A DNA stretch of 64,000 nucleotides from Anadara kagoshimensis. Its lineage: Eukaryota; Mollusca; Bivalvia; Arcoida; Arcidae. The notes beneath the pieces were generated by a model. It had not been told where the DNA came from and made no database searches. It was given only the letters and a program-made list of their open reading frames with translations. The DNA lies in contig CM037870.1 in the NCBI GenBank assembly GCA_021292105.1, forward strand, positions 64,750,515 to 64,814,514, given 5' to 3'. A program made the position numbers and the translations under genes. This document shows positions 1-64,000 of the stretch, in pieces (position 1 is the first letter of the stretch; each line of letters starts with the position of its first letter).

Positions 1-47
1 TCTGGCGTTAGCTTAGTGATAAACTTTCGACAAGCCTAACTACAGAC
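1..47. mobile_element. MITE family A, right end only (cut by window edge)
   Basis: The sequence reads into ATAAACTTTCGACAAGCC followed by a CTACAG-like end. This is the reverse complement of the GACCTGTCGAAAGTTTAAC terminus seen at about eight other places in the window. Only the right terminus is inside the window. Confidence 0.5.
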
Positions 48-270
48 CAGCGTGAATTTGGGATTCCCGGTACAAGAAAGATACCGCGTTAAATTGAATG
101 ACGTCTCGTAAAATCAGGTATTGACATAACTGGCGGTAATGTTCGATCTTTAACGACAAAATGCTGGGGATATTTTTATGTCCACTCAAAAATCTTTTAG
201 AAAAAAGCCACTCAATACAAACCTGTAAAATTGAATATGGACATAGGCCAAGACCATCGAAAGATTGGTT

Positions 271-556
271 GCATTGACTGATTATAAAACCCCATTCAAG
301 AATATTTCACTTATATCGAGACGACACCGGCTGTAGGTGAAGTGGCAGAAAATTTTACCCAAGACAATGTGCAGGATGAATGACGCACCTGTTTGCTGTT
401 TAAGGATCACTTCCGAAAGACTCCGAAACTTTCATTTCTTAATTTTGAATGATTAGCGAAAGAACAAAAACTACCTTTTTTAAGTCTTGCCGGAATTCGA
501 ACCCACGACCTCCCACATTCAGATCGAACACTCTACCAACTGAGCTACCGTAGTGG
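271..556 (-). mobile_element. tRNA-derived SINE
   Basis: Read on the - strand, this starts with a tRNA-like head (GTAGCTCAGTTGGTAGAGTG, then a GGTTCGAAT-type B box). A body with the TTCGGAAGTGATCC-type segment follows, then ATATCGAGACG and a CAATCAGT-like tail. It belongs to the same family as the better-preserved copy at 43260-43578. Confidence 0.75.
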
Positions 557-1046
557 TTACCATCCAATGACCCATTGATTATAATTATAACTATTATTAG
601 TACCTACATAATAAAACCTTGCAAGTTATAACAGAATATGAAGGAAGAAATCCAATGGACTTTTGGAGTCATCTGTGAGATTCTTCACCATTTTCACATG
701 TGTTATACATTTAACGACTATATCAGTATGATGTTGTTGATGACCGTCATACAATCTCTCGTCAAAACTATTTAAAATCATACAAAATTATTTCAAAATT
801 ATTTTCTGATTGACAGACAAATAAATATAGCATGTCAGTCACAAGTAATTAATCAGGAACAGCCCATATTGATTTAACCACATTAATTACTTTATTTGAA
901 ATTGAAAAGAATCAAAACAATGTCTAAACGCGTCTAAAAAGTAATAATAAATATTTATAATTTTTATATATGAATGTACTATTACAAATAGACAGAGACA
1001 ACTTTAAACTGATATGGTTTGAGAATCGATTGTTTGACTCACTTAT
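557..1046. other. AT-rich stretch with no recognised feature
   Basis: There is no long open frame and no recognisable repeat end. The stretch separates a SINE from a short MITE. Confidence 0.5.
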
Positions 1047-1189
1047 GGCACGCAAATTTCACAAAATTTCGAAACTATTTTTCTGGACGGAAAATTTAGT
1101 GTCCTGAGCGAGAAATACGGTTTTTCCTCGGGAAACAGTTACCCGAACGAGAAATCCAGCATCCCGCATTTTTGTGAAATTGGCGTGCC
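1047..1189. mobile_element. Short MITE with about 20-bp inverted ends
   Basis: The left end GGCACGCAAATTTCACAAAA is matched in inverse by TTTTGTGAAATTGGCGTGCC at the right end, with one or two differences. Length is about 143 bp and there is no coding capacity. The superfamily cannot be assigned from the flanks, because a duplicated TA is ambiguous. Confidence 0.6.
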
Positions 1190-1449
1190 TAGAAAATGCG
1201 TCTCTATTGCAAGAAACTGTTTCCTGTGCGAAATACTAGATATTCCGATCAGGTTTCACTAATTAAAACGGGAAACATATTTTCTCGACGACAAACATTG
1301 TTTTCCACTGGGATACCTTGTTTCTATCGTGATTTTCAATATTTTTTTACGACGTCGATTCTGACAAACTAATTTCAATGATTAATCTAATTATAAACAC
1401 GAATCCGTGTATTACAATTACTTCTGATTTATTTTGTACTGGCCATGGT

Positions 1450-1580
1450 GCGCACTGAATTGCTGAAACATGGACCAATTTATAGACATCACAGACCACT
1501 CAGTCCAAGCGCACTGAATTGCTGAAACATGGACCAATTTGCGACATCGCAGATTAACATCACAGGCCACTCAGTCCAAG
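1450..1580. repeat. Two-copy direct duplication (about 59-bp offset)
   Basis: GCGCACTGAATTGCTGAAAC occurs at 1450 and again at 1509. Each copy is followed by a diverged ACATCRCAGA...CACTCAGTCCAAG segment. No function is apparent. Confidence 0.7.
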
Positions 1581-1779
1581 TTATTTGTATTAATTAAGGC
1601 TTACGGCAAGCAAATATAACCTTCCTTACATACTGTCAAATGGGATCAAGTCAACAACAACCAGATACTGTAATCCATTGGAGCACAATCGGGACTTTTT
1701 TATATTCACTCAAATGGTGTAATGTAACTGACTCAAAGTTTCTTCAGAAATTCAATGATTTTCTTAGAAGCTGAATCCT

Positions 1780-2760
1780 AATTAAACATCTATCATTTTC
1801 ATGGCCATTAAACATTCTTGGAATATCTTTGTTAGGAAATGGTTTAAGAACCATGAGAATTTATGTAATAGCTCGAATTTATTCTCAGCGATGTTTTACC
1901 ATAAAAGTTAAACTGACGCCAGCCCAAACCATAAATCCGGATGCAAAAGAACTTAACTTCTGTCGATCATATTGATTTTAAGGGATGTAATAAACTTTTC
2001 TACAGTCATAACTGCCACCTATGTAAAACATGACCTCGTCTGTGGTAACATAGTTTTTCCATTTGCCGTTATTTAAACGGAGATAGAGACGCCATGCTGG
2101 AGCACGTCGCTTCTTGATTTGTGCGTCATTTAGTCCATCGAATGATGGAAGCTTCTTATGTAACATTTTGATATTTCACTAACCATTTAGTGAAGCTTTG
2201 TAAAGCCTTTCCCAGATCATAGGTGGAAGCAATATCAAGCTGAGTGTTTGTAGGTATAATTGTGTTTTTATCTTGAAAAATATGATTTTCAAGAAAAACA
2301 ACTTTATTAGTGGTCTAGCAGCATTGAGTAGAAGTCTAATAATTTTATTTACAATTCCAACACAAGACTATCTTACGTTGGAGGAGTTAATTCTATCTAT
2401 CATATGGCATATTTTTCTGATGTTATCAGGAGTAGTTTCTTTGAAACGATTTTTGTATTTTAACGTTTTACTTAATTTCTGGTTGGTATTGCGAATACCT
2501 TTGCGTGCGAAGAAAAGAACCAATAGAAATATTATAGCCTATATCTTTCACTTGCTTTACAATCTATCTGTAGCTCATGTTCAAGCCCTAAAACAATGTC
2601 TTCCACAACAGTATGAGTTTTACATTGAATCATTTTCAAATACCATGCAAAACGTGTTTCTACTAGTACACTTATCTGACAAACAAAGTTGTTTTGTACG
2701 AACTTCATGCGTGAAAGAGGAAGAAAATCGAGGGTGATTAGTGTTAATTACGTTATAAAT
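1780..2760 (-). pseudogene. IS630/Tc1-mariner-like transposase relic, copy 1
   Basis: On the - strand, 2166-1978 reads ...NDAQIKKRRAPAWRLYL...KWKNYVTTDEVMFYIGGSY and then meets a stop. The same frame continues with ...ASGFMVWAGVS before more stops. VTTDE(A)MFY plus GFMVWAGVS is the pattern around the first catalytic Asp and the following strand in IS630/Tc1-mariner DDE transposases. A homologous copy lies at 37840-38660, and the two align over most of their length with scattered indels. The remainder of this copy (2270-2740) is homologous to the second copy but I could not read protein from it on the - strand. Both copies are long dead. The family-level call is from motif recognition only. 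Confidence 0.6.
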
Positions 2761-3074
2761 TGAAATGGTCTCGTACATGCAGGGTTTGTTGTTTTATTGT
2801 TTGGTAAATTAAGGGCTATTCATTTTCTACACGTTTTAGTGGACCTAGAATAATTCGCTTGTTTAATCTTTTCTTGTTTTTGTGGCTATTTCTACCATTG
2901 CATGGTATAATGTCGTCTTCTTTGTTGCGATGCCGGGCTGTTTTCAAGCTCGTGATTTTCAGTTTCACATCTTATTAAAGTGCTGACACACTGATCTATA
3001 CAGCTACAGTTGACCCCCATTTTCTTTCGCCATAAAGAATTTTAAATTTTAAATTTTTAACATGACCCTCCTGA

Positions 3075-3114
<40 letters not shown>

Positions 3115-3334
3115 ACAATCGCTCTAATGGTGTTAAATTGTACTACTGCGATGCCGTTAATTCTCCTGGTGACCAACTTATCATTTTTTTCTTGAATACT
3201 CTAATCCACGAATTTACGTGTCAGCAAAATATTATACATTACAACGTTACATAAAACGAAACTTAAAACACAAACCAAGGATTTACAACTCGACAAAATT
3301 GTATTTGTATATATATATATATATGCACAACCCA
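2761..3334. repeat. Intergenic: 37-bp poly-T and a dispersed 'CCACGAATTTAC' repeat
   Basis: A run of 37 T lies at 3077-3113. The following 200 bp (ATCCACGAATTTACGTGTCA...GGATTTACAACTCGACAAAA) resembles sequences at 23645-23800 and 26095-26190. It is therefore a dispersed repeat of unknown class. No gene was seen. Confidence 0.45.
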
Positions 3335-3663
3335 TTACAATGATTCAGTTGTTAGAGTGCTCTTTCTGTATGTGGGAGGTCGTGGGTTCAAACCTCAGCT
3401 AGGGTTTGAATAAGACTCGAAACTAGGCAGTGATTTTTTTTTTCGGCGAACACTCAGCATTTAGAATTACGGATCAATTGGAAAATAGTTTAAATCAGAT
3501 GCTCTATGTCACGACAGGTATGGCATGTTAAAGAACCCTCTTTGCACATTTCTCCCGAATGTAAAGGTCAAATTTTCTTCCACTTCACCTATAGCTGGTG
3601 CTCGATATAAATGAAATATTCTTGACTGGGACGTAAAACCCTAATCAATCAATCAATCAATCA
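3335..3663 (+). mobile_element. tRNA-derived SINE, near full length
   Basis: The head reads CAGTTGTTAGAGTGCTC...GTGGGTTCAAACCTC (A and B box-like). The body has the TCACGACAGGTATGGCA and CACCTATAGCTGG segments. The tail is ATATTCTTGACTGGGACGT followed by (AATC)n. The tetranucleotide tail is the hallmark of one subfamily here. Confidence 0.75.
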
Positions 3664-3664
3664 A

Positions 3665-4134
3665 TATATGTGATTGTATCAAGTAGAAATTGGTTGAAAT
3701 CTCAAATTGTCACAAAAATATTTTTTGTCTTTAAAAAATATAAAAATTCATTCTCTATCTTTTTACAAAATTTTACTAAAAAATTCTAACAAATACCAAA
3801 GTTATGAAGTCATTTATGATGTAGCTATTTACGTATCACCCAATTGTAAATGCGCGCAAAACTACTTGAATTTGCAAAAATTATCGAAAATTCTAACAAT
3901 ATAGGGACCTTAAGTCAAGTACATTTTTTCAGTCACATGCAGTATAAATGTAGTATTCATTTGCTTGTTGTATAAAATTATCTGTCTCCATGTTGAGCAC
4001 TGTGTTGTTGATAAAGGTGCACAGGGTCTGATCGCGGTATAATGATGACGTCGTTCTTCCAACTGTTACGTCACAATACTGAAAATGTTGACGTGGAGAT
4101 TTTGACTGATTTCTACTTGATACAATCACATATA
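3665..4134. mobile_element. MITE with 26-bp perfect inverted ends, upstream of gene 1
   Basis: TATATGTGATTGTATCAAGT (and six more matching bases) at 3665-3690 recurs as an exact reverse complement at 4109-4134. The 470-bp interior has no convincing reading frame. It lies about 300 bp upstream of the TATA box of gene 1, directly after a SINE tail. Confidence 0.65.
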
Positions 4135-4437
4135 GACAAACACAAGCTTAAATGTTCCAGGCTAAAGTTCTATTCTACAGTATACTGTGTAGATATAATA
4201 TATTTTTCATTATTGTAATCGTTACACCAAGAAGGTCACGTATTTTGTTTTTGTGTATCTAAACCCCCATGGAAGTACAAGTGCCCCATCATTAGATAAA
4301 TAAAAAAACCAAAGGAGTGTTTGGTGTTTTTATGCTATGATTGTCCATGGTTATTAGAAAAACGAATAAATCAGATAAGGTCAAAGTTGAAGATCTTTTA
4401 GGGTTGTAAATAGTGTAAGAAAAATGGTTTAAATTCC

Positions 4438-4446
4438 TATATAAAA
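4438..4446 (+). promoter_or_regulatory. TATA box of gene 1
   Basis: TATATAAAA lies 62 bp before the ATG at 4500. All five paralogues have a TATA box at 62-69 bp. A CAGATAAGG (GATA-type) motif lies about 65 bp further upstream; its use is untested. Confidence 0.7.
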
Positions 4447-4499
4447 GTAAGGACCTGTGCCTTGGTTTTAATTGTGTTAGTTTTAGTCAAGCACTGAGC

Positions 4500-7400
4500 A
4501 TGATTGGAAACAAGCACCTGTTGTTGTTGGCTGTATTTACCCTTGCGGTATTATTACATACAGGTAAGTTACGTCATAGTAACGTCATAACTACTGTAAC
4601 TAGTTATAAAACACGTATATATACTAGCAACTCTTCAGGTACTTAAATAATTCTTCAAAATACAACAAAATTTTATTACTAGTTGAAAGACTAACAATTG
4701 CTTCCGTTTTTGTCATACTTTTCATTTTAAATAAAATTTTACGTAGATCTATTTTTCCGACTTACGTTTATTCCCCTCAACGAAATTGTCACACGAATAC
4801 TAACACGAGCGTCCTCATAGCAAATACTCGTAATTTTTTTAAGTATAATTTTTAGACAGATTTACCTATTTTTCATCTATGTAGACAAGTACACCATTTT
4901 CTGTCTCATTAGAGCATTATATATAACAAGTATAGTTCATACACACTCTGAATCGTGCTCCAAGTTCCACAATTATTCAATAACTAAAACCTTCCTTGAC
5001 TTAATTTTGACAGATTTTATATCTCAATAATTTTTGTTAGTTTCTCAGATATTCAGGGATTTAAGGTGTCACTTTGAAAATCATACCAAGTAATTTGTAT
5101 TTGTTTTTGTCAAAAATGTTATCTTAGAATGTTAAAATAGTTCAGAAATAGATAGCCAAAATTTGTTAAATTTAGAGAAAATATTAGATAAGAAATGATT
5201 GTGAAACTGGGGCTAAATAATCCAAAATACCTTAATTAAAAATGATTGTGAAACTGGGACGAAATAATCCAAAATACCTTCATTAAAAATGATTGTGAAA
5301 CTGGGACGAGGTAATCCAAAATACCTTAATTAAAAATGATTGTGAAACTGGGACGAAATAATCCAAAATACCTTAATTAAAAATGATTGTGAAACTGGGA
5401 CGAAATAATCCAAAATACCTTAAATAAAAATGATTGTGAAACTGGGGCTAAATAATCCAAAATACCTTAATTAAAAATGATTGTGAAACTGGGGCTAAAT
5501 AATCCAAAATACCTTAATTAAAAATGATTGTGAAACTGGGGCTAAATAATCCAAAATACCTTAATTAAAAATGATTGTGAAACTGGGACGAAATAATCCA
5601 AAATACCTTAAATAAAAATGATTGTGAAACTGGGGCTAAATAATCCAAAATACCTTAATTAAAAATGATTGTGAAACTGGGACGAAATAATCCAAAATAC
5701 CTTAATTAAAAATGATTGTGAAACTGGGGCTAAATAATCCAAAATACCTTAATTAAAAATGATTGTGAAACTGGGGCTAAATAATCCAAAATACCTTAAT
5801 TAAAAATGATTGTGAAACTGGGGCTAAATAATCCAAAATACCTTAATTAAAAATGATTGTGAAACTGGGACGAAATAATCCAAAATACCTTCATTAAAAA
5901 TGATTGTGAAACTGGGGCTAAATAATCCAAAATACCTTAATTAAAAATGATTGTGAAACTGGGACGAAATAATCCAAAATACCTTAAAAAAATGATTGTG
6001 AAACTGGGGCTAAATAATCCAAAATACCTTAATTAAAAATGATTGTGAAACTGGGACGAAATAATCCAAAATACCTTCATTAAAAATGATTGTGAAACTG
6101 GGACGAGGTAATCCAAAATACCTTAATTAAAAATGATTGTGAAACTGGGACGAAATAATCCAAAATACCTTAAATAAAAATGATTGTGAAACTGGGGCTA
6201 AATAATCCAAAATACCTTAATTAAAAATGATTGTGAAACTGGGGCTAAATAATCCAAAATACCTTAATTAAAAATGATTGTGAAACTGGGGCTAAATAAT
6301 CCAAAATACCTTAATTAAAAATGATTGTGAAACTGGGACGAAATAATCCAAAATACCTTAAATAAAAATGATTGTGAAACTGGGCTAAATAATCCAAAAT
6401 ACCTTAATTAAAAATGATTGTGAAACTGGGACGAAATAATCCAAAATACCTTCATTAAAAATGATTGTGAAACTGGGACGAGGTAATCCAAAATACCTTA
6501 ATTAAAAATGATTGTGAAACTGGGACGAAATAATCCAAAATACCTTAATTAAAAATGATTGTGAAACTGGGACGAGGTAATCCAAAATACCTTCATTAAA
6601 ATGATTGTGAAACTGGGGCTAAATAATCCAAAATACCTTAATTAAAAATGATTGTGAAACTGGGACGAGGTAATCCAAAATACCTTCATTAAAATGATTG
6701 TGAAACTGGGGCGAAATAATCCAAAATACCTTAATTAAAAATGATTGTGAAACTGGGGCGAAATAATCCAAAATACCTTCATTAAAAATGATTGTGAAAC
6801 TGGGGCGAAATAAGGCAAAATACCTTAAATAAAAATGATTGTGAAACTGGGACGAAATAATCCAAAATACCTTAATTAAAAATGACTGTGAAACTGGGGC
6901 TAAATAATCTAAAATACCTTCATTAAAATGATTGTGAAACTGGGGCTAAATAATCCAAAATACCTTTATTAAAATGATTATGAAACTGGGACGACATAAT
7001 CCAAAATACCTTCATTAAAATGATTATGAAACTGGGACGACATAATCCAAATACCTTGTTTGACTTTTTAACGCCGAAGTTTAATAACGCATAACAACAT
7101 TATCAATTATTTTCTTATTCTTCTGTTTTACATGTTGTTGAAAAACCCATTGCAAATTAGTATAAAAAATGGATTTTCAAATTCATACTTGAAGTATATA
7201 CTTGTGTCAAGAAAATACTGAACAATATTGTCGATAACTATTGCTCTCTGTATACAAAATTACCCTTGTTATATTTGATATGTTACACCAATAAAAGAAC
7301 CACATAGTAAAATGTTTTCACGGTATATTTTTAACTTTTATGTGTATATTTTAAAAGTATCTACTACTATGGATTTCTCATTTCAGTAACATCTCAAGAC

Positions 7401-7643
7401 CCCCAGTCCTTGTCTATTGCCCCACCCTGGCCGCCATGGGGAGGCGGTGGTGGTGGCGGTGGCAGAAGAACGTGTGGATGCTTTTGGAGGAGAAACTCGT
7501 GTGGTCCCTGGGATACTTGGTGTCGAGGTCGACGACATTCAGGACCAGGAGGGGGTTGTCCTTGGGGGTGGTATGAATCCTGGAGGGGTAGAAGATGGTG
7601 CTCATGGCGACAAGTCCGTTGTTGTAGAAGGCGAAGATGGTAA
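4500..7643 (+). CDS. Gene 1: secreted Trp/Arg/Cys-rich peptide, 106 aa
   Basis: Exon 1 (4500-4563) encodes a hydrophobic signal peptide starting MIGNKHLLLL and ends in phase 1 at CAG|GTAAGT. Exon 2 starts at 7387 after TTTCATTTCAG and encodes the whole mature part. This has an N-terminal stretch ending in PPWPPW, a run of seven glycines (GGT/GGC repeats), then C-X-C-X6-C-X6-C-X11-C-X13-C-X6-CC and RRRRW. The mature chain has 8 cysteines, 11 tryptophans and about 16 arginines, so it is strongly basic. The donor G|GTAAGT at 7640 lies inside the last Trp codon. Both the unspliced (TGG TAA) and spliced (TG+G TGA) messages end at the same Trp. Its C-terminal third (CPWGW...WCxWRQxRCC) is closest to gene 2. 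No family is recognised. A secreted defence or effector peptide is an inference from composition. Intron 1 holds the 47-bp array. Confidence 0.8.
5190..7058. repeat. 47-bp minisatellite, about 40 copies, in intron 1 of gene 1
   Basis: The unit begins ATGATTGTGAAACTGG and spacing is exactly 47 bp in the units I measured (5195, 5242, 5289, 5336). Variants (GGGACGAAA, GGGGCTAAA, GGGACGAGG) occur in an order that repeats: units 1-10 match the order of units 18-26, so blocks of units were duplicated. The left flank (AAATTTAGAGAAAATATTAG) is the end of MITE family B, which seeded the array. Confidence 0.95.
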
Positions 7644-7702
7644 GTCGCGAGCTTTGATGATGTAATTTCATGGTGCAGTAAAATAATATGTGTGCGCCAA
7701 TG

Positions 7703-8093
7703 TACAGTACAGACCTGTCTAAAGTTTAACAATTAGCTAACAAAATGGAACCGAACTGGGTCGCTAATTGGCCGAGATAGGGATACCAAGTGACCGAAAA
7801 GCTGTCGGGAGATAGATAACTGCTACCTAATAGATATAGCTTACCCGGGGGGGGGGGGGGATGAGATTCCCATTAGGTACTATAGTTTAAACAATATAGG
7901 ATTCTGGAACTAGAGAATATCTCTAATATATACCAGTCTCTTATACCTAAATAAAACTTAAACATCTAATAAAGGTGTATAATCAATTGCATAATAATAA
8001 ATTGTGGTGGAATTATAATAATTCTATTTTAGGTACTATGATTACTATATATCGTTATCTCGGTGTTAAACTTTCGACAGGTTGGTACTGTAG
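7703..8093. mobile_element. MITE family A copy in intron 2 of gene 1
   Basis: The left end TACAGACCTGTCTAAAGTTT and the right end TTAAACTTTCGACAGG..GGTACTGTA are inverted. The interior carries the family's GACCGAAAAGCTGTCGGGAG segment and a 14-bp poly-G at about 7847. Confidence 0.75.
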
Positions 8094-8287
8094 TCCGGCA
8101 AATATCTGACGTCACGTGTCAACGTGAATCCTAACTGTCCATACATAGTACACGATTTTAAATTGGCTGTGTAAAATTTGCTAAATTTCTTCTTATTATT
8201 AAGTATTTACTACGCAATTTAATTTATAATTTCAAATGTACAACATAAAATTGGACCACGCTCGATCTAAACAGCCATTGTCCTTAT

Positions 8288-8460
8288 ATTTTACATATAG
8301 AAGGGACATCGGCGACCGAGTGGTTAAAACGCCTGCTTACGGATAGCGCTTTTCACGGCTTAGATTCTGAACTCCCTAAGCAAAACCCGGGTGTAAAAGT
8401 TCGCTTTTGGAAGATCAGGGAATGTATCCGGGCACCTGGGTTTTCTCTACCTTGATCAAT
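8288..8460 (+). mobile_element. SINE-like repeat with tRNA-Leu/Ser-like head
   Basis: GACCGAGTGGTTAAAACGCC resembles an A box of a class II tRNA, and a degenerate B box follows about 55 bp later. The tail GGGCACCTGGGTTTTCTCTACC matches the CCGGGCACTCCGGTTT-type tail seen at 13620-13890. It is probably the same SINE group but diverged. Confidence 0.5.
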
Positions 8461-8479
8461 TAAACATTTTTCAGAACCG

Positions 8480-8605
8480 TTCCGTTTTTGACAATACCCT
8501 TTGAATTGTAAGAATATAATTTTTTGTCAAAATGTAATACCGATATTATAAGCTTCAAATTTGTCAGATTCAAATTAAGGAAAATCTTGTTAGGAGAAGA
8601 TTGTG
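8480..8605 (+). mobile_element. MITE family B fragment
   Basis: TTTGTCAGATTCAAATTAAG followed by GAAAATCTTGTTAGGAGAAG matches the right end of the elements at 44885-44930 and 55740-55800, the seed of the 47- and 53-bp arrays. Confidence 0.5.
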
Positions 8606-8655
8606 ATACTGATGCATGGTCATTGCTTTATAAATCTTGATATCTTAAAATATAT

Positions 8656-8745
8656 ATACCGTAAAACCCGTCTACAAAGGCAACTTTTACTGGCCCCGTA
8701 AGTGACCCTCATTAGTCCGACTAATCAGTCCACTAAACCACAATT
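8656..8745. mobile_element. MITE family D fragment
   Basis: TACCGTAAAACCCGTCTACA and AACTTTTACTGGCCCC match the termini of the 34071-34253 element and of the 108-bp array's flank. Confidence 0.45.
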
Positions 8746-9110
8746 TTAATTTTTTACTTGTTGGGGGTTTGTTGTCTGACAGCTTCCATTATTGTATTCT
8801 TGAAATTTCTGCCGAAATCGGTAGAAACGAAAGCACGCGTCGATAACTTCCAGTATTTTCTTACCCCGCTCTTGCTGACAACATGGAACACTTCTACCGA
8901 TTAATGTTTAACTTTTAATTAAAATCCATCGATATCGGTAGAAATAAAAGGTTTCCTGATGTCTCTTCAGCTCTCTGACACTTTCGCATCGTGAAAACAT
9001 TACTAATCTGCATTGACCAATCAGACAGGTTTGAATGTCAAAGTTTAAGAAAAATGAAATAAATCAAAATTTACTAGATGATAAATACATTTTATAACTT
9101 ATTGTTGCAG

Positions 9111-9235
9111 GTGATGTACTCTCACTTTTAGTACAATATTACTAATATGAAGTAAAGAAGACAGTACTACTAATAAAGGTGATGGAGGAAGCCCCCATTC
9201 CAAAAATGATAAAATAAATTACAAAAATACTTAAT
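9111..9235 (+). other. Gene 1 exon 3 (3' UTR and spliced stop)
   Basis: The acceptor TTATTGTTGCAG ends at 9110. The first four bases (GTGA) complete Trp and provide TGA after splicing. AATAAA occurs at 9172 and again at 9213, so cleavage is expected within about 20 bp of either. Confidence 0.65.
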
Positions 9236-9281
9236 ATCTGTTGTTGTGTTATAAATATATCATTGAATCAGAAGGCGATTA

Positions 9282-9790
9282 CCCTTCCGGAACACTCGGT
9301 CTAACTTCCATGTTGAAGTTATTGTGTTTTAATTTATTTGTTACTTTTTATCCTGGATAAATTTGACGTCGAATAGTTCCATGTTCCTTTACATTACACA
9401 CATGGTTGGTGTACTAGCTAAACAGAATGTGCTTACGCTTCTAGAGCATCCGGTCTCACTTCCCTAGAGGAAATTAAAGTGTTATATTTTAATTTATTTG
9501 TAATTGTTTATCCTGGATGAATTTGACATCGAATAGTTCCATGTTCCTTACATTACACACGTGGTGGATTAAGCTAGCTAACAGGATATGCTTACCCTTC
9601 CGGAACACCCGGCCTCACTTCCCTGGTGGAATTTTCACGTGTTTTACTTTCCTTTGTTATTTTTTAAAAATTATCCTGGATATATTTGACGTCGAAATGG
9701 TTTCATGTTTCTTTCATCACACACGTAACGGATTTAGCTAGCTAAACAGGGAGCGCTTCACCCTATGTCACTTTTCAAGTCTAAGTGTTT
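9282..9790. repeat. Three tandem copies of a roughly 160-bp dispersed repeat
   Basis: CGGAACACYCGGYCTMACTT and TTATCCTGGATRAATTTGAC recur three times (GTTCCATGTTCC at 9376 and 9536, GTTTCATGTTTC at 9700). Fragments of the same repeat lie at 28300-28350 and 32070-32150. It was read as non-coding. Confidence 0.7.
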
Positions 9791-9989
9791 TATTTTGCCA
9801 GTTTTCAAAGTTTTTTAATTTGATTTTGCATTTTGATTTGAACTTGGACCGGAATGTTTGTCTTTTTTATTTGAAATTGTGTTTTGTACGAAGAAATAAG
9901 CAAAACAACCAAGAACAAAACAAATACAAATAAGATACATGTATATGTCCGGTTATAAGTCAGACTGAATTATCGCTTATTCCATCTAA

Positions 9990-10885
9990 TGATGAATAAG
10001 TAAAGTTACAGTGACGAAGAAGAGAAGTACAACGGCAAATGACTGAAGTTGAAGTGGAAAAGGAGTAAAGGGCGATAGAGAAGGAGTAACGTGCCAAGGC
10101 GAAGCAAAGTTGGCAAAGCGAAGGAGCGACGTCTGCGGTGGCGAAGTCGAAGTTGTGGTGTTCGAAAGAATAACGGGAGAAACGTGTGAAGGCGAAAGAG
10201 CAAAGTTGTCAAAACAAAGGAGCGAAGTTGTCAAAGCGAATGAGCAAAGTTCAAAGCAAAGGAGGAATGTTGTCAAAGCGAAGGAGTGAAGTTGTCAAAG
10301 CGAAGGAGTGAAGTTGTCAAAGCGAAGGAGTGAAGTTGTCAAAGCGAAGGAGCGAAGTTGTCAAAGCGAAGGAGCGAAGTTGTCAAAGCGAAGGAGTGAA
10401 GTTGTCAAAGCGAAGGAGTGAAGTTGTCAAAGCGAAGGAGTGAAGTTGTCAAAGCGAAGGAGTGAAGTTGTCAAAGCGAAGGAGTGAAGTTGTCAAAGCG
10501 AAGGAGTGAAGTTGTCAAAGCGAAGGAGCGAAGTTGTCAAAGCGAAGGAGCGAAGTTGTCAAAGCGAAGGAGTGAAGTTGTCAAAGCGAAGGAGCGAAGT
10601 TGTCAAAGCGAAGGAGTGAAGTTGTCAAAGCGAAGGAGCGAAGTTGTCAAAGCGAAGTTCAAAGCAAAGTAGGAAAGTTGTCAAAGCGAAGGAGCGAAGT
10701 TCAAAGCAAAGGAGCAAAGTTGTCAAAGCAAAGGAGCGAAGTTTTCAAAGCGAAGGAGCGAAGTTCATAGCAAAGGAGGAAAGATGTCAAAGCGAAGGAG
10801 CGAAGTTTAAAAGCTATAATCACTCTTTCACCTTCACATTCTACTTTTTTTCCTTCGGAGCTTCTCTCTTCCGCCTTCGAAACTT
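9990..10885. repeat. 22-bp GA-rich minisatellite with degenerate flanks
   Basis: The unit GAAGGAGYGAAGTTGTCAAA(GC) repeats with 22-bp spacing from about 10200 to 10800, roughly 27 copies. A more diverged version precedes it (10015-10200), and a pyrimidine-rich inverse remnant (TTCGGAGCTTCTCTCTTCCG) follows at 10850-10880. Because 22 is not divisible by 3, the array reads through all frames as Lys/Ser/Arg-rich peptide; this is not taken as coding. The same motif occurs inverted in 12994-13261. Confidence 0.9.
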
Positions 10886-11693
10886 CATGTTCATGTTTCT
10901 AAAGCGCGATAATTGGAAAACTATTTACATTTGTGATGTTTTAATGTGTTAAACTTTGTTTAAGACCAGATGGCAGTTATAGGAGTATAAATGCCATTGC
11001 TAATGTGACGTCACTCATCTCTTCCTTGCGGCTATACGCGTGACGTCATTGATAAGCTGTTCCCATGTCGTACACGACAGTGTTTTAAAGTTTTTTAGGA
11101 TTAAAATACCAAAATAAGATTTTCATAAAATGGCTAACGTGCATTATTCAGTTTGCTTTGCACAACAATGGCAGTTAAAACACTATAAACGACATTTCTA
11201 GACAGTTCAATGGTTAATTGGCTAACCGGACACAATAGATATTGTACGACAGGATACATATGTATACTGTCTATTGTCAAATACGTTCTGTACATTAGCC
11301 AAAAGGCGACATGTAGACGTTTAACTCCGACAATCGTCCTTTTATCAAATATTGGAACACCAAAAAAAACAAAGTAAATAAATAACAAAATACCAAATGA
11401 ACATACAAAAACTAGGAAAGTATCAAAATACTGAAAAACGGGCTAATATGGAAAAAAAACTTTGGTGAACAAGTAGCAAAGTGATGGACAAATACACTTG
11501 AACTGTAACAACTTGCAGATCAAGACGATTTCAATTTTCCAGAGACTCTTTAGTGGTTAAATGCACACATCTTAAAATACAAGAGATCAAAATGAGGTTT
11601 ATTCCAAAAGGACTTTTAGACTATCTTAGAACGTTTACAACATAAACACTACCGTAACGGATTCGAATGCTTGGAATATATATATCCAAAGGT
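10886..11693. other. No gene recognised
   Basis: Unique-looking AT-rich sequence with two TGACGTCA-type motifs (about 11010 and 11042). No long frame, splice-flanked frame or clear repeat was seen. Confidence 0.4.
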
Positions 11694-12006
11694 ATAGGCA
11701 AACAACATTGACCTGTCCGCTTGACCTTCCATTAAGAATATCTATTTGGACGAAGTTACTACCCACACAATGCACGACCTAACACTCTAAGTGCCTAACC
11801 TTTAAGTTAATATTTCCACCACCATCTTAAAACACTTGATCATTTGATTTTACATACGATATATGTTTGAAGTTAGTGCTTCCCGTAATGTAGACAAAAT
11901 AAACACTGATTTGTGTTGCCTATACTCGTACGTGAATACACTGGTTCATGATAGATATTAGAATTAGAGTACAAGCGGACAGGAGGTCAATGTTGTTTTT
12001 CTATAA
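11694..12006. mobile_element. MITE family C copy 1
   Basis: TTGACCTGTCCGCTTGACC near the left end is inverted at the right end as CAAGCGGACAGGAGGTCAAT. The interior has GTAGACAAAATAAACAC and CTGGTTCATGATAGATATTA, shared with the copies at 12538 and 34851. Confidence 0.75.
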
Positions 12007-12120
12007 CGATGTTAACGTTTACATAAGTGTTAAAAACCATTGGATTTAATTGTCAATAATTGAATATACATACACTGCACACATTCAGCCGAATTAAGCA
12101 CGCAGTTTGCACACCTGAAC

Positions 12121-12203
12121 AGTTGTAATCAAAGTAACATTTGAGGTACAGAACAAGAACAGTTGTATTCAAAGTAACATTTGAGGTACAGAACAAGTAC
12201 AGA
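12121..12203. repeat. 43-bp direct duplication
   Basis: ATCAAAGTAACATTTGAGGT followed by ACAGAACAAG occurs twice head to tail. Confidence 0.8.
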
Positions 12204-12537
12204 ACTTATCATAATAATAATCGAAAACGGTTTTGAAATCAAAAACGAACATACCAATCTATTTCCAAACCACAAATTCAAAGTAAAGTAAAAACTTTGA
12301 AACTGGCAAATTACGTTAAACATGCGAACTTCCACTAGGTAAGTCCTGTTTAACTACTGCATGTAGTTACACCCGCCACGCGTGTAATCAAATGTGTGAA
12401 TAAAAGGAACATGGAACTATGAGACATCAAATAATCAAGGGTAATTGTGGGTACAGAGCCATCATAAATATCAACAGAACTGTGATGCCGGCCATAAATT
12501 GATAAACCTAGGCTTTTAATCGCTGATCAAACTGATG

Positions 12538-12752
12538 TAAATAAACAAAATTGACCTGTCCGCTTGACCTTTTATCATAAATTGTCATGTACTTTAATCC
12601 ACCCAGGGCATGGATAGTTTCAGGATCCGCATGCACGTTTCCCATGACGTAGACGAAATAATCACCTGTGTTGTCTTTGCAAAAATGTACTGGTTCATAA
12701 TAAATATTTAAAGCAAAGGTCAAACGGAAAGGTCAATGTTGCTTGTCTAAAA
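12538..12752. mobile_element. MITE family C copy 2
   Basis: Same ends as copy 1 (TTGACCTGTCCGCTTGACC at left; AAACGGAAAGGTCAATGTTG at right). It is about 215 bp. Confidence 0.75.
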
Positions 12753-12993
12753 TATAACTTTATTTTTGAAGATGCATATGGATCACAACGGTTTATTCAG
12801 TGCCTCGTACTAATAAGGAGATGTTGATTGTAGATCGATTGTTTTCATTTTGACTCTTGAAGATGCACTTGTTTTTAGGAGGCCCGTCTTCAAACAAAAC
12901 CAGACAAAAGATAACGCACTGGTTACTGGTTAACTTGTGACCGGGGACTGGATATGACTACAAAAATTAATGATATCCACTGCTTTGTATGGC

Positions 12994-13261
12994 GTTAGGG
13001 CCAATTTACGCTATCGCTCCTTTGATCTGAACGCAAAGAATCGAAGGAGCGAAAAGGCGACAAAGAGTGAAGTTGTGATAACGCGAAGGAGCAGAAGTAC
13101 TATCGCCCCTTCGCTTCACAACTTTGCTCCTTCGCCATCGTATCTTTGCTCCTTCGCCATCGTATCTTTGCTCCTTCGCCATCGTATCTTTGCTCCTTCA
13201 CTGTCGTACTTTTTGTATTCAGGCCGAAGGAGATATTGCTATAATGCAATTTGGCACTAAC
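12994..13261. mobile_element. Foldback element with GAAGGAGC repeats inside
   Basis: GTTAGGGCCAATTTACGCTA at the left is mirrored by ATGCAATTTGGCACTAAC at the right. Inside, GAAGGAGC-type units are followed by their reverse complement (TTTGCTCCTTCGCCATCGTA, repeated three times), so the element can fold back on itself. The motif matches the 22-bp array at 10.2 kb. Confidence 0.65.
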
Positions 13262-13288
13262 AGAACGTCACAGGTTTGGAAATAATAC

Positions 13289-13518
13289 CAGTGGCGGATT
13301 TAAGGGGGGGGGGGGGGTTGCAACCCCCCTTTGAAAAATTCAAGAGAGAGAGAGAGAGAGAGCTATTGACTGATGTGACCTCTATATGTTAATGCAACAA
13401 CCCATTTCTGTATACGTGTCGCGTTTACTAGACCCCACGTCTCTGGAAGCTCGCGCCTTCGGCGCTAGCACCTAGCATTTCTCAACCACCCCTTTCAAAA
13501 AATCCTGATCCGCCCCTG
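13289..13518. mobile_element. Inverted-end element of the CAGGGGCGGAT type
   Basis: CAGTGGCGGATTTAAGGGGG at the left and CCTGATCCGCCCCTG at the right are inverted ends. This CAGGGGCGGATC terminus is familiar from non-autonomous DNA transposons in many animals (recognition from memory). A (GA)n tract lies at about 13342-13361. Confidence 0.6.
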
Positions 13519-13619
13519 AATACTTTTGTAAGATCAATATCGTTCAACATACAAGAGAAGCTAGAAGGAACCCAGATATTTTATATGTTTAGTCAAGATT
13601 ATTTTACCTATATATAAAT

Positions 13620-13900
13620 TGTCTAGTTCATAGATGGTGGTGGAAACCGGAGTGCCCGGAGAAAATAACCTACCTATGACATCGACAAGCGAAATGACAA
13701 ATTAACTCGCAGTTGGGTATGTCCTAGTGAGATTCGAAGGCGGTGCCATCTTTTAGCTGACCTTCGGCAGACAAACTTGCAAACTTTCTCACACTTGAAC
13801 TTGTCTAGAACAGGATTTGAACCTAGGCTGTGAGAATCGCTGTAAACCGTAAACGTGTATCTTAGACCAATGCCTACCGCGTTTAAATCACCACTTCTCA
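13620..13900 (-). mobile_element. SINE with class II tRNA-like head
   Basis: On the - strand it starts with a tRNA-like block (GCGGTAGGCATTGGTCTAAG ... GGTTCAAATCC). The body has CTGCCGAAGGTC and it ends TTTTCTCCGGGCACTCCGG and TTTCCACCACC. Related body or tail pieces occur at 25600-25770, 35481-35665 and 44262-44345. Confidence 0.65.
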
Positions 13901-14123
13901 TGCGAAAGGACATCTTTCCCTCATGTTGCTACAATATCAGTGTGGACATCAGTAGGTGATGAACCTCTCTCACGTAAATATTGCATCGCTATTCTGTAAC
14001 CGATTTTATACCTTTTCCAAAATCAAGTTACCTTGAATATTGCGAGTGTTACCTGAAACAAAGTAAACAAAAACACGATCAAACATCTTAAAACAAAGTA
14101 AATAATAAAAATAAGATAAAAAT

Positions 14124-14154
<31 letters not shown>

Positions 14155-14664
14155 CGAAGCAGGCGTACATGTATGTGATTTTATTATTTTATTGATAAAA
14201 ACTAATTAGTGTCTGTGTCCGATGTCCTAAATGGGGGTGAGGGGGTGGGGTGGGGGGGAGGGGCAGCAACACCGAAGTCCAAATAAAACAAACGAACTTC
14301 GGTATTGCATTTTGAAAGGTATACTCAGTTAAAAATAGTTCAAATTACCAAATTTTATTACATTCCAATTGAATTTTCTTTGCAAATTCGCCAAGATGCG
14401 ATGCCACTAACACACAATCACCGGCAACCTCACATGGCGTGAAAACATGCCTGAACCGCGTTACAAGGCTGTACAGTCGTTCACATCTTCATACAAGTGA
14501 TAGATAATTTATCAACCCATAATAATGATCCTGATACGTGCCATTATGTGTAATTTCTTCAAATATCCAAATTCCTTAGTGTATTTGTACTTGTTTGGTT
14601 GTACTATTTCCGAAACGTCTGTTTCAGTGTTGACAAACGCCGCATTACGATTCAAGGACGATTT
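13901..14664. other. No gene; (AC)n and G-rich tracts
   Basis: A (CA)n microsatellite lies at about 14124-14150 and a G-rich tract at 14236-14264. No gene-like frame was seen. Confidence 0.5.
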
Positions 14665-14667
14665 TGA

Positions 14668-14846
14668 TTGGCTATCAGCTATCTATGGGATAGCAAGTAT
14701 CTATGAGATAGCTGCCAGCTATCTATAGGATAGCAGACGGCTATCCCATAGATAGCTGATTTATAACTCACAATACCTCGAGATATCGAGAGTTACGGTC
14801 GTGTATCTATAGGATAACAGCCAGTTATCCCATAGATAGCTGAGAT
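14668..14846. repeat. Cluster of GCTATC/GATAGC palindromes
   Basis: AGCTATCTATRGGATAGC and its inverse alternate several times. The segment at 14716-14758 forms a 19-bp stem with one mismatch and a 5-base loop. The centre of the cluster is CTCGAGATATCGAG, itself a palindrome. It lies 80 bp outside the large element starting at 14926. Confidence 0.75.
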
Positions 14847-14925
14847 ATATTACGGTTTGCTGATTTTTCCATCAATTGGCGTGCCATAAATATATATTTA
14901 CTTAAGGTGTAAAATGACCGTTCTT

Positions 14926-17900
14926 CACCCATTCTCAGTAATAAGGCCCAATTCACTATTTCAAGATGATGAAAAATAAAAGTCTGTCAAGCAATGAACT
15001 TCTGGTATTTTCAGAGACTGGACATATCAGAAGATTCAGAAACAACAAAATTATTAACACCAATTGATTATTTTGGTTGTAATTTCACTTTATTGTTACA
15101 TACATACCATTTGTATTTAAATGAATTGATATATACGCGACCGTAGTTAAAGTTCATCATATTCTTACCAGGTAGTAGTATTTATATGTTTATTATGCTT
15201 GAACATTAGGTTACATTGTTATTAATTTAAAAATGTGCCTTGAGACCACTTTGGCATATCGAAATGATAATGACGATGTTTGTAGTCTACAGAAATTAAA
15301 GAATTTTTACGCAAACATACAATAAATTTATTTCTGTATTCTCAAGTTGGTAACAGAAACAAAATTTCAAACAGGTAGTCATTAATTAACACTCAAATCA
15401 AAATGCAAATATGTCTTGATGAAATTACTAACCAAAAGAACTGTACAAAACTTATTATCTTCAAGATAATTTTCACTTATGTAAACAGTGTATTCGGTAA
15501 CGTATGTAGCACCTCTAGATGACTTTGAGTCAAAATTATTAACTCTTGTTTTCCATAATAAAATTGTAAAACTTATCAATAGAACACATGATATTGGTAT
15601 ATATGTTCACTTTTCTAGCGAAATGACAAAAACTATTTATCGGTAACGTATGTAACAGTTTAACCGATAATAAGATTGTGTACATGGTATCGTTTACAAT
15701 GAAGTCTTCAATTTCTTTATTAAGACAACAAGAGATATAAAGCCTTTAAAATTATCAATTATCACGATGTAAATGTTCACTTTTCTAGTGACAAAAATAA
15801 TTAAGTAAGTAACGTATGTAACTGTTTAGTCACGTATGTAACAATTGCATACTGGGGTTTAAAACTTCTTCTTCCTTTAAAGAAATTTAATAAAATATAC
15901 CCGAGTTACATTCTAAAAAACAAGGCTAATGGAATGAGAAAGTCTTAATTGCTGATTAAAATGTCATATCTTTAAAGGGACCACTGTCTGTATTTTTCTC
16001 TCCAGTAGTACTTTTCATATTTAGATTTTAAACCTGAAATCTGGACTTATCCTTTATTTATAACAACTTTTTTCTCCACCCGATTGGTTATACTGTTTCT
16101 AAATTCAGGATAGACTGAAAAATCTTACATGCTATGTCCCTTTTACAAACATTTACTGTCTATACCAGTCAATTTATTTAAAGTCGATCTCTTTTTCTTC
16201 TAATTATCTTTTAATCAATCATGTGACTTAAAATGTCTCTCATACCGATCCATGCCAATATAATAATCCCAAAGCAGAGAACAAACGTTGAAAATTTGCA
16301 AATAAAGTTAAACACACGAACTTTCACCAGGAAAGTGAGAACAAATCAACAATGTCCATTGTATTTTGGTATTAGTAATCAAGCAGTTTGCTTCGTTTTA
16401 TAAAGTCCACGTGGGTGCCATAGTTGAGGTACAAGTCCCAATATGAAGCAGAACATGAAGGATTAGTTGTATCTTTTATTTCAATATCCTTAAGATAGAT
16501 GACATTCACAAAAGCCTTCGAATTTAGAATTATAAAATCCTATACCAGACATCATGTATCTGTATATATGTGGAGTTAAATGGTTTTGTTACAGTCATCC
16601 TTCAAGTTAAAAACGGTTTTACATAAATTCTGCTGCAATATGAAATAAATCAGCCAGCAATGATGCACAGTTTAGGCCCATTACCGATTATTGTTGGAAA
16701 ATTATATTGCTAAACATAACATGTATATGGTGTCTTTCAAAATCACTCATATTTTGTTGTTGATTCTATCACTATACATGTATTTAATATTTGTCAATAA
16801 GGTGTTACCAAGAAGAACTTTTTCTTGCTGAGCTTCGCTTGTTGGGTGTCAAGTCAATAATGGATACATCACTTTCTGTTTGCTTTCATAATGTTAACTT
16901 CTCATTTGAAAATGTAACTCTTTTATCCTTTCTAATATGAAAGTTTTCTATCTGAAATTTCTTTCTCATGATTTATCTTTTAAAATTTTAACGTCTTTAG
17001 ATACATTACATTAAGCTTCCCTCTTAGCTTCTTGTCAGAACTTGTATAGTTTTTACCCCTAGTTTAAATAGAAGGTAACCTAAAACTAAGAAGAGTATGA
17101 CCACTGTTGTTAATGACGTAACAGGGACTGGTTCCAAAGAGACATAACCACTATCTGAAACATCCTTGGCGGCTATCTGTTCTGGAAGTTCATGTGTTTA
17201 ACTTAACTTGTCAGTTTCAAAGTTTTCACTTTGCTTCTGGATTTGTGATTCGGACACATGGAATAGTAGGTTTGTTTTTTTCAGTTTAATTCTTAGTTTC
17301 TCTTCAATTTAGAACTCCGATCATATCCCATTTTCTTTATCTCTGTAATTTGACTGAATTTAAGACATGATTTATCCATCATGAAACATTAGACAGCACT
17401 GTGTTTGTAATTCAGACCAGTAACGTAGATACCAATACTTACGTTACCTGGGGGTCTGCAGATATATGGATGTATATTGACCACCCATTTGACCATTGAA
17501 GTTTTGTTTTACGCTGCATTTACACTTTCATAATCAGAATTTATGAAATTGCAGGTATTTGATTTGTATGTATAACAAATATTAAAATAACAATGTTGTA
17601 TTCAAATCTATGAGAAAATTATCCAAATAAATTAGACCAGTGACATCTATCGTTTCAAAATCCAATTTGAAGTTGAAAATTGTTTAATTTCTCTACACGT
17701 AACTAAACTAGAAACTTTAAGTGTTTGTTTATTGTTGTATCTAATGACAGTTTGCTTAACTATTTCATTGTAATTGAAATGAAAGTACTGATACATACGT
17801 TACTTGTGTTAATTACATACGATACCTATAGTAACGTATATATCATTTTTTGGAAAATGAATTCTACTATGGATCAAGGGTAGACATACCATCATGGGTT

Positions 17901-18899
17901 TGATGGAAATGACAAGGTTTATTATCTATATAGTCAGATGTATTATTTCAAATTGAAATTTTTGAATGGATTCTTGCCATCCAAAGAGGCCACCTTCGAC
18001 TGTTTCACTTTTGCTTGAGAATTTTTATTTTAACAACAATCGATGTGGTTAAAACTTCACATGCACACTTCTATAATTTAAATCTAGAACTATACAAATT
18101 ATAGTGGTCACTTGACGTGATTTAGGTGTATTTTCAAATGATGTTATCACGTATGTATCGGTAACGTATGTATTTTTTTCAACTGTTACAATATGTGGTT
18201 TAAATAATAGGAACTTGTGCGGAATAAAGATGATATATTTTAAATATTATATCAAAGTACTTCGTTTGACAATATATTAATTTTGACTTGGATAAAATAT
18301 TTAACCATATGATTGACGTAACGTAAGTATTGATGAAAATAAAACCTTCCATTCAATTTTGTGTCATGCTTGTTCAGGCCCAATAGCGACTGTTAAGTTG
18401 AAAATTTTATTGTTCCGTTAACTATGCGTAAGATAAGCTTCAATTTGCCCACGTCAGTGGTAAGTATGACATTAATATATGATAACCATGGATACAGTTT
18501 TATATGGTGTAACGTTTGTATCCGACAGCTGGTAACACATCTTTAGTTGGCACCAGATTTTACCAATAGCTTTCATTGTCATTAGAAACCAGTTTTAGAT
18601 ATGACAAAAATGCAGCATTAACAAAAGCAATTCTTTAAATTTTTGTTACTTTCCAAATATTGAAGATTTGGTGATTTAAAACACAAAAACCTTACCCGGT
18701 AACAGTAACGTTTGTATCATTTTGAAGGTTTATGAGATAGGAAAATAATCAAATACATGGATTAACTAGAAAACTGTGATTGATAATTGTAGATATAATG
18801 TGTAGTTTCTGTTGGTACATTTATTCTTTGGTCTTTTCCAAAGCCAATTGATTATACTGTAATATAACACTATTTGGGCCTTATTACTGAGAATGGGTG
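14926..18899. mobile_element. Probable non-autonomous DNA transposon, 3.97 kb
   Basis: CACCCATTCTCAGTAATAAG at 14926 (26 matching bases in all, to GGCCCAA) recurs as its exact reverse complement ending at 18899. Both ends are flanked by TCTT, a possible 4-bp target duplication. Inside, the motif GTAACGTATGTA or a close variant appears about 13 times in both orientations, at about 15497, 15643, 15809, 15831, 17420, 17437, 17792, 17814, 17831, 18149, 18161, 18318, 18509 and 18705. I did not notice it elsewhere in the window. A 55-bp stretch around the motif is duplicated at 15602 and 15773. There is no frame longer than about 65 codons, so no transposase is visible. Repeated internal motifs could be transposase-binding sites (inference). 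Superfamily is not assigned. Confidence 0.65.
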
Positions 18900-18934
18900 T
18901 CTTGCTTTTAAATATGTATATATATCAACACACA

Positions 18935-19108
18935 GAAAAATGGTCTACCTTAAAAACCGATGCCCCGTGTCAGGGTAGGCGCGGCACGTTAAAGAACTTG
19001 TACATTACCCCGAGCGACTGCAAAGGTAAAATTTTCTGGTAGCTGTTGACGTTCCGATATCATGATTGCAGCACTCTTGACTGGGATCTTAAATCAATCA
19101 ATCAACCA
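18935..19108 (+). mobile_element. 5'-truncated SINE whose tail seeds the CCAA array
   Basis: CCTTAAAAACCGATGCCCCG, GGCACGTTAAAGAACTTG and CTCTTGACTGGGATCTTAAA match the 3' half of the SINE family. It ends in CAATCAATCAA and runs directly into the next repeat. Confidence 0.7.
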
Positions 19109-20215
19109 ACCGACCAATCAACACACCAACCAACCAACCAAACAATCACACCAACCAACCAACCACCAACCATCCAACCGACCTCACCAACCAACCACAC
19201 CAACCAACCAACAACACCACCCATCCATCCAACCAACCAACCAACAACACCAACCTAACAACCAACCAACCACACCAACCATCCTACCGACCTCAGCAAC
19301 CAACCAACCAACAACACCAACCAACCAACAAACCAACCAACCAACCACACCAGCCATCCAACCGACCAACCATCCAACTAACCACAACAACCAACAAATC
19401 AACCAACCAAACCAATCAACCAACTATCCAACCAACCAACCAACTAACCATTCATCCAACTAAGCACCCAACCAACTATTCAACCAACCAATCATTCAAC
19501 CAAATACAAAAATCAACCAACCAACCAACCAACCAACCACACCAACCAACCAACCATCCATCCAACTTACCAACCATCCAACCAACTATACAACTAAAAA
19601 AAGACCAACCAACCAATCATTCAACCAATCAACCATCCAACCAACCACACCAACAAACCATCCAACCAAACAATCAACCAACCAACCAATCATTCAACCA
19701 ATCAACCATCCAACCAACCACACAAACAAACCATCCAACCAACCAACCAACCAATCAACCAACCAATCAACCAACCAATCAACCATCCAATCAACCACAC
19801 CAACAAACCATCCAACCAACCAACAAATCAACCAACCAACCAATCATTCAACCAACCAACCATCCAACCAACCAACCAACCATACAACCAAGAAACCAAC
19901 CAACCAACCATACAACCAAGAAACCAACCAACCAACCATACAACCAAGAAACCAACCAACCAACCAATCATTCAACCAATCAACCATCCAACCAACCACA
20001 CCAACAAACCATCCAACAAAACAATCAACCAACCAACCAATCATTCAACCAATCAACCATCCAACCAACCACACCAACAAACCATCCAACTAACCAACAA
20101 ATCAACCGACCAACCAATCAATCAACCAACCAACCAACCATACAACCAAGAAACCAACCAACCAACCATACAACCAAGAAACCAACCAACCAACCAATCG
20201 TCCAAAACAATCAAC
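19085..20215. repeat. 1.1-kb (CCAA)/(CCAAT)-type tandem tract
   Basis: Nearly pure CCAACCAAC with ATCC, CACACC and AATCATT interruptions. Longer blocks are repeated, for example CATACAACCAAGAAACCAAC four or more times around 19890-20190. The long Asn/Gln/Pro/Thr and Trp/Val/Gly frames here are products of the tetramer and are not genes. Confidence 0.95.
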
Positions 20216-20447
20216 CAAAATTCAATTATTCAATAAAAACGTCGACAATGAAATGATGGTAAAATAAACATGTCCAATAAATCTAGATACTGCAGTTAAT
20301 TGTATAATTAGGCCTATACAACACATTTCATACCGATCCTTACAGCTGTGGAACCTTGCCATTGAGATGGCTTAAACACGGTAAATGAAAGCGGAGACCC
20401 TTTACGCCTCATTGTATGTTGAAAGTACAGTATTTGGTTTTGATAAG

Positions 20448-20645
20448 TATAGAATAGACTTGTCGAAATTTTAACACTGGCCTCCGGGTGACCAAGATAT
20501 GGCTAGCTCGTGGCCGAAAAGCTGCCTGGAGATAGATATCAGCTGCCGCTGTAAACATATTGAATAGCTGCAAGAAGGCCGAGATGAGTTTCCGATTTTA
20601 TATTAGTTAGTTACCTTCGTGTTAAACTTTTAACAATACGGCAGT
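20448..20645. mobile_element. MITE family A copy
   Basis: GACTTGTCGAAATTTTAACA at left and GTGTTAAACTTTTAACA at right. The interior GGCCGAAAAGCTGCCTGGAG and GATAGATATCAGCTGC match the 7703 copy. Confidence 0.65.
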
Positions 20646-20659
20646 TTATATTGGCTGAA

Positions 20660-22510
20660 GTCATTACATCGAAAAACTTGGTATAACCACCACCTATATA
20701 TAAAGGGCATCTGTGTATTCCGTAAAACTTGTCATAGCGAGCACTTCTATATCAAGAACACCTGTCTGTACGGAGCCACCACCTCCATATAAAGGGCATC
20801 TGTGTATTTAGTAAAACTTGTTATAGCGATCACTTCTATAAAATTACCACCTGTCTACACAGAAAAACCTGTTATGATAACTACCTCTATATAAAGACCA
20901 CCTGTCTGTATGGTAAGAGCTGTTATAGCCACCAGCTCAATATAAAGACCATCTGTCTGTACTGTAAGAACTGTTATAGCCACCACCTCTATATAAAGAC
21001 CACATGTCTGTACTGTAAGAACTGTTATAGCCACCATTTCTATATAAAGACAATCTGTCTGTACAGTAAGAACTGTTATAGCCACCACCTCTATATAAAG
21101 ACAATCTGTCTGTACAGTAAGAACTGTTATAGCCACCACCTCTATATAAAGACCACCTGTCTGTACGATAAGATCTGTTATAGCCACCATTTCTATATAA
21201 AGACCACCTGTCTGTACGTAAAGAACTGTTATAGAAACCACTTCTATAATAATAAAGAGCATTTGTCTACACAGTAAAACCTTTCAAAGCAACCACCTCT
21301 ATATAAAGACCATCTGTCTGTATGGTAAGAGCTGTTATATCCACCACCTCTATATAAAGAGCATTTATCTACACAGTAAAACCTGTCATATATACTACCT
21401 CTATATAAAGACCACATGTCTGTACGGTAAGAGCTGTTATAGCGACCACTTCTATAATTATAAAGAGCATTTGTCTACACAGTAAAACCTGTCATATATA
21501 CTACCTCTATATAAAGACCACCTGCCTGTACGATAAGAACTGTTAAAGCAACCACCTCTATATAGAGACCATCTGTCTGTACTGTAAGAACTGTTATAGC
21601 CACCACCTCTATATAGAGACCACCTGTCTGTACGGTACGAACTGTTATAGCAACCACCTCTATATAAAGACCACATGTCTGTACGGTAAGAACTGTTATA
21701 GCAACCACCTCTATATAAAGACCACATGTCTGTACAGTAAGAACTGTTATAGCCACCACCTCTATATAAAGACCACCTGTCTGTACGGTAAGAGCTGTTA
21801 TAGCGACCACTTCTATAATTATAAAGAGCATTTGTCTACACAGTAAAACCTGTCATAGCCGCCACCTCTATATAAAGACCACCTGTCTGTACAGTAAGAA
21901 CTGTTATAGCCACCACCTCTATATAGAGACCACCTGTCTGCACGGTAAGAATTATTATACCCATCACCTCTTTATAAAGACCACCTGTCTGTACGGTAAG
22001 AACTGTTATAGCAACCACCTCTATATAAAGACAATCTGTATTTACAGAAAACTCTTGAAAAATAGTCACCATATTTATATAAAGAGTTAAGTTGAGTTGA
22101 GTAATGGTGTTTAACGCCCAAATCAATATTTCACTCATATCGAGACATCGCCAGCTATAGGCAAATGTGCAGAAATCTTGCCTGTGCGTTGCGCTGATGG
22201 CATTATTATCCTGCCAAGCCTACACGGGACCTCGTTTATTTTAAGTTCCCATCCGAAAATCAGTGACTTTCATTTCGTAATGCCGAGTGCTTGGCGAAAA
22301 AAGAGTCAATGCCCACTTTTAAGTCTTAGGTTAGACCCGGCCGAGATTCGAACCCACAGCCTCCCAATTTCGGAACGAGCACTCTACCAACTGAGCTACC
22401 GCAGTTGTTTAAATATAAAGACAAAATGTCTATACAACACTACCTATTACAGCAAACACCTCTATACATTGGTCACCTGTCTATACATTAAAACCTGTTA
22501 CAGCCATCAT
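20660..22510. repeat. 51-bp minisatellite, about 27 copies, interrupted by a SINE
   Basis: The unit is CACCTCTATATAAAGACCAC CTGTCTGTACRGTAAGA ACTGTTATAGC (spaces added), period about 51 bp. It resembles MITE family D ends (CACCTCTATATAAGGGCCAC at 34094). Because 51 is a multiple of 3, the - strand shows open frames with 17-residue repeats; no start context or other gene signal supports coding. The SINE at 22084-22407 splits the array and a few diverged units follow it. Confidence 0.9.
22084..22407 (-). mobile_element. tRNA-derived SINE inserted in the 51-bp array
   Basis: On the - strand: head ACTGCGGTAGCTCAGTTGGT, B box GGTTCGAATC, body TCTTTTTTCGCCAAGCACTC, tail ACTCAACTCAACTTAA. Array sequence TTTATATAAAGA on one side and TTTAAATATAAAGA on the other is consistent with a target duplication. 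Confidence 0.8.
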
Positions 22511-22721
22511 ATTATTTGTATATAAACAGACATGGTGATGCTTTAAAAGACAAATTGCGTAACCGAGGAACAATTTACATTTCAAGTGTCTCAGAAATAC
22601 AAATAAGGGTGATATTTTATAAATCTTCCCATTCCCCTAACTGTACTTAAATTTTAATATTCCCCGAAAAGACCCAAACATGTCGGAATCTATTTCTTTG
22701 AGTAATATATAAAACAATGAA

Positions 22722-22776
<55 letters not shown>

Positions 22777-23031
22777 AACAACAAACAAACAAACAAACAA
22801 ACAAACACATAAATAAATAAATAAATAAAACAAACAAACAAACAAACAAACAAATAAATAAATAACAGTATTTTATTTGGGGGAGGGGGTTTACAGAAGG
22901 AAGTCTTGCCGATATGGTTGTTTATGTGGTTGTCAATATTTTTTCTATCATGAACGGTAGTACCTTTTCATGTTAATTACATAAAGTCCATGTTATCTTA
23001 ATGAACACAATTACTCACTAATTGATTACAA
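22511..23031. repeat. (AAAT)n/(AAAC)n simple repeats, otherwise nothing recognised
   Basis: AAAT and AAAC tetramer tracts occupy about 22718-22865. The rest has no recognised feature. Confidence 0.8.
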
Positions 23032-23251
23032 CTACAGTACAGACCTGTCCAAAGTTTAACATTGAGCTGACAAAAAGGAGTCCAAACTCTACTGCTGAGT
23101 GACCGAAATATGGAAAGCTTATTGTCGAAAAACTGCTGAGAAACAGACAGCGGCTACAGATAAGTTGTTGTAATATAACTAACGAGGACCCGAGGTGTGC
23201 TGCATCAATTCGTTCACTTAATGTAATACTTTCGACAGGTCTGTACCGCTC
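23032..23251. mobile_element. MITE family A copy upstream of gene 2
   Basis: CAGTACAGACCTGTCCAAAG at left and CTTTCGACAGGTCTGTACCG at right are inverted. The interior has the family's GTCGAAAAACTGCTGAGAAA segment. It ends 200 bp before the gene 2 TATA box. Confidence 0.75.
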
Positions 23252-23451
23252 CTTAGCACGTAAATCATAAAATAATTGAAAAAAAGTATGTGTAATTTTC
23301 AGGGATTTATTTTGAAAAAATACCCAAAACAAGAAATTAAAAGGAAAAGCTGTCATTTTTCATGCTTTCTGAAATTTTGATTGAAAAATTTCATAATGAC
23401 ATATTAAGGAAATTAGCGATAATGTATTGATGATCCACCTGTATGTTTGGG

Positions 23452-23458
23452 TATATAA
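23452..23458 (+). promoter_or_regulatory. TATA box of gene 2
   Basis: TATATAA in GGGTATATAAGGTGG lies 69 bp before the ATG at 23521. Confidence 0.7.
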
Positions 23459-23520
23459 GGTGGATATCTATACATATTTCTTACACAGGACAAAAAACCT
23501 TAACGGTTACCACGGCAACA

Positions 23521-24786
23521 ATGGACCTTAAGTCTGCTTTATTACTTGGTGTTATAGCATTAGCATGCCTCCAAGTCTCTAATGTAGAAGGTAAGATTAT
23601 ATATTCCGCGAAATCATTTTTGTTGTTTTCGTGGATGGCCTGACCCACGGATTCACATGTTAATGGAATCCACGTAGTTTATATTACAAACTTACTTTAA
23701 ACGAAAATCACAAACAACGAATTTACAACACAACAAAATGGTATTTTTAAACCACGAAAACCGGACTCCACGAAAAAAAACCGATTTTACGGTGTTCAGC
23801 TTGTTTTAGCCTCAACTGACACGTGCATTGGCGTGATTGTTCTGAACCATCACACTACCCCCAGCAAATTATCCTATCATATTTGATAGTGTAAATCGGC
23901 AAATTCCAAAATGAAAATAAGGCTTTCGCGATTATTTTATTTTGATATATTTCACTTGCATATGCATTAACCATTATTCGATGATGCGCAAATACGCGAA
24001 TGTACGATGCTCGCGAAAAATTCCAGATATTCAATTATCCTATAGTAACATAAAACATTACAGATGCTACAATAATATAAGATATAATTTGAAGATGAAT
24101 ATAGAGGTGTGTTGGTCTCTCATCGCAGAGTTTCTAATCCACTAAGACAGAAACTAAAGCATTTTCGGGGTTTATCGGAGGTTATATCATGTATACGATA
24201 TAGGCTACTCAGCATTGTGCCGCATATTTGACCTTTGTAATGAAATAAGGATTCAAATTTACTACGGATTTCTATTAATCTTGCATTGAAAATGTTCGTG
24301 TGCCACAACGCTTGGTATGGGAATCATTTCATTTTGACATCCAGCCACCATGAAAGGCGAGTGTTTTTATCATCAGTGGTAGCTGTACGCGTTTGTCTTG
24401 GAATTGCATTTCTATTATTTGTTGTGGTTTGTAAAGTTGCAATATCTAGCTATTGACATATTAACACTACTTTCATTTATTTATTTCCATGTTTTTTTTC
24501 TTTTTTATTTTGGTTGTTGTTATTAATGTTGTTATGATACTATGTACTTTGTTTTGTAAAAGGAACTTGGGGTGGAGGCTGGAACAGACCTAGATGTCAA
24601 TGCTTCAGCAGCCATTGGGGAGGTAACCAGTGGGGAGACAATCACTGGGGTGGAGGACACAATCACTGGGACCGCAAGTATGGACACGGCGGTCATCATC
24701 AACAATGTCCATGGGGATGGCATAGAGACTGGCAGAACCATCATTGGTGTCCATGGAGACAGATCAGATGCTGCCGAGGGTGGTAA
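23521..24786 (+). CDS. Gene 2: secreted Trp/His/Gly-rich cysteine peptide, 97 aa
   Basis: Exon 1 (23521-23590) encodes a signal peptide starting MDLKSALLLG with a CLQ motif near its end, and stops in phase 1 at GAAG|GTAAGA. Exon 2 starts at 24563 (acceptor TTTTGTAAAAG, with a weak pyrimidine tract) and ends at TGG TAA (24784-24786). The mature chain begins GTWGGGWNRPR, then CQCF. A 34-residue Gly/His/Trp/Asn-rich linker without cysteine follows, then CPWGW-x8-WC-x6-CC and GW at the end. There are 6 cysteines, 12 tryptophans and 10 histidines. The last 28 residues align closely with gene 1, but the two extra cysteines of gene 1's middle are absent. The His-rich linker could bind metal (inference). 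The exact first codon is supported by the TATA spacing and by the shared exon-1 length of 70 bases in genes 2-5. No known family is recognised. Confidence 0.8.
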
Positions 24787-24818
24787 ACTTAGTTCAACTG
24801 CTGATTGTGGCCATTAAG

Positions 24819-25375
24819 GTAAGTTATGAAGTAAAAACATGTTTCCCCGTTACTATTGGCAGTCGAATGCGGCGGCATAAAGGTGGCACGTACATATTTT
24901 TATATTGCGTCATTACACGGACGTTATTGCAAGAACACGCAATAACAACTGCGTTCTCACGGGAATGTTATTTCGAGAACACGCGTTAACAACTGCGTCC
25001 TCACGAGAATGTTATTGCGAGAACACGCACGCGATAACAAATGCGTTCCGACGGGAAAGTTATTGCGAGAACACACGATAATAACTTCGTTCTCACGAGA
25101 ATGTTATTGTCAGAACACGCGATAACAACTTTGTTCTCACAAGATGCTATTTCGAGAACACGCGATAACAACTGTGTTCCCACGAGAATGTTATTTCGAG
25201 AACACGCAATAACTACTGCGTTCGCACGGGGATGTTATTGCGAGAACACGCGATAACAACTGGGTTCTCACGAGAACGTTATTGATTTTGCGCGAGCAGG
25301 CTATTTTAGCGTAACCATGCGATAACGTCTGCGCGTGCGAGCACGTGATAAGTTTTGCGTGAGCAGGTAATGGCT
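24819..25375. repeat. About 44-bp minisatellite in intron 2 of gene 2
   Basis: Roughly nine units between 24905 and 25290, for example GAGAACACGCGATAACAACT then GCGTTCTCACGAGAATGTTA, with diverged units to 25375. Each unit contains its own partial inverse (GCGATAAC / GTTATTGC and TTCTCACGAGAA), so single units could form hairpins. The donor for intron 2 is CATTAAG|GTAAGT at 24819, in the 3' UTR. Confidence 0.85.
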
Positions 25376-25599
25376 ATATAAAAATTATTTTTGTGTCACC
25401 TCTCTGCTGCCTTAGTTGAATGTTCAGTTGAAAAAAAATACCACCATGCTTTGAAAAGTTAAAAGTGGCGTCAGTCAAATCGACCATACTCCCCTAAAGG
25501 GAGTGTCAGTCAATTTTATTACTAGTACATTGTATTATAAGGGTATGCAAGTCGGATAACTCCAATAAAAAGGGGTTCCAATCAGACTAATCAAATTCC

Positions 25600-25775
25600 A
25601 TTAATTACACTTGCTTACGGGCCATAATGGCTATCACCGCTATCTATGAGAAAGCTTGTCAGTCAGTTTGCTAAGGGTCGGTGATTTTCACCGGTCACTC
25701 CGGTTTACTCCATCGTCTATAAAATCCATATAAGTGAAGGAATATAGACTGGACCGTAAAACGCTATCACGCTGA
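25600..25775. mobile_element. SINE body and tail fragment
   Basis: GGTCGGTGATTTTCACCGGT followed by CACTCCGGTTTACTCCATCG resembles the tail of the SINE at 13620-13890. No head was found. Confidence 0.4.
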
Positions 25776-26566
25776 GACTTGCAACAAATGAAACGAAAAC
25801 AACAAACTTATGAAATAAGACAAATGAAAATATAAAATAGATCAAGACCACAGATAATAAAACTCTCGACTTTTGACGGACATTGTTTGTAATAATTTCT
25901 TTATCCAGTGTGGTTTGTTGACAACCTGTTTGAAGGGCGTTATTTATCTCTACAACAATTGACCTGTCAGACAAACCACATTTAACAGATTTGCAGGTTT
26001 CTGTTCCCACTCAAACTATTGTTTCTTATTCGGATGACATTGTGAAATCTTCAAATTTCTTGGGTGTTCCAATTTTCGTTGTTTCCATCGAAAGTCGGAA
26101 CCACGATTAACGAATTCACATATCAACGAAATGGTATAAGCTTAAAAAACCACGAATTTACAACCCCATAAAATGTGGTTCCTTGCAACACGGACATAAA
26201 TGATTTCACAATATATATAAATTGAACATAACATTGTGCATAGAGACGCGATTAAAGTCACGTGTGCCAACGATTTGAAATAAATTTGTCAGTGCGCACG
26301 ATTTATATGATTTTACGTCATTTTATGAGATTACATCATTAACAGTTGATCTTTGTAAAATTAAGGAAACAGACATGAAACATTGCTGAACTCCAAGACA
26401 AATTGAGTACATAATGCCAAATTCTTGTCGAAAGTTTAGTCATTACCCATTTACAAGGCTATGACTCGGTCGAGGTTTGATCCCGACCTCCGACATATGG
26501 AGCAGGCAATCTAAAAACTGAACTACCATAGTGGCTAAACATTGAGATTGTGCCAAACTATGGCAG
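25776..26566. other. Rest of gene 2 intron 2: dispersed 'CCACGAATTTAC' repeat, otherwise nothing
   Basis: CCACGATTAACGAATTCACA and CACGAATTTACAACCCC at 26100-26170 match a dispersed repeat also at 3200 and 23700. A SINE-like relic (CGGTCGAGGTTTGATCCC) lies at about 26468. No gene was seen. Confidence 0.4.
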
Positions 26567-26880
26567 TATACAGTACATACCTGTCCAAAGTTAAACACAA
26601 AGGTAAATCGAACCAGCAGCTCATCTCTGCCATTCGTTACCTATATGTCGACAACTTTTCGGTCACTAGTTATTTATTTCATTATAACTTTAAAGCAGCC
26701 ACTGTCCATCTTGGCGGCCTTTCGGTCACTGGTTATTTATCTCTCTACAGCATTAAGTCAGCCACTGTCCATTTTGGCGGCCTTTCGGTCTCTAGCTATT
26801 TATCTCTTGGTCACTTGTTAGTAGAGCTTCGACTCCTCATTGTTACCTAAATGTTAAACTCAAGTTCGGCAGGTCTGTAC
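26567..26880. mobile_element. MITE family A copy
   Basis: TACAGTACATACCTGTCCAA at left and AAGTTCGGCAGGTCTGTACC at right. The interior repeats GGCGGCCTTTCGGTC. It ends 46 bp before the exon 3 acceptor of gene 2. Confidence 0.7.
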
Positions 26881-26926
26881 CCTCATGTTATTCATGCGTT
26901 TTACCACTGTGATTTTTTCATTTCAG

Positions 26927-27030
26927 GTCAATGTTACTGGTATAGAAAGGCAGCATGGGTGTCAGAGTGCTGAGTTTGTGAATCTGTATTGTGAATATGA
27001 TGATTAATAAAACAAAGAATCTACAAAAAC
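26927..27030 (+). other. Gene 2 exon 3 (3' UTR)
   Basis: The acceptor TTTTTTCATTTCAG ends at 26926. AATAAA lies at 27006-27011. It is entirely untranslated if the exon 2 stop at 24784 is used. Confidence 0.6.
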
Positions 27031-27123
27031 ACTAGATTGATCATTGTTTAGTTTTTAATATTATGTCCAGTATATCTCCGTTAGAACAAAGACATTAGCT
27101 ATATATAGTTAACCTGTATCTCT

Positions 27124-27330
27124 CCAGAAGTTGAGTTGAGAAATGGTGTTTAAGGTCCTAGTCAAAAATATTTCACTTATATCGAGACGTCTCTAGATAT
27201 AGCCGAAGGCGCAGAAATTTTTACTGTGCGTTGCGCTGATGGCATTATACAGTAGGGTTTTTTATCGTACCAAGCCCCCTGTGACACGGGACCTCTTTTA
27301 TTTTAAGTCAAGAAAACTAAAATAACACCA
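27124..27330 (-). mobile_element. SINE, 5'-truncated
   Basis: AGTTGAGTTGAGAAATGGTG and ATATCGAGACGTCTCTAGAT match the 3' part of the family copy at 43260 in inverse orientation. The tRNA-like head is missing. Confidence 0.65.
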
Positions 27331-27597
27331 CAGAGTTTCTCCAGAAGAATAAAAATGGCACAACAAGCACAATATGATGTTATCATTTTATCAATTGATC
27401 TCTCTACTTTTTACCGGTAAGAGATTTCCGGATTCTCTACCCAGTGTAAACAAGTATTGACCTCTAGGATATGGTCCTGGTGTCCTAAACACAGAGTTAT
27501 CTCCGGATATTTCATATTATACTGTCATGTGCTATTTTTGAATTTTTATTATTGTCATGTGCTACTTTTGAATGTATTATTTCATAAAAATTCAGTG

Positions 27598-27672
27598 ACT
27601 ATTCTTTCGTTAAGCACTCGGTAATAGGAAATGAAAGTCACGACGTCCTTCAAAAGAGACCTCGAAAACAGA
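27598..27672 (+). mobile_element. SINE body fragment
   Basis: TTCTTTCGTTAAGCACTCGG and AATGAAAGTCACGACGTCCT match the SINE body. Both ends are missing. Confidence 0.5.
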
Positions 27673-27704
27673 TACTCATGTAACAGCAGGTTTGTGAAAT
27701 TCTC

Positions 27705-28010
27705 AGTAAACCCTTATTCTAATTTTTGTCGTGTTGGTGGTTCGTGACAACCCATATAAACGGACATTTTAATCTTTGTCTTGTTGGGGGGATTGTGACT
27801 ACCCCACTAAACCCCATTTTAATGTGTGTCACAATACGAATAAACCTACATTTTAATCTTTGACCTTTGACTTGGGAGGGGGGTTTGCGACAACCCCAAT
27901 AAACCCCATTTTAATCTTTGTCTTGTTTGGGGTGTGACAACCCAAATTACATGTAACCCCATTTCAATCTCTGTTTTGTTGGGGGTATGTGACACCCCCA
28001 AAAAGACAGA
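27705..28010. repeat. Degenerate roughly 55-bp tandem repeat
   Basis: CCATTTTAATCTTTGTCTTG and TGACAACCCCAATAAACC recur about six times with indels. Confidence 0.65.
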
Positions 28011-28454
28011 AATTAAAACCGGGGCTTCAGTTGGACTACAATGTGCAGCAGTACTGATATCCAAGGTAAATGTTGTATAATTACGGTAACAGGTGTTTTC
28101 GTTCATGAAGTATAACATCCCCGATTTCTGATGTCATTTTCCCAGAACGTCACAAAAAATGTATGGTTTACGCTTGTTGTGTCATTTTATTTTCTAAAAA
28201 CAATAAAAATATACTGTTATTTTTATAATTGGAAATTTTCCGCCGCAAAACAGGTTAGGTGAACAAACTTGAGGTTGTTAAGGTTATGTTTATCGCCAAC
28301 TGCAAGATTTTCTCACTTCCCTGATGGAATTGCACGTTTTATTCTAAAATGTCAGTTTCAAAATATTGATTTGTGTCAGGGTTTATGTTTGCTTTTGAGC
28401 TATAATTAAGTACCGATACGTATACTTTCTATGAAACATTGATACTTGGTAAAC

Positions 28455-28554
28455 TAACAACAGAGTAAATAAATACATACATGTAAATAAGTAATAAATA
28501 AATCAGTAAATAAATAAATAAATAATAAATAAATAAATAAATAAATAAATAAAA

Positions 28555-28585
<31 letters not shown>

Positions 28586-28601
28586 AAATAAAACAAACAA
28601 A

Positions 28602-28644
<43 letters not shown>

Positions 28645-28650
28645 AAATTA
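28455..28650. repeat. (AAAT)n simple repeat
   Basis: AAAT tetramers with few interruptions. Open frames across it are low-complexity artefacts. Confidence 0.9.
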
Positions 28651-28879
28651 ATATAATAAAGAAAATACACCCCATAATGAAACCCCATGCAATGTAAATT
28701 TACATTGTTTTCCCTTAACTTCACGAACATGATAAATTGATACATTGTCATCAACTAGTTTTGATCCTATCTGCATATTTCTATTCTTTCCTTAAAACAT
28801 TTAAATATTTTCCAATTTTCATTGAAATAACCAATAACTTTGGCATTTAACTCGTTTTTTCATAATTGATGTTTTAAGA

Positions 28880-31800
28880 TTCGCGTTTGAATTGGTTGTT
28901 CTGAGTGACTAGGACAATATTTTTCTGTATATTTAAGGCCTCAGTGTTTGAGTTGTCTGAAGTGACAATTGGTTGTTTTGAGTGACCAGGACATTATTTT
29001 TCTGTATATTTAAGGCCTCAGTGTTTGAGTTGTCTGAAGTGACAATTGGTTGTTTTGAGTGACCAGGACAATATTTTTCTGTATATTTAAGGCCTCAGTG
29101 TCTGAGTTGTCTGAAGTGACAATTGGTTGTTTTGAGTGACCAGGACATTATTTTTCTGTATATTTAAGGCCTCAGTGTCTGAGTTGTCCGAAGTGACAAT
29201 TGCTTGTTTTGAGTGACCAGGACATTATTTTTCTGTATATTTAAGGCCTCAGTGTCTGAGTTGTCTGAAGTGACAATTGGTTGTTTTGAGTGACCAGGAC
29301 ATTATTTTTCTGTATATTTAAGGCCTCAGTGTTTGAGTTGTCTGAGGTGACAATTGGTTGTTTTGAGTGACCAGGACACTATTTTCCCGTGTATTTCAGG
29401 CCTCAGTGTTTGAGTTGTCTGAAGTGACAATTGATTGTTCTGAGTGACCAGGACACTATTTTTCTGTATATTTAAGGCCTCAGTGTCTGAGTTGTCTGAA
29501 GTGACAATTGGTTGTTCTGAGTGACCAGGGCACTATTTTTCTGTATATTTAAGGCCTCACTGGCTGAGGTGTCTGAAGTGACAATTGCTTGTTTTGAGTG
29601 ACTAGGACATTATTTTTCTGTATATTTAAGGCCTCAGTGTCTGAGTTGTCTGAAGTGACAATTGGTTGTTTTGAGTGACCAGGACACTATTTTTCTGTAT
29701 ATTTCAGGCCTCAGTGTCTGAGTTGTCTGAAGTGACAATTGGTTGTTTTGAGTGACTAGGACATTATTTTTCTGTATATTTAAGGCCTCAGTGTTTGAGT
29801 TGTCTGAAGTGACAATTGGTTGTTTTGAGTGACTAGGACATTATTTTTCTGTATATTTAAGGCCTCAGTGTTTGAGGTGTCTGAAGTGACAATTGGTTGT
29901 TTTGAGTGACTAGGACATTATTTTTCTGTATATTTAAGGCCTCAGTGTCTGAGTTGTCTGAAGTGACAATTGGTTGTTTTGAGTGACTAGGACATTATTT
30001 TTCTGTATATTTAAGGCCTCAGTGTTTGAGTTGTCTGAAGTGACAATTGGTTGTTTTGAGTGACTAGGACATTTTTTTCTGTATATTTAAGGCCTCAGTG
30101 TCTGAGTTGTCTGAAGTGACAATTGCTTGTTTTGAGTGACAGGGACACTATTTTTCTGTATATTTAAGGCCTCAGTGTCTGAGTTGTCTGAAGTGACAAT
30201 TGGTTGTTTTGAGTGACTAGGACATTATTTTTCTGTATATTTAAGGCCTCAGTGTCTGAGTTGTCTGAAGTGACAATTGGTTGTTTTGAGTGACAGGGAC
30301 ACTATTTTTCTGTATATTTAAGGCCTCAGTGTTTGAGTTGTCTGAAGTGACAATTGGTTGTTTTGAGTGACAGGGACACTATTTTTCTGTATATTTAAGG
30401 CCTCAGTGTCTGAGTTGTCTGAAGTGACAATTGGTTGTTTTGAGTGACAGGGACACTATTTTTCTGTATATTTAAGGCCTCAGTGTCTGAGTTGTCTGAA
30501 GTGACAATTGGTTGTTTTGAGTGACAGGGACACTATTTTTCTGTATATTTAAGGCCTCAGTGTCTGAGTTGTCTGAAGTGACAATTGGTTGTTTTGAGTG
30601 ACTAGGACATTATTTTTCTGTATATTTAAGGCCTCAGTGTCTGAGTTGTCTGAAGTGACAATTGATTGTCTTGAGTGACTAGGACATTATTTTTCTGTAT
30701 ATTTAAGGCCTCAGTGGCTGAGGTGTCTGAAGTGACAATTGGTTGTTTTGAGTGACCAGGACATTTTTTTTCTGTATATTTAAGGCCTCAGTGGCTGAGG
30801 TGTCTGAAGTGACAATTGGTTGTTTTGAGTGACCAGGACATTTTTTTTCTGTATATTTAAGGCCTCAGTGTTTGAGTTGTCTGAAGTGACAATTGGTTGT
30901 TTTGAGTGACCAGGACATTATTTTTCCGTATATTTAAGGCCTCAGTGTCTGAGTTGTCTGAAGTGACAATTGGTTGTTTTGAGTGACCAGGACATTATTT
31001 TTCTGTATATTTAAGGCCTCAGTGGCTGAGTTGTCTGAAGTGACAATTGGTTGTTTTGAGTGACCAGGACATTATTTTTCTGTATATTTAAGGCCTCAGT
31101 GGCTGGGGTCTGAAGTGACAATTGGTTGTTTTGAGTGACCAGGACATTTTTTTTCTGTATATTTAAGGCCTCAGTGGCTGGGGTGTCTTAAGTGACAATT
31201 AGTTGTTTTGAGTGACCAGGACACTATTTTTTCTGTATATTTAAGGCCTCAGTGGCTGAGTTGTCTGAAGTGACAATTGGTTGTTTTGAGTGACCAGGAC
31301 ATTATTTTTCTGTATATTTAAGGCCTCAGTGGCTGAGTTGTCTGAAGTGACAATTGGTTGTTTTGAGTGACCAGGACACTATTTTTCTGTATATTTAAGG
31401 CCTCAGTGTTTGAGTTGTCTGAAGTGACAATTGGTTGTTTTGAGTGACCAGGACATTTTTTCTGTATATTTAAGGCCTCAGTGTTTGAGTTGTCTGAAGT
31501 GACAATTGGTTGTTTTGAGTGACCAGGACATTATTTTTCTGTATATTTAAGGCCTCAGTGACTGAGTTGTCTGAAGTGACAATTGGTTGTTCTGAGTGAC
31601 TAGGACATTATTTTTCTGTATATTTAGTTTGAGTTGTCTGAAGTGACAATTGGTTGTTCTGAGTGACTAGGACACTATTTTTCTGTATATTTAAGGCCTC
31701 AGTGTTTGAGTTGTCTGAAGTGACAATTGGTTGTTCTGAGTGACTAGGACATTATTTTTCTGTATATTTAGGTTTGAGTTGTCTGAGGTGACAATTGCTT

Positions 31801-31965
31801 GTTTTGAGTGACCAGGACATTATAATCCCGTATATTTAAGGCCTCAGTGTCTGAGTTGTCTGAGGTGACAATTGCTTGTTTTGAGTGACCAGGACACTAT
31901 TTTTCTGTATATTTAAGGCCCAAGTGGCTTAATTGTCGGAGGTGACTGGTTACAGGGGTTGTGTT
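28880..31965. repeat. 77-bp minisatellite, about 40 copies
   Basis: The unit runs GGCCTCAGTGTTTGAGTTGT / CTGAAGTGACAATTGGTTGT / TTTGAGTGACCAGGACATTA / TTTTTCTGTATATTTAA, with 77-bp spacing measured at 28937 and 29014. Variants (CTAGG, CAGGG or CCAGG before ACA; TTTGAG, CTGAG or GCTGAG) are mixed along the array and several units are truncated near 31620 and 31770. It lies between genes 2 and 3. I see no seed element for it. Confidence 0.95.
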
Positions 31966-33289
31966 TATTACTTAATCAAAAACAAAAAATACCACTCCCT
32001 GTTCAAATCACAATTTTAAAACCAAGTAAAAACTTCGTTGCTTTCATTCTCAGTGTTAATATTACACTTGGTGAGCGCAGCTAGCTAACTAGAGACAGAG
32101 GTGCTTACCCTCCAGGAGCACCCGGCCTCAATTACTTGGTAGAACAAATTAGTTTTGATTTTGACTTTCATTCTTTCTTTTCCTCTCCGTAGCCCCTGGC
32201 CAATCACCCTTCCGTTTGATAAAGAAAACTTAAAATGCTTTTTATTGACAATTTTTAATTTTAGTTCTATTTTTTTGCAGAAGGTTTTTTCGTGCATTCG
32301 CTGGAAATAAAAAACTCTTTATTGACAATTTGAAATTTTAATTTCTATTTATTTCAGCATTTGGGCAGATAATTCAAGAGACCTATACTAAATCATTACT
32401 GTGTTTCCTGCATGACATAATACATACATACATTACATAATAACAATGGTTATACATTACTTTAGTTTTGTTAAATGCCAATTAGAACAAGTCATTAAAT
32501 TTTGATGAGTCTGAAAAGTTTGTAAACGACCGTAAGATCAATTAAGATAGTAATTAAATTTGAATACATTATCATACAATAATGGATCTTTGATGAGGTC
32601 GATATATATTGATTATTGACTTTTGATCATGTCGATAAATATTAGTTCTTGACTTTTGATCAGGTCGTATTAGTTATTGACTTTTGATCAGGTCGATATT
32701 TATAAGTTATTGACTTTTGTTCCACGAAATAATTTGAATACATTAGCCTAAAATTGACTTTTGATGAGGTAAATACTTCTAGATAATTGTCATTTATTAG
32801 ATAAAACAATGCAGATCAATGTTTTATTTAAAACCGTTTTATACCCAACTAAAAAAACCAACTCACGACCGAGCTAGAAAAATAAATAAAAATAAATAAC
32901 ATGAGTCCGATCTAGAAAACACCAATACACGTCCGAACTAGAAAAATTTGCTTTCAATTTAGAAAACATACACCCCCAGCTAGTAAACACAAGACCAAGA
33001 TACACGATTTAGGAGTAAATAAATAATAAATAGATAAAGAAACAAGAAAAACTTATACATGTGTATTGAGAGAAAATGCATCATATTTCCGATTTGAAAA
33101 ATACCGATACACGCCCGAGCTAGAAAATATCGACGCCTTCAAACCTAGCACCAACTATACGCCTTCAAGCTTCATTTAGGAAACAGTTAACAGAAAACCT
33201 TAGTGTTTTGTTCTTCTTCTTTATATGAAATCAGAAACTCGGCCATATCAAAATGAAACAGTCAAACATGACATTCCAAGATTTCATTT
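31966..33289. repeat. Mixed degenerate repeats, no gene
   Basis: A fragment of the 9.28-kb repeat lies at 32070-32150. About four units of TTATTGACTTTTGATCAGGT with a CGATATTTAT-type spacer lie at 32588-32715. A loose ACACGCCCGAGCTAGAAAA repeat lies at 32860-33130. Nothing codes. Confidence 0.5.
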
Positions 33290-33294
33290 CACTC

Positions 33295-33480
33295 CCGATG
33301 AAGAAAATATTTTATAATTTGACTTTCACTTTCCACTATAACCAGGTGGTTTTGAATTGTGACGTAATTTCAATTGTTTCGGTAAATAAATCAGACCCCA
33401 GTTTCTTAACAAAGACTTAAATCTGACAAATTCAAAATTTGAATAATTTTGATAGTTTTCTAGATATTTACGAATTTACT
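33295..33480 (-). mobile_element. MITE family B copy
   Basis: CCAGTTTCTTAACAAAGACT and TTAAATCTGACAAATTC are the reverse complement of the family B right end (GATTTAAGTTAAGGAAAATC). Confidence 0.45.
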
Positions 33481-34070
33481 ATATATCATTTAGAGTATCA
33501 TTCTCAGCTCAGTACATCTGCATTGCATTTTTCCGAACCTATTTACTTGTAGCACTATAAAATGAAAGGAAAACCCAAGTTCAGGAATAATAGAGAAACT
33601 GGAGCCATGGGACTGAATTCAGACATCACTGATAATCAGTATGTTAAATTATACCATTGTTTTGTGAAGGCCAGAGTATTCTGCATTTTAATTCTGTGAG
33701 AAATGCTTGATGCCATATCGATTTTTAATGCCAATCGCTGACATTTTAAAACGCTTTTATTAGTCCTGTAATATATCCGGGTATGAAACTCTACCAAGAT
33801 TGAACCAGGTTTACCTCGACCTACTTGAAAGGTCAAAGTGAAGCTGGTTTACCTTGACCTACATTGAAGGTCACAATGACCTAAAGTAGTGACCATCTTC
33901 ATATCATGAACCAAATGACCTACAACTTTAATTTGAAACTTCATATATATAGCTTTTAAAATACTAAACATGTAAACATAAACTAATCACCTGTAATTAT
34001 AGCATCAGGGAATGAAGCTCTTCCAAGTTTGCGCAGCTGGTTGATCTAAAACCTTCAATAGTAAATTTTA
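33481..34070. other. No gene recognised
   Basis: No long frame. A short repeated phrase (TTTACCTCGACCTACTTGAA / TTTACCTTGACCTACATTGA) occurs at 33810 and 33849. Confidence 0.4.
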
Positions 34071-34253
34071 TACAGTCCAAACTGCCTTAAACGTCACCTC
34101 TATATAAGGGCCACCTGTTCATAAAGGCCAGTAGAATTATATCCCAATTGTTCTTTATTCATATATTTTGAACCTGTATATAAAGGCCGCCTGTCCAGAC
34201 AGGTCGCTTTTACTGGTTCCCTTGGGTGGCCTTTATTGACAAGTTTGACTGTA
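34071..34253. mobile_element. MITE family D, near-complete copy
   Basis: Left TACAGTCCAAACTGCC and right GACAAGTTTGACTGTA are inverted ends, about 183 bp apart. The interior has CACCTCTATATAAGGGCCAC and GAACCTGTATATAAAGGCC. It looks like the ancestor of both the 51-bp and the 108-bp arrays. Confidence 0.65.
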
Positions 34254-34439
34254 ATTTTAAATCTTCTTGTTAATTCTAAGGTAAGGGTGTCCAGGGAAAC
34301 AATGAAATTGGAACATCACGAAAAAAATAATGGTTTAAAAATGGTTTATCTCTGTATTCGTTATATCTCATGTCCTCAAAAGTCTTTATCATTCTACGTA
34401 AAGTTTTTTATTTTATTTTATCTTATTTAATTATTATGA

Positions 34440-34470
<31 letters not shown>

Positions 34471-34695
34471 TAAAACACACCTAAAACCAAACCATTCATC
34501 TTTTAATGAATGTTAAACTCAACTGTCACCTTAAAACTGGTTGATTGCTTCCAGGAAAAATTGAAAAATTAAAATTGTATATAGCAAAACGTGAGGTAAT
34601 AGAAAAGGTCTCTAAGCAACATATTTAACACCAAGAACATTGAATTATGTACATTAATTGTACATAAAAATAAAAATGAATCAAGTCTGTAAAGT
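34254..34695. other. Upstream region of gene 3, no gene
   Basis: A (TTA)n tract lies at about 34440-34470. ATTGTACATA at 34657 is shared with the gene 4 promoter (ATTGTACACA at 38921). Confidence 0.45.
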
Positions 34696-34703
34696 ATATA
34701 AAC
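34696..34703 (+). promoter_or_regulatory. TATA box of gene 3
   Basis: TATATAAA lies 65 bp before the ATG at 34761. Confidence 0.7.
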
Positions 34704-34760
34704 GGTAGCTAAGCCTACCATTGTATCTCTGATTCTTCCACGAACGACAAGATCGTCACC

Positions 34761-35843
34761 ATGAACGCAAAAATCATCTTGATAATGGTAATAGTTACCA
34801 TGTGTAGTCTACAAACAGCACTTGTGTCAGGTAAATAGATTTTATTATAACAAACAAATTTGGCTTGTCTGTTTGACCTTTATTAGAATATTCATATATA
34901 TGATCCTCTCAATACATGAGAAGTGTCAGGGTTTCCAAAAACAATAACCATGTTTCCCATGGTAGACTAAGTTCCCTATACATAAATATACTGGTCCAAA
35001 TTATAGGCCAAGACAGCCGGTCAATGTTGTTTGCATAATTATTCGCTGAATTAGGCATCCATATTGTTCTTATTCACCCATGTATCTACAGTGTTGTACA
35101 TATCAGGCCTGTCGAAAGTTTAGCACAACGCTTAAGAATTAGTGCTAAATCGGCAGTTCGTCTCGGTCCCTTTTTAACAATATATCCCGATCAATCGGTA
35201 GGTTTTAGGTTACTGGCAATCCATATATCGGTCATTTGGCAGTCAAGCATCGATTTTTATTCGTTAGATTAGTGTTAAATTTTCAACAGATATGGACTAT
35301 ATTTTGTGCTATTATAGTGTGTATTTTGCGCAGTTTTTCCGTGAAGGTTCGATATTTTATACAATTATGTTTAGGGATAATTTTTGGTTCCTGATAATGC
35401 AATATTCAATTGGTTACATGTACATGTACTGTTATTATTTTTATTTATTAGTCTGAAATAACGCCAACAAATGGTGGCGGTAAATTAGATAGAGGTCGTC
35501 AGTTAAGAGTTCCCAGTGAAAACCACACCAACCTTCGGCAATCGATCTAACAAACTTTGTCATATTAGGATCTTCTCGAGCGGAAATCGAACCAAGGCGG
35601 TAAGAGGCGCCATGAGCCTTAAGCGTGCGCTTCAGACCACTCGGCCACCCACCCACCCCCATAAATCGAGGCTTTATTTTATATGTATCGTCATTGATTA
35701 CAGGTACATGGTATAACAACAACTGTTACTGTCAACCTCAAGGATGGAAATGTGATATTGGATCATTTCCGAGTAACCCACAAAAATGTTTTGGTTGTAA
35801 ATGGTTGGATACATGCTGCTGTTACGGAGGAGGAGGCTACTAA
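34761..35843 (+). CDS. Gene 3: secreted eight-cysteine peptide, 69 aa
   Basis: Exon 1 (34761-34830) encodes a signal peptide starting MNAKIILIMV with SLQTALVSG at its end, and closes in phase 1 at TCAG|GTAAAT. Exon 2 begins at 35704 after TTGATTACAG and ends with TAA at 35841-35843. The mature peptide of about 45 residues has the framework C-X-C-X6-C-X11-C-X2-C-X5-CCC, begins TWYNNNCYC and ends YGGGGY. It has 3 tryptophans and is nearly neutral, unlike the basic genes 1, 4 and 5. FPSNPQKC aligns with ASHPRRC and PSHPQRC in genes 4 and 5, which makes paralogy secure. Intron 1 (34831-35703) contains MITE C, MITE A and SINE insertions. The donor after the stop is TACG|GTTAGT at 35848. Function unknown; an effector or antimicrobial peptide is an inference. 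Confidence 0.82.
34851..35036. mobile_element. MITE family C copy 3, in intron 1 of gene 3
   Basis: TTGGCTTGTCTGTTTGACCT at left and GCCGGTCAATGTTGTTTG at right. The interior CATATATACTGG-like segment matches the copies at 11.7 and 12.5 kb. It is more diverged. Confidence 0.6.
35098..35293. mobile_element. MITE family A copy, in intron 1 of gene 3
   Basis: CAGGCCTGTCGAAAGTTTAG at left and GTGTTAAATTTTCAACAG at right. Confidence 0.65.
35481..35665 (-). mobile_element. SINE with tRNA-Leu-like head, in intron 1 of gene 3
   Basis: On the - strand: GGTGGCCGAGTGGTCTGAAG, then GGTTCGATTTCC (B box) after a long variable arm, and a body with GCCGAAGGTTGGTGTGG. It ends about 40 bp before the exon 2 acceptor of gene 3. 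Confidence 0.7.
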
Positions 35844-36206
35844 TACGGTTAGTATTTACTGTAATAGTACTGATTTTAGCGGGTTACTAATTTTAGCGAT
35901 TTTCGCGATAATAGAGTGACACTAATTTAAATCACCGATCAAACATTTTTCTTATTAAATTTCTTGGTTAAATTTCACCGCTCCTTGTAACAACATTTTG
36001 TAGTGTTGTGAATTCGTGGTTTTTCATTGATGGTTGGTTTATAAATATGACATATAACTCCGTGGCTCAGAATATTCACGAACACAATTAACTTTCTGAA
36101 AATAAGAAAATCAATAATTTTATATTTAGTATATCTTACAATTCTATTGAGATATGTCATTTAGCTTGATAATAAAATTATTCTCTTTTGTTGTTTTTTT
36201 TTTCAG

Positions 36207-36290
36207 GTCCAGTTTCACGATGACAGACAGGCTACAGGCTATATATAGTTTTGTCTAATTAATAAAATAATATAAATATAGACTATTGTA
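36207..36290 (+). other. Gene 3 exon 3 (3' UTR)
   Basis: The acceptor TTTTTTTTTTCAG ends at 36206. AATAAA lies at 36261-36266. Confidence 0.6.
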
Positions 36291-36320
36291 TCTTTATACT
36301 AAATAAGAACAAATTAGAAA

Positions 36321-36633
36321 GCTTGATTGAACGCGGTTTTACGTCCTAGTCAAGAATATTTCACTTATATCGAGACGTCATCAACCATAGGTGAAGTGGC
36401 TGATTTTTTTAACCTTTGCCGTGCGTCCTAAGAGCAATGTGCAGGTAGTGTTCTTTAGCGTGCCACGCCTGCTGTGACACGGGACATCGGTTTTTAATGT
36501 CTCTTCATGACTTCCAAATGCCAATTGCTTTGCCAAAGAACAGCCACTACCTATTTTCAAGTCTTGGTCAGTCTGGATTTGAACCAATGACCTACCACAT
36601 TCGAGCACTCTTTCTCTGAGCTACGATAATGTA
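36321..36633 (-). mobile_element. tRNA-derived SINE
   Basis: On the - strand: head TATCGTAGCTCAGAGAAAG, body TCTTTGGCAAAGCAATTGG, ATATCGAGACGTCATC in inverse, and a decayed tail. Near full length. Confidence 0.7.
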
Positions 36634-36675
36634 ACATTATACTGCGATGTCGGAACTATATTTTTTAATAAATAA

Positions 36676-37040
36676 CATACAGTGCAGACATGTCAAAAAG
36701 TTAACACTAATGTAGCGAATTATTGCCAAATCGACAAGTCATCTCAGCACATCATTAGCTACAGTACAGACATGTCAAAAAGTTTACATTAAGGTAGCGA
36801 ATTATTGCCTGATCGACAGCTCATCTCAGCCCCTTGTTAGCTACAGTACAGACATGTCAAAAAGTTAACATTAAGGTAGCGAATTATTGCCTGATCGACA
36901 GCCCCTCGTTAGCTATATATCTTAACGTTAGCTATAGCTACTACCTATCTCTCGGTAGCTTTTCTGTCACTAGCTATCGATGTCTTGGCCACCTGACAGC
37001 CCAACTTAAACTCCTTTTCGTTGGTACAGAATTAATTATA
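36676..37040. mobile_element. MITE family A with its left end triplicated
   Basis: TACAGTRCAGACATGTCAAA starts at 36678, 36760 and 36842, an exact 82-bp step. The interior (TCTCGGTAGCTTTTCTGTCA) follows only the third copy. The right end is decayed. Confidence 0.7.
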
Positions 37041-37199
37041 AGCTTAAGACATACAAAATACCACACCTGTTCAATTTATAAGGTAACACTTTTGATTTAC
37101 AAATCATTTTTAATAATTCAGATTTCACTGTAATAACGTGTATTTGTGCATCGTGGCAGTTATATACAATTCTACAACGGTTTTCTCATTTCAAAAGTG

Positions 37200-37700
37200 T
37201 CTTAATTATGTAGCTTCTTCCATTATTTATCCCACGCCTTTCGAAGAAATCGGGAGGGGATTATATTTGAGTTTCCGTCCGTCCAAAATTATTGTCTGCG
37301 CTAATTCACAAAAACTACTTCGCACTTTTTCACGAAACTTTGATAGAAGGTGCGCATATCGTTAATCCAAATTGGTTTGTTCATTTTTCTGAGAGTTATG
37401 ACCCTTTGATTAAAAAAATCTAAATAAAATAAATTTCTAAAACGCATGACTGGAGCCAAAATCAGATTTGACATTTGGCTTCTCTATAGTCTTAAACTAA
37501 TAATTGATTCATTTTGTATTTCCGAAAAAAATGGTTAACGCGTTTTTGCGTTAAATTTTAACAAAATAGGTTTCGGATAGAGTTGGTTTGCTGATTTTTT
37601 CTGGTAGTTATTGCCCTTTGACTGAACAATCTAAAATCAAAAATGGTAAAATTTTCTAAAACCAGTGACATGAGCCAAAATCTATTGTGAACCGAAGGAT
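37200..37700. repeat. Two roughly 240-bp units of a dispersed repeat
   Basis: GTTATGACCCTTTGATTAAA and GTTATTGCCCTTTGACTGAA mark two diverged units, each preceded by a 'CGAAACTTT...GGTTTGTT/CTGATTTTT' block and followed by CTGGAGCCAAAATC or CATGAGCCAAAATC. The type is common in lophotrochozoan DNA (from memory). Non-coding. Confidence 0.5.
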
Positions 37701-37839
37701 CCTAATTCACTGAACTTGCTTGTTTCCATACATTTTGATAGATCTTTTAAAACCAGATAAAATATATATATCTTTGTTTCGTAGATAACCGACTTTACGT
37801 TGCTTCAGACGTATGACTAGAGACTGAGTTCTGATGGAA

Positions 37840-38660
37840 CACCATACCATTTTCATGGCCATTAAATAATTTTGGAACATCTCTGTTAAGAAATGGTTTA
37901 AGTAATAGTCCGAATTAACTTTTGTTAATGATTCTCAGCGATGTTTTGCAATTAAAACTGACGCCAGCACAAAGCATAAATCCGGATGCAAAAGCATCAA
38001 GTTTAACGAACTTTTTATCGATCAAATTGATTTTCACGAGTGTCACATACTTTTCTACGGAGATAACTGACACCTACATGTATGTAAAACATGGCCTCGT
38101 CTGTAGTAACATAGTTTTTCCATTTGTCTTAATTTAAATGGAGATAGATATAAAGGCATCGCCATATTCGGGCACGTCGTTTCTTTATTTGTGCATCATT
38201 GAGTTTATGGACTAGACGCTTCTATTGAGCAGACGACTTATAATTATATTTACAGTTCCCATGGAAACATCATATTTAATAGCGAAGGGGGATAAATTCA
38301 ATTTATCATGTTTTTCCGATGAAATAAGGGTAGCTGCTGAAAAACTGTTGTTTTTTTTTTAACTTTTAACCTAATTTCTGGTTGATATTGCGAGAAATGC
38401 CTTTTCGATATTAATCCGGTACACAGAAGCAATTGAAATATTACGAAAATATAGCCCATATCTTTTACTTGCTTTACAATCTTTCTGTGGCTCATGTTTA
38501 ACTTCACAATGCTTTCCACGTCTTAGATTTACGTCGAACCATTTTCAAATGTATTGCAAAAAGTGTTTCTACTCGTACACTTGGTCATATAAAGTTGTTT
38601 TGTACAGAATTCATAAGTGAAAAAGTAAGACAATCATGGGTGATATTTTACGTTATATAA
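37840..38660 (-). pseudogene. IS630/Tc1-mariner-like transposase relic, copy 2
   Basis: On the - strand I read KLNDAQIKKRRARIW...KWKNYVTTDEAMFYI with one internal stop. In an adjacent piece there is FVKLDAFASGFMLCAGVS followed by FNCKTSLRI. These are the regions around the first catalytic Asp and the next conserved strand of IS630/Tc1-mariner transposases. It aligns with copy 1 (1780-2760) on the same strand. It ends about 290 bp before the gene 4 TATA box. Confidence 0.6.
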
Positions 38661-38951
38661 TTTTTTCTCCTTTCTATTGATGACATGATTATGTAATGTA
38701 TACGTAATGCATCATAAACAGAAAAAATGCATAAAATCACTTCACTTCCTTGAGGGTTTGACTCATATGATGTTAATTTTTTAATTTTTAAATTCTCCTA
38801 ACAATTCAATCAAATTAAACAACAAAAATAAACAAAGAAAAAACTCAAAATAACTTAATGCCAGAACATAGTCTACATCCGCCTTTAACATTGCAAATAA
38901 AAAAGTGCAGTGTAGCATTTATTGTACACAAAATACACCTGTCGATGCAGG

Positions 38952-38958
38952 TATATAA
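38952..38958 (+). promoter_or_regulatory. TATA box of gene 4
   Basis: TATATAA lies 63 bp before the ATG at 39015. ATTGTACACA lies 31 bp upstream of it and resembles ATTGTACATA upstream of the gene 3 TATA box. Confidence 0.7.
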
Positions 38959-39014
38959 TCCGGTCTCATGGTCTACCTGAGTATTCCACTGCGGCCCAGG
39001 CACTGTGCTACAAC

Positions 39015-40365
39015 ATGAACTCCAAAGCTATCTTTCTTTTGGTTCTTATAGGCATATTTTGCCTCCAAACAGCCACTGTAACAGGTAGGTTTCATTCGTA
39101 TTCGTTGTGTTTTATTTTCGTTGTACTACAACAAACATTTTGTTTGGTGGTGAATTCGTGATTACCTTATGTAAATTGTAATATATGCCATTTCATTGAT
39201 TTCTGATTTTGAGGGTCAGGATGCCGATAAACGGACAGACAAACAAACAAACAAAAATAATAATAGAAATAATAAAAATAAATAAATAAAAACCGATAAT
39301 GGGAATACAGGAAAGTTTATGATTTTGCGTATAATGTTACCGTTTAATGTATTTTTGTAATACTAGTATTCCGTTGATCTCTGATTTCGTTGATTATGAT
39401 GCCGACGGTCTGCGAAAATAGTAAACTTGGGCTTCACGAAAATAAATGATTTTGCAGTATAATATTCGTGAGTATAGATTATTTGCCACATACAAGTGAC
39501 TTGAACCACACAAATGATTACCATTTTGGTATCATAATATTTACAATAAGAATTGACCTTCTTTAGATGAATCTGTTAAGTTTTCGTTGTCTTTAAATCA
39601 TTAAAGAATACGATGTGGGACATGTACATAGAGCGATTTAAAAAACAGTTTTAATAAAACAACATAATTACGTAAAAATTGTCCCTATTATACTTTCTTA
39701 CTGGATTGCATTAAACGTGATGTTATAATAAGAATACCCATGGTGATCATAAATAAATAAATAAATAACATTACCTGATGCGTGTGTTGTGCTTTCAATT
39801 TTTTTTCAATGTTATAATGTTCCTTTCTGACAAGATTAAAAACACAATTTCGTAACTATAGCAATGCTATCTTTGTTTTTTTCTCCATCTATCAATATAT
39901 GAATATTTTGATAAAACAGACTGTGTTTAATAATATTAATTTAATTGATCTTATCTGACCCTAAATACCTCGATGTTACTTTGAATGAGGCCCTTAGTCA
40001 GTCTTCCAATTTTTTGTAAAAAAAATGAAAGAAAAAACATTTTGTGGGAAGTATGAAAAGAAATTGTTTTAATCAAAGTTTAACGGAGGCATTTTCATTT
40101 ATTTATTTAAAATCATGCGAAATAAATTGATGGAAACACACTAAAGTTATAATTATTATAATAATTATTATCAGTATGGCGATATTGGTTAAAAGTTTAA
40201 TTATCTTTTTAAGGGTTCTCCAACTATGGTAGTAACAATTGTTTTTGTGTCCCAAAATGGAGACGTTGTCCATGGAATACGTGGGCCAGTCATCCACGCA
40301 GATGCTGGTGGAAATGTGAACGCAAGTGGCATCAGTGTTGTTGTAGAAGACATGGCCCATGGTAG
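39015..40365 (+). CDS. Gene 4: secreted cationic eight-cysteine Trp-rich peptide, 73 aa
   Basis: Exon 1 (39015-39084) encodes a signal peptide starting MNSKAIFLLV, nearly identical to gene 5, and closes in phase 1 at ACAG|GTAGGT. Exon 2 begins at 40214 (acceptor ATCTTTTTAAG) and ends with TAG at 40363-40365. The mature peptide of about 49 residues starts FSNYGSNN and then follows C-X-C-X6-C-X11-C-X3-C-X6-CCC, ending RRHGPW. It has 8 cysteines, 7 tryptophans and about 10 basic residues, so a net charge near +9. It aligns residue by residue with gene 5 (PW, SHP, RCWW, W..CCC). Intron 1 (39085-40213) is AT-rich with no clear elements. The donor after the stop, GATGG|GTAAGT at 40381, opens the 30-bp array. 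Function not recognised; antimicrobial-like composition is an inference. Confidence 0.82.
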
Positions 40366-40380
40366 ATAAAAAAATGATGG

Positions 40381-41362
40381 GTAAGTGATAGGTATTATTA
40401 AGACTGTGATAATTAAAAAGTGATGGGTATGTGGCAAAGACCATGATGACGTGACGGGAAAGTGATAGGTATTATCATGACTGTGATGATTACAAAGTGA
40501 TTGATACGTGACAAGGACAAAGTGATTGATACGTGACAAGGACAATGATGTCATGATTGATAAGGGTCATGCACCATGGTTACCTGACAGATAAGTGACA
40601 GGCAACATGGTTACGTGACGGATACGTGACATGCACCATTGTGATGTGATGAGTAAGTGATAGATACCATTATGACTGTGGCAATTAAAATGTAATGACC
40701 GTGGTGGTGTCATGGGTAACGGTGACATCCACCATAGTGACGCGTAAGAGACAGGCGCCTTGACGACGTGACAGGTAAGTGGCATGTAACATGGTGACGT
40801 GACGGGTAGGTTAAGTGGTAGAGTGACAAATACAATGGTGACATGATGGGTAAGTGACAGATACCATGGTGACGTGAGGGTTAAATGACAGGCACCACGG
40901 TGACGTGGTGGTTAAGTGAAATGCCCCTTGGTAAAGTGATTTATTTAAAAGTGACATGTAAGTGACATATATCATGGTGACATGATTGGTAAGTGACAGG
41001 TGCTATGGTGACGTGATGGTTAAATGACAGATACCATGGTGACATGATGGGTAATTGATATACAGCATGGTAAGTGATTTATTTAAAAGTGACGGGTAAG
41101 TGACAGATACCATGGTGACATGATGGGTAAGTGACAGGCACCATCGTGACAAGATGGATAAGTGACAAGCACCATGATGACGTGACTAGTAGGTGAAAAG
41201 AACCATGATGTAAAGGTGGATAAGTGACAAGCACCGAGGTGGCGAGTAAGTGACGGGACCCAGAGTGGTCGTGACGACTAAGTGGCAAGAACCATGGTGT
41301 CACGATTGATAAGTGACAAGCACCGAGGTGGCGAGTAAGTGACGGGACCCAGAGTGGTCGTG
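40381..41362. repeat. Degenerate roughly 30-bp array of donor-like units, intron 2 of gene 4
   Basis: Units such as ATGGGTAAGTGACAGGCACC ATGGTGACGTG recur with a loose 30-bp period directly from the exon 2 splice donor. At least ten carry a GTAAGTG core like the real donor at 40381 (for example about 40848, 40988, 41093 and 41126). A 90-bp block (AAGCACCGAGGTGGCGAGTA) is duplicated at about 41227 and 41318. Confidence 0.85.
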
Positions 41363-41750
41363 AATAAATAAAAATGACGAAAAAAAAATGAAGGCACCAT
41401 GTTGACCGTGTAATAGTGTTTCATGAAATGTTTAATGGCATAAAGAACTGTTTCATGTGCAAACTGAAAGCGCAGAGAATGTCATTTTGGATCCCCCTTA
41501 AAGCGTTACGCTCATCTTGATCGTGCCAGGCAGCAGAGCGAACAATGTCTCTACTTGAAAGCATTTAGGACGAGCATCTGAATATTTTGTTGGGTTATTT
41601 GACAGTTATTTGATTAAGTAATAAAACAGTTGTCATATGAATTTTCTCAATGAAATATTTGAAACATTTTATAATTTTTTTAACATTTCATAAAGAAAAT
41701 AAAAACAAATCTTACATTATTTCATGCGTGTTTTCAAACAATCAACGCAA
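41363..41750. other. No feature recognised in this part of gene 4 intron 2
   Basis: Unique-looking sequence between two minisatellites. Confidence 0.4.
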
Positions 41751-42205
41751 TTGTTCCTTTGGTATATCAGATGACCTGTAAAACTGTTACCCTCGGCCAA
41801 GCAGTCGTGTTCAAGTGTTCCTTTGGTATATCAGATGACCTGTAAAACTGTTACCTCGGCCAAGCAGTCGTGTTCAAGTGTTCCTTTGGTATATCAGATG
41901 ACCTGTAAAACTGTTACCCTCGGCCAAGCAGTCGTGTTCAAGTGTTCCTTTGGTATATCAGATGACCTGTAAAACTGTTACCCTCGGCCAAGCAGTCGTG
42001 TTCAAGTGTTCCTTTGGTATATCAGATGACCTGTAAAACTGTTACCCTCGGCCAAGCAGTCGTGTTCAAGTGTTCCTTTGGTATATCAGATGACCTGTAA
42101 AACTGTTACCCTCGGCCAAGCAGTCGTGTTCAAGTGTTCCTTTGGTATATCAGATGACCTGTAAAACTGTTACCCTCGGCCAAGCAGTCGTGTTCAAGTG
42201 TTCCA
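41751..42205. repeat. 64-bp minisatellite, 7 nearly identical copies
   Basis: The unit TGTTCCTTTGGTATATCAGA...CGGCCAAGCAGTCGTG repeats seven times. The only difference I noticed is one missing C in the second copy. Such uniformity points to a very recent expansion or to active homogenisation. Confidence 0.95.
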
Positions 42206-42397
42206 GAATTAAAAAGATTGCATTTAGTCTGCAAACATCAACTGTCTTATAACAATAACTTGTTTAGTATTATATCAGGTACAGATATCTGAAATTTAAC
42301 TCTTCTTGGAAATGATTCAGAATAATAGGTTATTTAAAATAATTATAAAATCTGTTTCCACAAAGCATTTCCCCTGAGATATTATTTATCCGTAAAC

Positions 42398-42720
42398 CAC
42401 AACTGTAGCTCAATTGGTAGAGTGTTCGCTTTTAATGTGAGAAGTCTTGGGATAGAACCTTGCAGGATTCTTGACCAGGACTTGAAAATAGACAGGGAAT
42501 TGTCTTATGCCTAACATTCTGCAGTTGGAAATGAAAGTATAAGGTACTTAGAAAGAGACCTTAAAAACCTAGGCCCATGTCACGAAGGCTTGGCACGTTA
42601 AAGCCCCCCCCCCCCCCCCTGGGGGGCGCACTACAAAGTACTCGTCTATAGCTGGTTGCGTCATGGTATTAGTGAAATAGCCTTAATTGGGACGTCCAAC
42701 CCTAATCAATCAATGAATTA
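42398..42720 (+). mobile_element. tRNA-derived SINE in intron 2 of gene 4
   Basis: Head AACTGTAGCTCAATTGGTAG, body GGCACGTTAAAGCC and a poly-C run, then GTATTAGTGAAATAGCC and an AATCAATCAAT tail. It ends about 45 bp before the exon 3 acceptor. Confidence 0.75.
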
Positions 42721-42763
42721 ATCAATAAATTATTAATTTGTTATTCATCTCTTTCTTTTTCAG

Positions 42764-42845
42764 ATACCGAAAAGAGTTGATTCAACCTGGTATCTTAAAA
42801 TTAAGTGTATTTGTTCACTAAATAAAATTTACCAAACACAGATGG
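42764..42845 (+). other. Gene 4 exon 3 (3' UTR)
   Basis: The acceptor CTTTCTTTTTCAG ends at 42763. AATAAA lies at 42821-42826. Confidence 0.65.
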
Positions 42846-42876
42846 ACATTTTAGTTTGTGTGTTATACCGAAAACT

Positions 42877-42957
42877 ACACAGGCCTGTCGAAAGATTAAC
42901 AATTAACAATGATCAACAATTCGTTAACTTAGTGTTCATCTTTCGACAGGGGTGTGA
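42877..42957. mobile_element. MITE family A, minimal 80-bp copy
   Basis: AGGCCTGTCGAAAGATTAAC at left and GTTCATCTTTCGACAGG at right, with only about 40 bp between. The ends are almost all that remains. Confidence 0.7.
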
Positions 42958-43154
42958 TTAGGTGACGTTTTGGGATAATGACGTCTGGAAATTCCATGCT
43001 GGATGCATCTGTTTCCACAAATTGTGAACGGTATTTATCGATGAGTTAAGTTTCTCTGCAAATATTTATTAGAATTCTCTAAATATCAATTCAAGATAAA
43101 TTATAAACTGCACTACCAAATAAAATGTGTCATTTTTCTCAGAAAATGGCGTGA

Positions 43155-43610
43155 TGTACAGTGCAGACCTGTCGAAAGTTTAACATTAAGTTAACTACTA
43201 ACTCGACAGCTGATGTCGTATATGTCGACAGCAGCTACAATCTCGACAGCTTTTCGATCAGTGCGGTAGCTCAGTTGGTAGAGTGCTCGCTCCGTAAGTG
43301 GGAGGTCGTTGGTTCGAACCCCGACCGGGTCTGACCCAAGACTTCAACGTGGGTAGTGACTGTTCTTTCGCCAACGAAGTGAAAGTCACGGTTCTTTCGG
43401 ATGGGAACTTAAAATAAACGAGGTCCCGTGTCTTGGTAGGCTTGGCACGATAAAGAACCCTGCTGTATAATGGCACCAGCGCAACAAACAGGCAAAATTT
43501 CTGCACCTTCGCCTATAGCTGGCGACGTCTCGATATAAGTGAAATATTCTTGACTGGGACGTTAAACACAATTTCTCAACTCAACTCGGCAGCTTTTCGA
43601 CCACTAGTCA
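43155..43610. mobile_element. MITE family A interrupted by a SINE
   Basis: TACAGTGCAGACCTGTCGAA opens the element. The interior CGACAGCTTTTCGATCA is followed by the SINE at 43260, and CGGCAGCTTTTCGACCA resumes after it. An (AC)n tract (about 43612-43660) then replaces the expected right end. Confidence 0.7.
43260..43578 (+). mobile_element. tRNA-derived SINE, best-preserved copy
   Basis: Head GTGCGGTAGCTCAGTTGGTA, B box GGTTCGAACCCC, body TTCTTTCGGATGGGAACTTA, CACCTTCGCCTATAGCTGG, ATATAAGTGAAATATTC, then the tail GTTAAACACAATTTCTCAAC and TCAACTC. The flanks CGACAGCTTTTCGATCA and CGGCAGCTTTTCGACCA look like a roughly 17-bp target duplication with two differences. The head is too diverged in its anticodon side to call a working tRNA gene. 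Confidence 0.85.
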
Positions 43611-43622
43611 CACACACACACA

Positions 43623-43662
<40 letters not shown>

Positions 43663-43884
43663 GTACAAAATAAAAAGAGAAGGATCAAATTTGAATTTTG
43701 TTAAAATTTGAAACAATTTACAATTGTAAACCAACAACGAGACGAAACGGTGTTTTGCACTGTGTTAAACCCATACGCTTTCAATAACTATTTTGGGCAC
43801 AGAACTATCTAGACTTTAAAGCTTTACACGCCAATAGAGGTTTTAACGTTAACACTATAAGCGTCGTCTATATAGATAATCCTA

Positions 43885-44143
43885 CCACTACTGAAGCTCA
43901 GTTGATAGTGTAAGCTTTGTTTTTTGGAGATCGTGATTTCGAACCAAGGCGGGCTTCTGAACAAGTCTTGAAAATAGACAGTGAAAAGCACTAGCCATTT
44001 GGGAATTGGTCTTTCGGAAGATACCCTAAAAAACAATACTCTGCAGAGGTAAGTTTTTTTGCAACGTCACCTATAGCTAATGATATCTCGATATAATGGG
44101 AATACCCTTGACTGGGACGTAAACGACCAATCAATCAATTTAT
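43885..44143 (+). mobile_element. SINE with internal deletion
   Basis: Head CTGAAGCTCAGTTGATAGTG, then GGTCTTTCGGAAGATACC, CGTCACCTATAGCTAATG, GACTGGGACGTAAACG and an AATCAATCAATT tail. Confidence 0.7.
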
Positions 44144-44261
44144 AGACAATACTATAGTAAAATAAGAAGCTGCATATTTCTATGTATACTAGATATTTAA
44201 AGTGGATTGATGAAGGTTTACGTACCAGTAAAGATTCATTCACTTATATCGAGGCGGTGAG

Positions 44262-44345
44262 TTCAATGATGGTGGGAGAAATCGATGTATCAGGAACAAA
44301 CACCACCTATCTTCGGCAAAGCGAAATGATAAATTTTCTGCCACT
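44262..44345 (-). mobile_element. SINE body fragment
   Basis: TCAATGATGGTGGGAGAAAT and CGGCAAAGCGAAATGATAAA resemble the 13640-13720 part of the class II SINE. Confidence 0.4.
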
Positions 44346-44395
44346 AATACACGTTTCTGTTTCGAATATAATTTTAACCTTGAGGGACAATGTGA

Positions 44396-44397
<2 letters not shown>

Positions 44398-44441
<44 letters not shown>
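44398..44441. repeat. (GT)n microsatellite
   Basis: About 21 GT dinucleotides without interruption. Confidence 0.95.
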
Positions 44442-44443
<2 letters not shown>

Positions 44444-44484
44444 TAGACCAATCGGCCAGCGACACCTCCCAAAAAGATTAATCC

Positions 44485-44730
44485 TTAGTCCGTAGTGACT
44501 TGGTAATCAGGACGTTTGTCCAATACGGTTTGCTGGAAAATTTGTTGTCTCCGGTATGCACAAAACATGATTACTCCAATATCCGCCAATCTGTCATTGT
44601 CGCAGATACAATAAGCACTAACCGAGCCTTCTTTACAACAGCGCATTTGTGAAGGGACTTGAAAAAGACAAAAGGTTAATGTATCTGCACAGTTTTTACA
44701 AGCCCATTCGAAAGCAATTTTCAGAAGCAA
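44485..44730 (-). CDS. Cysteine-containing ORF, 81 codons, possibly an exon
   Basis: The - strand frame reads ...FEWACKNCADTLTFCL... RCCKEGSVSAYCICDND ...IMFCAYRRQQIFQQ. The spacing CxxC ... CCKE ... C resembles the zinc-module-like cytoplasmic domain of P2X7 receptors that also occurs in many invertebrate proteins. The match is by eye and weak. A possible acceptor (CACTAACAAG) precedes it. No promoter or partner exon was found, so it may be chance or a relic of a captured exon. Confidence 0.2.
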   Translation of the reverse strand: MLLKIAFEWACKNCADTLTFCLFQVPSQMRCCKEGSVSAYCICDNDRLADIGVIMFCAYRRQQIFQQTVLDKRPDYQVTTD

Positions 44731-44879
44731 CTTGTTAGTGAAACTTTTTTTTGATTGGTTGATACAATTAGAAGTTTAGACAAAATAAAATCTAGCTGTA
44801 ATAAGAACTTTACTGATCTTCAAAATGGCAGCTTAAATTCCTGAGTATCTTAAAATAAACAAAATTATTACAGTATCAA

Positions 44880-45200
44880 ATTTGCCAGATTTAAGTTAAA
44901 TCGGAAAATCTTAGTTAAGAAATGATTGTGAAAGTTGTCTTAAACAACGAGAAAAAGGAAATCGTAGTTATGAAATGATTGTGAAAGTTGTCTTAAACAA
45001 CGAGAAAAGGGAAATCGTAGTTATGAAATGATTGTGAAAGTTGTCTTAAACAACGAGAAAAGGGAAATCGTAGTTATGAAATGATTGTGAAAGTTGTCTT
45101 AAACAACGAGAAAAAGGAAATCGTAGTTATGAAATGATTGTGAAAGTTGTCTTAAACAACGAGAAAAAGGAAATCTAAGTTATGAAATGATTGCTGATTG
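44880..45200. repeat. 53-bp minisatellite, 5 copies, seeded by MITE family B
   Basis: TTTAAGTTAAATCGGAAAAT (family B end) leads into ATGATTGTGAAAGTTGTCTT units at 44922, 44975, 45028, 45081 and 45134, with a partial sixth at 45187. The first bases of the unit are the same as those of the 47-bp array in gene 1. Confidence 0.9.
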
Positions 45201-46196
45201 CGGTTGCTCAGGAGGAATATAAGAACCTCTGCAAACATTAATTTTCATGGATGAGCGGAAAAGGGAAGGTGTTCGAGAGCTTTAAACCTGTTCAGATATC
45301 TACATCATGTTTTACGATTAGACATGTCATCATGAACAAATTACTTTCAGATGAAGGTTTTGCAAAGTCATAGGAGTGTCGTATTTTGAATGTTTTAGTT
45401 ATTACGCACAGAAAATTTTTAGACTATTATTGGTCACGTGGTATCAAATAACTCATATTGTTTGAAACAGCGGTTTATATTGCCATGGTATATTGTATAG
45501 GCAAATGTTATTACCATGTACGTATTTGTTATACCCGTATAACCGTACGTACTCTTACATACATCGATTGAATAGGATTAAATAGTCAAATTTAGAATTA
45601 AATCCAAATTTTATTCATGTATTGATATTCTTCCAAAGAAATTGCTGCCTAAATAATGGATGCTCGATATTTGATAGTGTTGAACTGCAAAAAAAGATCC
45701 AACTGTATGGTGAAACAAATTAAAATGGCAGATCAAAATGATGTAATATATTTAATCCAATATGACAAATTCTTTTATTTATACTTTAGTTATCACTAAC
45801 CTGGTGTATTTAAGGCATTCATAAGGTTATATATTATTATAAATACGTAATAATAAAATCCGTGGTAATAACACATTTGTTATTGTCACTTACAGGGCAA
45901 TAACCATTTTGTATTGTAATATGTTCACTCCTCCACGGAAACTTAAAACTGTCCGTCACAGAAACTATCATGTATGTTAAACCGTGACGTTGTCAGAATA
46001 AAGGATATAAGAGAACGCCTTTTTTATTCAGTATAATCATAAAGTAAAGTAAACAGTGCCCATATCAAGGATTGTCTCCCCTTTGCAATATAATGTTTCC
46101 TCGGGGAGACAGTCTTTCGATGTATCTATTTATGTACATTTATTTATCGATTTTTAATCAATTTGCAAATCGACTATTGATTATTTAAACGAAATC
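45201..46196. other. No gene recognised
   Basis: AT-rich, without long frames, splice-bounded exons or clear repeat ends. Confidence 0.45.
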
Positions 46197-49100
46197 GGTA
46201 TGTCCAAACCTCCCTTAATTCTATATCAGGACCACCTATTTTTAAAGGCCAGTTAATATTTATCTCAATGGCCTTTTGTTCATGTGATTTGGACCTGCGT
46301 GTAATGGCCTCCTGTCCCTGCCTTAACTCTATATCAGGACCACCTGTTTTTAAAGACCAGTTAATATTTATCTCAATGGCCTTTTGTTCATGTGATTTGG
46401 ATCTGCGTGTAATGGCCTCCTGTCCCTGCCTTAACTATGTATCAGGACCACCTGTTTTTTAAAGACCAGTTAGTTAATATTTATCTCAATGGCCTTTTGT
46501 TCATGTGATTTGGACCTGCCTGTAAGGGCCTCCTGTCCCTGCCTTAACTCTATATCAGGACCACCTGTTTTTAAAGACCAGTTAATATTTATCCCAATGG
46601 CCTTTTGTTCATGTGATTTGGATCTGCGTGTAATGGCCTCCTGTCCCTGCCTTAACTCTGTATCAGGACCACCTGTTTTTTAAAGACCAGTTAATATTTA
46701 TCTCAATGGCCTTTTGTTCATGTGATTTGGATCTGCATGTAAGGGCCTCCTGTCCCTGCCTTAACTCTATATCAGGACCACCTTTTTTTAAAGGCCAGTT
46801 AATATTTATCTCAATGGCCCTTTGTTCATGTGATTTGGACCTGCGTGTAATGGCCTCCTGTCCCTGCCTTAACTCTATATCAGGACCACCTGTTTTTAAA
46901 GGCCAGTAGATATTTATCCCGGCAATGACCTTTTGTTCATGTAATTAGAACCTGCGTTTAAGGGCCTCCTGTCCCTACCCTAACTCTGTATTAGGACCAC
47001 TTGTTTTTTAAAGACCAGTTAATATTTATCTCAATGGCCTTTTGTTCATGTGATTTGGATCTGCGTGTAATGGCCTCCTGTCCCTGCCTTAACTCTGTAT
47101 CAGGACCACCTGTTTTTTAAAGACCAGTTAATATTTATCTCAATGGCCCTTTGTTCATGTGATTTGGACCTGCGTGTAATGGCCTCCTGTCCCTGCCTTA
47201 ACTCTATATCAGGACCACTTGTTTTTAAAGGCCAGTTAATATTTATCTCAATGGCCTTTTGTTCATGTAATTAGAACCTGCGTGTAAGGACCTCCTGTCC
47301 CTGCCTTAACTCTATATCAGGACCACCTATTTTTTAAAGGCCAGTTAATATTTATCTCAATGGCCTTTTGTTCATGAGATTTGAACCTGCGTGTAATGGC
47401 CTCCTGTCCCTACCTTAACTCTATATCAGAACCACCTATTTTTAAAGGCCAGTTAATATTTATCTCAATGGCCTTTTGTTCATGTGATTTGGATCTGCAT
47501 GTAAGGGCCTCCTGTCCCTGCCTTAACTCTATATCAGGACCACCTTTTTTTAAAGGCCAGTTAATATTTATCTCAATGGCCCTTTGTTCATGTGATTTGG
47601 ACCTGCGTGTAATGGCCTCCTGTCCCTGCCTTACCACCTGTTTTTAAAGGCCAGTAGATATTTATCCCGGCAATGACCTTTTGTTCATGTAATTAGAACC
47701 TGCGTTTAAGGGCCTCCTGTCCCTACCTTAACTCTGTATTAGGACCACTTGTTTTTTAAAGACCAGTTAATATTTATCTCAATGGCCTTTTGTTCATGTG
47801 ATTTGGATCTGCGTGTAATGGCCTCCTGTCCCTGCCTTAACTCTGTATCAGGACCACCTGTTTTTTAAAGACCAGTTAATATTTATCTCAATGGCCCTTT
47901 GTTCATGTGATTTGGACCTGCGTGTAATGGCCTCCTGTCCCTGCCTTAACTCTATATCAGGACCACTTGTTTTTAAAGGCCAGTTAATATTTATCTCAAT
48001 GGCCTTTTGTTCATGTAATTAGAACCTGCGTGTAAGGACCTCCTGTCCCTGCCTTAACTCTATATCAGTACCACCTATTTTTTAAAGGCCAGTTAATATT
48101 TATCGCAATGGCCTTTTGTTCATGAGATTTGAACCTGCGTGTAATGGCCTCCTGTCCCTACCTTAACTCTATATCAGAACCACCTATTTTTAAAGGCCAG
48201 TTAATATTTATCTCAATGGCCTTTTGTTCATGAGATTTGGACCTGCATGTAATGGCCTCCTGTCCCTGCCTTAACTCTATATCAGGACCACTTGTTTTTA
48301 AAGGCCAGTTAATATTTATCTCAATGACCTTTTGTTCATGTAATTAGAACCTGCGTGTAAGGACCTCCTGTCCCTGCCTTAACTCTATATCAGGACCACC
48401 TGTTTTTTAAAGGTCAGTTAATATTTATCTCAATGGCCTTTTGTTCATGAGATTTGAACCTGCGTGTAATGGCCTCCTGTCGCTGCCTTAACTCTATATC
48501 AGGACCACCTGTTTTTAAAGGCCAGTTAATATTTATCTCAATGGCCTTTTGTTCATGAGATTTGGACCTGCATGTAAGGGCCTCCTGTCCCTGCCTTAAC
48601 TCTATATCAGGACTACTTGTTTTTAAAGGCCAGTTAATATTTATGCCAATGGCCTTTTGTTCATGTGATTTGGATCTGCGTGTAATGGCCTCCTGTCCCT
48701 GCCTTAACTCTTTATCAGGACCACCTGTTTTTAAAGGCCAGTAGATATTTATCCCGGCAATGGCCTTTTGTTCATGTAATTAGAACCTGCGTGTAAGGGC
48801 CTCCTGTCCCTCCCTTAACTCTATCAGGACCACCTGTTTTTAAAGGCCAGTAGATATTTATCCCGGCAATGGCCTTTTGTTCATGTAATTAGAACCTGCG
48901 TGTAAGGGCCTCCTGTCCCTGCCTTAACTCTATATCAGGACCAACTGTTTTTAAAGGCCAGTTAATATTTATCTCAATGGCCCTTTGTTCATGTGATTTG
49001 GACCTGCGTGTAATGGCCTCCTGTCCCTGCCTTAACTCTATATCAGGACCACCTGTTTTTAAAGGCCAGTAGATATTTATCCCGGTAATGGCCTTTTGTT

Positions 49101-49411
49101 CATGTAATTAGAACCTGTGTGTAAGGGCCTCCTGTCCCTGCCTTAACTCTATCAGGACCACCTGTTTTTAAAGGCCAGTAGATATTTATCCCGGCAATGG
49201 CCTTTTGTTCATGTAATTAGAACCTGCGTGTAAGGGCCTCCTGTCCCTGCCTTAACTCTATATCAGGACCAACTGTTTTTAAAGGCCAGTTAATATTTAT
49301 CTCAATGGCCCTTTGTTCATGTGATTTGGACCTGCGTGTAATGGCCTCCTGTCCCTTAATTTCACTTTGTTGGTACCCGTTGGGTGAGCTTTATAGACAA
49401 GTGTTACTGTA
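46197..49411. repeat. 108-bp minisatellite, about 29 copies, within MITE family D ends
   Basis: The unit includes AGGACCACCTGTTTTTAAAG, CCAGTTAATATTTATCTCAA, TGGCCTTTTGTTCATGTGAT and GGCCTCCTGTCCCTGCC, and is close to 108 bp. The array is entered from GGTATGTCCAAACCTCCC and left through TTATAGACAAGTGTTACTGT, a family D terminus. The segment 46690-47450 is repeated head to tail at about 47440-48200 (offset about 748 bp; GGCCAGTAGATATTTATCCC at 46901 and 47649). Since 108 is a multiple of 3, one frame stays open for two units at a time (36-residue repeats starting MAFCSCDLDL); stops every few units and lack of gene signals argue against coding. Confidence 0.93.
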
Positions 49412-50006
49412 TTTAGTATATAAAATAGAGAATTTAATTTTTTATTGTCAATTTAAATATAATTTTAATTTAAATTAATGCTGGTAAAGGAAAACGTAGG
49501 GTATAAATTATTGATGAGTTTGATTTTATTTTGAAAGTTTTACACTTGTCAAAACAACTCAAAGTCACTGATATATTATACAAGGTCATCAAATTATGGT
49601 TATTAAAAGTATGAAGATATTAAAAGTTAACTATATATGTCATAGAATTCACCTTTTCCGGATAATTATAGCAGGTCCGGTCCGTTTCTCAATTATCACG
49701 TGACATAATTATCTATCTACGCCCATATTTTGGCTTTATCATGGCGGTTTTGTCAAATCAACTAAAAAAAATATTGACGTTTTCTAGGAAATCTGGTTAT
49801 GTAAAATATTTTTCTTGTACATCAATCATAACAAATGTAAAGTAAACAAGAAAAGGTCTAGTTTCAACATTTAATACAAAGAACAAAAATGACAAATGTC
49901 AGCTGGATTTCCTTGTGCTCATTGAACCCTTTTAAATGTTTGAAAAAAAGGTTAATGCACAATGCATCTTTTGTCTATAATTTATCAAGCCAAAAAACAG
50001 CTGTGG
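49412..50006. other. Upstream region of gene 5, no gene
   Basis: AT-rich. AATGCACAATGCATC lies at about 49952 and TTATCAAG (inverse GATA type) at 49982, before the TATA box. Confidence 0.4.
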
Positions 50007-50014
50007 TATAAATA
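50007..50014 (+). promoter_or_regulatory. TATA box of gene 5
   Basis: TATAAATA lies 63 bp before the ATG at 50070. Confidence 0.7.
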
Positions 50015-50069
50015 GCCCTAGTTTTCTCTTCACATCGATCATTAACCCAGCCGGTGTCAAAGATACAAC

Positions 50070-53000
50070 ATGAATTCTAAGGCGATATTTATTCTGGTTT
50101 TAGTTGGCATTTTGTGCTTACAAACCTCCGTCGTATCCGGTACGTATATTCAATATTCACGGGTGATTTTTCATAGTTATTCACGAGTGATTTTAATAAT
50201 TTTTCAATACTTTTAGATCTTGCAAAGTGGAACTTTTACTCTCACAATGTTGTTTTAACTTTGCATCAGCCCTTATTCAGCTATTCGCAATCAGAGCAAG
50301 TTTGTTTATCGCTAAAGATTAATTTCAAAACATGATCGCGTATGCGTGAGGTGTGCGAGTGTGTTTTATGGTATGCTTTGCACTAGTGGGGATAACGTTT
50401 TGTTAAGGCCAAGTGGTGCAAATGGGCACTATCCTACAAGTTTCTGATTTTTTCATGCTGGTAAATCTTTTTGAAGCGCATTCGAAAATGTAAAAAATAT
50501 AGGGGTCCCCTTTTTACTTTTTTAGCTATAAAGCGTAAAAAGTAACAAATCTTGGAATTTTAACGTAGGCTAAATATGAAATCGCATTTTTCAGGCACTG
50601 AAAAATTGAGAAAAGTGTAGAAAAATAACAGTTAGTCCTACAAGTCTTTAAAAAAGTAACATAATGTAGTTCAAATTTTAAATTTTCTGAAAATAAAAAA
50701 AAACATATGTCCCCTTGCTTTTTTTTCTTTTTTTTTTCAAAGACGTAATATAATGCCAAAAATATGACCAAAATTAGCAATAACGTCATGATGTTTACGA
50801 TATTAAAAAGAATCGGCAAACTTGCGAACTTTTACGTGATCGTGTTGTAAACTAGGAATGTTGCTTTTGTGCTTCTTGTTGTTATGGTAAATATATAATT
50901 TTTATTATTTGTATAAAATTTTATCAATTAGATTATTTTGTATTCCTAGCCCCTGTATAAAAATAATTGTTACAGAAATAATGGTATTAAAAACAAATAA
51001 AGTTTAAAGTCAAAGTGCATGAAAAAATACTGAAATTCTAATTCTCAAAATCTAAAAGAATTTTGAAAATCGAAACAATATTTAAAAAGATATAACCATC
51101 AAATTTTGTGCGGCAACGTCTTTATAAATTGAAGTCAACCATTAGTATCTGTAGAATTTATCCCTGTACCGTATTTGTATATTTTCATTTATTTTTAAAT
51201 TGATAGATGTTATGTATTTTACTCCCTGTAAGTTATTTATAAAAATTATTACAGTTACTTGAGTGAGTACTTAAAATAGTACCATCAGAGCGCATAGATT
51301 TGTACACGGTGTGCGTAACGTCAGCGTCCATTTGTACCACTTGGCTTTAACCTTGTCATTTTGATGTAAGGGGTCCTCCAACTGTTTATTATATACCAGG
51401 ACTGTTCAAGGTCGGTTATTCCTAACTTGTTTATGATATCCGGGACCTGTGCCAAGTCGGGACTATCCACGCCCAATTATTATATCCGGTTCCTGTTCCT
51501 AGTATATTATATAATTAATCAATTCCATCTTTTATGATTGGCTTAAATGGTAACACGTGACCATTTGATCTCACACGATATACTACAGATTTCTGCAAAA
51601 AATCTAGTGTATATCAAATGCAGTTTACGTCATCGAATTTTGTTGACATTCTCCGCGGCGTAAAACGGTTATGACGTCATCAATTTAGTGTGTACAAGTG
51701 ATTGTTAGTCATCCGGAATGCCACATATATATATGGACAAAGTACAAAGTCAGATGTTCCAACATTCGGACCTATTTCCAAGTCGGACGATTACACACTT
51801 GTTTATCATATCCGGTCTCTGTTGTAAATCGGAAGTTTTCACACTTGTTTATAATATCCGGTCTCTGTTCCAAAGGGAAAGTTTCAACACTCGTTTATCA
51901 TATCCGGTCTCTGTTCCAAATCGGAAGTTTTCACACTTGTTTATAATATCCGGTCTCTGTTGTAAGTCGAAAGTTTCAACACTCGTTTATCATATCCGCT
52001 CTCTGTTCCAAATCGGAAGTTTTCACACTTGTTTATAATATCCGGTCTCTGTTGTAAGTCGAAAGTTTCAACACTCGTTTATCATATCCGCTCTCTGTCG
52101 CAAGTCGGAAGTTTCCACACTTGTTTATAATATCCGGTCTCTGCTCCAAAGGGAAAGTTTCAACACTCGTTTATCATATCCGGTCTCTGTCGCAAGTCGG
52201 AAGTTTCCACGTTCGTTTATGATATCCGGTACTGTTCCAAGTGGGGTGTTTACACGCTGCTTCATTTTTCTCGGAACCTGTTCAATGTTGATAGTTTCCA
52301 TACACGTTTATTTTATACGGGGCAGAATGCATGTAGAGAGTTGCAAATAAATAGTGACTGTTCTTTCGCAAAATACTGGGCATTTAGAAATGAAAGTTAC
52401 GGGGTCCTTCGGAGGAGACATTAAAAACCGATGTACCGTGTCACGACATGCGTGGCACTTGGAATAACTTCCTTGCACATAGCCCCGAGCACACTGCAAA
52501 GGCAAAAATTTCTAACACTTCACCTATAGCTGGTGGCGTGAAATATTCTTAAGTCCGGTTCAATCAACCAATCACGTGTAAATAGGAGTACTATAACTCG
52601 TTTTTGTGTCCGTTTATCGCTTTCACGTATACATGTAAGGGATATCACATTGTTAGGCTCGTAAACAATGCGATATCAAACTTGTTGCACGTCTAGGAAA
52701 GTACAATAGTTAATCGGATTACGTTGATTGTGTCCTCGGGTACTGGAACCGATTCAAAATCACTACCGACCTACTGAGTAGTGAATACTTCTCAGATTCT
52801 GCTTTTGTTGTTGTTTTAGTGTTAATATTTTCAGCGAAAAAATATTTTTAATTTTTTTCCAAAAATCTTTCAACTCTTTGCTAAATATGTTTACTTTGAA
52901 TTTTTTGAGCATTTGGGTTCAAATCCCATCGCCGACGTTTCTTTTTTTCTTTAATAATTGAAGGGGAAAATATCTATTTGATAAATTATCTCAAGTGAAA

Positions 53001-53977
53001 CAGAACTTTCGGAATAGACTACAAAAGAAAAGAAAATTGCCATGAAATATCAGAAATATCACAGCGTCTAAAAGACGTGTTAATCTGGGGATCGTGCAAC
53101 AAGTGGCAGTTACAGCTCGTGTTTATCTAGTAAATGTTTACAATTTGTCAGGGTGTAAATATGTAAACGGTCACATGGTGTTATAATATGACGACATTAT
53201 TATGTTCTTTTTTCTACACACTTAATATCTATGTATACCATAAACTCTTTGCAAAACTATGTCTAATGATTAATCTGGAGTATAAAGGCGGGTGACTTTT
53301 CGGTCATCATGCACTTGACAAAAAGTAATCCCAATTTTCAAAACGGCGGAAGGATAAAACAATTGCGATTCTAAAACCGAACACAAAATTCTTGGGAAAA
53401 GACGAGTTGGCGTTCCTGCTGTTGGGGTTAAGGTTTGTTATAGTTTTAGATTCTGCATTGACTGAAATAAGAGCCGTTTAATTTATTACCATCCAGGTCA
53501 GCTTTTACAGATTAAAAAACGTGGAATCCCTGGCCTTATGTCCGCTGAATGAAAAAAGAAAGGTGTTGTTTCATTAATACGGCTGTCGTTGAAACTAGAA
53601 TTTGTCAAAAGTCGGGAGTTTTTAAAATAGTATTTTTTGCTAATTTTGAATGTCTGTAATAAATGATACCGGAACTGTTGTTCTGTGGTTATAGTGCTGC
53701 ATCCCCATTTATTCTACAACCAGTTGTCCATAAATATGCGCATTTAATAATAGTTATTATTATTATTATCTCTTTAAAATTAAAAACGAATGAGTGAAGA
53801 AGAACGTAATAAGGATGAGAAGATTCTTACACTTACATCGTGGCTGTCAGTTAATGAAAGATGGAGAAAAACTAGAGTTCATAGAGAAAACCACCGACTT
53901 ACGACGGGGGGGGGGGGGGGGGGGGGGGGGGTTACAAACTTTGGATTCTCGAAAGAGCACCCGCTATTCCGAGGGAC

Positions 53978-54010
<33 letters not shown>

Positions 54011-54341
54011 CTAGTCTTTCGTCCCTATACCCAAGTTGGACAATCGATTTGCACATCAGAATCGCTACGGATCTCCAACAGAGTTTCTTCTGGCTTCGTC
54101 CTACTCAAAATACTGTTGCAATAAGTGAGACGGAATAGTTAAAGAGGACATTACAACGAGGTTTTTCTGTAATTTTATGTTTGTTTTCTTCACAGGAACC
54201 TTTGGTGGACACGGATGTGTATGTGTAAGTAAATGGAGTAGTTGTCCGTGGAAATATTACCCAAGTCACCCTCAGAGATGTTGGTGGAGGTGTCAACAAT
54301 TCTGGAAACGATGTTGCTGTCCTTGGTTTGGCGGCTATTGA
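50070..54341 (+). CDS. Gene 5: secreted cationic eight-cysteine Trp-rich peptide, 71 aa
   Basis: Exon 1 (50070-50139) encodes a signal peptide starting MNSKAIFILV and ending SVVSG, in phase 1 at TCCG|GTACGT. Intron 1 is 4.06 kb (50140-54195), the longest intron of the cluster. Exon 2 begins at 54196 after TTTTCTTCACAG and ends with TGA at 54339-54341. The mature peptide of about 47 residues starts TFGGHG and then follows C-X-C-X6-C-X11-C-X3-C-X6-CCC, ending PWFGGY. It has 8 cysteines, 6 tryptophans and a net charge near +6. It is the closest paralogue of gene 4: same signal peptide start, same cysteine spacing, and shared SHP and RCWW. The 3' UTR donor ACAG|GTTAGT at 54359 opens the 59-bp array. 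Function not recognised; a defence or effector role is inferred. Confidence 0.82.
50140..51374. other. First part of gene 5 intron 1, nothing recognised
   Basis: AT-rich with A- and T-rich tracts near 50690-50740. No repeat ends or frames of note. Confidence 0.4.
51375..52310. repeat. 46-bp minisatellite with diverged start, gene 5 intron 1
   Basis: GTTTATCATATCCGGTCTCT and its GTTTATAATATCC variant repeat every 46 bp (51802, 51848, and so on), with about ten good units in 51765-52230. Older units (TTTATGATATCCGGGACCTG) lie at 51375-51500. Two unit types alternate, suggesting a 92-bp dimer. Confidence 0.85.
52318..52575 (+). mobile_element. SINE, 5'-truncated, gene 5 intron 1
   Basis: GTGACTGTTCTTTCGCAAAA, GTCACGACATGCGTGGCA and CACCTATAGCTGGTGGCG, with an AATCAACCAATC tail. 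The tRNA-like head is missing. Confidence 0.65.
52576..54195. other. Rest of gene 5 intron 1: poly-G tract, otherwise nothing recognised
   Basis: A run of about 26 G lies at 53906-53931, flanked by GACTTACGAC and TTACAAACTT. The two frames crossing it are held open by the G run and are not considered genes. Confidence 0.5.
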
Positions 54342-54358
54342 TGATGAATGGTATACAG

Positions 54359-55190
54359 GTTAGTTTTTGACGCCTATAAGACGCATTTTATTGATATCTG
54401 TTTATGGCTATGCGAGTGTTAGTTACTAACGCCTATTAGACGCATTTAATTGATGCCTGTTTATGGCTATGTGAGTGTTAGTTACTGACGCCTATAAGAC
54501 GCATTTAATTGATGCCTGTTTGTGGTACCGTGAGTGTTAGTTACTGACGCCTATAAGACGCATTTAATTTATGCCTGTTTATGGATATGCGAGTGTTAGT
54601 TACTGACGCATATAAGACGCATTTAATTGATGCCTGTTTGTGGTAATGTGAGTGTTAGTTACTGACGCCTATAAGACGCATTTAATTGATGCCTGTTTAT
54701 GGCTACGCGAGTGTTAGTTACTGACGCATATAAGAAGCATTTAATTGATGCCTGTTTGTGGTAATGTGAGTGTTAGTTACTGACGCCTATAAGACGCATT
54801 TAATTGATGCCTGTTTATGGCTATGCGAGTGTTAGTTACTGACGCCTATAAAACGCATTAAATTGATGCCTGTTTGTGGTAATGTGAGTGTTAGTTACTG
54901 ACTCCTGTATAACATGCATTTAAATCATGCCTGTTTGTTGTAATGTGATTATTGGGTAATGTCGCCTATAAGACGCATTTAATTGATGCCTGTTTATGGT
55001 TATTTGAGTGCAAGTTACTGATGCCTATAAGATGCATTTAAATAACGCCTGTTTGTGGTAATGTGAGTGTTAGTTACTGACTACCATATAAGACACATTT
55101 AAGTGACGCCTGTTTGTGATTATTTGAGTGTAAGTAACTGGCACCTATATAAGACGCATATAATTGACGCTTGTTAGTGGTTGCCTTTAG
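54359..55190. repeat. 59-bp minisatellite starting at the gene 5 exon 2 donor
   Basis: GTTAGTTACTGACGCCTATA AGACGCATTTAATTGATGCC and TGTTTATGGCTATGCGAGT form the unit (space added), about 14 copies. The first unit begins with the splice donor itself (CAG|GTTAGTTTTTGACGCC), so every later unit carries a GTTAGT donor-like start. Confidence 0.92.
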
Positions 55191-55473
55191 GCCTCGGTGA
55201 ATGTTACTTTGATCAGGTCCGAATAATCCCATATCCACCTCATCAAAAGTCAATAATTGTAAATCAATTATTTTTTGTTAATTTTCAGAACTGATGTCAA
55301 GATACAGATAAAGAAACAACCGCTGATTTTAAAATTTTTAAATTGACATAAGAAATAACAGGTCATGATTATATAATATCAATTACGTAGATATTACAGA
55401 AGATATTTACTTATTTCGTTTGTGTTTTCTTTTACATGAAACTTATTGACGTGTCATTACCTTTGATTTTTTT

Positions 55474-55565
55474 CGGTCCATTGAGAAATAACTTGAATGG
55501 AGACTGTGCATTTTTTGCATAAAAAGTGCACACAGTCTCCATTCAAATTATTTCTCAATAGACCC
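55474..55565. repeat. Strong hairpin, about 35-bp arms
   Basis: TTGAGAAATAACTTGAATGG followed by AGACTGTG pairs with CACAGTCTCCATTCAAATTA followed by TTTCTCAA, around a loop of about 20 bases. The outer GGTCCA and TAGACC also pair. There are only two or three mismatches or bulges. It is either a foldback element or a structured RNA segment. Confidence 0.8.
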
Positions 55566-55589
55566 AACAAAGATACATACAAGACATTG

Positions 55590-55815
55590 CTTAACTAAGG
55601 TTTTCCGAAACTTAAATATGACAAATTTGAAATCCTAATTATTTTGTTACTTTTCAAAATATCAAAAATATTGAGGTGTCATTTTGAAGATCTTTTTCGT
55701 TATTCCACTTTTGTCAAAATGTTTTATTTGTAGCATTGTAAAAGTTGTCCAAATTTTGTTAGATTTAAGTTAAGGAAAATCTTAGCAAGAAATGATTGTA
55801 AAACTAGAGCTGTTA
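55590..55815. mobile_element. MITE family B, most complete copy
   Basis: Left TTAACTAAGGTTTTCCGAAA then CTTAAATATGACAAATTTG; right CAAATTTTGTTAGATTTAAG then TTAAGGAAAATCTTAG, which are inverted over about 40 bp. The right end plus AAATGATTGTAAAACT is the seed of the 47- and 53-bp arrays. Confidence 0.65.
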
Positions 55816-56724
55816 AAACCGAAGTCCCGTTTCTCAGTACAATCTAAAGACACAGCTGTTATACTGCTCCGCAGCTAGTTAACCAGTTCACGTCAAAACC
55901 AAAACAAACGAGTATTAATGTAATGATGGATGCATAATTACAAATAAGGCGCCCAAACAAATAAAAATCAAACCCTGTATTCAGAACTCTTAATAGGATG
56001 ACTTTTGTCGCATTTTTCCATATCAATGGCAACGGCTGCCATGTTCAACTTTAAATAAGTTCTACATACAATAGAAAATCTGCAGAGAAATCCAATTACT
56101 TTTTGCCATTGTAAAAGTGACAACAAAATATGATCACTTAGCATAATTTACAAAATGTATCATTTACTCATTTACATGAGATTACATTATTGTAAACATG
56201 TACTTCGTTAACCCTTTTTTCTATCAAATACCAGGTTTCAAAACTTAAAAATATGTTAATTAAATAGTAACACTTATTTCAATCCCAGTATGCATTATAA
56301 GAAAATTTAAACTTGTAATATTAATTTCATTTTAAGTTTTAATTTTATATATAGAAGTAGTACATGAATCCAATTGGTTGAAATTCAAACAATAAGGCAA
56401 AGTTGATTGACATCGCCTATACCCAATATCACAACCTGTTGTTTTGATGAGCTAATGATGTGTTGATTTTAAATTAATCCAAGCATTTATCTATGTAATG
56501 TCATATTGCTAACTAAATGCAGCTACTCTATCGAATTGAATAATAAATCATGCTCCAGGGATAACTGACCATTAGTGTTGCTTATAAAAAAAATTTAGCT
56601 TGAGAGCTTTTGGACATGGATCAGGGATTACTAACGTATCCTTGACAATGAAAATTCATGCTTATTGTTTTAATTCTTAAACAAAATGATAGCAACCATC
56701 CCATGAAGAAAACTATAGTTTGAG
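55816..56724. other. No gene recognised
   Basis: AT-rich intergenic sequence without long frames. Confidence 0.45.
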
Positions 56725-57170
56725 TTAGTACCTAGACCTACCTATCCCCACCCTCCTATTGGAATGACCATATGGGTTTACTTTAGTATTAATCTATTCA
56801 ACTTTTCATAAAGAATAAGAAAATATATATGTTAGGGGTGGGGATCTCAACTGATTAAAAGTTAGTACCCAGCCCCGCCTGTCCCCTCCCTCCCCTGTAT
56901 TTCTGCAGTATCATTCTATTCAACTTTAAAAGCCGAACCGGAAAATATATAGTTTCAGGATGGGGATATCAACCATTTAAAAGTTAGTACCAAGCCCCGC
57001 CCTCCCCACCCTCAATCAGGAATGACCCCATAGGACTTTCTTTAGTATCACTCAATTCAACTTTTCATGTAGAACCAGAAAATATATAGTTTATGGGTGG
57101 GGATCTTAACCGTTTAAAAGTTAGCACACTGCCCCGCCCATCCCCACCCTCCCTGATACCCCCGGGAAAA
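56725..57170. repeat. Four diverged units of about 121-136 bp
   Basis: AAAGTTAGTACCCAGCCCCG or variants start near 56725, 56861, 56982 and 57118. Each is followed by a C-rich stretch, TTCTATTCAACTTTTCAT and GAAAATATATAGTTT...GGGTGGGGAT. Confidence 0.75.
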
Positions 57171-57279
57171 TTTTGTGATACAGACTTGTACATCTTGAGA
57201 CACTGATCATAAATATACATGTATATGGTTTTATAGTACAAAATATAGTATAAATAGCAAAATTTAGCATTGTTGTTTT

Positions 57280-57570
57280 TAAGACCCCGCCCTCCTGCCC
57301 CTCCCCTAATGACCCCATGGGCATTTTACCTCGGCCTCTTGGGAAGGAGATGGGGATCAACCTTCCTGTGAAGTTTGGTTGAGATTGGACCGACGGTCTT
57401 CGAGAAATTGGTTGGACAAGTTCATGGCCGGAAGAAGAAGAAGAAGAGGAAGAATAATAAAAATAATAATACTAATAATAATAATAAGAAGAAACGGTGC
57501 AAAAACAATGTCGCCAAACTTCGTTTGGGCGCCTTAATAAACACGAACATGTCTGTAATCTTTTAATGAC
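57280..57570 (+). repeat. Dispersed repeat with 'GAAGTTTGGTTGAGATTGG' core
   Basis: CCTGTGAAGTTTGGTTGAGA TTGG, then (GAA)n and (AAT)n stretches, and CCAAACTTCGTTTGGGCGCC. This module is widespread in marine invertebrate DNA (from memory). Class not assigned. Confidence 0.45.
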
Positions 57571-58029
57571 ATTGCATTAAGAAATTGGGCAAAATCTTAT
57601 TTTTAGTGATTTATTTAAGAATTATTTTAATTTTGTTGTGTAATGTGTATTTCAAACTGCAAAAAGATATTTTATAGTACCATTTGAAATATAATTTTTA
57701 TTGATGTTTTGGTCTCAGTGTCCGAAAATATTTTTGCCAAAGGACAGCAGTTTTTGTGTCTAAAGAGAGATAAGTTCTGATAACTGTGTCCTTGCTTTTT
57801 GTGTGCCATATAAGTAGGGTATGTCGCCTGTAAGTAACATTTATAAAACCTGTCAAACTTTGTTATAGCTGGCAAACTCTTACCTATCTATAAACTAAAA
57901 TTATCATGTCCTGCAGACATTCGAGTACAAAAAACTGAAATAGGAAGCAATACGCAGACGTACAGAGTTCCGGGCGTCCGTACTGTACATGGGCACTGAC
58001 AGTGGTCTACACCATTCCCTTTTAAAGAG

Positions 58030-58200
58030 TTACCACTACGGTAGCTCAGTCTGTATGCAAGAGGTCGTGAGTTCGAACCCGGCCGTGCCTGGCCAAGGCT
58101 TAAAAAACCAATAGCGACTGTTCTTTCGGTTAGAACTTGGTATTTGGAAATGAGAGTCACGGGGTCCTGCGGAATAGACACCATAAAGAAATTCTTTCGA
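58030..58200 (+). mobile_element. SINE, 3'-truncated
   Basis: Head CCACTACGGTAGCTCAGTCT, B box GAGTTCGAACCC, body CGACTGTTCTTTCGGTTAG and ACGGGGTCCTGCGG. The downstream half is absent. Confidence 0.7.
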
Positions 58201-58708
58201 CTCTGCAACTGTCTTTGTGTTGTGTTGTTCGTCAGTCACTTTGATAAAAAAAATATGCCTACTGTTCTTGATAGTCAATGTGTTTGTACCAGTGAATTAT
58301 GCTTTATTTTCATAGAAAATCAAATAAACTTGAATGATGCTTGATTTTGTTAACTTACTTGTGCCTAGTCGAAACTGGAAGTAGAGTCTTGACTTTTTTT
58401 CGTTATAAAAATTAAAATCTGTATGCGAATCCGAGATTGTCATAAAGTACTTTTGTAGAAACGAAAATGTTGACGCTATGGGATTTTACATGGCGAAAAT
58501 TGCAATATTTGGAAGTGATGTCCTTGGTGACGTTTTACGTCGTATGCCCAACACGATCCGCCATTCATGCTTCAACATAAATCCCCAGAACTCCAAGGTT
58601 TTACCTTGTGTAGAAATATTGTAAGCTAATCACAGATACACATTTCCTGTTACGACTAGGTAAAGTAAATGAACTAAACGTAATTCACTGTCACAAACAC
58701 AACGACCT

Positions 58709-58875
58709 GGGCGCGTTTCACGAAGCATACTCAGCAGGAAAAAGTTCTTTCCAAAGTATAACTTAGGAACAAAATTTTTCCTAAGTCCGTTTCACGAAAC
58801 CGTCCTAAATATAGGAATGTTCCTAACTCTTTCCTAAACTTAGGACAGGTAGATAGTTGACTTAGGACACAACTT
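58709..58875. mobile_element. Non-autonomous repeat with 'GCGCGTTTCACGAAG' start
   Basis: GGCGCGTTTCACGAAGCAT, then CCTAAGTCCGTTTCACGAAA and CTTAGGACAGGTAGATAG. The GGGCCCGTTTCACGAAG type of start is common in animal non-autonomous repeats (from memory). Confidence 0.45.
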
Positions 58876-59224
58876 GACATGGCAACTGTCCATATTTATA
58901 TGTTATGACGACGACATGTTCGACGAAAGCGTGGTTTTTGGGACAAAAGCAACTCACTTAATAATTTTGTTGCCGTAATATTATACTTTTATTAAACACA
59001 AATGTAAGGAGCCAGTAAATACTCACTCAAACGAAATGCACGTATGTCAGTAAGGCACGCTTTGTTCGTAATCACGGGTTATATAAATACACATTTTAGA
59101 CGGGGGTTATATCACAACAATTTATTCTCCATTATAAAAATTCAGATTTTGAAAGAGACCGAGAATTCATTTCAAATATAATTTTAAATGCTTTTATTTT
59201 ATATGTATTTGTTCACCTGCCTAT
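58876..59224. other. No gene recognised
   Basis: AT-rich, no repeat ends seen. Confidence 0.4.
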
Positions 59225-60430
59225 TATGGCAATTTCAATTAATTTCAATTTTATTCGTCAAAACAGCTCAGCCACTCACATTGAGTGGTACATGAGGGCA
59301 TACTATAAAATACATATTTTCAATGACAGGTTGACATTATATACATACAAAGTATAACAATACATGTAATAACATTAGAACTTATTATAACTGTATAATA
59401 AATTTAACTAGTTATAGTATTTACAAAATGTACTATATTAAATAATAATAATAATACATGTAATAATTCAGCAAGCAAACAACTAAGATATCAAAAATAT
59501 AATGGTTGTTACCTTCATGATGATTGAATAAAAGAATTACGAAAATAATTTGTAAATGTGAGACAGAAATATACTAACATTTGAAAGTAATTTAATATTA
59601 CATTGCGAAAGCATTGTACACATTTTATGGACACTTGGGTTTTAAAGAAAATACCTAGGAATATACTTATATCTTTCTGTTTCAAAATGTTAACATATAA
59701 ATAAATAATGAAATTCATCACCAACAGCTTCCATAGATAAAGGACATAGTCTATCTTCTCTTATAACATTACACCAGCGACCAGTTTCTATAGGGAATTT
59801 ATGATTAAAAGTGCGTAGTTTGCATATTGTAATTGCATGTCTATAATTTAATATTAACAGATAATCCTCTAATTTAAATGATTTTTTAAACGAAAAATAA
59901 AAACTACCTTTAGAAGAAACCTGGTTACTAAACCACTCTTGAATAAACATATCTTGCAATATAGATTGAAACAATGTTTTGTATTTACATAAATCAACAG
60001 AATGCTGCATATGCCATAAAAATGTTAAACCAGTACTATTTAAAGATTTTTTGATATGCTGTACCCATAAAGATTTAATACTGCCACTTTCGTGTAAATT
60101 ATATAAAACACTGTAAATACATGATGAAAGGGTAGATTGTGTCTGCACAAGTTTACACCAAAAATTAAACATACGTGTAAGAATTTGTATATATAACGGA
60201 AACCTGCCTAATTCTCCATATACCATAAAATTGGGAGTAGACTTTCTAACTTTAAGTAATCTTTTACAAAACTGAATATGCATGTTTTCAATCAAACTAG
60301 TGTTTTCATAGCCCAAAATTTCAGATGAATATAATAAAATACGAGTGACTAAGGAATCAAACAATTCGAGTTGTACATTAACAGACAAATTTAAATAATT
60401 TACTTTCCCATATAGTGCATACATAGAGGA
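59225..60430 (-). mobile_element. Non-LTR retrotransposon (LINE), 5'-truncated copy 1
   Basis: Contains the coding fragment at 59690-60424 and about 460 bp of downstream sequence. Its 3' end (left in the window) carries the stem-loop CCACTCACATTGAGTGG at about 59271 and an A/T-rich end. It is truncated where a palindromic element begins at 60440. Confidence 0.75.
59690..60424 (-). pseudogene. LINE ORF2 C-terminal fragment, 244 codons
   Basis: The frame aligns along its length with the C-terminal third of the LINE protein at 61755-64000: LLYSSEILGYENTSLIENMH against LHYGCEVWGHHKAADIESVQ, STPNFMVYGELGRFPLYIQ against STPNMMVYRELGRLPMYLQ, IETGRW against IETGRY, and CPLSMEAVGDEFHYLFIC against CVKCKADIEDEYHFILEC. 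It lacks the reverse transcriptase core entirely. The first Cys of the expected CxxC pair is kept but the second is Ser-Met here. The last 50 residues of the family appear in another frame at 59515-59690, so there is a frameshift as well as a 5' truncation. It is a dead copy. Confidence 0.8.
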
Positions 60431-60439
60431 TCATAAGTA

Positions 60440-60567
60440 GACGAGTGGGGGTTTAATGTGAAATTTATTAAACGAGTTTAATAATTAAATATGCCACGAG
60501 CCTTGGCGAGTGGCATGTTTAATTATTGAACGAGTTTAATAAATTTCATATTAAACCCTCACGAGTC
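60440..60567. mobile_element. Near-perfect 128-bp palindrome (foldback element)
   Basis: GACGAGTGGGGGTTTAATGT and AAATTTATTAAACGAGTTTA on the left are mirrored by TAAACCCTCACGAGTC on the right. The two 62-bp arms meet at CACGAGCCTTGGCGAGTG. It abuts the 5' break of LINE copy 1. Confidence 0.8.
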
Positions 60568-61250
60568 TAAGATTCTATATATCACATAACTCAAAATACC
60601 GAGGCATAATGACATGTTCATATTATTTGATGACGATGTCTATCTGGGTCAGACAAATCACCTCCAAATCAACTGCGCAAGTAAGAATATAGTTCTATTT
60701 AGTTAAAGTAAAAGTAAATTAATCACCTAGAAAAAAAGACATAATCAGTATGTAAGTTTAAATCATAATATTTTTCCGAATGCATCAAAATTATTTTTCA
60801 AAGAATCGGAAAGTCTTCAAAAGTCTAAAAATAAACAACAGACTGACACAGTTTTCATATGACGTCATGTAGGCACGACCACTACGTAAAACAGAAGCGT
60901 GATAACTGATTAGGTCACAATCAAGTGATATGACATGGGTACCTGTGTAATACGAAAAATATTACACCGTTTTATTCCATCAATAAACAGGAGGGGTATG
61001 TGAGATATAGCTTTTTGCACCTGAGTTACCAAAATACCAAACACTGTCATACTCCTACAATTACAATTTTAACTAATTCATTGCAATAACAATACATTAT
61101 AAAAATTATATTACCAAGCGTGTTTAAATTGAGTTCAGTCTTCATGAATCTATTTGCCGACAAATTGACATAGTAACCTCAACGGAGGAAGAATTTTTTT
61201 TAGCAAACGTCTTTTTGGACACAAAGCAGTCAAATGAAATTAAATAACCG

Positions 61251-61287
<37 letters not shown>

Positions 61288-61584
61288 AGGCTACACTTGT
61301 GAACATGACAATTTGTTTTTTCAATGTATTATTTCATAAAAAATTCAAAAGTACCACATGACATAAGTATCATTCTTTTACTGTGTGATATGTTTTTAAT
61401 TTCAATATTTAACTATTAACAATTTCACAATATACAGTTTATTCGGCGAAATTAAACGAAATGTTAGCTATACCCTTGGTTCAGTATGAACATGAATGAA
61501 ATATTCCTACATCTCCCCAGTGGAAAAAATTGATTATAAGCATGCATTATAATACAGTGTGAAACGTATGCAAACGTACACATG
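60568..61584. repeat. No gene; (TC)n microsatellite
   Basis: A (CT)n tract of about 28 bp lies at 61256-61283. The rest is AT-rich without recognised features. Confidence 0.6.
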
Positions 61585-64000
61585 TGTATATATATGATAT
61601 TTATTCTCAACAAAAAGCCTTTCGGCTTATATGTAATAATTACAAAGCATAATCAGGTGAATAAAGAAAAAGAAAAAAACATAGTAAATTATATACATTG
61701 GAATCACTCCTAATCAGTTCATAGGAGGACAAGCAAAAATAGCACTGTAACACACTACTTGTCCCGCATGATACCAGCATGGTACAGAAACTTGCCTAAA
61801 TTATTTAAGTCCTTGATATTATTAGTTTGAAGTAACTGGATGAGTTTGTATACGGATGGGTGTTTGTAATAGTATTTTTTGATGTACTTTGTACGCAATG
61901 TTTTGTAAAATTTACACTCTAAGATGAAATGATATTCGTCTTCAATGTCCGCTTTACATTTTACACACACTCTAAGGTCTCTGTCAATTTTAGCATACCT
62001 TCCGGTTTCTATAGATAAATTATGTGAAGATAGTCGTATTCTAGTTATGTAAGTTTTAAATACTATCGGTTTGTCCAAATAGGATTGAATTGCAAATACA
62101 CAATTGTCCACAACATGTTGGTATAGTTGAGCTTTAGAAGACTTTTGAAAAAATGAAAAACAATCCTGTAGAAACATATCCGTAAGTCTTTGCTTATATA
62201 ATATCAGAAAGGATCGAGAGTCACCAACACACTGGTGTTCCCAGGCGTAACCAAATCCAACACAGTAAAGTTCATGTTTTACCCGGGCAGCCCAGTTCAT
62301 ATCGGTCCTAACACTACTATTGGCAATGTCCTTCAATTCAGAGTATATATTGCTTAACACACAGTTGTCAGTATTTAAAAGTTTAATCCAATATTTCATT
62401 ATCCGGATTTTTCTTTGTAAGTACATTGGCAAACGACCGAGTTCTCTATATACCATCATGTTTGGAGTACTGTTTTTCACTTTTAGGACAAATTTACAGA
62501 AGTCCAACTGAACACTCTCGATGTCTGCTGCCTTGTGATGGCCCCATACTTCACATCCATAATGCAAAACACTGGCAACATATGTATCAAAAAGTTGTAA
62601 TAAAGTTTTTGGATTAAATTCAAAGTTCCTCACAGAATGTCTCAGACCAAAAACTGCCTTTCTACCCTGATCAGCAATAACCGATTGCGTAAGTTGAAAC
62701 TTGCCTGTATATTTTATACTTAATCCTAAATAATTAAAACAATCCACCACTTCAATTGGTTTGCCATCATACCACCATGTATCACTCACAGATCCACCAT
62801 GTCGGAAAACCATAATTTTAGTTTTTTCTACGTTTACTTCCAGTTGCCATCTATTTGTATACTCCTTCAGACTCAACAAAAGTTTTTCAAGTTCCATTTT
62901 GGATTCAGCACATAAAACCGTGTCATCTGCATACATTATCAGGAATATGCTTAACAATTTAAGTTCACACGAAGGACAATTATTTTCAATAAAATTGGTT
63001 TCAAAATCATTCACATAAAGACTGAAAAGTACAGGACTGAGAACTTCTCCTTGCATCAATCCTAGGTTACTGTTGAAGAAAACTGAAATGTTACCATCGT
63101 ACTTGACACATGACCTGACATTTGAGTACATAGAACGTAAAATTTGTAAAAACTTTCCAGTGACGCCAAGTTTCGCAAGCTTACACCAAAGAGCTGTTCG
63201 GTTTACGCTATCAAAGGCTCGTCGAAAATCGACGAAACAACAGTACAATTTTTTTTTATTTGAAAGATATTTACAGATCAGCGAATGTAAAGCAAATACT
63301 GCATCAGTACAACTAAAACCTGGTTTAAAACCAAACTGCGCATCTGTAATTATAGAGTTTGTTTCATTCCATTTAAGTAGCCGTTGGTTCAGGACTGAAG
63401 TAAACAGTTTGCCTAAATTGCTTACAAGTGTAATACCCCTATAATTATTAACGTCACTTTCGTTGCCTTTCTTGTGCAGAGGTACTATTACACCTGTCGA
63501 CCAATCAGATGGAAAATGCCCAGATGAAAATATTTTATTAAATAACAATTTCAAAGAAGGCACAAGTTGATTTTGAAATTCAATGAAGTATTCATTTAGT
63601 AAATTATCAATTCCACAACTTTTGTCCCGTTTTAACATTTTGATGGCATCCCTGATTTCATCACTTGAGATACAAGCATCCAGTTCTTCAAACACGGCTG
63701 AATTAGATGAGCACTCATCGGAGTCATACGAATCCATAAACTCTGTAACATGTTCTGTAGTGACTGAATCATGACACATCATTTCCTTAAAATAGTCATA
63801 GAAATTTGATAATGGAATTTTATTAGAATGTTGAGTTTTTTTCTTGAACACTGAATAGAACATTTTCGGATTATTGTATTTTAATTTTTGCAACATATCA
63901 CCCTTTGACCGTCTGTATTCACGCTTTAGGCGCCGTTCAAGTTGTCTGTATTGCTTTTTTGTATGATTAAGCATTCGGTGATTTATGTCTGTGCGCGATT
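61585..64000 (-). mobile_element. Non-LTR retrotransposon (LINE) copy 2, runs off window
   Basis: Holds the long ORF at 61755-64000 and about 170 bp of 3' UTR, with the stem-loop AAGCCTTTCGGCTT at about 61615 close to its 3' end. It has the same orientation as copy 1 but is a diverged family member. No break was seen within the window. Confidence 0.85.
61755..64000 (-). CDS. LINE ORF2: reverse transcriptase with C-terminal Cys/His motif (partial)
   Basis: An uninterrupted frame runs from the window edge to the stop at 61755. The first Met at 63974 is probably internal, because the frame stays open upstream (RTDINHR before it). Seen in order from that Met: a basic N-terminal part (KKQYRQLERRLKREYRR), NNYRGITLVSNLGKLFTSVL, QFGFKPGFSCTDAVFALHSL, FVDFRRAFDSVNR, LMQGEVLSPVLFSLYVNDFE, the catalytic MYADDTVL, and VEKTKIMVF. 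Near the end is CVKCKADIEDEYHFILEC, a CxxC...HxxxxC zinc-binding pattern. These are the blocks of a non-LTR reverse transcriptase. An apurinic-type endonuclease would lie upstream, outside the window. MQGEVLSP departs from the usual RQGxxLSP. The clade looks CR1/L2-like but is not settled. The copy may be recent, since about 748 codons are open. Confidence 0.9.
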   Translation of the reverse strand, partial: SRTDINHRMLNHTKKQYRQLERRLKREYRRSKGDMLQKLKYNNPKMFYSVFKKKTQHSNKIPLSNFYDYFKEMMCHDSVTTEHVTEFMDSYDSDECSSNSAVFEELDACISSDEIRDAIKMLKRDKSCGIDNLLNEYFIEFQNQLVPSLKLLFNKIFSSGHFPSDWSTGVIVPLHKKGNESDVNNYRGITLVSNLGKLFTSVLNQRLLKWNETNSIITDAQFGFKPGFSCTDAVFALHSLICKYLSNKKKLYCCFVDFRRAFDSVNRTALWCKLAKLGVTGKFLQILRSMYSNVRSCVKYDGNISVFFNSNLGLMQGEVLSPVLFSLYVNDFETNFIENNCPSCELKLLSIFLIMYADDTVLCAESKMELEKLLLSLKEYTNRWQLEVNVEKTKIMVFRHGGSVSDTWWYDGKPIEVVDCFNYLGLSIKYTGKFQLTQSVIADQGRKAVFGLRHSVRNFEFNPKTLLQLFDTYVASVLHYGCEVWGHHKAADIESVQLDFCKFVLKVKNSTPNMMVYRELGRLPMYLQRKIRIMKYWIKLLNTDNCVLSNIYSELKDIANSSVRTDMNWAARVKHELYCVGFGYAWEHQCVGDSRSFLILYKQRLTDMFLQDCFSFFQKSSKAQLYQHVVDNCVFAIQSYLDKPIVFKTYITRIRLSSHNLSIETGRYAKIDRDLRVCVKCKADIEDEYHFILECKFYKTLRTKYIKKYYYKHPSVYKLIQLLQTNNIKDLNNLGKFLYHAGIMRDK

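Follow-up and report, generated by a model that had tools for sequence, protein, structure and literature searches.

Five tandem genes for cysteine- and tryptophan-rich peptides with signal-type leaders in the ark clam Anadara kagoshimensis and their resemblance to defensins

The cysteines of beta- and trans-defensins pair as Cys1-5, 2-4 and 3-6, with 4-8 residues between C1 and C2, 9-13 between C3 and C4, and 4-7 between C4 and the CC. A C-X-C start occurs in the anemone beta-defensin-like group. In the available part of PMC6627431, four spaced Cys and then CC near the C-terminus are described for beta- and trans-defensins, and four spaced Cys with CC also for the cnidarian beta-defensin-like peptides. 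In beta- and big defensins the Cys-rich region begins at a phase-1 intron, and non-canonical big defensins of Ruditapes are without the N-terminal domain (PMC7203481, available part). For mytilins the array C-X3-C-X3-C-X4-C-X11-C-X-C-X-C-X2-C is given, and those of Perna also have a CCC motif (PMC7168163, available part). Mussel CRP-I peptides have the array C(X3-6)C(X1-7)CC(X3-4)C(X3-5)C, i.e. a C-C-CC-C-C knottin (PMC10138031, available part).

The window (the whole stretch of 64,000 nucleotides that was analysed, from a chromosome of Anadara kagoshimensis) carries a tandem row of five + strand genes, g1 to g5, all lying where an earlier note on this DNA had placed them. That note described a signal-peptide exon, a phase-1 intron and one mature-peptide exon, and all five exon-1/exon-2 junctions that it gave proved exact, with GT donor, AG acceptor and phase 1 in every gene. 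The precursors are 106, 97, 69, 73 and 71 aa long from g1 to g5, and their exon 1 leaders were judged by eye to be signal peptides. The features are as follows.

4438..4447, + strand: TATA box of g1, -62 from the ATG
4500..4563, + strand: g1 exon 1, signal peptide (by eye), GT donor, phase 1
7387..7643, + strand: g1 exon 2, mature peptide, 8 Cys, 11 Trp, charge +13
7641-7643, + strand: g1 stop TAA, overlapping the donor GTAAGT at 7640-7645
23452..23461, + strand: TATA box of g2, -69 from the ATG
23521..23590, + strand: g2 exon 1, signal peptide (by eye), GT donor, phase 1
24563..24786, + strand: g2 exon 2, mature peptide, 6 Cys, 12 Trp, 10 His, charge +5
34695..34706, + strand: TATA box of g3, -66/-64 from the ATG
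34761..34830, + strand: g3 exon 1, signal peptide (by eye), GT donor, phase 1
35704..35843, + strand: g3 exon 2, mature peptide, 8 Cys, charge +1
36207..36280, + strand: start of a candidate 3′UTR exon of g3, acceptor ...tttcag at 36206/36207, polyA-type signal at 36261, end guessed
38952..38961, + strand: TATA box of g4, -63 from the ATG
39015..39084, + strand: g4 exon 1, signal peptide (by eye), GT donor, phase 1
40214..40365, + strand: g4 exon 2, mature peptide, 8 Cys, 7 Trp, charge +9
50007..50016, + strand: TATA box of g5, -63 from the ATG
50070..50139, + strand: g5 exon 1, signal peptide (by eye), GT donor, phase 1
54196..54341, + strand: g5 exon 2, mature peptide, 8 Cys, 6 Trp, charge +6, model of three beta strands

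The untranslated third exon that had also been proposed is borne out in part. A donor lies 4-32 bases past the stop in g2 to g5, but in g1 the stop sits within the consensus donor GTAAGT, and a third exon of g1 is therefore doubtful; if this donor is used, the last Trp and the stop of g1 are intronic. With a simple pattern, acceptor candidates were seen downstream of g3 and g5 only among the five genes.

The Cys spacings are 1,6,6,11,13,6,0 in g1, 1,34,13,6,0 in g2, 1,6,11,2,5,0,0 in g3, and 1,6,11,3,6,0,0 in both g4 and g5, which agrees with the array C-X-C-X6-C-X11-C-X2-3-C-X5-6-CCC claimed earlier for g3 to g5. On including a sixth type found elsewhere in the genome (g6, see below), C1 and C2 are one residue apart in all six types, and eight Cys are present in g1, g3, g4, g5 and g6, with only g2 having six. 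A six-Cys core, C-X-C ... C ... C-X5-6-CC, can be traced in the eight-Cys types too. Here the extra pair of g1 consists of two Cys that are missing together from g2, and that of g3 to g6 lies in the C-X2-3-C and the third C of the CCC. As the extra Cys come and go in pairs, the sequences suggest one added disulphide in each case. Trp makes up as much as 16% of the mature peptide. The description of the products as secreted (leader by eye), disulphide-rich, mostly cationic peptides of a mollusc tandem cluster is supported, relatives in Tegillarca granosa included, except that g3 is barely cationic (+1).

A protein search with g3 to g5 gave two unnamed proteins only, KUTeg_002664 and KUTeg_002663, both of T. 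granosa (blood clam) and with consecutive locus tags. KUTeg_002664, an unnamed hypothetical protein, is a clear homologue (identity of 60% with g4, and of 71% with g5 over the mature part, profile match at E 1.2e-26), and its plan of a leader exon followed by C-X-C-X6-C-X11-C-X3-C-X6-CCC is matched exactly in array and junction by g4 and g5. One or two loops differ by one residue in g3 and g6, and what ties g1 and g2 to this arcid family is no more than the gene plan and the C-X-C...CC core. KUTeg_002663, also a clear homologue, is a hypothetical protein misannotated with its exon 2 in the wrong frame, which shows genome annotation misreading genes of this kind. In the 1.1-Gb assembly of A. 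kagoshimensis itself, an inverted second copy of g3 to g5 lies 55-83 kb before the window, and g6, with the same plan and phase-1 intron, lies on another contig (C9), where it shares with g3 an upstream region (76% over 162 bp). The inverted copy, on contig C14, and the two copies present on C9 may be true duplications or else haplotypes that the assembly left unmerged. For g1 and g2 the protein search, which sees only relatives sharing short exact words, returned 43 candidates with none at E <= 10, and none at all for residues 56-97 of g2. With the g3-g5/P0001 alignment as the sole query, 39 pattern matches were obtained in viral contigs and 18 in prokaryote contigs, of which none was confirmed. 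On the sequences compared, the family is so far seen in ark clams alone.

The claim that the peptides belong to no recognised family held in the profile and sequence searches: no family was found in Pfam (precursors, mature exons and T. granosa matches) or NCBIfam, and the PDB gave chance rows only, by sequence and by profile. No defensin profile of Pfam matched g1 to g5 or P0001 at E <= 10, where it may be noted that the HMMER filters drop most weak matches. The literature search, with most subscription journals outside it, gave no paper with the literal motifs and tags of the family, and no such family among the titles and abstract openings listed.

The further claim that no defensin or big defensin framework fits needs qualification. 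The C-x13-C-x6-CC of g1 and g2 (C3-C4 and C4-CC gaps of 13 and 6) and the phase-1 intron directly upstream of the Cys region (all five window genes and g6) do fit, and the fold look-up with the g5 model, a predicted small sheet of three beta strands without helix, lists human beta-defensin 2 and SCRiP1 as weak matches; the structural reading rests on this model, that of g2 being too poor. In g3 to g6 the C3-C4 gap is 14-15 with the extra Cys passed over, followed by 5-6. What does not fit is the C-X-C, its one residue falling outside the C1-C2 range of beta- and trans-defensins, and the eight Cys in five of the six types, only g2 having exactly the six of these defensins as four spaced Cys and CC near the C-terminus. 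High Trp and the missing Pfam match also set the ark-clam peptides apart. With the bivalve big defensins, as seen in the available part of the source, they have in common that a phase-1 intron precedes a separate exon for the Cys-rich domain, and with the non-canonical forms of Ruditapes also that an N-terminal domain is missing. They differ from big defensins in the absence of the hydrophobic N-terminal domain, the leader exon being followed straight away by that of the mature peptide; the C-X-C and the donor-like site past the stop are further differences. Cnidarian beta-defensin-like peptides and SCRiPs have the same four spaced Cys and CC, but there is no sequence match, and the peptides here are from a bivalve, high in Trp and mostly with an extra Cys pair. 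Mytilins and mussel defensins (CS-alpha-beta) are likewise cationic, secreted bivalve peptides with eight Cys, as in g1 and g3 to g6, but the mytilin array is not found here and the g5 model lacks their helix. Mussel CRP-I peptides, too, are Cys-rich and secreted and form a multigene group within a single bivalve lineage, but their array is absent here, and no dibasic propeptide was seen between leader and Cys domain.

That g1 to g5 might be pseudogenes or chance open frames is suggested by the overlap of the g1 stop with a splice donor, but is strongly disfavoured and extremely improbable on the rest of the evidence. A six-frame scan of the whole window for C-X-C, 15-75 residues and CC hit exactly five places, all of them g1 to g5, against a mean of 0.835 (maximum 4) in 200 dinucleotide shuffles; with at least three Trp inside, four real hits stand against a shuffle mean of 0.01 (maximum 1). 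This motif was picked after the genes had been seen, and therefore the independent signals from TATA boxes, substitutions and the T. granosa protein count more. A TATA box lies 60-69 bases upstream of the ATG in all five genes, as opposed to 3.8% of 1152 + strand ATGs. No kappa-B-type sites were found upstream of the genes in a search that was nearly uninformative. In the four of ten gene pairs counted, pN is below pS in the signal and mature parts (one-sided Fisher p from 2.6e-6 to 0.042 on rounded counts, the weakest being the g3/g5 mature part), and on these pairs the frames are under purifying selection. Also, the T. granosa protein reads through the same exon-1/exon-2 junction, and the T. 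granosa relatives and g6 on its separate contig repeat the plan.

We consider it about an even chance (roughly 0.5) that g1 to g5 form an ark-clam family of secreted, disulphide-stabilised peptides with a defensin-like core fold and a host-defence function. Since the gene plan, the Cys layout and one predicted structure resemble defensins, the peptides probably kill germs. Exon 1 would encode a signal peptide, removed at a putative cleavage site, and exon 2, after the phase-1 intron, the mature Cys/Trp-rich domain. Its six-Cys core, by putative disulphide pairing, is predicted to fold as a small three-stranded sheet resembling beta-defensins. After secretion, perhaps from haemocytes or epithelia, basic residues may bind microbial envelopes and the tryptophans may insert at the membrane interface. 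It is fairly unlikely that the peptides are secreted structural proteins of byssus, periostracum, shell matrix or mucus in which Cys form the cross-links and Gly/Trp/His-rich stretches serve to adhere or to bind metals. The eight-Gly run and PPWPPW of g1, the Trp/His/Gly-rich repeats and 10 His of g2, the GGY ends of g3 and g5 and the GYW end of the T. granosa relative P0001 would suit it, but not the short, repeat-free mature peptides of g3 to g6 (43-49 residues, fixed 8-Cys array) or the small three-stranded sheet of the g5 model. It is also unlikely that the peptides, with this or another disulphide fold, inhibit proteins or serve as pheromones or as ligands in signalling and do not act on microbes. 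Bivalves do have families of small Cys-rich peptides in which no action on microbes has been demonstrated; the mussel CRP-I peptide H1 is reported to lack significant activity against microbes or as a protease inhibitor, but to be a possible defence peptide (PMC10138031, available part). But the Cys array here is not the C-C-CC-C-C of CRP-I and knottins. Trp-rich cationic peptides are suited to membranes, and the high Trp and positive charge of g1, g2, g4 and g5 fit this better than signalling or inhibition. Very unlikely is a toxin-like use of the scaffold in deterrent peptides against predators or competitors, for which sea anemone beta-defensin-like peptides turned neurotoxins offer a precedent (PMC6627431, available part). 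A SCRiP is among the fold matches of the g5 model, but these are weak. Also, ark clams are not known to have a venom apparatus.

Within the host-defence reading, we tentatively raise the possibility of an undescribed bivalve defensin-fold branch with a C-X-C first strand, a Trp-loaded surface and facultative extra disulphides, which may have arisen in ark clams apart from big defensins, or by strong remodelling of them, and have its own expanded effector cluster. If a defensin-like effector cluster is indeed present, it would supply new candidate resistance genes in the ark-clam lineage, and a natural experiment in which Trp-rich membrane binding and a disulphide scaffold are combined.

W-X-X-W is a possible C-mannosylation site. 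Such stretches are absent from g3, g5 and g6; one is present in each of g2 and g4, and three in g1.

Reading the five loci of the tandem cluster, followed by scripted splicing, gave an intact precursor for every gene (exon 1 encodes the signal and exon 2 the mature peptide):

g1: 4500-4563 and 7387-7643, + strand, intact precursor of 106 aa
g2: 23521-23590 and 24563-24786, + strand, intact precursor of 97 aa
g3: 34761-34830 and 35704-35843, + strand, intact precursor of 69 aa
g4: 39015-39084 and 40214-40365, + strand, intact precursor of 73 aa
g5: 50070-50139 and 54196-54341, + strand, intact precursor of 71 aa

The loci and junctions proposed in the earlier note are thus borne out, with GT/AG and phase 1 at the exon 1/exon 2 junction in 5 of 5 genes, and its Cys spacings were the same on recount. 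Across six frames of the window, the pattern C-X-C, 15-75 residues, CC occurs in exactly 5 places, all of them g1-g5, against a mean of 0.835 and a maximum of 4 in 200 dinucleotide shuffles. On requiring three or more Trp, 4 real places remain (200 shuffles: mean 0.01, maximum 1), g3 being the sole gene of the five with fewer than three inside the motif. TATA boxes and the excess of pS over pN are evidence independent of this motif. The TATA box starts 60-69 bases upstream of the ATG in all five genes; a TATA box at -72 to -57 is found for 3.8% of the 1152 + strand ATGs in the window. In the 4 gene pairs counted (10 are possible), pS exceeds pN in both signal and mature parts, the mature values being 0.684 and 0.277 for g4/g5, 0.786 and 0.386 for g1/g2, 0.887 and 0.486 for g3/g4, and 0.690 and 0.475 for g3/g5 (one-sided Fisher p on rounded counts 2.6e-6 to 0.042, g3/g5 mature weakest). 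The only DNA-level match left among the five gene regions is one of 62 bases at the g4/g5 signal exon (E <= 1e-3). Since synonymous differences exceed amino acid-changing ones, g1-g5 are old duplicates with reading frames maintained.

An untranslated third exon had also been suggested. This is plausible for g2-g5, where a consensus-like donor lies soon 3′ of the stop (24819, 35848, 40381 and 54359, respectively), and doubtful for g1 because its stop is contained in the donor GTAAGT beginning at 7640. Splicing at this donor would remove g1's final Trp and stop codon from the messenger, and the peptide would run on into a further exon. A simple acceptor pattern gave candidates 3′ of g3 (nearest 36207) and g5 (55838) and none downstream of g1, g2 and g4; by eye, g5 has another near 55290.

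A g3-g5 profile searched against 5.77 billion proteins (9 candidates, cut-off E <= 10) gave 2 matches at E <= 10, both from Tegillarca granosa (Arcidae); g1 and g2 had no match in the protein searches. KUTeg_002664 (E 1.2e-26) has the full 8-Cys array, is read across the same exon junction, and has g5 as its nearest relative (71% for the mature part). KUTeg_002663 (E 0.043) has a signal exon nearest to that of g4 (80% over 30 residues). Its second half aligns by tblastn (E 6.7e-12) to another frame of g4 exon 2: in the public model of this g4-like gene, exon 2 is read in the wrong frame. The two locus tags are consecutive, and g4 and g5 are likewise adjacent. These relatives place the window's species among the arcids or close to them.

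A search of the window's own genome (1.115 Gb, 36 contigs) with g4 gave 11 matches, of which 10 are exons of g4, g5, their inverted copies on the minus strand of C14 (the window's contig, with the window at 64750515-64814514) or g6, a sixth gene type on contig C9. The remaining match, on C7, was taken as chance (E 0.96). Reading around the matches added an inverted g3 copy; the copies lie at:

C14:64668184-64694872, minus strand, inverted second copy of g3-g5 (partner: window 34761-54341)
C9:17596743-17598809, g6, one of two direct copies 162 kb apart
C9:17758896-17760953, g6, the other direct copy

On C14 the inverted copies precede the window by 55.6-82.3 kb (counted to its first base), at 90-128 kb from the partner genes. 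Among the blocks listed the arms are 85-97% alike, many of these blocks lying within tandem repeats. Between arms, g3 exons are identical (intron 99.3%), as are g5 exons, and g4 exon 2 differs by two amino acids and one synonymous codon. The second exon 1 of g4 was not found in the upstream arm and may fall in the first of its two N gaps (5000 and 1000). The C14 inverted copy is either one arm of a palindromic duplication or a haplotype left unmerged; given the N gaps in the upstream arm, the second copies on both C14 and C9 may be unmerged haplotypes instead of true duplications. The g6 regions are 86-98% alike among the blocks listed (exon 2 133/134, intron 98.4%). The gene plan is that of g1-g5, namely TATA box (-63 in both copies), signal exon, phase-1 intron and Cys exon (C-X-C-X6-C-X11-C-X2-C-X6-CCC), with a donor-like site directly 3′ of the stop, which reads GTAAGG in one copy and GCAAGG in the other. 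Upstream sequence is common to g3 and g6 (76% over 162 bases). The sequence read came to 259.5 kb, with 70 kb from C9 and 189.5 kb from C14, the latter taking in the window and 6 kb of N. When the pattern was loosened to 12-75 residues it hit 15 places here; 10 belong to the family and the other 5 do not. In this sequence g1 and g2 are each present as a single copy.

New Cys-rich effector families are not rare in bivalves. g3-g6 are clear relatives of KUTeg_002664, an unnamed arcid protein; the gene plan, the neighbourhood and the C-X-C...CC core place g1 and g2 alongside them. The family is real and, as far as the searches reach, undescribed. Though similar in look to defensins, and perhaps working alike, g1-g6 are not classed with them, because the C1-C2 spacing does not fit, 5 of the 6 gene types have eight Cys, and g1-g5 gave no defensin profile match.

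Secreted peptides that are basic, Trp-rich and disulphide-locked usually target microbial membranes, and for this reason host defence is our first choice of role, at a probability of roughly one half. With residue 25 as the first mature residue, net charges are +13 (g1), +5 (g2), +9 (g4) and +6 (g5), with 12.8-16.4% Trp; g3 (+1) and g6 (+3) are less strongly basic. A structural role is possible, in keeping with the stretches of Gly, His and aromatic residues that g1 and g2 carry. So is a non-antimicrobial peptide role. A lineage-restricted mussel family serves as caution: PMC10138031 describes a tested peptide without significant antimicrobial activity, for which its authors still consider defence possible.

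Elsewhere in the window, a 747-aa frame at 61755-63998 (-), open to the window's end, has a match to PF00078 (reverse transcriptase, E 1.1e-36) and is probably a LINE-type element. The frame at 59690-60430 (-), for which Pfam gave nothing, resembles by eye the C-terminal part of the same kind of element. At 43266-43326 (+), an Rfam tRNA match (29.7 against a threshold of 29 bits), not called as tRNA by ARAGORN with the bacterial code, is possibly a tRNA-derived repeat. Five long tandem arrays are present:

5178-7057, unit 47 bases, fills most of the g1 intron
28890-31946, unit 77 bases
41748-42204, unit 64 bases
46209-49356, unit 108 bases
54359-55182, unit 59 bases, begins right at the second donor of g5
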